From Lachnospiraceae bacterium (lineage in GTDB: Bacteria > Bacillota > Clostridia > Lachnospirales > Lachnospiraceae), in NCBI GenBank assembly GCA_017552985.1, contig JAFZNO010000034.1:1-34560 (forward strand): a stretch of DNA of 34,560 bases, written 5' to 3'. A model generated the notes under the pieces. The model had not been told where the DNA came from, ran no database searches, and saw nothing but the letters and a program-made list of their open reading frames with translations. The position numbers and the translations under genes are program-made. Each line of letters begins with the position of its first letter. Within the stretch, counting starts at the first letter, position 1. Below, one piece after another: positions 1 through 34,560 of the stretch.

Positions 1-46
1 GCGTGCCATGCGACGTGGGCGTGCCATGCGACGTGGGCGTGCCATG
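1..46. repeat. 18-bp tandem repeat at the left window edge (about 2.6 copies)
   Basis: An 18-base unit GCGTGCCATGCGACGTGG occurs at 1-18 and 19-36, and its first ten bases recur at 37-46. The array probably continues beyond the window on the left. Each full unit carries one ACGT. It lies upstream of the first ArsA-like gene. It is in frame with that gene, but the coding start is placed downstream at 167, so the repeat is taken as intergenic. Function unknown. Confidence 0.8.
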
Positions 47-72
47 CAGCCCGTTCCTCGTTACACTCGGAA

Positions 73-90
73 TCGCAGACAAGTCTGCGA
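73..90. repeat. Perfect 8-bp inverted repeat upstream of the first ArsA-like gene
   Basis: TCGCAGAC at 73-80 and GTCTGCGA at 83-90 are exact reverse complements separated by AA. No T-run follows, so it is not a convincing intrinsic terminator. It may be an operator or part of the intergenic repeat that begins at the window edge. Only the symmetry is directly supported. Confidence 0.5.
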
Positions 91-166
91 CGTTGGCACG
101 TCACTGACACTGCGCAAGATAAAAAAACATAGTTACGGGATAAGTTACTCGAAAGGAGATACAAGA

Positions 167-1411
167 ATGGGAAGAATTTATATATTTACGGGAAAAGGCG
201 GCGTGGGAAAGAGCAGCGTGGCTGCGGCACACGCCATCAAGAGCGCCGAGGAGGGCAAGAAGACCTTGCTTGTCAGCACGGACATGGCGCATAATCTCGG
301 GGATATTTTTGAGAAGCACCTGGGAAAGGAGCCGGAGGAAGTGTTGCCCAATTTGGATGCTTATGAGATTGATCCGGATCACGTCATGGCGAAAGATTAC
401 GCGGAGATCATGGATTACGTCAGCCGCCTCATCTCAGATTCAGGAGTGGTTGACATACAGGACGTGGGTATGATTCCGGGGATGGAGGATCTGTTTTCCC
501 TTTTGAAGATTGCGGAGATTTACCACAGTGGCGAGTATGAGCGGATCTTTGTGGACTGTGCGCCCACGGGGGAGACGCTTTCCCTCCTGAAATTCCCGGA
601 GCTGTTGTCTTGGTATATGGAAAAGCTCTTTCCCATCGGCAAGATTGGGATACGGATGCTCTCGCCCATATCTAAGACCGTGTTCAAGGTGGAGATGCCC
701 AATAAAAACGCGCTGAGTGAGATCGAAAAACTATACCTAAAGCTCACGGAACTGCAAGACCTCCTAAAGGACCGGGAGATCACGAGCGTGCGGATCGTGA
801 CGACGCCGGAGAAGATGGTGATCGAAGAGACAAAGCGCAATTACATGTATCTGAACCTTTATAATTTCAACGTGGACGGGCTTTACGTCAACCGCATTTT
901 GCCCGAGAGTGCCGATAACCCGTTCTTCGACGGTTGGAGAAAGCTGCAGAAGGAATACCTGGCATATATCAAGGAATGCTTTTCTGCATTGCCGATCTAC
1001 GAGATTCCATGGTATGACGAGGAATTAAAAGGCGCGGATAACGTCCGCAGGATCGTGCGGGACGTGTTGAATGGAAGGAGTAACTGCTGCGGAAACGTGC
1101 GGTACGGGTTAGCCGGAGAGGATAACGAGCATGCCATAAAGCATGACGTAACTGACGTGTTCGAAACTAGGATATTGACGGAGCGTGAAACGTTTCAGGC
1201 AGTGGACGACGGGTATGAACTCAAGGTATTCATGCCGGGCGCGGAAAAGGAGGAGATCGATCTCTTCCAGTCGCCGACGGACGTTGTGATCAAAATGGGG
1301 AATTTTAAGAGGAACGTGCCACTGCCGAACGTGCTGCGGAAATATACCGTTTCAAGAGCAAAGTATGAAGGAGATACACTGCACATTCTTTTTGAAAAAG
1401 AAGAGGTTTAA
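167..1411 (+). CDS. ArsA/Get3-family ATPase with C-terminal HSP20-like domain (copy 1)
   Basis: A 414-residue P-loop ATPase of the ArsA/Get3 (TRC40) class. The deviant Walker A motif GKGGVGKSS is at residues 9-17, a switch I-like segment STDMAHNLGD follows (the family norm is DPAH), and the switch II-like segment is DCAPTGETL. After a linker, roughly residues 345-412 resemble the ArsA-associated HSP20-like domain. The linker carries vicinal cysteines C307 and C308. The ATG at 167 was chosen over upstream in-frame starts because AAAGGAGA at 153-160 is well placed and the protein then begins directly at the P-loop strand. Family members energise arsenite export or deliver tail-anchored membrane proteins. 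No arsB, arsD or arsR is visible here, so the substrate is unknown. A homologous ATPase lies two genes downstream, and the two may pair as the A1 and A2 halves of classical ArsA do. Confidence 0.9.
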   Translation: MGRIYIFTGKGGVGKSSVAAAHAIKSAEEGKKTLLVSTDMAHNLGDIFEKHLGKEPEEVLPNLDAYEIDPDHVMAKDYAEIMDYVSRLISDSGVVDIQDVGMIPGMEDLFSLLKIAEIYHSGEYERIFVDCAPTGETLSLLKFPELLSWYMEKLFPIGKIGIRMLSPISKTVFKVEMPNKNALSEIEKLYLKLTELQDLLKDREITSVRIVTTPEKMVIEETKRNYMYLNLYNFNVDGLYVNRILPESADNPFFDGWRKLQKEYLAYIKECFSALPIYEIPWYDEELKGADNVRRIVRDVLNGRSNCCGNVRYGLAGEDNEHAIKHDVTDVFETRILTERETFQAVDDGYELKVFMPGAEKEEIDLFQSPTDVVIKMGNFKRNVPLPNVLRKYTVSRAKYEGDTLHILFEKEEV

Positions 1412-1476
1412 GGCGATTTGCTTAAGTGATCAAAAGAACGGCAGTGACGGGAATGTGTCAGAATGGAGGAACTTAT

Positions 1477-1752
1477 ATGAGAAAAGAGTACGCCAGAAGA
1501 GTAAGAAAGGCGATGGAATATCAGAAGAAGGCAGTGATGACTTTGCTGCCGGAAAGCATGGAAGGGCATCTGGAAGTGATCGGGGGAGAGGTCCGGAAGA
1601 TGATGCTGGAATTGGCAGTGGAGGCGTTCCGGGATTGTAAGGAATCCGATCTGTGCAAGGAATTATTCGGATGCGGCGGAATTAAAGATGAGATAACGGG
1701 CTCAGAGAAGAATGACAAAGAATCCAAGGTAAAGAAGGTTAATATTTCGTGA
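1477..1752 (+). CDS. Small conserved-looking protein between two ArsA-like ATPases
   Basis: A 91-residue protein that I do not recognise. The start at 1477 is chosen for GGAGGA at 1465-1470, six bases upstream. An earlier in-frame start at 1426 lacks such a site. The N-terminal half is basic and then helical (MRKEYARRVRKAMEYQKKAV), without a signal peptide or membrane segment. Three cysteines sit at a constant spacing, C54, C60 and C66 (C-x5-C-x5-C), followed by a polar, lysine-rich tail. It lies 65 bases after the first ATPase gene and 122 bases before the second, all on one strand, so co-expression is likely. A role as partner or metal chaperone of the ATPases is inference from context and cysteine spacing only. 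Confidence 0.7.
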   Translation: MRKEYARRVRKAMEYQKKAVMTLLPESMEGHLEVIGGEVRKMMLELAVEAFRDCKESDLCKELFGCGGIKDEITGSEKNDKESKVKKVNIS

Positions 1753-1874
1753 GTTGGTCCTGCGACAGAAACATACCGTTTGCTGACAGGCAGGGATCGA
1801 AAGAGAAGCAGAAGAAAAACGCATAGCAAAACATCAGAAATGAAACGTAAGGAACGTAGAAAGGAAATTGCATC

Positions 1875-3029
1875 ATGAGAGTGATCATATATACGGGTAA
1901 GGGCGGCGTTGGAAAGACCAGCATGGCGGCAGCCAGCGCATGTAAAATTGCAAAGGACGGGAAAAAGGTCCTGGTCATGAGCACGGATCCCGCACACAGC
2001 CTGGGGGATTCCTTTGATCAAAAGATTGGAAGGGAGCCAACGAAGGTCGCGGAGCGTCTGTATGCCATGGAGATCGATACGGTCTATGAAAGCGAGAGAA
2101 GTTGGGGGAGGATCAGCGCTTATATGAAAAGGCTTCTCACGGCCAAGGGCGGTGCAGGGATCGAGGCAGAGGAGTTGCTAGTTTTCCCGGGGCTGGAAGA
2201 ATTGTTTTCGATGTTTAAGATATTGGACGTTTACGAGAGCGGGGAATATGACGTGCTAATCGTAGACTGCGCGCCCACGGGAGAAACGCTGGCGCTGCTC
2301 AAATATCCGGAAAGATTGTCAGGCCTGATCAAGAAGGTTCTGCCGATGAAGAAAATGGGCGTGAAGGTGGTGGGCCCCGTGGTGGAGAAGACCATGAAGA
2401 TCCCCATGCCGGGCGAGGATATTTTTGATGACGTGGAGTATCTCATGGAAAAGATGGAGCGCCTGCAAAAACTACTCCTGAACAAGGACGTGGTGAGTCT
2501 TCGCGTTGTGACGACGCCGGAAAAGATCGTGATTAGTGAGGCCAAGAGGAATTTCACCTGTCTCTATTTGTATCATTATAACGTGGACGCTGTCATCGTA
2601 AATCACGTGTACCCGCAACATGCGATGGAGGGATATTTTGGAAAGTGGGTAAAGCTCCAGGAGGAAGGACTAAAGGAGATCCGGGAGAGCTTTAGTGAGG
2701 TCCCGATCTTTTATCTGGAGCTCCAAAAGGACGAACTGCGGACATTGGAGAGATTGCAGGGAGTGGGAGAGATTCTCTTTCAGAATCAGGATCCCAAGGC
2801 TATTTTGTTCCGGAAAGAGATCTACGTCGTGGATGCAAAGGAAGGCGTTTTGAAGGTTTATCTGCCCTTTGCCGACAAGGAGGATCTGCGCCTCGAGCAG
2901 GATCACAACGAGGTGATCCTGGGAGTCAGGAATGAGATCCGCAAATTCCAGGTTCCTGCGCAGTTTGCGCAAAAGGAGATTCAGGGAGCGAAGTTTGAAG
3001 AGGGGTATCTGAGAATTCAGTTTATATAA
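1875..3029 (+). CDS. ArsA/Get3-family ATPase with C-terminal HSP20-like domain (copy 2)
   Basis: A 384-residue paralogue of the ATPase encoded at 167. It has the Walker A motif GKGGVGKTS near residues 9-17, the canonical switch I segment STDPAHSLGD and the switch II-like segment DCAPTGETL. A C-terminal stretch from about residue 310 (EIYVVDAKEGVLKVYLPF onward) matches the HSP20-like domain pattern. It lacks the vicinal Cys pair of copy 1, and its switch I is canonical where copy 1 has Met for Pro. The pair may therefore be functionally asymmetric. AAGGAA at 1861-1866 precedes the ATG. The protein is predicted to be cytosolic with no membrane segment. The absence of ars transport genes leaves arsenic export unsupported. 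Targeting of tail-anchored proteins, or a chaperone function, is possible but not shown by the sequence. Confidence 0.9.
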   Translation: MRVIIYTGKGGVGKTSMAAASACKIAKDGKKVLVMSTDPAHSLGDSFDQKIGREPTKVAERLYAMEIDTVYESERSWGRISAYMKRLLTAKGGAGIEAEELLVFPGLEELFSMFKILDVYESGEYDVLIVDCAPTGETLALLKYPERLSGLIKKVLPMKKMGVKVVGPVVEKTMKIPMPGEDIFDDVEYLMEKMERLQKLLLNKDVVSLRVVTTPEKIVISEAKRNFTCLYLYHYNVDAVIVNHVYPQHAMEGYFGKWVKLQEEGLKEIRESFSEVPIFYLELQKDELRTLERLQGVGEILFQNQDPKAILFRKEIYVVDAKEGVLKVYLPFADKEDLRLEQDHNEVILGVRNEIRKFQVPAQFAQKEIQGAKFEEGYLRIQFI

Positions 3030-3059
3030 ACAAGAAGATGAGGCATTTTCAGTACCGGG

Positions 3060-3088
3060 TTGAAATAAATAAAGACGAATGATATTAT
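3060..3088 (+). promoter_or_regulatory. Candidate sigma-A promoter for the sigma/anti-sigma genes
   Basis: TTGAAA at 3060-3065 and TATTAT at 3083-3088 are separated by 17 bases, in an AT-rich gap 41 bases before the sigma-factor start. An imperfect palindrome (ATGATATTAT near 3079, AATAATCAT near 3092) overlaps the -10 side and could be an operator. Prediction from sequence only. Confidence 0.45.
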
Positions 3089-3128
3089 ATAAATAATCAT
3101 ATAATGCCTAGATTGCGAGGAATTCATA

Positions 3129-3665
3129 ATGCTTATTTTTATCTCTGCAATAGATGAACCAGAGATTCGGTCCAGACTGGAGAAGTTATATGAATTGTAT
3201 GAGCAGGAAATGCATCGTCAGGCTTTTAATGTATTGCATGACGAAAACGATGCAGAAGACGCTGTGCAAAATGCTTTTTTTAGAATCTGGAAAAGCTTAG
3301 ATAAGCTACGGGATTTAGGAGATAATGAAATAAAATGGTATGTCATTCGCGCAGCAATAAATGCGGCAATTGATATATATCGCAAAAAAAAGGAGAGGTG
3401 GCAAAAGGAGGAGGCATATGACGAAAATGTTTCCTATTTTCGATCTGAAAATTCAGGCAGTGGCAACCATGGACTTTTTGAGAGGATAGCGGAATTACCC
3501 GACAGGGAAAGAGATGTTCTCATGCTAAAATACGTTTATGGTTTTCAGTATAAGGAGATGGCGAAAATATTGGAAATCTCCACGGAAACCGTAAAGAAGA
3601 CATTGTTTCGTGCCAAAGATAAACTCGAGAAACTGTGTAGGGAGGAGGGGCTTTACAATGACTGA
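3129..3665 (+). CDS. ECF-type RNA polymerase sigma factor (sigma-70 family)
   Basis: A 178-residue sigma factor with only regions 2 and 4. Region 2 spans about residues 20-85, with NDAEDAVQNAFFRIWKSL typical of region 2.1-2.2. Region 4 spans about 115-170, with the recognition-helix context YKEMAKILEISTETVKKTLF. GAGG at 3117-3120 precedes the ATG by eight bases. The 3' end overlaps the next gene by eight bases, the usual arrangement of an ECF sigma factor with its membrane-bound regulator. The gene is visibly more AT-rich than its neighbours. It also lacks the xAC-GTx codon-pair habit of the rest of the window: four of its five Asn/Asp/Tyr-Val pairs use T. That suggests a different recent history, perhaps transfer. 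The target promoters cannot be inferred. Confidence 0.9.
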   Translation: MLIFISAIDEPEIRSRLEKLYELYEQEMHRQAFNVLHDENDAEDAVQNAFFRIWKSLDKLRDLGDNEIKWYVIRAAINAAIDIYRKKKERWQKEEAYDENVSYFRSENSGSGNHGLFERIAELPDRERDVLMLKYVYGFQYKEMAKILEISTETVKKTLFRAKDKLEKLCREEGLYND

Positions 3666-4323
3666 TGAGCAGATCAGGGAAGTACTGTTGTCAACACAGG
3701 ATTATATGTTAAGCTTTCTTCCTAAAACAGAATGGGGGCATGAGTTTTCAAAAAAATACATTAAGAATAAAAAGAGCTTGATCGGTCGGGATAAGCATCC
3801 TGTTCAATATTGGATGCGGCGAGTTGCAGTATTTATTCTTTTGACGTTATGTCTGTCCGGAGGATTAATCCTAAGCTTCAATAAAGAAATCCGGGCGGAA
3901 GTGCTCAAATGGATTGTTGAACAATTCGGAGACAATGCGTATAAATATCAAAGTAACATAGGTGAAAATATAGAAGTTTCCAGTTATTCATTAGAAGGGA
4001 TTATTTCGAAAGATTATAAGCGCGTTGACAGACTGGAAGGGGAGAATTCCGTAGATGAGATTTACGTAAATGAAAAAGGCGTACTATTGATTTTTGTCGT
4101 AAAAAGCTCAGCCTCGGAACAAGAGTTTTACGTGGTATCTGATAAAGACATGAAGCCATATGAGATTGTCAGCGTAAATGGAAACAGCGCAGAATTGTAT
4201 CTTTCAGACAGTCAGGAAGAATCAAACATGATTGTATGGCGAAATAAAAATGACGTGCTGTTCTCAATTAAAGGAATCATGGAAAGGGAGGAGCTAATTA
4301 AATTGGCTGAGTCCATAGAATAA
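3658..4323 (+). CDS. Membrane-anchored probable anti-sigma factor with DUF4367-like extracellular domain
   Basis: A 221-residue protein with a cytosolic N-terminal segment of about 54 residues, one transmembrane helix at about 55-74 (VAVFILLTLCLSGGLILSF) and an extracellular C-terminal part. The end (NSAELYLSD, then MIVWRNKND, then EELIKLAESIE) has the pattern of DUF4367 domains found in sigma-factor regulators. The start at 3658 was chosen for the strong GGAGGAGGGG at 3641-3650. It overlaps the sigma-factor stop by eight bases, which implies translational coupling. The topology and pairing suggest it holds the sigma factor at the membrane and releases it on an envelope signal. That role is inferred. 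No classical zinc-binding anti-sigma motif (HxxxCxxC) is visible. Confidence 0.75.
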   Translation: MTDEQIREVLLSTQDYMLSFLPKTEWGHEFSKKYIKNKKSLIGRDKHPVQYWMRRVAVFILLTLCLSGGLILSFNKEIRAEVLKWIVEQFGDNAYKYQSNIGENIEVSSYSLEGIISKDYKRVDRLEGENSVDEIYVNEKGVLLIFVVKSSASEQEFYVVSDKDMKPYEIVSVNGNSAELYLSDSQEESNMIVWRNKNDVLFSIKGIMEREELIKLAESIE

Positions 4324-4509
4324 AACAATATTCTGTTTTTTGAAAATCTTTTTTGAAAAAAACTTTTTATGTGCATACCCATTTCTTCTCTCTTTTTCGT
4401 TATAGGTGTTAGAACGGAAAATATTGTGGATTGCAGCAACCGAATGTTTCCAGTCATACTCACGTAAGTGAAATTCACAGTGCTTCACATTAACTAGGCG
4501 GGGGAGATT

Positions 4510-6693
4510 ATGTCGAAAAGATTTCTAAGTATTTTATTGCTTGCGCTCACGATATTGCTCGCTGGCTGCGCCGGGAGAGGGAAAGTGGATGAGATTAGTA
4601 CGGCATCTGGGGAGGGAGAGATTATTCCCTCCCTTGTTGGCGAGGACTGGCAGGATAATTCCTTGGATCCTTATTCGGCAGATTTTATCAGGCCCCTGAA
4701 ATATGCGGAGCCGGAAGGAGCCCTTCATGGAGGGGCGGAGCAATTCTTCTTGGGTAAAGACAGGGCGTTTGCGTTTAAAAAACATCTTTTCGAGGAAACG
4801 GGGAATTCTTGGGATGAACTCAAAGCGCTTACGGAAAAAGGGAGCGAACAATCCTTCCGGCTGAACTTTTGGGCAGACCGAACGAATCAGGCATGGGTGG
4901 TCGGAAGCTTTTTTAACAATAATCATTGCATGATGATGGACGTGGAAGCGGATGAGGAGGAAAACATACGATACCGATTCTTTGAGACGGATGAGAACAT
5001 GCAGGTTCTAAGGCAATTCTACGTGGAAGGATTTGCCCAAAAGGAATATGAGTTTCCGAGCCGGATTTTAGTGGATGCTGACGGTAACGTTCACGTCACG
5101 ACGTCTCGCAATTCGGATGATACGCAGCGATATTACGTCATCTCATCCGATGGAACGGTTGCGACAATGCTGTATCAGAAACAGACCGCAGAGCGCGAGA
5201 TAAAGCTTTTTTACCTGTATGACGGACGGGTAGGACTGTACGCTGACAAGCAGTTGTTGGTGGCAGACGTGAAATCAAAGAGGACACAGGTCATCGCGGA
5301 ATTCAAACAGGAATACAAGGCCTGTGTATTGTGGGATGCAAGCACGCTGCTTTATGCGGATGACGAGGGATTACATCGAAGTAATCTTTCAGAAGGCGAC
5401 GCGGAGACAATCTATCTTTGGAAGAATCACGGCATTACGTGCTCAAAGGTTGTGGATCTGCGGCTTTCCGAAAATCGTGAAATAGCATTGCTGTATATGG
5501 CCGGGGGCGGAGTCGAATACGTGAAGATTAGGCCAACAACGGAAGAGGTTACGGTTATAAAAATTGAGTTTGCTACGTCTGCATCATCAAGTCAAAAATA
5601 TCAGGCGGCAGCCATGGCATTTAATAAAGCATACCCGGCATGGCACGTTGACGTCAAAGAATATAAGAGAAATGATACGGCGCTGTTAACGAAACTGATT
5701 GCCGGGGATGGGCCGCAGTTAATTGATTCTTTCTTGGTGGAGTTTAGCGAACACAAGACCTTGTGGGAACCGATGGAGGCATTTTATAAGCAAATCGATT
5801 TTGAATGCATCCCGGAGGCGCTGGAATTTGGAAAGATAGACGGTACTTTATATGGCGTGGTGACGGATTTTTACGTTAACACGATGGTAACGATGGCGCA
5901 GACACCAGATCAATGGGATTATGAAACGTTTTTGGATTGCCTGACAGAGGATAAATATGCGAAAAAATCCGTATATAATCCAAACAACGGCAGCGATGGT
6001 TTCCCTTTTGCAGCCTTGTTCTTTCATGGGTTGGACCAGACTTTTTTGTATGACGCGGAGGATTGCGTTACCCAGTTTGACGGTAAGGCTTTCGCGAAGA
6101 TACTGCGTTTGGCGAAAAGCTATGACGTGAAGGAAAACCAAGCCGGCTTAGAGGATTTTCTCAAAGGAGAATCGTTATGTGCCGTTGTGGAAATAAGACG
6201 GCCGGAAGATCTGGCGACGCTTCGTATTGTAGGACAGGATCAGCTTCGATACATTGGTTTCCCTTCGCAGACGGGATCCGTACATTATCTGGTGGGATCA
6301 GATCCTTTATGTATCCGTGCAAACGCGACGGAGGAGGAAAAGCAGGCGGCGCGAGCCTTCTTGCGGTATCTTTTGGCAGATGTCATGACTGATCAATGGA
6401 GCGTGCGAAAGGATATCATAAAAAAACAAATGGAACGGATGGATGAATCTTCGGAATCAAATCTCGTAGGATTCCCGCAAGTTTCTTTTCAGGATCATTT
6501 GGATCTGGAAAAGGATATGGAAACATTGGATGAACTGCTGAAAAATGCAAAGCCCAAAAGCTATGCGCCAAAGGAATTGAGAGTCATTTTGATGGAAGAG
6601 GTAAGCGATTATTTGGATGGCAAAGTCTCAGAAAAAGAGCTTAAGAATCACTTGAAAAATCGCGTGGAATTGTATCTGAAAGAGCAAAAATAA
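4510..6693 (+). CDS. Lipoprotein with propeller-like N-terminal half and extracellular solute-binding domain
   Basis: A 727-residue protein with a type II signal peptide ending in LLAGC (lipidated Cys20). Residues of about 100-340 are rich in short beta-strand repeats with DADGN and SSDGT turns, consistent with a beta-propeller. From about residue 345 (IKIEFATSASSSQKYQAAAM) to 650 it resembles a family 1 extracellular solute-binding protein of ABC sugar importers. GGGGGAGA just before the ATG is a strong ribosome binding site. No ABC permease or ATPase genes adjoin it, so it may be a surface sensor or orphan binding protein rather than part of a complete importer. It follows the sigma/anti-sigma pair after 186 bases and could be a target of that sigma factor (inference). 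The ligand is unknown. Confidence 0.82.
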   Translation: MSKRFLSILLLALTILLAGCAGRGKVDEISTASGEGEIIPSLVGEDWQDNSLDPYSADFIRPLKYAEPEGALHGGAEQFFLGKDRAFAFKKHLFEETGNSWDELKALTEKGSEQSFRLNFWADRTNQAWVVGSFFNNNHCMMMDVEADEEENIRYRFFETDENMQVLRQFYVEGFAQKEYEFPSRILVDADGNVHVTTSRNSDDTQRYYVISSDGTVATMLYQKQTAEREIKLFYLYDGRVGLYADKQLLVADVKSKRTQVIAEFKQEYKACVLWDASTLLYADDEGLHRSNLSEGDAETIYLWKNHGITCSKVVDLRLSENREIALLYMAGGGVEYVKIRPTTEEVTVIKIEFATSASSSQKYQAAAMAFNKAYPAWHVDVKEYKRNDTALLTKLIAGDGPQLIDSFLVEFSEHKTLWEPMEAFYKQIDFECIPEALEFGKIDGTLYGVVTDFYVNTMVTMAQTPDQWDYETFLDCLTEDKYAKKSVYNPNNGSDGFPFAALFFHGLDQTFLYDAEDCVTQFDGKAFAKILRLAKSYDVKENQAGLEDFLKGESLCAVVEIRRPEDLATLRIVGQDQLRYIGFPSQTGSVHYLVGSDPLCIRANATEEEKQAARAFLRYLLADVMTDQWSVRKDIIKKQMERMDESSESNLVGFPQVSFQDHLDLEKDMETLDELLKNAKPKSYAPKELRVILMEEVSDYLDGKVSEKELKNHLKNRVELYLKEQK

Positions 6694-6695
6694 TG

Positions 6696-6726
6696 TTAGG
6701 GTCAGGGGACAATCCCCTGACCCTAA
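6696..6726. terminator. Perfect 13-bp hairpin between convergent genes, probable bidirectional terminator
   Basis: TTAGGGTCAGGGG at 6696-6708 and CCCCTGACCCTAA at 6714-6726 form a perfect 13-bp stem with a five-base loop. It lies two bases after the stop of the + strand lipoprotein and eight bases beyond the stop of the - strand nspC gene. On the - strand the stem is followed by CATTATTTTTG, a usable T-rich tail. On the + strand the tail is weaker (TTTCGTCTTT). Confidence 0.75.
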
Positions 6727-6734
6727 TTTCGTCT

Positions 6735-7930
6735 TTATGAACTTCCCAGGCGGTACTTAAAGTCTTGATATCCAAACCGTGCAACTAAGGTCGTGGTGTT
6801 GTCGGGATGGAGTACGTGCACGTCGGGAAGCGGCATGCCGTTGAAGGTATTGTTCTTGCAGGTGGTGTAGATGGCCATGTCGCCGAAGATCAGGCGGTCG
6901 CCGATCTTTGGCATCTTGTCAAAGCTGTAGTTGCCGATGACGTCGCCTGCAAGGCACGAAGGTCCGCCGAGTCGGACGGGGAAGGCTTTTTCACCGGCCT
7001 CACCTGCACCGTAAAGAGGCGGTCTGTAGGGCATTTCAAGGACGTCGGGCATGTGGCATGCGGCAGAGGCATCCAGGATCACGTTGGTAACGCCATTGTT
7101 TTCCGTGACGTCAAGCACGGTGGTGATCAGGTATCCCGCGTTGAGTGCGCAAGCCTCGCCGGGCTCAAGGTAAACCTGCAGGCCATATTTGTCTGCATAG
7201 GTTTTCACCAGCTTCTCAAGACGGGGCACGTCATAGCCATTTCTGGTGATATGGTGACCGCCGCCCATGTTGAGCCATTTCATGTCGGGCAGAAACTGTC
7301 CGAACTTCTTCTCCACGGCTTCCAGCGTGATCTCAAGATCATAGGCATCCTGCTCGCAGAGCGTGTGGAAGTGGAGACCGTCCAGCAGCGCGTAGACGTC
7401 GGGAGTCATCAGCTTGTCCCACTGCGCGCGGGTCACGCCAAGGCGGCTTCCCGTGGCACAGGGGTCATAGATGGAATGGCTTTCCTCCTGCGTGGAGCAC
7501 TCCGGATTGATGCGAAGGCCGAGGCTCATGCCGGAGGATTTCGCGGCAGGACCAAAGACGGCCAACTGTCCAATGGAGTTGAACACGATATGATCCGCGT
7601 AATTAAAGAGGGCTTCCATGTCTTTGGCCTTATAGGCGGTGGAGAAGACGTGCACTTCACCGTCAGGCATTTCTTCGCGTCCAAGTCTCGCCTCGAAGAC
7701 GCCGCTTGCCTCCGTACCTGCAAGGTAGGGCGCGAGGGCGGGATAGAGGTCATAGTTGGAGAAGGCCTTCTGGGCAAGGAGGATCCGGCATCCGGTATGC
7801 TCCTGTACTTCCGAGAGAATCTCTCCATTCTGTTTGATCACTTTTTCATCCAATACGTAGCAGGGCGTTGACAGCTCTTGCAGGGCCTTTGCAACAGCTT
7901 CTTCGCTCAGCCTGTCAAATACGCCTGGCA

Positions 7931-7931
<1 letters not shown>
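6735..7931 (-). CDS. nspC: Carboxynorspermidine/carboxyspermidine decarboxylase
   Basis: A 398-residue PLP-dependent decarboxylase of the alanine-racemase-fold (group IV) family. The PLP-binding lysine is K55 in LLAQKAFSNY. A glycine-rich phosphate-binding segment NMGGGHHITR is at about 221-230, EPGEA at 256-260, and near the C-terminus GPSCLAGDVIGNY resembles the conserved Cys/Asp region. It decarboxylates carboxyspermidine (or carboxynorspermidine) to spermidine (or norspermidine). Its ATG overlaps the stop of the upstream synthase gene by one base (TAATG), so the two enzymes of this route are translationally coupled. It is the last gene of the - strand polyamine operon. With putrescine made by SpeA and SpeB here, spermidine is the likelier product, but substrate choice is not readable from sequence. 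Confidence 0.92.
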
Positions 7932-9190
<1,259 letters not shown>

Positions 9191-9254
9191 GCGTATCTTT
9201 ACCTCTCTTTCTGCCAAACGTGGCATATATTCTAAGTTGTTGAGCTTTTCTAAG

Positions 9255-10250
9255 TTATGGGGTTTCTCCAAAATCAAATCCCGTATAGAGAAACAGGTCT
9301 CCGTCGCCGTCCGTGGCGGAAGAATCTTCAGTAGTGATTTCGTTCGTGCCAGTAGCGGAAGATGCTTTCGCGGTGGTCTCGCAGATGGGAGACTTATCGC
9401 AGATGGCCAGCATCAGTTCGCGGGTGATCTTGCAGGCGAGGGCGGTAGAAGCGCCGCTCTGGTCTAGGTTTGGCGCAAGCTCATTTACGTCTGCCGCGAT
9501 GACGTTGCCTTGGGTGACCGTCAGGATCGCGTTTAACAGTTCCGGGAAGCTGACGCCGCCAGCCTCAGGCGTTCCCGTGCCGGGAAAGAAGCCGGGATCC
9601 AGGCAATCCAGATCGATGGTGAAGTAGATCGGAACGTTCTTTTCTTTGAGGTCCGCGATGGTTTCCGTAAGACCGTCAAAGCTGAACTTATGCATGTCCG
9701 TATGCTGGGAGGCGAAGCGGAATTCCTCGCGCTCACCGCTTCGGATGCAGAACTGGTGGATCCGTCCGTCGCCGACAAGGTCATGACATCTTCTTAAAAC
9801 GCAGGCGTGGCTAAGAGGCACGCCCAGGTATTCGTCCCGAAGATCCGCATGCGCGTCGAAGTGGATGACGTGGAGATCCGGGTATTTTTTCAAAGCGGCC
9901 CGGACGGCGCCAAGCGTCACCAGATGTTCCCCGCCGATCATCAGCGGAAATTTACCGTCATTTAATATGATTTCGGCTCTTTCTTCAATGTCTTTTAGAG
10001 CTAGTTCGCTGCTTCCAAAACACAGCTCCAGGTCACCGCTGTCAAAGATCGCATAATCCTCTAAGTCCTTGTCCTGGTAGGGACTATAGGTTTCAATGCC
10101 AAAGCTTTCATGCCGGATCGCCGACGGGCCAAACCGGGTTCCCGGCCGGTAGCTCGTCGTGGAATCAAAGGGTGCACCGAAGATGACAAGCTTTGCAGCT
10201 TCATATGCACTGTCACATGCTAAAAACGTTTCAACGTTTGGTTGCAACAT
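9255..10250 (-). CDS. speB: Agmatinase with an unusual C-terminal tail
   Basis: A 331-residue ureohydrolase (arginase/agmatinase family) that hydrolyses agmatine to putrescine and urea. The manganese ligands are recognisable: H109 in IGGEH, D132, H134 and D136 in FDAHADLRDE, and D213 and D215 in IDLDCLDPG. The catalytic fold ends near residue 288, matching the usual SpeB length of about 290. The remaining residues form a Ser/Thr/Asp-rich extension in which SSAT occurs twice, ending in FLYTGFDFGETP. GAGG seven bases before the ATG serves as ribosome binding site. Lying after speA in the operon, it supports arginine to agmatine to putrescine rather than ornithine decarboxylation. The tail looks disordered and acidic, and its role is unknown. 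Confidence 0.93.
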   Translation of the reverse strand: MLQPNVETFLACDSAYEAAKLVIFGAPFDSTTSYRPGTRFGPSAIRHESFGIETYSPYQDKDLEDYAIFDSGDLELCFGSSELALKDIEERAEIILNDGKFPLMIGGEHLVTLGAVRAALKKYPDLHVIHFDAHADLRDEYLGVPLSHACVLRRCHDLVGDGRIHQFCIRSGEREEFRFASQHTDMHKFSFDGLTETIADLKEKNVPIYFTIDLDCLDPGFFPGTGTPEAGGVSFPELLNAILTVTQGNVIAADVNELAPNLDQSGASTALACKITRELMLAICDKSPICETTAKASSATGTNEITTEDSSATDGDGDLFLYTGFDFGETP

Positions 10251-10307
10251 AAGGATACCTCATTTGTTTCTGATTAGTGATTGCCACGTTTCTGGAAGAG
10301 TGAGAGA

Positions 10308-11159
10308 TTACTCGACCTCTTTCAGCATCTCCTCTAAGAAGGCGGGAAGATAGAAGGCTCCCTTGTGAAGACGCGTGGTGTAATATTTGGTGCGGAGGTG
10401 GAGACTGGTCCAACGCTCTGCGTCCATGTCGTCGATGGGGTGGTACTTCTTGCTGGCAAAGCCGAAGAGCCAGTAGCCTGCGGCGTAGGTGGGGATGTGG
10501 GCCTGGTACACGCGGCTGATGGGGAAGGTGCTTGCGATGCGCTTGTGGCTTCGCTTCATGGCCTCCGCATCCTCAGCGTAGAAGGGGCTTCCCTGCTGGT
10601 TTACCATGATGCCGTCTTCCTTCAAGGCCTTATAGCAGTTGCCATAGAATTCCTTGGTGAAGAGGCCCTCGGAGGGACCGAAGGGATCGTTGGAGTCAAC
10701 GATGATCAGGTCATATTTGTCCTCGCAGCGGCGCAGGAACTTCAGGCCGTTCTCGAAGAAAATGTTCACGCGCTTGTCATCCAGTCGGCATGCATTGCCG
10801 GGAAGGAATTGGCGGCAGACCTCCACCACCTGTTCGTCCATTTCCACAAGGTCGATGTTCTCCACCTGCTCAAAGCGGGTGAGTTCGCGCACGACGCCGC
10901 CGTCACCGGCACCGATCACCAGGACGTTCTTTATTCCGGGGTGCACTGCCATGGGAACGTGAACGATCATTTCATCATAAATGAATTCATCGCGTTCCGT
11001 CAGCATGATGTTGCCGTCGAGAACGAGAACGCGCCCGAATTCGGCCGTGTCCAGCACGTCGATCCGCTGATAATCGCTTTGCTTGCTGTATAATTGCTTG
11101 TTGACCCGGAGGCTGAATTTGACGTCCGGGGTATGAAATTCGCTAAACCAAAGTTCCAT
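10308..11159 (-). CDS. speE: Spermidine synthase-family aminopropyltransferase
   Basis: A 283-residue member of the polyamine aminopropyltransferase family, normal length. The SAM-binding-type motif GAGDGG is at 83-88, DLVEMDEQVVEVCR at about 103-116, and the catalytic segment DSNDPFGPSEGLF at 155-167. It would transfer an aminopropyl group from decarboxylated SAM to putrescine. AGGAGG sits six bases before the ATG inside the palindrome AGGAGGTCCTCC. No S-adenosylmethionine decarboxylase gene (speD) lies in the window, while a complete carboxyspermidine route does. The enzyme may use speD encoded elsewhere, or make another product such as spermine or thermospermine. It follows a 390-base structured repeat region and may be uncoupled from the genes upstream of it. 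Confidence 0.9.
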   Translation of the reverse strand: MELWFSEFHTPDVKFSLRVNKQLYSKQSDYQRIDVLDTAEFGRVLVLDGNIMLTERDEFIYDEMIVHVPMAVHPGIKNVLVIGAGDGGVVRELTRFEQVENIDLVEMDEQVVEVCRQFLPGNACRLDDKRVNIFFENGLKFLRRCEDKYDLIIVDSNDPFGPSEGLFTKEFYGNCYKALKEDGIMVNQQGSPFYAEDAEAMKRSHKRIASTFPISRVYQAHIPTYAAGYWLFGFASKKYHPIDDMDAERWTSLHLRTKYYTTRLHKGAFYLPAFLEEMLKEVE

Positions 11160-11206
11160 GGAGGACCTCCTGATATATGAAAATAAAAATCAATAAATCA
11201 CTTAAT

Positions 11207-11485
11207 AAATCACCCGGATTGCTTCGCGCGTTGCGCTCGCGCAATCCGCAAACAACATTCGGAATCCGCTGATTTGCTTCGCAAATCGCTACTTCCTCAT
11301 GTTGTTTAGGGTCTCAAATCGCACACGTCCCTTTCGTGCAAGCACGAGGGCCGTGCACGGCTTGAGTTATGTTGGTGTATAGTTAAATCACCCGGATTGC
11401 TTTGCGCGTTGCGCTCCCGCAATCCGCAAACAACATTCGGAATCCGCTGATTTGCTTCGCAAATCGCTACTTCCTCACGTTGTTT
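11207..11485. repeat. Tandemly duplicated structured intergenic repeat (two units, 178-bp period)
   Basis: Bases 11207-11307 recur at 11385-11485 with three differences over about 101 bases. Each unit contains nested inverted repeats: GGATTGC with GCAATCC, GATTTGC-TTC-GCAAATC, and AACAACAT with ATGTTGTT (broken by one change in unit 2). Each unit ends in a further large hairpin whose arms differ between copies (about 11310-11366, and 11488-11547). This island fills most of the 390-base gap 11160-11549 between the metallopeptidase gene and speE, where no coding sequence is evident. Near its speE-proximal edge AATAAATCAC occurs twice (about 11192 and 11204). Nested symmetry plus duplication suggests a REP- or MITE-like element or a structured RNA. 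Confidence 0.8.
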
Positions 11486-11487
11486 TT

Positions 11488-11547
11488 GGTCTCAAGGTAT
11501 GCAAGCTCCTTTCGTGCAAGCACGAGGAGCTTGCATACTTTGAGACC
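11488..11547. repeat. Long near-perfect hairpin immediately after the metallopeptidase gene
   Basis: The left arm starting GGTCTCAAGGTATGCAAGCT at 11488 pairs with the right arm ending GCTTGCATACTTTGAGACC at 11547. There is one mismatch, a two-base TT bulge and an AA loop, giving about 28 paired bases. On the - strand it begins two bases after the stop codon of the metallopeptidase gene. A run of A rather than T follows it there, so it is not a textbook intrinsic terminator. It could protect the 3' end of the mRNA or act as a processing site. Confidence 0.75.
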
Positions 11548-11549
11548 TG

Positions 11550-12758
11550 TTATTTATCGTGCTGACTTTTTTGAAACCCCCACTTCTTGACGGTTTCGCT
11601 TTCGTCGATGAGGCCGACGTAGTAGGCGGTGATGTCGGTGATCTCGGGGGAGATGGAGTGGTATTGGTATCTTCCGGTATTGACGTTCCAGGTGATGCGC
11701 ATGATGTCATTTAGGTTTTCGGATGCGGCCTTTTGGGCATATTCCTTGGAGATGCCGTATTCCAAACGGTAGTTGGCGTATATGTCGGTCCAATAGAGGT
11801 CGGGTGCGCCGAAGGTGTGGAGCATCTCGTGGGCAAACACCGCAGGCGGCGTTTTTTCACGACGGTTGTACATTTGAAGATAAACCATCTCGTAGGGATA
11901 GGGCATGCCGTAATAGAAATTCCTGGTACAGCAGGGACCGTCATTTGTCTCGGGAGCGTCAACGTAGATCATGTAGATTACGTTGTCCGCATTGAGGGTG
12001 TGACGGACGTTTTCGCTGTCGACGTTTTTTTCGATGCCTTCCCAAACCAGTTGATCCGTTACGGTGTAATTGGTCAGTGCCTGGGTGAGGTCAGTGTTTA
12101 CTTCAATCTCATAGTAGAGTTCCGGGTGTTCAAGCCAATCCCAAAGGAAAGTGACGGTTTTGTCATATTTCGCGCTTTCCGTCGTCAGGTAATCGCAGGC
12201 GATCTTTAGATTGTTGTACACGCGGCTGTAGGTGTTACGGTCTTCCCTGTCTTCGTAATCCCACTTACTATGCAGATCGTTCGCGAAGATGGAGATGACG
12301 GCGATGGTACCCTCCAGCTTTTCCGCAGAGCCGTGGGGGTAGAGTTCGCGCCAGTTTTCGGGTGCGGGATAGCTTTCCGGCTCATGGAAATAGTATTCGG
12401 AGGATTCCTCATAGTAGGGATCAAACTCCGTATGCTCATCGTAGGAGGAGCTTTCCTGACTTTCATCGGGGACGGAAGAGGATTCCGTGCCGTCAACAAA
12501 ATCATAGGACGGCTGCGAACTTTCCGCGGGATCCGGGGTTTCATCTGAACCGGACGCAACCTCGAAACTCTCATTGGATTCAGAGCTTTCTTCCTCCGTC
12601 TCAGCCAAATCCAGCTGCAGGTAATCCAAATGTTCTTGGTCACTGCAGGCGGTCATGGAAAGGAGCAGTGAGAGGCAGGCCGTAAGAACTGCCGCCCGGA
12701 GTTTTCCACATATTCTTTTCTTTTTTCCAAATGGCAATTTTCCAATCATCATAGGCAT
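11550..12758 (-). CDS. Probable secreted zinc-metallopeptidase lipoprotein
   Basis: A 402-residue protein with an N-terminal basic region, a hydrophobic stretch and a lipobox-like LSMTAC (Cys38), so it is predicted to be membrane-anchored outside the cell. Residues of about 50-130 are a low-complexity Ser/Glu/Asp/Pro linker. The C-terminal part carries HEMLHTFGAPD at 310-320, a zincin HExxHxxGxxD motif with three metal ligands. CC at 276-277 is a further visible feature. The exact start is uncertain: ATG codons 1, 3 and 4 are close together and the ribosome binding site is weak (TTTGG). It starts 29 bases after speA and is probably co-transcribed with it. The peptidase family and substrate are not identified, and a connection to polyamine metabolism is not obvious. 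Confidence 0.78.
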   Translation of the reverse strand: MPMMIGKLPFGKKKRICGKLRAAVLTACLSLLLSMTACSDQEHLDYLQLDLAETEEESSESNESFEVASGSDETPDPAESSQPSYDFVDGTESSSVPDESQESSSYDEHTEFDPYYEESSEYYFHEPESYPAPENWRELYPHGSAEKLEGTIAVISIFANDLHSKWDYEDREDRNTYSRVYNNLKIACDYLTTESAKYDKTVTFLWDWLEHPELYYEIEVNTDLTQALTNYTVTDQLVWEGIEKNVDSENVRHTLNADNVIYMIYVDAPETNDGPCCTRNFYYGMPYPYEMVYLQMYNRREKTPPAVFAHEMLHTFGAPDLYWTDIYANYRLEYGISKEYAQKAASENLNDIMRITWNVNTGRYQYHSISPEITDITAYYVGLIDESETVKKWGFQKSQHDK

Positions 12759-12787
12759 TTACCAAAAAAATGAGTTAGCGGATGAAG

Positions 12788-14242
12788 TTATTTCAAAACG
12801 TTGAGGTTGGCGATGGTGGGATCCTCTGGCCCAGTCATCTGACAGCCCTTTTCGTGCGCATATTTGATATACCGCAGAATGTCTCCCGTGATCTTCTCGC
12901 CAGGGGCAAGGATCGGGATTCCGGGGGGATAGCACATTACGAATTCGCTGCAGACCCGTCCTTCCGTCTGATCGATCGGCAGGCTTTCCTTTTCCGCATA
13001 GAATGCTTCCTGAGGGCTGGCAACCACGATGGGATCGATGTATTCCTGCGTGAGAAGGCCGCTCTTGGAATGCTTGTGGAGTCTGCGGATCTCGGCGAGA
13101 GCGGAGCAGAGGCGCTCAACCTCCTGGAATCTGTCGCCAATGGAAAGGTAGGCGAGAATGTTGCCCAGGTCACCAAACTCAATCTGGATGTCATAGTCGT
13201 CGCGGAGGGCGTCGTATACCTCGATGCCGGCCATGCCGATGTCCAGCGTGTGGACGCTCAGCTTTGTGGGATCAAAGTCATAAATGCTGTCCCCGTTGAC
13301 CAGCTCATGTCCAAAGGCGTAGTAATCGCCGATGGCATTTACCTCATTACGGGCGTATTCCGCAAGGTCCTTCACCTGGGAGAAGATTTCCTTTCCGTGA
13401 AGGGCAAGCTTTCTGCGGCTGATGTCAAGGCTGCTCATGAGCAGATAGCTTCCGCTGGTCGTCTGGGTCAGGTTGATGATCTGACGGGCATAACCCGCGT
13501 GTACCCTGGGGCCTACCAGGAAGAAGCTGGACTGCGTCAGGCTTCCGCCGCTCTTGTGCATGGAGACGGCTGCCATGTCTGCCCCTGCCGCCATGGCGGA
13601 GAGAGGGAAGTTGTTTCCAAAATAAAAATGCGTTCCGTGGGCCTCGTCGGCGAGACAGAGCATGCCTGCCGCGTGCGCCATGTCCACGATGGCCTTTAAG
13701 TCACTGCAGATGCCGTAATAGGTCGGGTTGTTCACCAGAACGGCCACGGCATTGGGATGCTCCTTGATGGCCTTCGCCACCTGTTCCCGCTTCATGCCCA
13801 GCGAAATGCCAAGGCGATGGTCCACTTCAGGATTGACGTAGACGGGAATGGCACCGTTTAACACCAAGGCATTGATGACGCTGCGATGCACGTTTCTGGG
13901 GAGAATGATCTCTTGACCGCGCTTGGTTGCGGTCAATACCATGCTCTGCACGGCGCTCGTAGTTCCGCCCACCATAAGAAATGCCTGCGCGGCGCCAAAG
14001 GCATCGGCTGCAAGCTCCTCAGCCTCGCGGATCACGGAGACGGGATGGCATAGATTGTCTAGCGGCTTCATGCTGTTGACGTCAACGCCAACACACTGCT
14101 GGCCAAGAAAAGCGGCAAGCTCCGGGTTTCCGCGTCCGTGTTTGTGGCCGGGCACGTCGAAGGGTACGACGCGGGCCTGACGGAAGCGCTCTAAGGCTTC
14201 ATGAATGGGTGCTTTGTTTTGATCGAGTTTCATCTGGGTCAT
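12788..14242 (-). CDS. speA: Orn/Lys/Arg decarboxylase family, probably biosynthetic arginine decarboxylase
   Basis: A 484-residue fold-type I PLP decarboxylase of the short Bacillus SpeA-like class, which lacks the wing domain of the larger enterobacterial enzymes. The N-terminus contains VPFDVPGHKHGRG, a PLP-contacting DEAHGTHFYF lies at 199-208, and the Schiff-base lysine is K230 in SMHKSGGSLTQSS. Sequence alone does not separate arginine, lysine and ornithine decarboxylases, but the agmatinase gene in the same operon makes arginine to agmatine the best call. It is the first gene of the operon, 44 bases downstream of the end of an intrinsic terminator hairpin in its own leader, so read-through control is likely. 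AAAGG about ten bases before the ATG is the probable ribosome binding site. Confidence 0.88.
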   Translation of the reverse strand: MTQMKLDQNKAPIHEALERFRQARVVPFDVPGHKHGRGNPELAAFLGQQCVGVDVNSMKPLDNLCHPVSVIREAEELAADAFGAAQAFLMVGGTTSAVQSMVLTATKRGQEIILPRNVHRSVINALVLNGAIPVYVNPEVDHRLGISLGMKREQVAKAIKEHPNAVAVLVNNPTYYGICSDLKAIVDMAHAAGMLCLADEAHGTHFYFGNNFPLSAMAAGADMAAVSMHKSGGSLTQSSFFLVGPRVHAGYARQIINLTQTTSGSYLLMSSLDISRRKLALHGKEIFSQVKDLAEYARNEVNAIGDYYAFGHELVNGDSIYDFDPTKLSVHTLDIGMAGIEVYDALRDDYDIQIEFGDLGNILAYLSIGDRFQEVERLCSALAEIRRLHKHSKSGLLTQEYIDPIVVASPQEAFYAEKESLPIDQTEGRVCSEFVMCYPPGIPILAPGEKITGDILRYIKYAHEKGCQMTGPEDPTIANLNVLK

Positions 14243-14279
14243 GGTGCAAGTGCCTTTCTACAATACTTTTTAAAGATAC

Positions 14280-14311
14280 AAAAAACCCGCGACGGCGTTT
14301 TCCGTTGCGGG
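14280..14311 (-). terminator. Intrinsic terminator in the speA leader (attenuator candidate)
   Basis: Read on the - strand, CCCGCAACGG (14311-14302), a six-base loop and CCGTCGCGGG (14295-14286) form a 10-bp stem with one A-C mismatch, followed directly by six T (14285-14280). It lies between the speA promoter and the speA start codon, so it would end transcription before the operon unless read through. Confidence 0.8.
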
Positions 14312-14586
14312 CTTGTTTTCATCTTAAGGATTGCGGCACGGCGCAAGATGCGTCATCATAAAGGATTTCGTGCCATATGCAATGTTCCGGGATAGGGCTT
14401 TCGAGAGTCTTTCCTGCAAAAAAAATCTGCGTACTCTTATTGACCGTTTCACAAGCCAGCGCGGATGCGCTATTTCGGTTTTAAGAAACCAACTTATAAA
14501 ATTTGCCGTTCCCTTTCAAAATAAGCGAAAAGGAAATGCTTCAATAATCATTTTAATGCATCGTAAGACTTTCAAAAAGCTTAACT
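14312..14586 (-). promoter_or_regulatory. Structured 5' leader of the polyamine operon, possible riboswitch or attenuator
   Basis: The predicted speA transcript carries about 340 nt before the start codon, with no convincing coding sequence. Just before the terminator, on the - strand, ATTGC-ATAT-GGCACG (14383-14369) pairs with CGTGCC-GCAAT (14340-14330). Inside this stem is a small CGCA-TCT-TGCG hairpin. Further upstream is GGTTT-CTTA-AAACC. I see no T-box consensus (AGGGTGGNACCGCG) and did not recognise lysine, SAM, guanidine or purine riboswitch cores. The + strand of this stretch (14243-14722) holds nothing else except the start region of the ABC transporter gene. Confidence 0.55.
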
Positions 14587-14592
14587 AGGTGC

Positions 14593-14621
14593 ATTCTAAC
14601 ATGGCTTAAGTCAAATGTCAA
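14593..14621 (-). promoter_or_regulatory. Sigma-A-like promoter of the polyamine operon
   Basis: On the - strand TTGACA (14621-14616) and TAGAAT (14598-14593) are separated by exactly 17 bases, a near-consensus promoter. It reads toward speA, and transcription would start near 14586. Confidence 0.75.
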
Positions 14622-14722
14622 TATAGTACATTCAGGCCACAATTTTCTACATTCCTTTTTTGACGGATCAAGCTTACAATATCGATAGAATGTTAGTAAT
14701 GAAACTATTTTGGAGGAAGCCA

Positions 14723-16612
14723 GTGGAAAAAGAACGCCGTTCGAAAATGAAATTTATACTGGACAACATGAAGGGCTACCGGATCCTGTACGTGATCACG
14801 TTGATCGGCGCGGTAACCTACAATGCGTTGCAACTCGTGGTTCCGCATTTCACCCAGAGGATCCTGGACGAATTCCTGATTGGGGAAAAAGCCCATGAAA
14901 ATCTGGTAAATCACAAGGAATTATTGTATCAGCTGATCGCGGCGATGGTGATCCTGACGTTGGTCCGCACCACGATCGTGTACCTGACCTGTATGGGAAC
15001 CGAGGTTGTGTCCCAGAGCGTACTGTATAAGATCAGAAATTATCTGTTCCGCAAGATTGAAACACAGGACATGAACTTTTACGGAAAATACCGCACGGGT
15101 GACCTGATGACCCGCGTTACGGGTGACCTTGACGCGATCCGCCACATGATCGCATGGGTGCTCCGCACCATCGTGGAGTCCCTGTCCCTGATGATCGCCG
15201 TGGCAATCTATTTCTTTAGCATGAGCTGGCAGCTGACCCTTTGTCTGTTTGCCATTGCACCCTTTATCTTTATCATCGTCATCCTGTTCCGCAACAAGGT
15301 AGCCCCCAGACACAGGGAGCTCCGTGAAAAGATGGCCCAGATGAATACGGCGGCGCAGGAGAACATCTCCGGCAACCGCGTGGTAAAGGCTTTTGCCCGT
15401 GAGGATTACGAGATCGAGAAATTCGACAAGTGCAATGAGGATTACTCAAAGACGAACCGCAAGACGGCCATGACCTGGCTGACCTATTTCCCTTACGTGG
15501 AGTCCTTTGCAAACCTCATGCCGATCGTGCTTTTGGTGGTGGGCGGCTTCTTTATCATGGACGACAAGATCACCATGGGACAGTATGTGGCATTCTCCGG
15601 ACTGATCTGGGCAATCGCCAACCCCATGAGAATGCTGGGCAACATCATGAATGAGTTCCAGCGCTTTGCGGCGGCTTCCGACAAGGTAATGGAGATTTAT
15701 TATTCGGAACCGGAGATCGTGGATCTTCCCGATGCCATCGACCATCCGGAGCGCTTCAGGGGCAAGGTGGAGTTCAAGAACGTAAGCTTCCAGTATTCTG
15801 ACGGCAAGTTCCCCGTGCTGCACGACGTGAGCTTTACCATAGAACCTGGGCAAACCGTTGCCATCATGGGCGAGACGGGATGCGGCAAGACGACGCTGAT
15901 CCAGCTGATCCCCAGATTCTTTGAACCGACCAACGGACACGTATACGTGGACGACGTGGACGTGCGCAAGTATAAGCTCCATCAGCTCCGCAAGAACATT
16001 GGACTTGCAACCCAGGACGTGCTCCTGTATTCGGATACCATTGACAGCAACATCGCCTACGGCGATTCCAACATAAAGCCTGAGGAAGTGGAGAAATTTG
16101 CGAGATACTCGGCGGCGGCAGACTTTATTTCCAAAATGCCCGAGGGGTATGAGACCATCGTCGGCGAGAGAGGCGTAGGCCTTTCCGGCGGACAAAAGCA
16201 GAGAATCTCCCTGGCGAGAGCCCTTGCGGTCAGACCCGCCATCCTGATCCTGGATGACACGACGAGTGCCGTGGACATGGAGACGGAGAAACAGATCCAG
16301 CACAGCTTGAAGGAACTTGATTTCCCCTGCACGAAGATCATTATTGCCCAGAGAATTTCCACCACGAAGTCGGCAGACAAGATCCTGGTCATCCAGGACG
16401 GCAAGATCGCAGAGTGCGGCACCCATGACGAACTGGTGGCCCTGGACGGCTATTACGCAAGCCTTGTAAAGCTTCAGATGGGTGAGGACGCCGTGATCCG
16501 GTCCGAGGTGGCAAGCCTCGCAAACGAGGGCGTCATGGAGCATGACTTCGGCATGGCCGAGGGCTTTGTGAAGCATTACGGCGCAGAGCGCGGGAAAGGG
16601 GGCGATCGGTAA
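14723..16612 (+). CDS. ABC exporter subunit with degenerate ATP site (first half of a heterodimer)
   Basis: A 629-residue type IV ABC exporter half-transporter with a six-helix membrane domain (about 20-310) followed by an ATPase domain. Walker A is GETGCGKT at about 383-390 and the signature LSGGQ at 487-491. Walker B ends LDD instead of LDE (position 512), and the switch residue is Gln (543, IIAQR) instead of His. The start is taken as GTG at 14723 because GGAGGA at 14712-14717 is ideally placed. Upstream in-frame starts (TTG 14660 and two ATGs) lack such a site. Its stop overlaps the next gene's ATG by one base. It belongs with the MdlA/LmrC/TM287-like multidrug-type exporters. The substrate is unknown, possibly drugs, lipids or peptides. 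It is divergent from the speA operon. Confidence 0.9.
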   Translation: MEKERRSKMKFILDNMKGYRILYVITLIGAVTYNALQLVVPHFTQRILDEFLIGEKAHENLVNHKELLYQLIAAMVILTLVRTTIVYLTCMGTEVVSQSVLYKIRNYLFRKIETQDMNFYGKYRTGDLMTRVTGDLDAIRHMIAWVLRTIVESLSLMIAVAIYFFSMSWQLTLCLFAIAPFIFIIVILFRNKVAPRHRELREKMAQMNTAAQENISGNRVVKAFAREDYEIEKFDKCNEDYSKTNRKTAMTWLTYFPYVESFANLMPIVLLVVGGFFIMDDKITMGQYVAFSGLIWAIANPMRMLGNIMNEFQRFAAASDKVMEIYYSEPEIVDLPDAIDHPERFRGKVEFKNVSFQYSDGKFPVLHDVSFTIEPGQTVAIMGETGCGKTTLIQLIPRFFEPTNGHVYVDDVDVRKYKLHQLRKNIGLATQDVLLYSDTIDSNIAYGDSNIKPEEVEKFARYSAAADFISKMPEGYETIVGERGVGLSGGQKQRISLARALAVRPAILILDDTTSAVDMETEKQIQHSLKELDFPCTKIIIAQRISTTKSADKILVIQDGKIAECGTHDELVALDGYYASLVKLQMGEDAVIRSEVASLANEGVMEHDFGMAEGFVKHYGAERGKGGDR

Positions 16613-18390
16613 TGGCAAGGAGAAATACCTACAAAGAAGACGAAATCCTGGAAACCCCATTTGAGTTCCGACACCTGCTCCGGGCCTCCGTATACGTTAA
16701 GAAGTACGTGGGAAAGATGATCTTTGCGCTGATCCTTAGCGCCATCGGCGGCATCATGGCGTTATTCTCGCCGAAGCTGACGCAGCTGGCTCTGGACAAC
16801 GCCATTCCCAATAAGGACAAGCAACAGTTATTTATGCTGGCAGGTCTTTTGATCCTGACCTTTGTCATCAGCATCATTTTTACGACGATCCGTTCCAGGA
16901 TCATGATCGGCGTCAGCCAGAACATCATTTACGACATCCGCAAGGATATTTTCGAACACCTGCAGAAGCTGTCGTTCCAGTACTATGACGACAGACCTCA
17001 CGGCAAGATCCTGATCCGCGTGGTAAACTACGTGAACTCCGTGTCGGACATGCTGTCTAACGGACTGATCAACGTGGTTCTCGAGAGCATGAACCTGATC
17101 TTTATCGTGATCTTCATGCTGATGATGGACGTGAAGCTTTCACTGGTAGTGTTGGCGGGCGTGCCGATCCTGATGGTGTTCCTGCTCTGGATCAAGCAAA
17201 AGCAAAGAAAAGCATGGCAGATGGTTTCGAACAAGAACTCGAACCTGAACGCCTACCTTCAGGAGAACATCGTGGGCGCAAGGATCACCCAGATCTTTGC
17301 GAGGGAAGAGGAGAACGCGGAGACGTTTGAAGTGCTCTCCAATAACTGCAGAAAGACCTGGATGCATGCCCTGAGATACACGAACCTGGTTTGGCCCGGC
17401 ATCGACAGCATTTCCGTCTTTGTCCGCGCGGCGATCTTTATCTTCGGACTCGTGGTGTTTGGCGGCTCCGTAAGCCTTGGCGTGATCTTTGCCATCTCGT
17501 CCTACGCGTCGAGATTCTGGCAGCCCATCATGAGCCTTGGCAACATTTTTAACAACTTCCTGAATAACATCGCTTATTTGGAGCGTATTTTTGAAACCCT
17601 GGACGAGCCCGTAAAGGTTGCAGACCAGGAGGAGGCAACGCAGATGCCTCCCATCAAGGGTCAGGTTACCTTTGAACACGTAACCTTCAGCTATGAGGAA
17701 GGCAAGCCCGTGTTAAAGGATCTTTCCTTCCAGGTGGAGCCGGGCGAGAGCGTTGCCCTCGTTGGACCGACGGGAGCAGGAAAGAGTACCATCGTGAACC
17801 TGATCTCCAGATTCTACAACGTGGACAGCGGACGGGTACTCATCGACGGACAGGACATTTCGAAGGTGACGCTGAAGTCCTTAAGATCCCAGATGGGCAT
17901 CATGCTGCAGGACAGCTTTATCTTCTCCGGCACCATCGAGGACAACATCCGTTATGGAAAACTGGATGCGACGGAAGAAGAGATCAAGGAGGCAAGCAAG
18001 CTTGTCTGTGCGGATGAATTCATCCAGCGCTTCCCAGATGCTTACAAGACCGAGGTGAAGGAGAGGGGATCCCTTCTTTCCCAGGGCCAGAAGCAGCTGA
18101 TCTCCTTTGCGAGAACCTTGCTTTCCGATCCTGCGATTTTGGTTTTGGATGAGGCAACCTCCAGCATTGACGTACAGACGGAGAAGGCTTTGCAGAAGGG
18201 CCTGAACGCCATGATGATGCGCCGTACGAGCTTCGTCATCGCACACCGCCTTTCCACGATCAAAAACTGCGACAAGATCATGTATATCGATCAGGGCGGC
18301 ATCGTGGAGTGCGGAACCCACATGGAGCTCATGGCAAAGAAGGGTGCGTACTATCACCTTTACACCGCGCAGATGGAAGACATCGCGTAA
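16612..18390 (+). CDS. ABC exporter subunit with catalytic ATP site (second half of a heterodimer)
   Basis: A 592-residue partner of the preceding half-transporter. It has a six-helix membrane domain (about 25-325), Walker A GPTGAGKS at 385-392, Walker B VLDE with catalytic E514, and switch His545 in IAHRLST. Its signature is LSQGQ (489-493) instead of LSGGQ. In a head-to-tail dimer, the Asp and Gln substitutions of the first subunit would face this altered signature, forming the degenerate site. This subunit's intact Walker B and His would face the first subunit's LSGGQ, forming the working site. The complementary pattern strongly supports an obligate heterodimer. The ATG overlaps the previous stop (TAATG), with a purine-rich GAAAGGGGG upstream. 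Confidence 0.92.
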   Translation: MARRNTYKEDEILETPFEFRHLLRASVYVKKYVGKMIFALILSAIGGIMALFSPKLTQLALDNAIPNKDKQQLFMLAGLLILTFVISIIFTTIRSRIMIGVSQNIIYDIRKDIFEHLQKLSFQYYDDRPHGKILIRVVNYVNSVSDMLSNGLINVVLESMNLIFIVIFMLMMDVKLSLVVLAGVPILMVFLLWIKQKQRKAWQMVSNKNSNLNAYLQENIVGARITQIFAREEENAETFEVLSNNCRKTWMHALRYTNLVWPGIDSISVFVRAAIFIFGLVVFGGSVSLGVIFAISSYASRFWQPIMSLGNIFNNFLNNIAYLERIFETLDEPVKVADQEEATQMPPIKGQVTFEHVTFSYEEGKPVLKDLSFQVEPGESVALVGPTGAGKSTIVNLISRFYNVDSGRVLIDGQDISKVTLKSLRSQMGIMLQDSFIFSGTIEDNIRYGKLDATEEEIKEASKLVCADEFIQRFPDAYKTEVKERGSLLSQGQKQLISFARTLLSDPAILVLDEATSSIDVQTEKALQKGLNAMMMRRTSFVIAHRLSTIKNCDKIMYIDQGGIVECGTHMELMAKKGAYYHLYTAQMEDIA

Positions 18391-18446
18391 TCTTAAAGTT
18401 GCATTTTACTCTTCATTTTTTATACTTTCATATCTATCTTCCCCCA

Positions 18447-18476
18447 AGAAGGAGCGCCCGAAAGGGTGCTCTTTCT
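18447..18476 (+). terminator. Intrinsic terminator after the ABC exporter genes
   Basis: AGAAGGAGCGCCC at 18447-18459 pairs with GGGTGCTCTTTCT at 18464-18476 (13 pairs including G-U) around a GAAA tetraloop, followed by TAATTT. It lies 56 bases after the stop codon of the second exporter gene. Confidence 0.8.
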
Positions 18477-18525
18477 TAATTTCCGCGATACGGTGCCCTT
18501 TTCCAGCCCGATTTGTTGTTTGCGG

Positions 18526-18555
18526 TTGACGTGCTTTCCCAAAAAGAATTATAAT
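18526..18555 (+). promoter_or_regulatory. Promoter of the GtrII-like gene with a palindrome over the -10
   Basis: TTGACG at 18526-18531 and a consensus TATAAT at 18550-18555 are 18 bases apart, 33 bases before the start codon. The perfect 14-bp palindrome AGAATTATAATTCT (18545-18558) covers the -10 box and may bind a repressor. Confidence 0.7.
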
Positions 18556-18588
18556 TCTTTATATTCAAGAGAATCTGAGGAAGGTTAG

Positions 18589-20163
18589 ATGGAAAAGCTG
18601 AAAAAATTGTTGGAATTCACGCCGGATCAGGCGTTGGAGGCGCTGCGCCGCAAGACCATCGACAATAAGGATGCGTCGAGGATTGCCCTGTTTTCCCTGA
18701 TCACCTGCGTATTCTGTTATTTTTATGAGATGATCGAGGGGTATGGCTGCCCGGATGCCGTGGCGGAGGGCGTCTACTATTACGTCGGACAAAAGAATGC
18801 CTATTCCCTTGCAAGATGGCTGATCCCGTTTTTGAATAAGGTGCTCGGCAGCAACGTCGTCATCCCGTTTATCATTATCCTGGTTTATTGTGCGCTCATT
18901 GCGGTCGCAACGTATCTGCTCTGCAGGGAGTTCCAGATCAAGTCGCCCTCCCAGCAGATTTTGCTTGCGGGTCTTTCCATCAGTTTTCCCGTGGTGATCC
19001 GTCAGTTCGCTTATCTTTACATGGCGACCAGCTACGCCTTTTCGTTCCTTTTGTCCGTTCTTGCGGTGCTTTGTTTCCGGAAGAACACCATCTGGGGCTA
19101 CGTAAAGGGTACGGTATGCGTCGTATTGATGCTTGGGGCGTACCAGTCGAACGTGGCGTCCGTGGCGACGCTGGCCCTGATTTTTCTGGCAAGCGACGTC
19201 TGCCAGGGAAAAAAGCCGGAGGAGATTGTCAAATGGTTTGCGGCGACGGTGCTCTGCGGCGGGCTGGCAAGCGTGATCAACCTTGGAATTGCAAACGTGA
19301 TGGCGGGTCTGGCTGACGTTCCCGCGGCGGAGAAGGTATCCGCCTTTTCCATCAAGGAGATCGTAAAGTTCCTGTATTTCACCATTCCGTGGTCTGCGAG
19401 ATGGTTCTTTGCCTATTTCAAGTCGGAGGTATTTGCTAGAAATGCCGTCTATCTGGCACTGTTCCTGGTATTGCTGGCTGAGACGCTTTGCATGGCCTGG
19501 GTGCTTTTCCGGGAAAAGAAGTGGATCCGGGCGATGGCGCTAATCCTATGCGTGGCGGCGGAGCCGTTTCTTATGAACCTTTGCGTGATCCTGTTCCCGC
19601 ACAACGGCATCATTGATTACATGCGGTATCACTACGTGCTGTTCTTTGTGCAGATCGTTGCCTGGCATGGGTTCCTTCGCGGAAGGCTCGCGGGGAATCT
19701 GGTCCGCTGGATCGTCAGCCTGTGCATCCTTTATCTGGTCAGCACCTACGTGATCTCGGCCAACTCCACGGCATTTTTGTATCGCCTGGAATATGAGAGC
19801 TGTCATGACCAGGCAGTGCAGATGCTCTCCGAGATCCATCACCTGGAGGGATATGACCCGGAGGAGACGAAGATCGTGCTGGGATCCGCCATTCTCTATC
19901 AGGATACGTCGGCGGCCTTTGGACCTTTGCTCCGCTATGCCGTGATGGACGGCGGGCCGATTTTCTGGAATGACTTGCATGGCATGACCACCTGCAGATA
20001 TTGGTATTTCCTGGATTACCTTGGCGTGAACCCGAAATGGATCGATTCGACGGAGTATCTCCACGTCATCTCCACGGAAGAATATGCCGAAATGCCTGCA
20101 TGGCCGAAGGAAGGGTCCGTTAGGATGATCGACGGGTATGCCGTGATCAAGACGTTGGAGTAA
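18589..20163 (+). CDS. Polytopic GtrII-like glucosyltransferase-domain membrane protein
   Basis: A 524-residue integral membrane protein with roughly ten hydrophobic helices between about residues 30 and 415 and a soluble C-terminal part. The pattern, with an early acidic YEMIEGYG segment, a first large loop before LARWLIPFLNKV, and many helices, fits the glucosyl transferase GtrII domain family. Such proteins add glucose from a lipid-linked donor to surface polysaccharide or phage-receptor sugars. The partners of the classical gtr system (GtrA flippase, GtrB bactoprenol glucosyltransferase) are not adjacent, so the donor supply must be elsewhere. The gene appears monocistronic from its own promoter, with GAGGAAGG upstream of the ATG. 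The acceptor is unknown and the family call is from general pattern, so moderate confidence is appropriate. Confidence 0.7.
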   Translation: MEKLKKLLEFTPDQALEALRRKTIDNKDASRIALFSLITCVFCYFYEMIEGYGCPDAVAEGVYYYVGQKNAYSLARWLIPFLNKVLGSNVVIPFIIILVYCALIAVATYLLCREFQIKSPSQQILLAGLSISFPVVIRQFAYLYMATSYAFSFLLSVLAVLCFRKNTIWGYVKGTVCVVLMLGAYQSNVASVATLALIFLASDVCQGKKPEEIVKWFAATVLCGGLASVINLGIANVMAGLADVPAAEKVSAFSIKEIVKFLYFTIPWSARWFFAYFKSEVFARNAVYLALFLVLLAETLCMAWVLFREKKWIRAMALILCVAAEPFLMNLCVILFPHNGIIDYMRYHYVLFFVQIVAWHGFLRGRLAGNLVRWIVSLCILYLVSTYVISANSTAFLYRLEYESCHDQAVQMLSEIHHLEGYDPEETKIVLGSAILYQDTSAAFGPLLRYAVMDGGPIFWNDLHGMTTCRYWYFLDYLGVNPKWIDSTEYLHVISTEEYAEMPAWPKEGSVRMIDGYAVIKTLE

Positions 20164-20263
20164 GGCTTGAAAATGGGGCTCATATATGATAAGCTAGGTA
20201 AGTACGAGACAATGATAAAGAAAAACGGCCGGAAAGGGTCGCGGGAAACCGGAGGAGAGAAGC

Positions 20264-20944
20264 ATGGAACAATATAAGCAGGAATTCATTGAATTTATGG
20301 TGGATTGCGGCGTGCTAAAATTTGGCGAATTTATTTTGAAGAGTGGCAGAAAGTCCCCGTTCTTTATGAATGCGGGCGGATACGTGACGGGCTCCCAGCT
20401 CATGAAGCTTGGCGAGTATTACGCAAAGGCCATTCATGACAAGTACGGCGATGATTTCGACCTGCTGTTTGGTCCGGCCTACAAGGGCATTCCCATCAGC
20501 GTTGCAACTTCGATCGCATTTAGCAAGCTCTATGGCAAGGAGATCCGTTATTGCTCCGACCGCAAGGAGGAGAAGGATCACGGCGCGGACAAGGGAAGCT
20601 TTCTTGGAAGTAAGCCCAAGGACGGTGACCGCGTGGTGATGATCGAGGACGTGACGACCTCTGGAAAATCCATGGAGGAAACCGTGCCGAAGGTGAAGGG
20701 TGCCGCAAACGTGGAGATCATTGGACTGATGGTATCCTTGAACCGCATGGAGGTTGGCCTCGGCGGAGAGAAGAGCGCACTGGAAGAGATCAAGGAAAAG
20801 TACGGATTTGACGCCAACGCCATCGTGGACATGGCAGAGGTGACGGAGTACCTTTACAATAAGCCCTACAAGGGAACGGTCTACGTGGATGACGAGATCA
20901 AGAAGGCACTGGACGCATATTATGCGCAGTATGGCTGCAAATAA
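20264..20944 (+). CDS. pyrE: Orotate phosphoribosyltransferase
   Basis: A 226-residue enzyme converting orotate and PRPP to orotidine 5'-monophosphate in UMP synthesis. The PRPP-binding loop VVMIEDVTTSGKS is at 124-136. The N-terminal FGEFILKSGRKSPFFMNAGG is typical of PyrE, and the catalytic flexible-loop lysines lie in DRKEEKDHGADKG (99-111). GGAGGAGA immediately upstream supports the start. No other pyr gene is next to it. It follows the GtrII-like gene by 100 bases and precedes two small membrane proteins. A marginal promoter may lie near 20167 (TTGAAA), but no confident regulatory structure such as a PyrR attenuator is visible. Confidence 0.95.
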   Translation: MEQYKQEFIEFMVDCGVLKFGEFILKSGRKSPFFMNAGGYVTGSQLMKLGEYYAKAIHDKYGDDFDLLFGPAYKGIPISVATSIAFSKLYGKEIRYCSDRKEEKDHGADKGSFLGSKPKDGDRVVMIEDVTTSGKSMEETVPKVKGAANVEIIGLMVSLNRMEVGLGGEKSALEEIKEKYGFDANAIVDMAEVTEYLYNKPYKGTVYVDDEIKKALDAYYAQYGCK

Positions 20945-20976
20945 AATTTGCTCTGAAAAGAATGGAGGGACGTGGC

Positions 20977-21129
20977 ATGGAAGAAAAAGTGTATAAGACC
21001 ATGGGCGGCGCCGGCGCCCTGAACGTGGTGCTGGGGGTAGTGATGTTGGTTGTTGGCATTGCGACGGGAGTTCTTTTGATCATTAGCGGATCAAAACTGA
21101 TCAACAGAAGATCAAATCTTACTTTCTGA
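20977..21129 (+). CDS. 50-residue single-pass membrane protein
   Basis: A short reading frame with a clear ribosome binding site (GGAGG at 20964-20968, eight bases before the ATG). It encodes MEEKVYKTMGGAGALNVVLG, then a hydrophobic helix of about 22 residues, then a basic end (SGSKLINRRSNLTF). It starts 32 bases after pyrE and is followed by a hairpin terminator, so it is probably co-transcribed with pyrE. Positive charges after the helix suggest an N-out, C-in orientation. I do not know its function. The strong translation signal and coherent composition make it a likely real gene. Confidence 0.75.
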   Translation: MEEKVYKTMGGAGALNVVLGVVMLVVGIATGVLLIISGSKLINRRSNLTF

Positions 21130-21147
21130 TAATTAGAAGGCATAATC

Positions 21148-21181
21148 AAAGGCATTTTCCCTTTTGGAGGGAAATGCCTTT
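21148..21181 (+). terminator. Hairpin terminator after pyrE and the small membrane protein
   Basis: AAAGGCATTT(T)CCCT starting at 21148 pairs with AGGGAAATGCCTTT at 21168-21181, with a single bulged T and a loop of about six bases. The T-tail beyond the stem is short, so termination may be partial. Confidence 0.6.
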
Positions 21182-21207
21182 GTCCGTGTTAGGGAAAAGG
21201 GAGAAGC

Positions 21208-21549
21208 ATGCAGCGAAAGAGTGGAAAAAAGAAGCCCGTGACAGGCAGGGGCTATAAGTTTACGAATAAGACGCATCCCGTGAAGGGGATCTGTTCGACC
21301 ATTTTGGGCGCGATCAGCTTGCTGGGGATCTGTGCCGTGATCTATCAGTCCTTTTTGGCGGGCGGCGCGACGAAGCCCGGCTACGGTCTGACGGGGCTTT
21401 TGGCGGTGATCTTTTCCCTGACGGGCATTATCCTTGGATTGCTGTCCTTCCGTGACAGGGACAGCTTTGTACTGCTCAGCTGGGTTGGAACCATCTTGAA
21501 TTTCGTGGTACTGATCGGCATTGGATTCCTGTTTTCACTGGGAGTCTAA
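21208..21549 (+). CDS. Small three-helix membrane protein (DUF6142-like)
   Basis: A 113-residue protein with a basic N-terminus (MQRKSGKKKPVTGRGYKFTN) followed by three hydrophobic helices at roughly 28-52, 59-82 and 88-112. A purine-rich AAGGGAG upstream supports the ATG. From memory it resembles a Lachnospiraceae family catalogued as DUF6142, but that label is not verified. It sits directly upstream of the M29 aminopeptidase gene (25 bases) and is probably co-transcribed with it. There are no catalytic motifs. Function unknown. Confidence 0.7.
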   Translation: MQRKSGKKKPVTGRGYKFTNKTHPVKGICSTILGAISLLGICAVIYQSFLAGGATKPGYGLTGLLAVIFSLTGIILGLLSFRDRDSFVLLSWVGTILNFVVLIGIGFLFSLGV

Positions 21550-21574
21550 ATCATAGTTGAAGTGAGGATTTTGA

Positions 21575-23710
21575 ATGGGATTGGATTTAGAAATGGAACT
21601 GGAATTTCTGGAAGAGAGGCTGAAACTGGCAGGCGCGCGCATCCGTGAGATCGCGCAGGAAGGACTTGGTTACGCGCTTTCAAAGGCGAAAGCCGAGGAC
21701 GCGGAGACGGTGCGGGGGCTTGATGAGTATTTCCACCGCATGGCGGAATTTCTTCTGCTGGTGAATGAGAACAGAAAATTTGTGGCGAAGGGAGGCCTGA
21801 AAAAGGCCAGCCTGGAGGAGCTTGGAAAGAGGAATCACGCCCTTTACGAGGACGTGCTCCCCGAAAACTATGACAAGAGCTTTGGCAATCCGGATTACGC
21901 GGCAGCGCGCCTTGGCGAGGGATACGGCAAGCTCCTTGGCTTTTTGCACGTGGAGCTGTTTGCGGCCATAGAGTGTGCGTACGTTGGAATGCTGGAGGAC
22001 CTGGTGATCCGGGAGGAATTATTTGTTGAGACGTATGGAGTCTTTGAGGCGAGCCTGCGGGAAGAGGGAGTGCTTCCCTCCGTGGAGAGCATTCGACAGA
22101 TCCTGTACTGGTTTGTCAGCGACTATTCGGATCACGGGAAGGAGCTGTATGTTGCGCAGATGGTAACGCCGGGTGCGTCAGCAGCCGTTTGCGTGCTGAA
22201 GGAGGCGGATCTTTCCGACCTTCGCTATCTGTATGCCTATGGACAGTATGTCAGCGAGAACGAGCTGGAGATCGCAAAATTCCTTGCCAAGCAGCCCCAG
22301 GAAACCATTGATACCATGGCGGACACCTATACGGAAGGGTATCGCATTGGATTTGAGGTTGCGGGAAAGGACCTCTCCAAGAAAAAGACGGCTGAGATCC
22401 TTTGGCCCATCGGTTTTGAACGCATGATGAAGAAGGCCGTGGAGAATCTGAAAAAGATCGGCCTGGACGTGGTGGGACGAGATGCGCTGCACGGATATTG
22501 GTATGGCGGTGCGGCAGGCTTTGGCACCAGCCCGAACCGGCAATATGAATTCGACCATCGGGAGGACCAGGCCCTGTTTGTGGACAAGGCGCTGATCCAA
22601 AGGAGCCTCGAGGTGCTAAGGACTGCCTTCGAGGAGCACAAGGAGGATGCCCTTGGCTATGCGGGTCCCGCCGTCGTTGAAACCTTCGGGGAGAAGGACT
22701 TTGAGCCGCAGTTTAAGGCGACTGCCGCAAAGATGACGGAGGAGCAGAACGAGCTCTGGGTGGATTACAAGATGCGCGCCCGCCAGATCCAGATGGATTA
22801 CGTCATCGAGGAGGAGCGCAGCTTTACCATCATAGCGTTCCCGTTGCCGGAGATCCGCCAGGCCCTGCCGGATCCCTCCGAGGAGACGTACGGAAAGTTT
22901 TTTGAAGAGATCATCAGGATCAACACGTTGGACTACAAGACCTATCAAAACATTCAGGCGACCATGATCGCCGCCTTGGACCAGGCAGATCACTGCGAGG
23001 TCAAGGGCATGAACGGGAACCGGACGGACCTTAGGATCAATCTGCATAAGCTAGAAAATCCCGAGAAGGAAACCATTTTTGAAAACTGCGTGGCGGACGT
23101 CAACATCCCCGTGGGCGAAGTGTTCACTTCACCCGTACTTGAAGGGACAAACGGCCTGCTCCACGTAAGCCGCGTTTTCTTGAACGGGCTGGAGTATAAG
23201 GATCTTTCCATCCGTTTTGAGAACGGCATGATCACGGAATATGACTGCAAAAATTATGAATCGGAGGAGGAAAACCGCGATTTTATCCGCGACAACGTGC
23301 TGTTTAAGCACAAGACCCTGCCCATCGGTGAATTTGCCATTGGAACCAACACCACGGCCTACGTGGTGGCAAGAAAATACGGCGTGCAGTCGAAGATGCC
23401 CATTCTCATCGCGGAGAAGACGGGCCCGCACTTTGCGGTGGGAGATACCTGTTATTCCCATTCCGAGGAGGTAAAGGTTTACAATCCGGACGGCAAGGAG
23501 ATCGTGGCAAGGGACAATGAAGTATCCCTGCTCCGCAAGACGGATCCCTCCAAGGCGTATTTCAACTGCCATACGGACGTGACCATTCCGTATGACGAGC
23601 TTGGGGAGCTGACGGCGGTAAAGAAAAACGGCGAAAGGATCCCGATCATTCTGGAGGGAAGGTTCGTTCTGCCGGGGACGGAGGAACTCAACAAGGCGCT
23701 TCAGTCCTAA
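21575..23710 (+). CDS. M29-family (AmpS/PepS-type) aminopeptidase with long N-terminal extension
   Basis: A 711-residue protein whose C-terminal half, from about residue 330, matches the thermophilic aminopeptidase M29 family. Candidate metal ligands are the glutamates in NIPVGEVFTSP and IGEFAIGTN, the His in EKTGPHFAVGDTCY and the His and Asp in YFNCHTDVTIP. These exopeptidases release N-terminal residues using two divalent metals. Typical members have about 370-415 residues, and here roughly 300 extra residues form a helical, charged N-terminal domain with no motif I recognise. No signal peptide is present, so it is cytosolic. The reading frame is intact throughout, so this is a real long form rather than an assembly fusion. 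The start lies 25 bases after the upstream small membrane protein gene, with AAGTGAGG nearby. Confidence 0.85.
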   Translation: MGLDLEMELEFLEERLKLAGARIREIAQEGLGYALSKAKAEDAETVRGLDEYFHRMAEFLLLVNENRKFVAKGGLKKASLEELGKRNHALYEDVLPENYDKSFGNPDYAAARLGEGYGKLLGFLHVELFAAIECAYVGMLEDLVIREELFVETYGVFEASLREEGVLPSVESIRQILYWFVSDYSDHGKELYVAQMVTPGASAAVCVLKEADLSDLRYLYAYGQYVSENELEIAKFLAKQPQETIDTMADTYTEGYRIGFEVAGKDLSKKKTAEILWPIGFERMMKKAVENLKKIGLDVVGRDALHGYWYGGAAGFGTSPNRQYEFDHREDQALFVDKALIQRSLEVLRTAFEEHKEDALGYAGPAVVETFGEKDFEPQFKATAAKMTEEQNELWVDYKMRARQIQMDYVIEEERSFTIIAFPLPEIRQALPDPSEETYGKFFEEIIRINTLDYKTYQNIQATMIAALDQADHCEVKGMNGNRTDLRINLHKLENPEKETIFENCVADVNIPVGEVFTSPVLEGTNGLLHVSRVFLNGLEYKDLSIRFENGMITEYDCKNYESEEENRDFIRDNVLFKHKTLPIGEFAIGTNTTAYVVARKYGVQSKMPILIAEKTGPHFAVGDTCYSHSEEVKVYNPDGKEIVARDNEVSLLRKTDPSKAYFNCHTDVTIPYDELGELTAVKKNGERIPIILEGRFVLPGTEELNKALQS

Positions 23711-23752
23711 AAATTCTTAAGAGAATCTTAATTAAAATTGTTGAAAATGACC

Positions 23753-23803
23753 TTGCATACTGTCCGCATTTCTAGTAAACTATTGACTAGATATTGTGGA
23801 CAG
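23753..23803 (+). promoter_or_regulatory. Candidate purE promoter overlapped by a nested inverted repeat
   Basis: TTGCAT at 23753-23758 and TAAACT at 23776-23781 (17-base spacing) form a moderate promoter. Overlapping it, CTGTCC (23760-23765) pairs with GGACAG (23798-23803), and inside that CTAGT (23772-23776) pairs with ACTAG (23786-23790). It could be an operator for a purine regulator or an RNA hairpin. The conserved core of the purine riboswitch is not visible. Confidence 0.45.
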
Positions 23804-23850
23804 CTATGTTTTGAAGTGGCTTATTTAGTAATACGGGAGGAAGTTCAGAA

Positions 23851-24432
23851 ATGGCAGTTGCAAAGAACAAAAAGACGGCAGCAAGCACGGCCGTGAAAAA
23901 AGAAACCGTGAAAAAGGCAGTTCCGGCCAAGGTTGGCATTGTCATGGGCAGTGATTCCGACATGCCCATTATGGCAAAGGCGGCAGACATTCTTGAAGAA
24001 TTGGGCGTGCCCTATGAGATGACCATCATCAGTGCCCACAGGGAGCCGGACGTATTCTTTGAGTATGCCAAGAGCGCAGAGAAGAAGGGCTTCAAGGTTA
24101 TCATTGCAGGAGCAGGCATGGCGGCACATCTGCCCGGCATGTGCGCGGCGATCTTCCCGATGCCCGTCATCGGCATTCCGATGCACACGACTTCCCTGGG
24201 CGGCAGGGATTCCCTGTACTCCATTGTTCAGATGCCCTCCGGAATCCCGGTTGCGACCGTTGCCATCAATGGCGGCGCCAACGCAGGCCTCTTGGCGGCA
24301 AAGATCCTTGCAACCTCAGACGCAGCCCTCCTGAAGAAGCTGAAGGCTTACTCCGAGAAGCTGAAAGACCAGGTCGTTGCCAAGGACGCAAAGCTGCAGG
24401 AAGTTGGCTATAAGAAGTACATGGAGAAGTAA
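23851..24432 (+). CDS. purE: N5-carboxyaminoimidazole ribonucleotide mutase
   Basis: A 193-residue class I PurE, which converts N5-CAIR to CAIR in IMP synthesis. GSDSDMP is at 33-39, the catalytic-site SAHREPD at 61-67, and AGAGMAAHLPG follows. The core begins near residue 27. It is preceded by a Lys/Ala-rich tail (MAVAKNKKTAASTAVKKETV...) that ordinary PurE proteins of about 165 residues lack. GGAGG lies about ten bases upstream of the ATG. It is the first of four purine genes in order purE, purM, purN, purD. PurK, its usual ATP-dependent partner, is not in the window. Confidence 0.94.
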   Translation: MAVAKNKKTAASTAVKKETVKKAVPAKVGIVMGSDSDMPIMAKAADILEELGVPYEMTIISAHREPDVFFEYAKSAEKKGFKVIIAGAGMAAHLPGMCAAIFPMPVIGIPMHTTSLGGRDSLYSIVQMPSGIPVATVAINGGANAGLLAAKILATSDAALLKKLKAYSEKLKDQVVAKDAKLQEVGYKKYMEK

Positions 24433-24541
24433 TTGCACTTCACTTTGACGATTTCGTGAGTTGTTATTGTAAAAACGGAAGAGTTAAACGTAGGTAAGCA
24501 TATAGAAATGGCTGCGGAAGCGGCAGAATGAGAGGAAGAAA

Positions 24542-25567
24542 ATGGATTACAAGAAAGCAGGCGTGGACATTGAAGCCGGTTACAAGTCGGTGGAGCTGAT
24601 GAAGAAGCACGTGAAGGAAACCTTACGTCCCGAGGTGATGGGAGGACTTGGCGGATTCTCAGGTGCATTCTCCATGGCGAATTTTAAGGGTATGGAGAAT
24701 CCCGTACTCCTGTCCGGTACGGACGGCGTGGGAACCAAGATCAAACTTGCGTTCCTGATGGACAAACATGATACCGTTGGCATTGACTGCGTGGCAATGT
24801 GCGTAAACGACGTTGCCTGCGCCGGCGGCGAACCCCTGTTTTTCTTAGACTATATCGCATGTGGCAAGAACTATCCCGAGAAGATCGCTGAGATCGTAAA
24901 GGGCGTTGCAGAAGGCTGTAAGCAGGCCGGATGTGCCCTGATCGGCGGCGAGACTGCGGAACATCCCGGACTGATGCCCGAGGATGAGTACGACCTTGCC
25001 GGATTTACCGTAGGCGTTGCTGACGCGAAGGACATTATCGACGGAAGCAAGATCAAGGCCGGCGACGCACTGGTTGGCATCGCTTCCTCCGGCGTTCATT
25101 CCAATGGCTTCTCCCTGGTGAGAAAGGTCTTTGAGATGACGAAGGAAAGCCTTGACACTTACTATGACGAGCTTGGAAAGACCTTGGGCGAGGCACTGAT
25201 CGTGCCCACCAGAATCTACGTAAAGGCACTGAAGTCCGTGAAGGATGCAGGCGTTGTCATCAAGGGATGCAGCCACATTACGGGCGGCGGCTTCTACGAG
25301 AACATTCCGAGAATGCTTCCTGACGGCATCCGCGCCGAGGTAAAGAAGGACAGCTATGAGGTTCCTGCAATCTTTAAGCTTCTCCAGAAGACCGGCGACA
25401 TTGCTGAGGAGATGATGTACAACACCTACAACATGGGTCTTGGAATGGTACTTGCGGTGGATGCGGCTGATGCGGACAAGACCATCGCTGCACTCAAGGC
25501 AGCAGGCGAAGAAGCTTATCTTGTTGGTACCTGCGTGGCAGGAGAAAAGGGCGTGACCATATGCTAA
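24542..25567 (+). CDS. purM: Phosphoribosylformylglycinamidine cyclo-ligase (AIR synthase)
   Basis: A 341-residue PurM that closes the imidazole ring, converting FGAM and ATP to AIR. The nucleotide-binding signature [15 protein letters not shown] is at about 57-70. Further family segments are [32 protein letters not shown] and [18 protein letters not shown]. Length is normal. GAGAGGAAG precedes the ATG by three bases. The gene is 109 bases after purE, and its stop overlaps the purN start by seven bases, indicating translational coupling. Confidence 0.96.
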
Positions 25568-26187
25568 AGATTGTTGTGTGCGTATCCGGAGGCGGAACAA
25601 ACCTGCAGGCCATCATGGATGCCATTGACAGCGGAAAGATCACCAATACGCAGATCCTTGCCGTGATCAGCAACAATCCCGGCGTTAAAGCCTTGGAGAG
25701 AGCTGAAAAGTACGGCGTTCCCGGCATTTGCATGTCACCCAAGTCATATCCTGACAGGGCGGCGTTCAACGAAGCCTTTACCCAGAAGATGGTAGAGCTT
25801 GCACCGGATCTCGTGGTGCTTGCAGGCTTCCTTGTGAAGATCCCCGAGCAGATGGTGGCGAGATTCTCCGGAAGGATCGTCAACATTCATCCGGCACTGA
25901 TCCCTTCTTTTTGCGGCGTCGGCTACTATGGCCTGAAGGTGCATGAGAAGGCGCTGGAACGAGGCGTTAAGGTGACGGGCGCCACGGTACACTTTGTGAA
26001 CGAGGGCATGGACGAAGGTCCCATCATCGCACAAAAGCCGGTGATGGTGGAAGACGGCGACACGCCGGAGATCCTGCAGAGAAGAGTCATGGAGCAGGCG
26101 GAATGGATCATTCTTCCCCAGGCAATCGACGACGTTGCAAACGGCAGGCTTGAGATCGTGGACGGTCACGTGCGCAAAAAGGCATGA
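25561..26187 (+). CDS. purN: Phosphoribosylglycinamide formyltransferase
   Basis: A 208-residue folate-dependent GAR transformylase, transferring formyl from 10-formyltetrahydrofolate to GAR. The N-terminal [13 protein letters not shown] binds the phosphoribosyl phosphate. The catalytic triad Asn108, His110 and Asp151 is present in [15 protein letters not shown] and [12 protein letters not shown]. The segment after the catalytic His reads FCGVGYYG where many family members have FPGxHG-type residues, a mild variation. The start overlaps the purM stop by seven bases. Confidence 0.95.
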
Positions 26188-26238
26188 CGAAGGCATCAAA
26201 GCCAAAGAAGAAATAGAAATTTAGAGCGAGGTGGGACG

Positions 26239-27516
26239 ATGAAAGTATTGATCGTGGGTGGCGGCGGCCGTGAACATGCGATCGCAGTCAGCATGAAGAA
26301 GAGCAAGAGAGTTGAAAAGCTCTACTGCGTGCCCGGAAATGCCGGGATCGCGCAGATCGCAGAGTGTGAACCCTCCATCGGCGTGATGGAATTTGACAAG
26401 ATCGCACAATATGCGAAGGAGAAAGCCGTAGATTTGGTATTCGTGGCACCGGATGATCCGCTGGTTGGCGGTCTGGTGGACGTGCTTGAGGCAAACGGAC
26501 TTCGCACCTTTGGACCGAATAAGGCAGCGGCGATCCTTGAGGGAAGCAAGGCCTTCTCTAAGGATCTGATGAAGAAGTACAATATTCCCACGGCTGCTTA
26601 CGAGAACTTTGACGATCCCGAGAAGGCCCTGGAATATCTTGAGACGGCGGACATGCCCATCGTTCTCAAGGCTGACGGCCTGGCACTCGGCAAGGGCGTT
26701 CTGATCTGCAATACCTTGGAGGAGGCGAAAGCCGGCGTCAAGGAGATCATGATGGACAAGCATTTCGGCAGCGCCGGAAACAAGATGGTCATTGAGGAAT
26801 TCATGACGGGACGCGAGGTGTCAGTGTTATCCTTCGTGGACGGCAAGACGATCCGCATCATGAGCTCCGCTCAAGACCACAAGAGGGCGAAGGACGGTGA
26901 CCAGGGTCTGAACACGGGCGGCATGGGAAATTTCTCCCCGACCCCGTTCTATACCAAAGAGGTCGACGAGTTCTGCAGAAAATACATTTATCAGGCGACC
27001 GTGGATGCCATGGCGGCAGAGGGAAGGCCTTTCAAGGGCGTTATTTTCTTCGGATTGATGCTGACTCCCAAGGGACCGAGGGTTCTGGAGTTCAACGCAA
27101 GATTTGGCGATCCTGAGGCGCAAGTGGTCCTTTGCAGAATGAAGAATGATCTTATGGACGTGGTGGATGCCTGCATCGACGGAACGCTGGATCAGGTAGA
27201 GCTGGAGTTTGAAGACAAGGCTGCGGTTTGCGTGGTGCTTGCATCTGACGGATATCCTGTTTCCTACAAGAAGGGCTTCGAGATCAAGGGCCTCGAGAAC
27301 TTCGAAGGTAAGGAAGATTACTATTGCTTCCATGCCGGCAGCAAGTTTGACGAGCAGGGAAGGATCGTGACCAACGGCGGCAGAGTGCTTGGCGTGACTG
27401 CCAAGGGCGCAACGCTGAAGGAAGCCAGGGCGAAGGCATATGAAGCCACGAAATGGGTGGATTTCGAGAATAAGTATATGAGAACGGACATCGGCAAGGC
27501 AATCGACGAAGCATAA
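26239..27516 (+). CDS. purD: Phosphoribosylamine--glycine ligase (GAR synthetase)
   Basis: A 425-residue ATP-grasp enzyme joining glycine to phosphoribosylamine. The N-terminal MKVLIVGGGGREHAI is the PurD signature. The ATP-grasp body includes PIVLKADGLALGKGVLI, and the substrate and metal region includes DHKRAKDGDQGLNTGGMG and LEFNARFGDPEAQ. Length is typical. GAGGTGG lies just upstream of the ATG. It is the last purine gene of the cluster, 51 bases after purN. The remaining IMP pathway genes (purF, purL, purC, purB, purH) are not in this window. Confidence 0.96.
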   Translation: MKVLIVGGGGREHAIAVSMKKSKRVEKLYCVPGNAGIAQIAECEPSIGVMEFDKIAQYAKEKAVDLVFVAPDDPLVGGLVDVLEANGLRTFGPNKAAAILEGSKAFSKDLMKKYNIPTAAYENFDDPEKALEYLETADMPIVLKADGLALGKGVLICNTLEEAKAGVKEIMMDKHFGSAGNKMVIEEFMTGREVSVLSFVDGKTIRIMSSAQDHKRAKDGDQGLNTGGMGNFSPTPFYTKEVDEFCRKYIYQATVDAMAAEGRPFKGVIFFGLMLTPKGPRVLEFNARFGDPEAQVVLCRMKNDLMDVVDACIDGTLDQVELEFEDKAAVCVVLASDGYPVSYKKGFEIKGLENFEGKEDYYCFHAGSKFDEQGRIVTNGGRVLGVTAKGATLKEARAKAYEATKWVDFENKYMRTDIGKAIDEA

Positions 27517-27596
27517 GAGAACGAATTGCAGATGACGAACAAATGACTAAAAAGAAAATTACGGAAAAACGATAAGAGGAAGGAAGGCTGAAAAAG

Positions 27597-29102
27597 ATGG
27601 CGGGGAAAGCACAGGGGATGAAAATTTGGCGAAAGTTGATCGTAATGATCGCATTTGCATTCGCGCTTGTGATCTTTGCGGATGGTTTTAAGACCGTAAG
27701 TAAGGCAGAATCCGGCACGACCAACAATGCCGTAAACATGCGTAAGACTCCCAGTAAGAACGGAGATTTGGTTAAGAAGCTTGAAAAAGGAACGGCGGTT
27801 GAACTGGGGAATCTGGTTGACGGCAAGGACGGAGACGGAAAGAAGTGGTATGAGGTTACGGTAGGCGGTTCCAGCGGCTACATTCGTTCCGACCTGATCT
27901 CTAAGGGAAGCACCACGACTGTTTCTGACGGAAGCGAAGTTCAGACTGGAACGGAAGAGGACGTTACTCCGGTAAGCGCCACCGTGGCTGGCAGCAATAC
28001 CGTAAGGGTCCGCACCAGTGCATCAACGACTACGAGCAACAACATTCTGTGCACGATCAACAAGGGAACGGAAGTTACCGTGATCGCAAAGACCATCGGT
28101 TCTGACAAGAAGACCTGGTACAAAGTAAAACTGACGGTGGAAGGCAGGGACGCGACCGGTTACATCCGCAGCGATTACCTGGTGATCTCCGGTGAGGTTA
28201 AGCCTTATGAGGTTGATACCGTAACGACGGATCCCGTGGAAGAAATCACTCCCTCAGAGCAGGATACGAAGCCGGAAACCAAGCCCGTCGTGACCGAAAA
28301 GCGTTATGAGACGAAGCTTGTGAACGACGTGTGGTGGCTTCAGGACATCGAGCAGGGACAGCAGTACAAGATCGAAGACATCTTTAGCGCGGCTGACAAG
28401 CTCCAGGAACAGTATGAAAAGGCAAATAAGAAAGCGAAGTCCAGCAAGGGTTGGATGATTTTCTTCCTGTTGGTTGCACTTGCAGCCTGTGGTGCCGTTG
28501 GATATTTGATCTTCAGACTGAAGGAAGTAAAAGAAGAGGCGTTTATCGCATCCATCGAAAATAACACTCCGAGAAGAACGGCAGAAAGACCCAGAAGCGA
28601 CGCGAGAACGCAGAGCGTATCCCGTGACAGGCCTGCCATCAGCAGGGACGGACTTGAGCCTCGCCGCAAGGAAGAGGGCCAGCGTCCTGCAAATGGCCAG
28701 AGATCCACTGGAAACCGTCCTCAGGGCCAGAAGCCCGCTCAGCAGCCTGCACAGGGCCAGAAGCCTGCTCAGCAGCCTGGACAGGGCCAGAGACCCGCAC
28801 AGCCCGGACAGAGACCTGCACAGCCCGGACAGGGCCAGAGACCCGCGCAGCCTGGACAGGGACAGAGACCCGCACAGCCCGGACAGAGACCCGTGCAGCC
28901 TGGTCAGGGACAGAGACCCGCGCAGCCTGGACAGGGTCAGAGGCCCGCGCAGCCCGGACAGGGCCAGAGACCTGCAGGCGAACAGCCCGCACAGAGGCCT
29001 GCGGCACCTCAGCAGGCACCTGCAAACAATCGTCCCAAGAATTTCGTGCAGGACAACGATGACATGGAGTTCGAATTCCTCAATTGGGACAGCGATGAAT
29101 GA
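27597..29102 (+). CDS. Membrane protein with two SH3b domains and a Pro/Gln/Arg-rich repeat tail
   Basis: A 501-residue protein. An N-terminal hydrophobic segment at about 13-28 acts as signal peptide or anchor. Two bacterial SH3 domains follow at about 43-103 (NAVNMRKTPSKNGDLVKKL to SGYIRSDL) and 126-197 (NTVRVRTSASTTT to GYIRSDYLV). Then come a Pro/Glu/Thr linker and a second membrane helix at about 285-306. The basic C-terminal region contains about eleven copies of a GQRPAQP/GQGQRPAQP-type repeat (376-465), and the protein ends acidic (DDMEFEFLNWDSDE). The SH3b domains, probably outside the cell, may bind peptidoglycan, with the repeat tail probably inside. GGAAGG upstream supports the ATG. 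It lies between purD and a terminator. Function unknown beyond cell-wall association. Confidence 0.8.
   Translation: MAGKAQGMKIWRKLIVMIAFAFALVIFADGFKTVSKAESGTTNNAVNMRKTPSKNGDLVKKLEKGTAVELGNLVDGKDGDGKKWYEVTVGGSSGYIRSDLISKGSTTTVSDGSEVQTGTEEDVTPVSATVAGSNTVRVRTSASTTTSNNILCTINKGTEVTVIAKTIGSDKKTWYKVKLTVEGRDATGYIRSDYLVISGEVKPYEVDTVTTDPVEEITPSEQDTKPETKPVVTEKRYETKLVNDVWWLQDIEQGQQYKIEDIFSAADKLQEQYEKANKKAKSSKGWMIFFLLVALAACGAVGYLIFRLKEVKEEAFIASIENNTPRRTAERPRSDARTQSVSRDRPAISRDGLEPRRKEEGQRPANGQRSTGNRPQGQKPAQQPAQGQKPAQQPGQGQRPAQPGQRPAQPGQGQRPAQPGQGQRPAQPGQRPVQPGQGQRPAQPGQGQRPAQPGQGQRPAGEQPAQRPAAPQQAPANNRPKNFVQDNDDMEFEFLNWDSDE
28722..28991 (+). repeat. In-frame tandem repeats encoding the PGQGQRPAQ tail
   Basis: Imperfect units of about 18-27 bases (CAGCCCGGACAGGGCCAGAG type) are repeated across this span within the SH3b gene. 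All unit lengths are multiples of three, so copy-number change by slippage or recombination would alter tail length without a frameshift. Confidence 0.85.
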
Positions 29103-29141
29103 TCAAAAACTGAACGTCTTGTAAAATAGTTATGAACTTTC

Positions 29142-29168
29142 AAAGGGGCAGGTTGACACTGCCCCTTT
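29142..29168 (+). terminator. Intrinsic terminator after the SH3b gene
   Basis: AAAGGGGCAG at 29142-29151 pairs perfectly with CTGCCCCTTT at 29159-29168 around a seven-base loop, followed by GTTATTAT. It lies 39 bases after the stop codon. Confidence 0.85.
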
Positions 29169-29190
29169 GTTATTATACACTATATATAAC
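29153..29190 (+). promoter_or_regulatory. Candidate promoter and operator of the gntR-clpC operon
   Basis: TTGACA at 29153-29158 lies in the loop of the preceding terminator. TACACT at 29176-29181 is 17 bases further. An AT-rich imperfect palindrome with GTTAT and ATAAC ends spans 29169-29190, covering the -10, and would suit autoregulation by the YtrA-like repressor encoded next. Confidence 0.45.
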
Positions 29191-29216
29191 AGATGCCATG
29201 AAAGGAGGAGGCCCTC

Positions 29217-29588
29217 ATGTTTATAGAAATTGATTTTAACAGCGACGAGGCTCTGTATCTGCAACTGCGGAACCAGATCATCCTTGGCATCGCCACGGAT
29301 CAGTTCCACGAGGGAGAATCCTTGCCAAGCGTTCGCAATCTTGCGGATATTATTGGGATTAACATGCATACTGTGAATAAGGCGTACACGCTTTTGAAGC
29401 AGGAGGGTTACGTTAAGGTAGACAGACGCAAGGGAGCGGTGATCGCCGTGGACGCGGATCAGGCGTTGATCATGGAAGAGATCCGCAGGGAATTACAGGT
29501 GATCCTGGCGAAGAGTTGTTGCAAGAACGTTTCCAGGGAAGAGATACACAACTTAGTTGACGAGATTTATGATGGGATGGAGAGATAA
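29217..29588 (+). CDS. GntR-family transcriptional regulator (YtrA-like)
   Basis: A 123-residue protein with an N-terminal winged helix-turn-helix of the GntR class at about 8-75. LYLQLRNQIILGIATDQFHE is followed by SLPSVRNLADIIGINMHTVN, the usual recognition region. Only about 45 residues follow, without the large effector domain of FadR or HutC members, so it falls in the short YtrA subgroup. It is usually a repressor of its own operon. GGAGGAGG lies just upstream. Its stop is three bases before the clpC start, so the two are co-transcribed and it probably controls clpC expression. The effector is unknown. Confidence 0.88.
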   Translation: MFIEIDFNSDEALYLQLRNQIILGIATDQFHEGESLPSVRNLADIIGINMHTVNKAYTLLKQEGYVKVDRRKGAVIAVDADQALIMEEIRRELQVILAKSCCKNVSREEIHNLVDEIYDGMER

Positions 29589-29591
29589 GGA

Positions 29592-32036
29592 ATGCAGTCA
29601 CAGTCATTTACTGAAAAGGCAAGGACGGCCCTGGCCCAGGCGGCAAAGTGCGCAGGGAGTTTGAATCAGGGCTACGTCGGAACGGAGCATATCCTGGCCG
29701 GTCTTTTGAAGGAAGGCACGGGCGTGGCAGCCAAGGTGCTTACGGAAAACGGCGTGGAGCTAGACAAGCTTTTGGACATGATCCGCGAGCTGATCGCTTT
29801 CGAGAATGGCACGTCGGTGAGAGACCGCGAGGGATATTCCCCGAGAGCACAGAGAATTTTGGAAGAGGCCCAGACACAGGCCAAGAGATTTGGACAGAAG
29901 GAAGCAGGAACGGAGCATTTGCTCCTGGCGATCATTAAGGAGGGCGAGAACGTTGCCGTCCGGCTGATGAACGCCATGAACGTCAATCTCCAAAAGGTTT
30001 ACGTTGAAACGCTGCAGGCCATTGGACAAGACGGAAACCTTTACAAGGAGGATCTTGGAAGGAAGAATCAGGGAAAGGGAAAGACCTCGACCCTGGAACA
30101 ATACAGCCGTGATCTGACGGCGCTGGCACGGGAGGGAAAGTTGGATCCCGTGATCGGCAGGGAAGAGGAGATCCGCAGGGTGATCCAGATCCTGAGCCGC
30201 CGCACGAAGAACAATCCCTGTCTGATCGGTGAACCCGGCGTCGGAAAGACTTCCGTGGTGGAAGGTCTGGCGCTACGCATCGTATCCGGCGACGTGCCCT
30301 TTACGGTGCAGAACAAGAGGGTATTAACGCTGGATCTTTCCGGCATGGTGGCGGGAAGTAAGTACCGCGGTGAATTCGAAGAGAGAATCAAGAAGGTGAT
30401 CAAGGAAGTCATCGATGACGGCAACGTGGTGCTTTTCTTGGATGAGATCCACACGCTGATCGGTGCAGGCGGAGCAGAGGGTGCCATCGACGCATCCAAC
30501 ATTCTGAAGCCTTCCCTGGCAAGAGGCGAGCTTCAGCTCATCGGTGCCACTACGATCGCCGAGTACCGGAAATACGTGGAGAAGGACGCGGCCCTGGAGC
30601 GAAGGTTCCAGCCCGTCAACGTGGAGGAGCCCACCCAGGAGGAAGCCATTGCGATCCTTGAAGGCGTCAAGGGCAGGTATGAGGAACATCACCGCGTGAC
30701 GATCACGCATGAAGCAGTGGAAGCGGCCGTAAGGCTGTCAGAGCGGTACATTAATGACCGTAATCTGCCGGATAAGGCGATCGACCTCATTGATGAAGCC
30801 GCTGCCAGCGCGAGACTTCAGGTTATGGAGATCCCCCAGAAGGAAAAGGATCTCATGGCGGAGATCAAGAAGAAGGACCAGCAGATCGAGCGTTCCATCC
30901 GCATGGAGGTATTCTCACAGGCAGCTGAGCTGAAGCAACAGCAGGCACAGCTCCTGAAGAAATATGACAAGATGGTGGCGCAGCGGGAAGCCCAGGAGAG
31001 GGAAAAACGCTACGCAGTCGGTGAGGAAGACATCGCCAGGGTGGTTGCCGTTTGGACGAAGATCCCCGTGACGAAGCTTGCGGAGAAGGAGAGCGAAAAG
31101 CTCTTAAAGCTTGAGAGCATTCTTCATAAGCGCGTCATTGGGCAGGAGGAGGCCGTGAAGGCCGTGGCAAAGGCCATGAGGCGAGGCAGGGTTGGATTGA
31201 AGGATCCCAACCGTCCCATCGGTTCCTTCTTCTTCCTGGGACCTACCGGCGTCGGAAAGACGGAGCTTTCCAAGGCACTGGCCGAGGCAATGTTTGGCTC
31301 GGAGGATGCCATGATCCGCGTTGACATGTCAGAGTACATGGAGGGTCATTCGGTATCCAAGATGATTGGTTCGCCGCCAGGCTACGTCGGATTTGAGGAG
31401 GGCGGACAGCTTTCCGAAAAGGTGCGCAGGAATCCTTATTCCGTGGTGCTCTTCGACGAGATCGAGAAGGCACATCCGGACGTGTTTAACATCCTGTTAC
31501 AGGTGCTTGATGACGGTCACGTGACGGATTCCAAAGGCCGTAAGGTTAGCTTCAAGAATACGATCCTGATCATGACCTCCAACGCTGGCGCACAGAGGAT
31601 CGTGGATCCCAAGAATCTGGGCTTTGCGGCGGAAAAGAATGAGCAGAAGGATTACGAGCGAATGAAATCGGCGGTGATGGAGGAAGTGAAGAAGAACTTC
31701 AAGCCGGAATTCATCAACCGAATTGACGAGATCATTGTTTTCCATCAGCTGAATCAGGAGAACATGAAGGAGATCGTAAACCTTCTTGCAAAGAACCTGA
31801 CAAAGCGGTGCGAGACGCAGATGGAGATCCACCTGACGCTGACCGCGGCGTTAAAACAACATCTCGTAGACAAGTATTCTGACGCGAAGATGGGGGCAAG
31901 ACCCTTAAAGAGAGCGATACAGTCCGTTGTTGAGGATGCACTTGCAGAGGAGATCCTTGCCAAGAGAGTACAGCCTGGAGACACCGTGAGCGCAGGATTT
32001 AAGGGAGACAAGATCACTTTTCACGTTAAGAAATAG
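29592..32036 (+). CDS. clpC: ATP-dependent Clp protease ATPase subunit ClpC
   Basis: An 814-residue Hsp100/AAA+ unfoldase that feeds proteins to ClpP. Two N-terminal Clp repeats span about 1-145. The first AAA+ module has Walker A GEPGVGKT at 213-220 and LFLDEIHT at 281-288. A short middle coiled region, typical of ClpC rather than ClpB, lies at about 412-475. The second module has Walker A GPTGVGKT at 550-557. The ClpP-docking tripeptide LGF is at 676-678 in VDPKNLGFAA. TAAGGA precedes the ATG. In many Firmicutes clpC follows ctsR, mcsA and mcsB. Here only a GntR regulator precedes it, so control by CtsR and delivery by McsB are not supported locally. Confidence 0.95.
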   Translation: MQSQSFTEKARTALAQAAKCAGSLNQGYVGTEHILAGLLKEGTGVAAKVLTENGVELDKLLDMIRELIAFENGTSVRDREGYSPRAQRILEEAQTQAKRFGQKEAGTEHLLLAIIKEGENVAVRLMNAMNVNLQKVYVETLQAIGQDGNLYKEDLGRKNQGKGKTSTLEQYSRDLTALAREGKLDPVIGREEEIRRVIQILSRRTKNNPCLIGEPGVGKTSVVEGLALRIVSGDVPFTVQNKRVLTLDLSGMVAGSKYRGEFEERIKKVIKEVIDDGNVVLFLDEIHTLIGAGGAEGAIDASNILKPSLARGELQLIGATTIAEYRKYVEKDAALERRFQPVNVEEPTQEEAIAILEGVKGRYEEHHRVTITHEAVEAAVRLSERYINDRNLPDKAIDLIDEAAASARLQVMEIPQKEKDLMAEIKKKDQQIERSIRMEVFSQAAELKQQQAQLLKKYDKMVAQREAQEREKRYAVGEEDIARVVAVWTKIPVTKLAEKESEKLLKLESILHKRVIGQEEAVKAVAKAMRRGRVGLKDPNRPIGSFFFLGPTGVGKTELSKALAEAMFGSEDAMIRVDMSEYMEGHSVSKMIGSPPGYVGFEEGGQLSEKVRRNPYSVVLFDEIEKAHPDVFNILLQVLDDGHVTDSKGRKVSFKNTILIMTSNAGAQRIVDPKNLGFAAEKNEQKDYERMKSAVMEEVKKNFKPEFINRIDEIIVFHQLNQENMKEIVNLLAKNLTKRCETQMEIHLTLTAALKQHLVDKYSDAKMGARPLKRAIQSVVEDALAEEILAKRVQPGDTVSAGFKGDKITFHVKK

Positions 32037-32099
32037 TTTTAAAATGGAATAAAACACCACAAGAAAAAGCCAAGAAAGGACGTTTAGGAGGAAAAAGAA

Positions 32100-32513
32100 A
32101 TGGCAGCAGTAAAGGAATTGATCCGCAGTGAGGCAAACGGAAGCATCAGCTTTGGTAATCATGAGCTGAGCGCAAAGTCAAAACTAGAGGATTTTAAGCA
32201 CGGCGGAGACCTTTTCAAGGTTAAGACTTTTAATGAGATCACAAAGCTGGAGAAGAACGGCGCGTTTTTGTATGAGTCCGTTCCCGGCACCAGCGTGACT
32301 TCTTTCCTTGAGAAGGAGGATCAGGTGGAATTTACCGTTGAGGGTGACAAGGATGCACAGATCACCATCGGACTGACGGAGGATGCTGATTACGAAGTAT
32401 TCGTAGACGGCGAGAGCATTGGCATCATGAACTCAGGCCTCGGCGGAAAGCTGTCCTTGAGCGTTGAGCTCGCTGCCGCTGATCAGGTAAACGTAAAGAT
32501 CGTTAGACAGTAA
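32100..32513 (+). CDS. Unknown 137-residue protein between clpC and radA
   Basis: A soluble protein without signal peptide, membrane helix or cysteine. It opens with MAAVKELIRSEANGSISFGN and contains KVKTFNEITKLEKNG and YESVPGTSVTSF. The C-terminal half is strand-rich (VEFTVEGDKDAQITIGL, then YEVFVDGESIGIMNSGLGGK, then LSLSVEL), suggesting a beta-sandwich. TTTAGGAGG lies just upstream of the ATG. From memory, similar Clostridia proteins have been labelled endosialidase chain in databases. No enzymatic motif here supports that and I do not adopt it. It is 63 bases after clpC and nine before radA, all on one strand, so co-expression with the stress and repair genes is likely. Confidence 0.75.
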   Translation: MAAVKELIRSEANGSISFGNHELSAKSKLEDFKHGGDLFKVKTFNEITKLEKNGAFLYESVPGTSVTSFLEKEDQVEFTVEGDKDAQITIGLTEDADYEVFVDGESIGIMNSGLGGKLSLSVELAAADQVNVKIVRQ

Positions 32514-32522
32514 GGGGTTAAA

Positions 32523-33911
32523 ATGGCAAAAGGAAAGATGACCAGCGTCTTTTTCTGCCAAAGCTGCGGATACGAGTCCGCAAAATGGATGGGACAATGC
32601 CCGGGATGTAAGGCGTGGAACACCATGGTGGAAGAGGTCGTGGACAGGTCAAAGCTACAAACGGGCGGAGGAGCGCATCATCGTCAGGGGTCAGAGTCTG
32701 AGGTGTGCGTTCTTTCGGAAGTGACCATCAGGGAACAGGACAAGGTTCTTACGGGCATTGAAGAGTTGGACCGCGTCCTTGGCGGCGGCATCGTACAGGG
32801 GTCGCTGACTCTGGTGGGCGGTGATCCCGGAATCGGAAAGTCCACCCTGCTTTTGCAGACCTGTCAAAAGGTTGCGCAGGCAGGGCATAAAGTGCTTTAC
32901 GTCTCGGGAGAGGAATCACAGGTTCAGATCAAGATGCGCGCGGACAGGCTGGGAAGCTTTTCACCAAACGTCTTGTTGTTATGCGAGACTTCGCTGGATG
33001 CCATCTCGGAGACGATCCGCAGGCAAAAACCGGAGATCGTGGTGATCGACTCCATCCAAACCATGTACAGCGAGAGCATCTCCTCCGCACCGGGAAGCGT
33101 TTCCCAGGTTAGGGAGGCGACGGCGGCGCTATTGCAGTTGGCGAAAGGCCTTCTCGTATCCGTGTTTATCGTTGGACACGTGACTAAGGAAGGAACGGTG
33201 GCCGGTCCCAGGGTTTTGGAACACATGGTGGACACCGTGTTGTACTTTGAGGGTGACAGGCATGCTTCCTACAGGATCCTGCGCGGCGTAAAGAACCGGT
33301 TTGGCTCCACCAATGAGATCGGCGTCTTTGAGATGCGGGAAAACGGCCTGGAGGAGGTAAAGAATCCTTCAGAATACATGTTATCAGGACGGCCGGAGAA
33401 TGCGAGCGGATCCATCGTGGCCTGCTCCATGGAGGGCACAAGGCCACTGCTCATAGAGATCCAGGGCCTGGTGTGCCACAGCAGTTTCGGTATTCCGCGC
33501 CGGCAGACGACCGGTACGGACCTGGGCAGGGTAAACCTGCTGATGGCGGTATTGGAAAAGCGTTCCGGCATTCAGCTTTCCGGTTGTGATGCGTACGTAA
33601 ACGTGACGGGAGGGCTCAAGGTCGTGGAGCCGGCCATTGATCTGGCCATTGTACTTGCAATTGTTTCCAGTTTTCGCAACAAGGCATTGCCTGCGAAGCT
33701 GATCGCTTTTGGCGAGGTGGGCCTGTCCGGTGAGGTAAGGGCCGTCAGCCAGGCGGCGCAAAGAGTTGCGGAAGCCAAAAAACTTGGATTTGAGATCTGT
33801 CTTTTGCCGAAGGGGAATTTGGGCGACTGCAGGGCGGAAAATGCTTCGAACATGAAGGTGATCGGGGTTTCGACCGTTGCAGATGCCTTAGAGTATATCA
33901 GTAATTGTTAA
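32523..33911 (+). CDS. radA: DNA repair protein RadA
   Basis: A 462-residue RadA/Sms protein, a RecA-related helicase that promotes branch migration in recombination. A C4 zinc finger has C12, C15, C26 and C29. Walker A GGDPGIGKST is at 99-108, the RadA-specific KNRFG motif at 257-261, and a Lon protease-like C-terminal domain runs from about 285 on. GGGG lies shortly before the ATG. It lies downstream of clpC, separated only by the 137-residue gene, so the clpC-radA neighbourhood found in many Firmicutes is kept with an insertion. Length is normal. Confidence 0.96.
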   Translation: MAKGKMTSVFFCQSCGYESAKWMGQCPGCKAWNTMVEEVVDRSKLQTGGGAHHRQGSESEVCVLSEVTIREQDKVLTGIEELDRVLGGGIVQGSLTLVGGDPGIGKSTLLLQTCQKVAQAGHKVLYVSGEESQVQIKMRADRLGSFSPNVLLLCETSLDAISETIRRQKPEIVVIDSIQTMYSESISSAPGSVSQVREATAALLQLAKGLLVSVFIVGHVTKEGTVAGPRVLEHMVDTVLYFEGDRHASYRILRGVKNRFGSTNEIGVFEMRENGLEEVKNPSEYMLSGRPENASGSIVACSMEGTRPLLIEIQGLVCHSSFGIPRRQTTGTDLGRVNLLMAVLEKRSGIQLSGCDAYVNVTGGLKVVEPAIDLAIVLAIVSSFRNKALPAKLIAFGEVGLSGEVRAVSQAAQRVAEAKKLGFEICLLPKGNLGDCRAENASNMKVIGVSTVADALEYISNC

Positions 33912-33935
33912 CTTACGGGTGAGGAGGTGGCAGGC

Positions 33936-34262
33936 ATGACGTATGAAGACATTGTTTACATGGTGCGGGCTACGTTTGAAAACGCGGATGCCAGAAAGGT
34001 ATTGGAGCATGTGGCGATCCAGGTGAACGTTACGGGAGAGGGTGCCGGGATTTTTTACGTGGAAATAGCAGAGAGGCAGATTTGCGTGGAACCCTATGAT
34101 TATTATGACAGGGATTGCCTGCTGGAAATTCCGAGCAACGTTGTTCAGGAATTGTGTGAAAGAAAGTATACGTTAAGAAGCTCCATAGAGAACGGATTAG
34201 TGAAATTTTACGGCGATGAACGCAAGATGAATCTGTGTTTAAGCAAGGTAAAAGTCCGCTGA
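33936..34262 (+). CDS. SCP2-like small protein
   Basis: A 108-residue protein. The ATG at 33936 is preferred over the in-frame GTG at 33927 because GGAGG at 33923-33927 then has an eight-base spacing and lies outside the gene. The pattern (MTYEDIVYMVRATFENADAR, VAIQVNVTGEGAGIFYVEIA, VEPYDYYDRDCLLEI, then a short FYGDERKMN end) resembles sterol carrier protein 2-type domains, which bind hydrophobic ligands. In bacteria their ligand is rarely known. It starts 24 bases after radA and probably belongs to the same transcript. The family call rests on general pattern only. Confidence 0.65.
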   Translation: MTYEDIVYMVRATFENADARKVLEHVAIQVNVTGEGAGIFYVEIAERQICVEPYDYYDRDCLLEIPSNVVQELCERKYTLRSSIENGLVKFYGDERKMNLCLSKVKVR

Positions 34263-34337
34263 ACGATCAAAATGGCGAAAAACGTAAAAAAATCTTAAAA
34301 AAATGCCCATTTTTCGTAATTTTTTTGAATATTTGTA

Positions 34338-34366
34338 TTGCGAAATCTTTACAAATTTGGTATGCT
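34338..34366 (+). promoter_or_regulatory. Extended -10 promoter of the HU gene
   Basis: TTGCGA at 34338-34343 and TATGCT at 34361-34366 are 17 bases apart. The TGG just before the -10 box provides a TGn extended -10 element. Four A- or T-tracts lie directly upstream at 34286-34326. The leader to the HU start is about 85 bases. Confidence 0.5.
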
Positions 34367-34456
34367 AGTACCTAAGAAAGGGCATAAGCCTTTTTGAACA
34401 AAGATTGCTGGGCACGCAGAGTGCTCGAAATAGCAAAAGAAGGAAGGAGATCCATT

Positions 34457-34560
34457 ATGAACAAGACAGAACTTGTAGCAGCAGTAGCAGCAAAGGCTGA
34501 GATTACCAAGAAGGATGCAGCAGCAGCGGTTGAGGCAGTTTTCGAAGTAATTGGTGATGA
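34457..34560 (+). CDS. HU-family histone-like DNA-binding protein, partial (cut by window end)
   Basis: The first 34 codons read MNKTELVAAVAAKAEITKKD and then AAAAVEAVFEVIGDE, the helical N-terminal dimerisation part of HU/IHF proteins. The DNA-binding beta-arm lies beyond the window. AAGGAGA at 34444-34450 is the ribosome binding site. HU bends and compacts DNA and is usually highly expressed. The gene has its own promoter and upstream A-tracts. Confidence 0.93.
   Translation, partial: MNKTELVAAVAAKAEITKKDAAAAVEAVFEVIGD

Follow-up and report, generated by a model that had tools for sequence, protein, structure and literature searches.

Genes of the window and a bias before GT

The window analysed here is the whole 34,560-nt stretch of contig JAFZNO010000034.1 from Lachnospiraceae bacterium GCA_017552985.1, a genome labelled G000 below. 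Its relevant features are as follows:

1..34560, no strand: VYGT footprint (synonymous C favoured over T before GT unless T precedes), a genome-wide, strand-symmetric signature
8..1411, + strand: ArsA-family ATPase gene 1 (PF02374); NAY-GT 14/14 C, fully converted; the called start is probably too far upstream
1875..3029, + strand: ArsA-family ATPase gene 2 (PF02374); NAY-GT 7/7 C, fully converted
3129..3665, + strand: ECF sigma-factor gene (PF08281/PF04542); not converted
4510..6693, + strand: lipoprotein or solute-binding-protein-like gene (PF13416); NAY-GT 11/12 C
26239..27516, + strand: purD, as named in the initial annotation; NAY-GT 2/2 C, converted
29592..32036, + strand: clpC; NAY-GT 12/12 C, converted

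The initial annotation had counted C in 45 of 46 xAY-GTx codon pairs in five of these genes. Our recount returned 46 C and 1 T (C/T: ArsA gene 1, 14/0; ArsA gene 2, 7/0; lipoprotein gene, 11/1; clpC, 12/0; purD, 2/0), the lone T lying within the lipoprotein gene, and the accompanying Asp-Ala control came out as claimed (4 GAC, 4 GAT). Across 27 hand-listed genes of the window, NAY before GT is C at 143/152 sites (9 T), NAY before GC is 62 C and 74 T, and NAY before GA is 68 C and 133 T. On one strand of the window, ACGT occurs 181 times vs 176 for ATGT and ACAT together. The VYGT/ACRB sites of the ECF sigma-factor gene (GC3 0.40) comprise three converted and six unconverted, and this gene is probably a recent arrival still short of equilibrium; unconverted genes may serve more generally as flags of recent arrivals.

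The bias that had been noticed across the window is real and genome-wide. In a genome sample that joins the window to 20 other stretches (227 called genes in 322 kb), NAY-GT is C at 1208/1291 sites. A synonymous pyrimidine ahead of GT is C in 94 % of cases where A, C or G precedes it and in 52 % where T does. The bias had been proposed to be specific to the palindrome ACGT, a claim ruled out by equally extreme preferences for CCGT over CTGT (732/777) and for GCGT over GTGT (747/798); T is the sole preceding base at which the site is spared (TYGT, C at 515/993). Over-representation of ACGT against a Markov model, the check suggested initially, proved a weak test. The excess exists but is slight (observed/expected 1.10 in the window and 1.12 in the genome sample), in our opinion because the trinucleotides ACG and CGT are themselves inflated, and the effect is exposed by comparison with relatives rather than by Markov expectation.

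Strand symmetry, direction and lineage of the footprint

A search with the clpC of the window yielded 80 named loci from relatives, of which 71 reached 11 kb or more and entered the counts, nine shorter ones being left out. Fifteen of the 80 were hand-chosen as near relatives with similar GC3, so that the pooled comparison was not blind; the genus samples below serve as the wider control. Against these 15 loci the log-odds shift is 3.95 (z 28), which excludes chance. The C fraction at NYGT (own genome/relatives) is.94/.22 after A,.94/.55 after G,.94/.59 after C and.52/.43 after T. Before AT, a pyrimidine following A is C in.73 of cases here and.30 in the relatives, the shift at VTAT being weaker than that at VTGT. 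A strong preference at Y before AG or GG is present in the relatives too and therefore falls outside the finding.

The same shift appears on the opposite strand. Threonine ACG is favoured over ACA (own/relatives) at.92/.38 before T,.96/.69 before G,.92/.66 before C and.71/.59 before A; hence the complement of ATGT shifts most and that of TTGT least, as on the coding strand. The initial annotation's remark that ACGT is also frequent in noncoding DNA holds in the genome sample relative to congeners: noncoding AYGT is C at.60 vs.22 in 28 pooled congeners, while noncoding TYGT stands at.31 vs.29. The noncoding shift amounts to about half of the coding shift in log-odds, and in one genome that shares the footprint, G078, just 58/205 noncoding AYGT sites are C. 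These data bear on translational codon-pair selection, in which the ribosomes of the lineage would prefer NNC before GTN. Dependence on the next codon is indeed strong, and codon-context effects are present in all genomes counted (71 loci), but a preference of ribosomes would not extend to the other strand and to noncoding DNA, nor nearly vanish after T, and we find this the least credible of the readings considered.

The footprint is directional, with the first T of TGT replaced by C rather than the word being avoided. At fourfold xCN-GT sites, T falls from.18 in relatives to.035 here and C rises from.26 to.57, with A:G at about 1:3 throughout; at fourfold xGN-GT sites, A:G is.09:.09 here vs.10:.27 in relatives, with a similar difference before GC. 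When third sites differing between G000 and its relative G071 were polarised, C>T changes numbered 6/198 at VCGT vs 63/308 before GA, GC and GG, the complementary G>A changes 4/77 at ACG-B vs 13/90 at other NCG, and T>C changes at VTGT 1/1.

Selection on DNA words could take the form of ACGT or VCGT kept for modification or binding, or of VTGT avoided because it is cut, and the density of ACGT, 5.5 per kb here where the 28 pooled congeners have 1.1, speaks for such selection. Yet TGT is not avoided at cysteine codons, where the last base alone is free: the TGC fraction (own/relatives) is.61/.56 after A,.67/.59 after C and.65/.65 after G, and the largest change follows T (.68/.45). Because CCGT, GCGT and VCAT are favoured too, the ACGT-specific modification under selection offered initially as an option is disfavoured, and we regard word selection in any of these forms as very improbable.

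The footprint was found in four of 33 genus genomes sampled, our own included (NAY-GT C fraction: G000.94, G071.93, G106.77, G078.74). Outside these four, the fraction is.38 in the sister genome G089 and.00–.46 in the 28 other congeners, and the four are the only VYRT context outliers in the genus sample. In G078 and G106, AYGT is weaker (.74,.77) than CYGT and GYGT (.86–.91). The footprint is lineage-specific and has one evolutionary origin, the four species, a small group of gut bacteria, sharing it by descent; consequently, every other gene that the branch gained or lost correlates with it just as well.

A solitary methyltransferase and an unlinked Vsr endonuclease

The initial annotation had suggested searching for a C5-methyltransferase with a Vsr-type endonuclease beside it. 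Both genes are present in 4/4 clade genomes, but they are not adjacent, lying on contigs C108 (methyltransferase) and C121 (vsr) in G000 and about 107 kb apart on one contig of G106 (G106:C13). Neighbours are conserved within the clade, and the clade genes have no internal stops and dN/dS of.03–.10 vs G000, with dS near saturation for G078 and G106. In G115 and G073, the murG locus has no methyltransferase gene. The sister G089 is 87 % complete, with murG not found and a weak MutL match, and its lack of both genes is therefore soft.

The methyltransferase (358 aa) matches PF00145 (243.8 bits, cut-off 22) and TIGR00675 (218 bits, cut-off 100.65), and its translation contains GGPPCQSYS, PCQ being the active-site motif of C5-methyltransferases. 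It is solitary, with no restriction gene beside it at 4/4 clade loci. Phage and plasmid homologues (5 and 10 records, E up to 1e-60) were set aside, all having <60 % identity. Three genomes outside the clade, G504, G795 and G725, carry methyltransferases 63–65 % identical to it beside a restriction-like gene whose product, on our reading of its sequence, has a PD-(D/E)XK look; a close Vsr was not found in these three. HpyCH4IV, MaeII and TaiI are ACGT enzymes, and the three genomes appear to hold putative type II restriction-modification systems at this site. There, ACGT is nearly absent (14 seen against 408 expected on both strands of the pooled samples; observed/expected.04 in G504,.08 in G795, none in G725), whereas CCGT and GCGT are ordinary (CYGT/GYGT C fraction.37–.55), marking ACGT as the candidate methylase site. 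We infer from these natural experiments that the clade enzyme also recognises ACGT, although avoidance of restriction may account for the depletion in the three relatives no less than deamination. ACGT occurs at 0.05 per kb in these three genomes, about 1 in the 28 congeners and 3.1–5.5 in the four clade genomes, a range of up to roughly 100-fold across samples that offers a natural experiment on how cytosine methylation and its repair affect a genome. The contrast bears on methylation of ACGT alone, without T:G-specific repair, as the source of the pattern. The methylase is indeed in 4/4 clade genomes, but where a related methylase occurs with no close Vsr, in the three genomes just described, ACGT is instead lost, and the CCGT and GCGT shifts would be left unexplained; this reading is extremely improbable.

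The Vsr-type T:G mismatch endonuclease (163 aa) matches PF03852 (93.5 bits, cut-off 27), TIGR00632 (120 bits, cut-off 97.85) and PDB 1cw0 (E 1.2e-14). It differs from E. coli Vsr in having Asp75 at the H64 equivalent and Glu and Lys at the equivalents of Cys66 and Cys117, cysteines that have a zinc role in the E. coli enzyme. The active-site set named in PMC12907096 is invariant in the four clade proteins (E36, D62, H80 and D111, equivalent to E25, D51, H69 and D97 in the numbering of the 1cw0 chain). The available text of PMC12907096 describes V.NgoAXIII and V.Nme18VIP as having Asp at H64, and by its sequence the clade protein would belong to this V.NgoAXIII/VsrA type. The footprint suggests that it nicks T:G mismatches in sequence context.

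Ten other congeners carry a Vsr with no context outlier among them (up to 20 kb each), and we rejected a genus-wide Vsr effect. Nor does NAY-GT flip (.04–.30) in ten more distant genomes with a 64–74 % Vsr, one of which, G442, has C at 29/33 GYGT sites. The ten congeneric carriers, together with the mutation-like, symmetric character and single origin of the footprint, favour some other change to replication or repair on the branch (polymerase, proofreading, T:G glycosylase or mismatch repair) that raised VTRT T:A to C:G, with Vsr and methylase as bystanders. We nevertheless think this unlikely: a tetranucleotide site that demands T at +2 and bars it at −1 resembles enzyme recognition, ACGT emerges independently as the inferred site of the clade methylase, and MutL, the mismatch-repair protein surveyed, is intact in 4/4 clade genomes, which also led us to reject mismatch-repair loss.

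A relaxed Vsr as the probable source of the footprint

It is likely, in our judgement, that T:G mismatches at VTRT end as fixed C:G pairs through very-short-patch repair by a relaxed Vsr. This best explanation is close to the initial suggestion that an ACGT methylase and a Vsr-like repair drive ATGT to ACGT: both genes and the near-absence of ACGT in the three relatives favour that suggestion, while the footprint is broader than it foresaw, comprising VTGT to VCGT and, more weakly, VTAT to VCAT. The solitary methyltransferase would methylate ACGT; the unlinked Vsr, judging by its family and the footprint, would nick beside the T of T:G in V-T-G-T and less well in V-T-A-T; and the T would be swapped for C, as in E. 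coli very-short-patch repair. If Vsr cannot distinguish deaminated 5-methylcytosine from a replication error, ACGT would be restored after deamination, and by the same indifference T:G replication errors at any VTGT would become fixed T-to-C changes and C-to-T loss would be blocked. VCGT would then be a near one-way sink, hence C at about 94 % of free sites. The shift at VYAT is not one to be foreseen from the methylase site.

A bolder version, to which we give even chances, is that Vsr works for the most part on ordinary replication errors at unmethylated VTRT and prevails there over normal mismatch repair, as a genome-wide directional rewriter. If so, a nicking repair enzyme acquired once would determine which synonymous codons and codon pairs a whole clade prefers, together with its oligonucleotide composition, in a bacterial counterpart of biased gene conversion. 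Already on the main reading, a repair enzyme and not the ribosome would most likely be the chief author of these codon choices, a caution that repair as well as translational selection can leave strong codon-pair bias. Genome sequence may likewise offer a means of reading the specificity of Vsr and methylase enzymes not yet characterised.

Among known systems, Dcm/Vsr of E. coli (CCWGG) likewise pairs a C5 methylase with Vsr, and T:G is repaired there in favour of G according to the available text of PMC9520237; its site is CTWGG rather than VTGT/ACGT, and its vsr gene adjoins the methylase gene. Caulobacter ScmA/VsrA likewise has a solitary C5 methylase, an unlinked Vsr-like protein and Asp at H64, but its site is YGCCGGCR, and the available text of PMC12907096 describes no comparable composition footprint. 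V.NgoAXIII of Neisseria gonorrhoeae is, in the available text of PMC6116569, an active Vsr of a second, multispecific group that accepts T:G in all contexts; activity of the clade protein is predicted, and the footprint here implies a VTRT preference. The putative systems of G504, G795 and G725 have a related methylase (63–65 % identical) but a restriction-like gene beside it in place of a close Vsr, with ACGT depleted there and enriched here. The literature searched, which covered few subscription papers, yielded no account of a Vsr tied to ACGT or of such a footprint. Vsr was reportedly proposed by Bhagwat and McClelland (1992) to alter the abundance of oligonucleotides in E. coli. Over 200 kb of the K-12 genome of that species, counted without a Vsr-less control, the C fraction is.92 at CYWGG,.74 at DYWGG and.58 at DYWGH, and C stands at 98/99 xCY-TGG sites.

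The C bias in the window, its genome and related genomes

The initial annotation held that a Val codon preceded by one for Asp, Asn, Tyr or His almost always forms an xAC-GTx pair; our recount of the same five genes (46 C, 1 T) bears this out, and the Asp-Ala control again divides evenly (4 versus 4). In 27 hand-listed window genes, codons ending in A plus C or T before a codon starting with GT (NAY-GT) carry C 143 times and T 9 times. The window lies on contig C64 of a 3.86-Mb genome in 137 contigs (G000), and a sample of approximately one-tenth of this genome (the window and 20 further stretches, 322 kb, 227 called genes) has C at 1208 of 1291 NAY-GT sites. The attribution of the bias to ACGT did not stand, since a preceding A is not required: in the same sample, C occupies 732/777 NCY-GT and 747/798 NGY-GT sites, and just 515/993 NTY-GT sites. 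The bias is properly described as C at V-Y-G-T (V being A, C or G).

Because codon-context bias occurs in every genome counted, relatives were used for comparison. Those closest among the named ones belong to the Lachnospiraceae, the nearest by ClpC being an uncultured Acetatifactor. Across 71 loci of at least 11 kb (of 80 fetched), the NAY-GT C fraction ranged from.01 to.67, and the log-odds of NAY-GT against all NAY sites was negative in 68 and at most +0.25 in the remaining three, versus +2.96 for the window; E. coli K-12 (50 kb) gave +0.08. Against 15 pooled relatives, the shift of Y before GT was 3.95 after A, 2.47 after G, 2.42 after C and 0.37 after T; the next largest, before AT, was 1.83, 1.63, 1.59 and 0.96 in the same order, with smaller shifts still before CT and TT and a median of −0.22 over all contexts. 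These shifts therefore define the target as the T of V-T-R-T, with G far better than A at +1; positions beyond it have little influence.

Within the genus, 61 genomes were searched and 33, including G000, were sampled for the footprint, which was found in four (G000, G071, G106 and G078).

C bias in the four footprint genomes, their sister genome and other congeners
Genome; ClpC identity to G000; NAY-GT C fraction, first sample; larger sample; noncoding AYGT with C
G000; –;.94; –; 338/567
G071; 100 %;.95;.93; 142/237
G106; 92 %;.82;.77; 122/304
G078; 93 %;.76;.74; 58/205
G089 (sister, genome incomplete); 86 %;.34–.38; –; 36/253
28 other congeners; –;.00–.46; –; 124/567 (pooled)

In an outlier scan of 64 contexts, every footprint genome stood out at AYAT, AYGT and CYGT; G000 and G071 were additionally flagged at GYGT, G000 also at CYAT, and a small number of YCG, YTG and YGG contexts deviated the other way. 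The other 29 genomes yielded a single flagged cell, in one genome. The footprint has one origin.

Strand symmetry, word avoidance and unconverted genes

Since VTGT reads ACAB on the opposite strand, a strand-symmetric process should raise ACG relative to ACA ahead of T, G and C but hardly ahead of A. Thr codons match this prediction: ACG over ACA before T/G/C is.92/.96/.92 in G000 and.38/.69/.66 in relatives, while before A it is.71, barely above the.59 of relatives. The shift extends to noncoding DNA (see table), defined as DNA outside simply made gene calls, which may still hold some coding sequence; it is about half of the coding shift in log-odds and weak in G078, and the TYGT C fraction is.31 in G000 and.29 in the 28 congeners.

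Avoidance of TGT after A, C or G predicts that Cys TGT should become TGC there. TGC fractions after A/C/G are.61/.67/.65 in G000 and.56/.59/.65 in relatives (after T,.68 and.45); Cys codons hardly switch, and avoidance was not supported. At fourfold xCN-GT sites, T goes from.18 in relatives to.035 and C from.26 to.57, with the A:G ratio kept (.10:.30 and.14:.43). At fourfold xGN-GT sites, A:G is.09:.09 versus.10:.27 in relatives, a difference not tied to GT because it is also seen before GC (.15:.15 versus.17:.32).

Substitutions between G000 and G071 (81 % identity at third positions) were polarised by G078 and G106 in 36 genes common to the four genomes. C>T changes occurred at 6/198 VCGT sites versus 63/308 sites before GA, GC or GG, and T>C at the one VTGT site available (1/1); on the complementary strand, G>A affected 4/77 ACG-B sites versus 13/90 other NCG sites. 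VCGT is protected and VTGT emptied.

Unconverted sites (296/4828) are overdispersed among genes, with 43 in five genes, including:
window 3129-3665, ECF sigma-factor gene, low GC at third codon positions (.40), VTGT/ACAB sites mostly unconverted
L015:17563-19998, Cas9 gene, GC at third positions.36, 11/27 sites unconverted
Each probably reached the G000 genome recently, and such clustering is what a time-dependent process should leave in newly arrived genes.

The methylase, its putative site and Vsr

C5 methyltransferases are present in 45 of the 61 genus genomes. The solitary methylase of the footprint genomes (85–98 % identical to the G000 copy) is flanked in all four by murG-like and TIGR01440-like genes (names read from translations). 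The murG locus obtained from five congeners gave no methylase match, and the flanking pair is directly adjacent, with no methylase between, in G115 and G073.

Two overlapping and incomplete sets, of 397 genomes from the family and 391 from the class, contained three genomes outside the clade with a 63–65 % identical methylase (G504, G795 and G725) and no close Vsr (a 29 % one in G504, none in the others). ACGT was seen/expected 6/167.5 times in G504 and 8/104 in G795 and was absent from G725 (both strands counted; sites are half). NAY-GT was C in 1/197, 2/71 and 0/69 cases, respectively, and CYGT and GYGT C fractions were.37–.55. A conserved gene (41–46 % identity to that of G504) adjoins the methylase in all three:
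L283:3375-4304, L327:2946-3782 and L329:3872-4705, restriction-like protein family, 278–310 aa, beside the putative ACGT methylase
The G504 protein had no Pfam or NCBIfam match; the gene is read as a putative restriction enzyme, and a small HTH-like ORF also lies near the methylase in two of the three. Near-total ACGT loss common to these genomes, together with the restriction-like neighbour, points to ACGT as the likely recognition site. ACGT loss is not unique evidence, as other palindromes are also depleted (CTAG and GGCC in these three and G770, GATC in G795 and G725, CGCG in G504, G725 and G770) and ACGT is low in several congeners that may or may not have this methylase; restriction avoidance and deamination are inseparable as its causes. 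G770, with a weaker methylase relative (48 %), has 28 ACGT seen against 87 expected and C at 3/72 NAY-GT sites. Compared with G504, G795 and G725, the clade lacks the restriction-like neighbour, has Vsr and shows a bias of reversed sign.

ACGT is depleted genus-wide (pooled observed/expected.56; 28 congeners, L165-L192). It is nearly lost, as judged by C at NAY-GT, in some genomes (G104, 0/54; G070, 0/29; two Lachnoanaerobaculum, L101 and L102, 1/85 and 1/88), suggesting other ACGT-directed systems.

Vsr (PF03852), a T:G mismatch endonuclease, occurs in 19 of the 61 genomes, including all four with the footprint; the proteins of G071, G078 and G106 are 79–95 % identical to that of G000, and the best outside proteins about 60–75 %. 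The preceding gene has identical first residues in all four and, in G000, encodes cNMP-binding and Na+/H+-antiporter domains. In G000, vsr is separated from the next conserved gene by a 789-aa sigma-factor-like gene (L022:11002-13368) that is absent in the other three. The vsr and methylase genes are unlinked and free of internal stops (dN/dS.03–.10). Vsr matches TIGR00632 and PDB 1cw0 and retains the E25, D51, H69 and D97 equivalents, with Asp at the H64 equivalent and non-Cys residues at those of Cys66 and Cys117. Asp at H64 is described for V.NgoAXIII, V.Nme18VIP and Caulobacter VsrA (PMC12907096), and V.NgoAXIII is reported active on T:G in all contexts (PMC6116569). Within the genus, ten further genomes with a Vsr showed no footprint in the outlier scan, and ten more distant carriers no NAY-GT flip; the vsr genes of the former may be young, mobile and of other specificity.

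Methylation of ACGT would create 5mC, which would deaminate to T:G, and a Vsr recognising T:G in V-T-R-T would restore C:G. The same Vsr would also ‘repair’ T:G mismatches that replication errors leave at unmethylated VTGT, turning T:A into C:G, and both actions would drive VYGT toward C. This gives a testable prediction for Vsr: it should strongly favour A, C or G over T at −1, and G over A at +1. E. coli has Dcm and Vsr, and Vsr has been proposed to alter oligonucleotide abundance there. Its C fractions (CYWGG.92, DYWGG.74, DYWGH.58; xCY-TGG 98/99; no Vsr-less control) indicate a partly relaxed site in the same style as the clade footprint. Both VSP repair and the combination of a solitary methylase and an unlinked Vsr have precedents; in the literature, partially covered, we found no report of an ACGT-linked methylase/Vsr pair, a footprint this strong or a comparison with and without Vsr.

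Other features of the window and genome

Two further features were recorded in the window:
11206-11379 and 11385-11555, (−) strand, a tandem pair of Clostridiales-1 RNAs (RF01699), 86 % similar at the DNA level
28724-28996, tandem repeat inside ORF 27597-29102, copy spacing mostly 27 or 21 nt
The RNAs lie upstream of a gene at 10308-11159 (−), read as spermidine-synthase-like. In the G000 sample, G071, G078, G106 and G089, GATC is enriched (observed/expected 1.12–1.34;.95 in 28 congeners) and GGCC is depleted (.66–.77;.72 in congeners).
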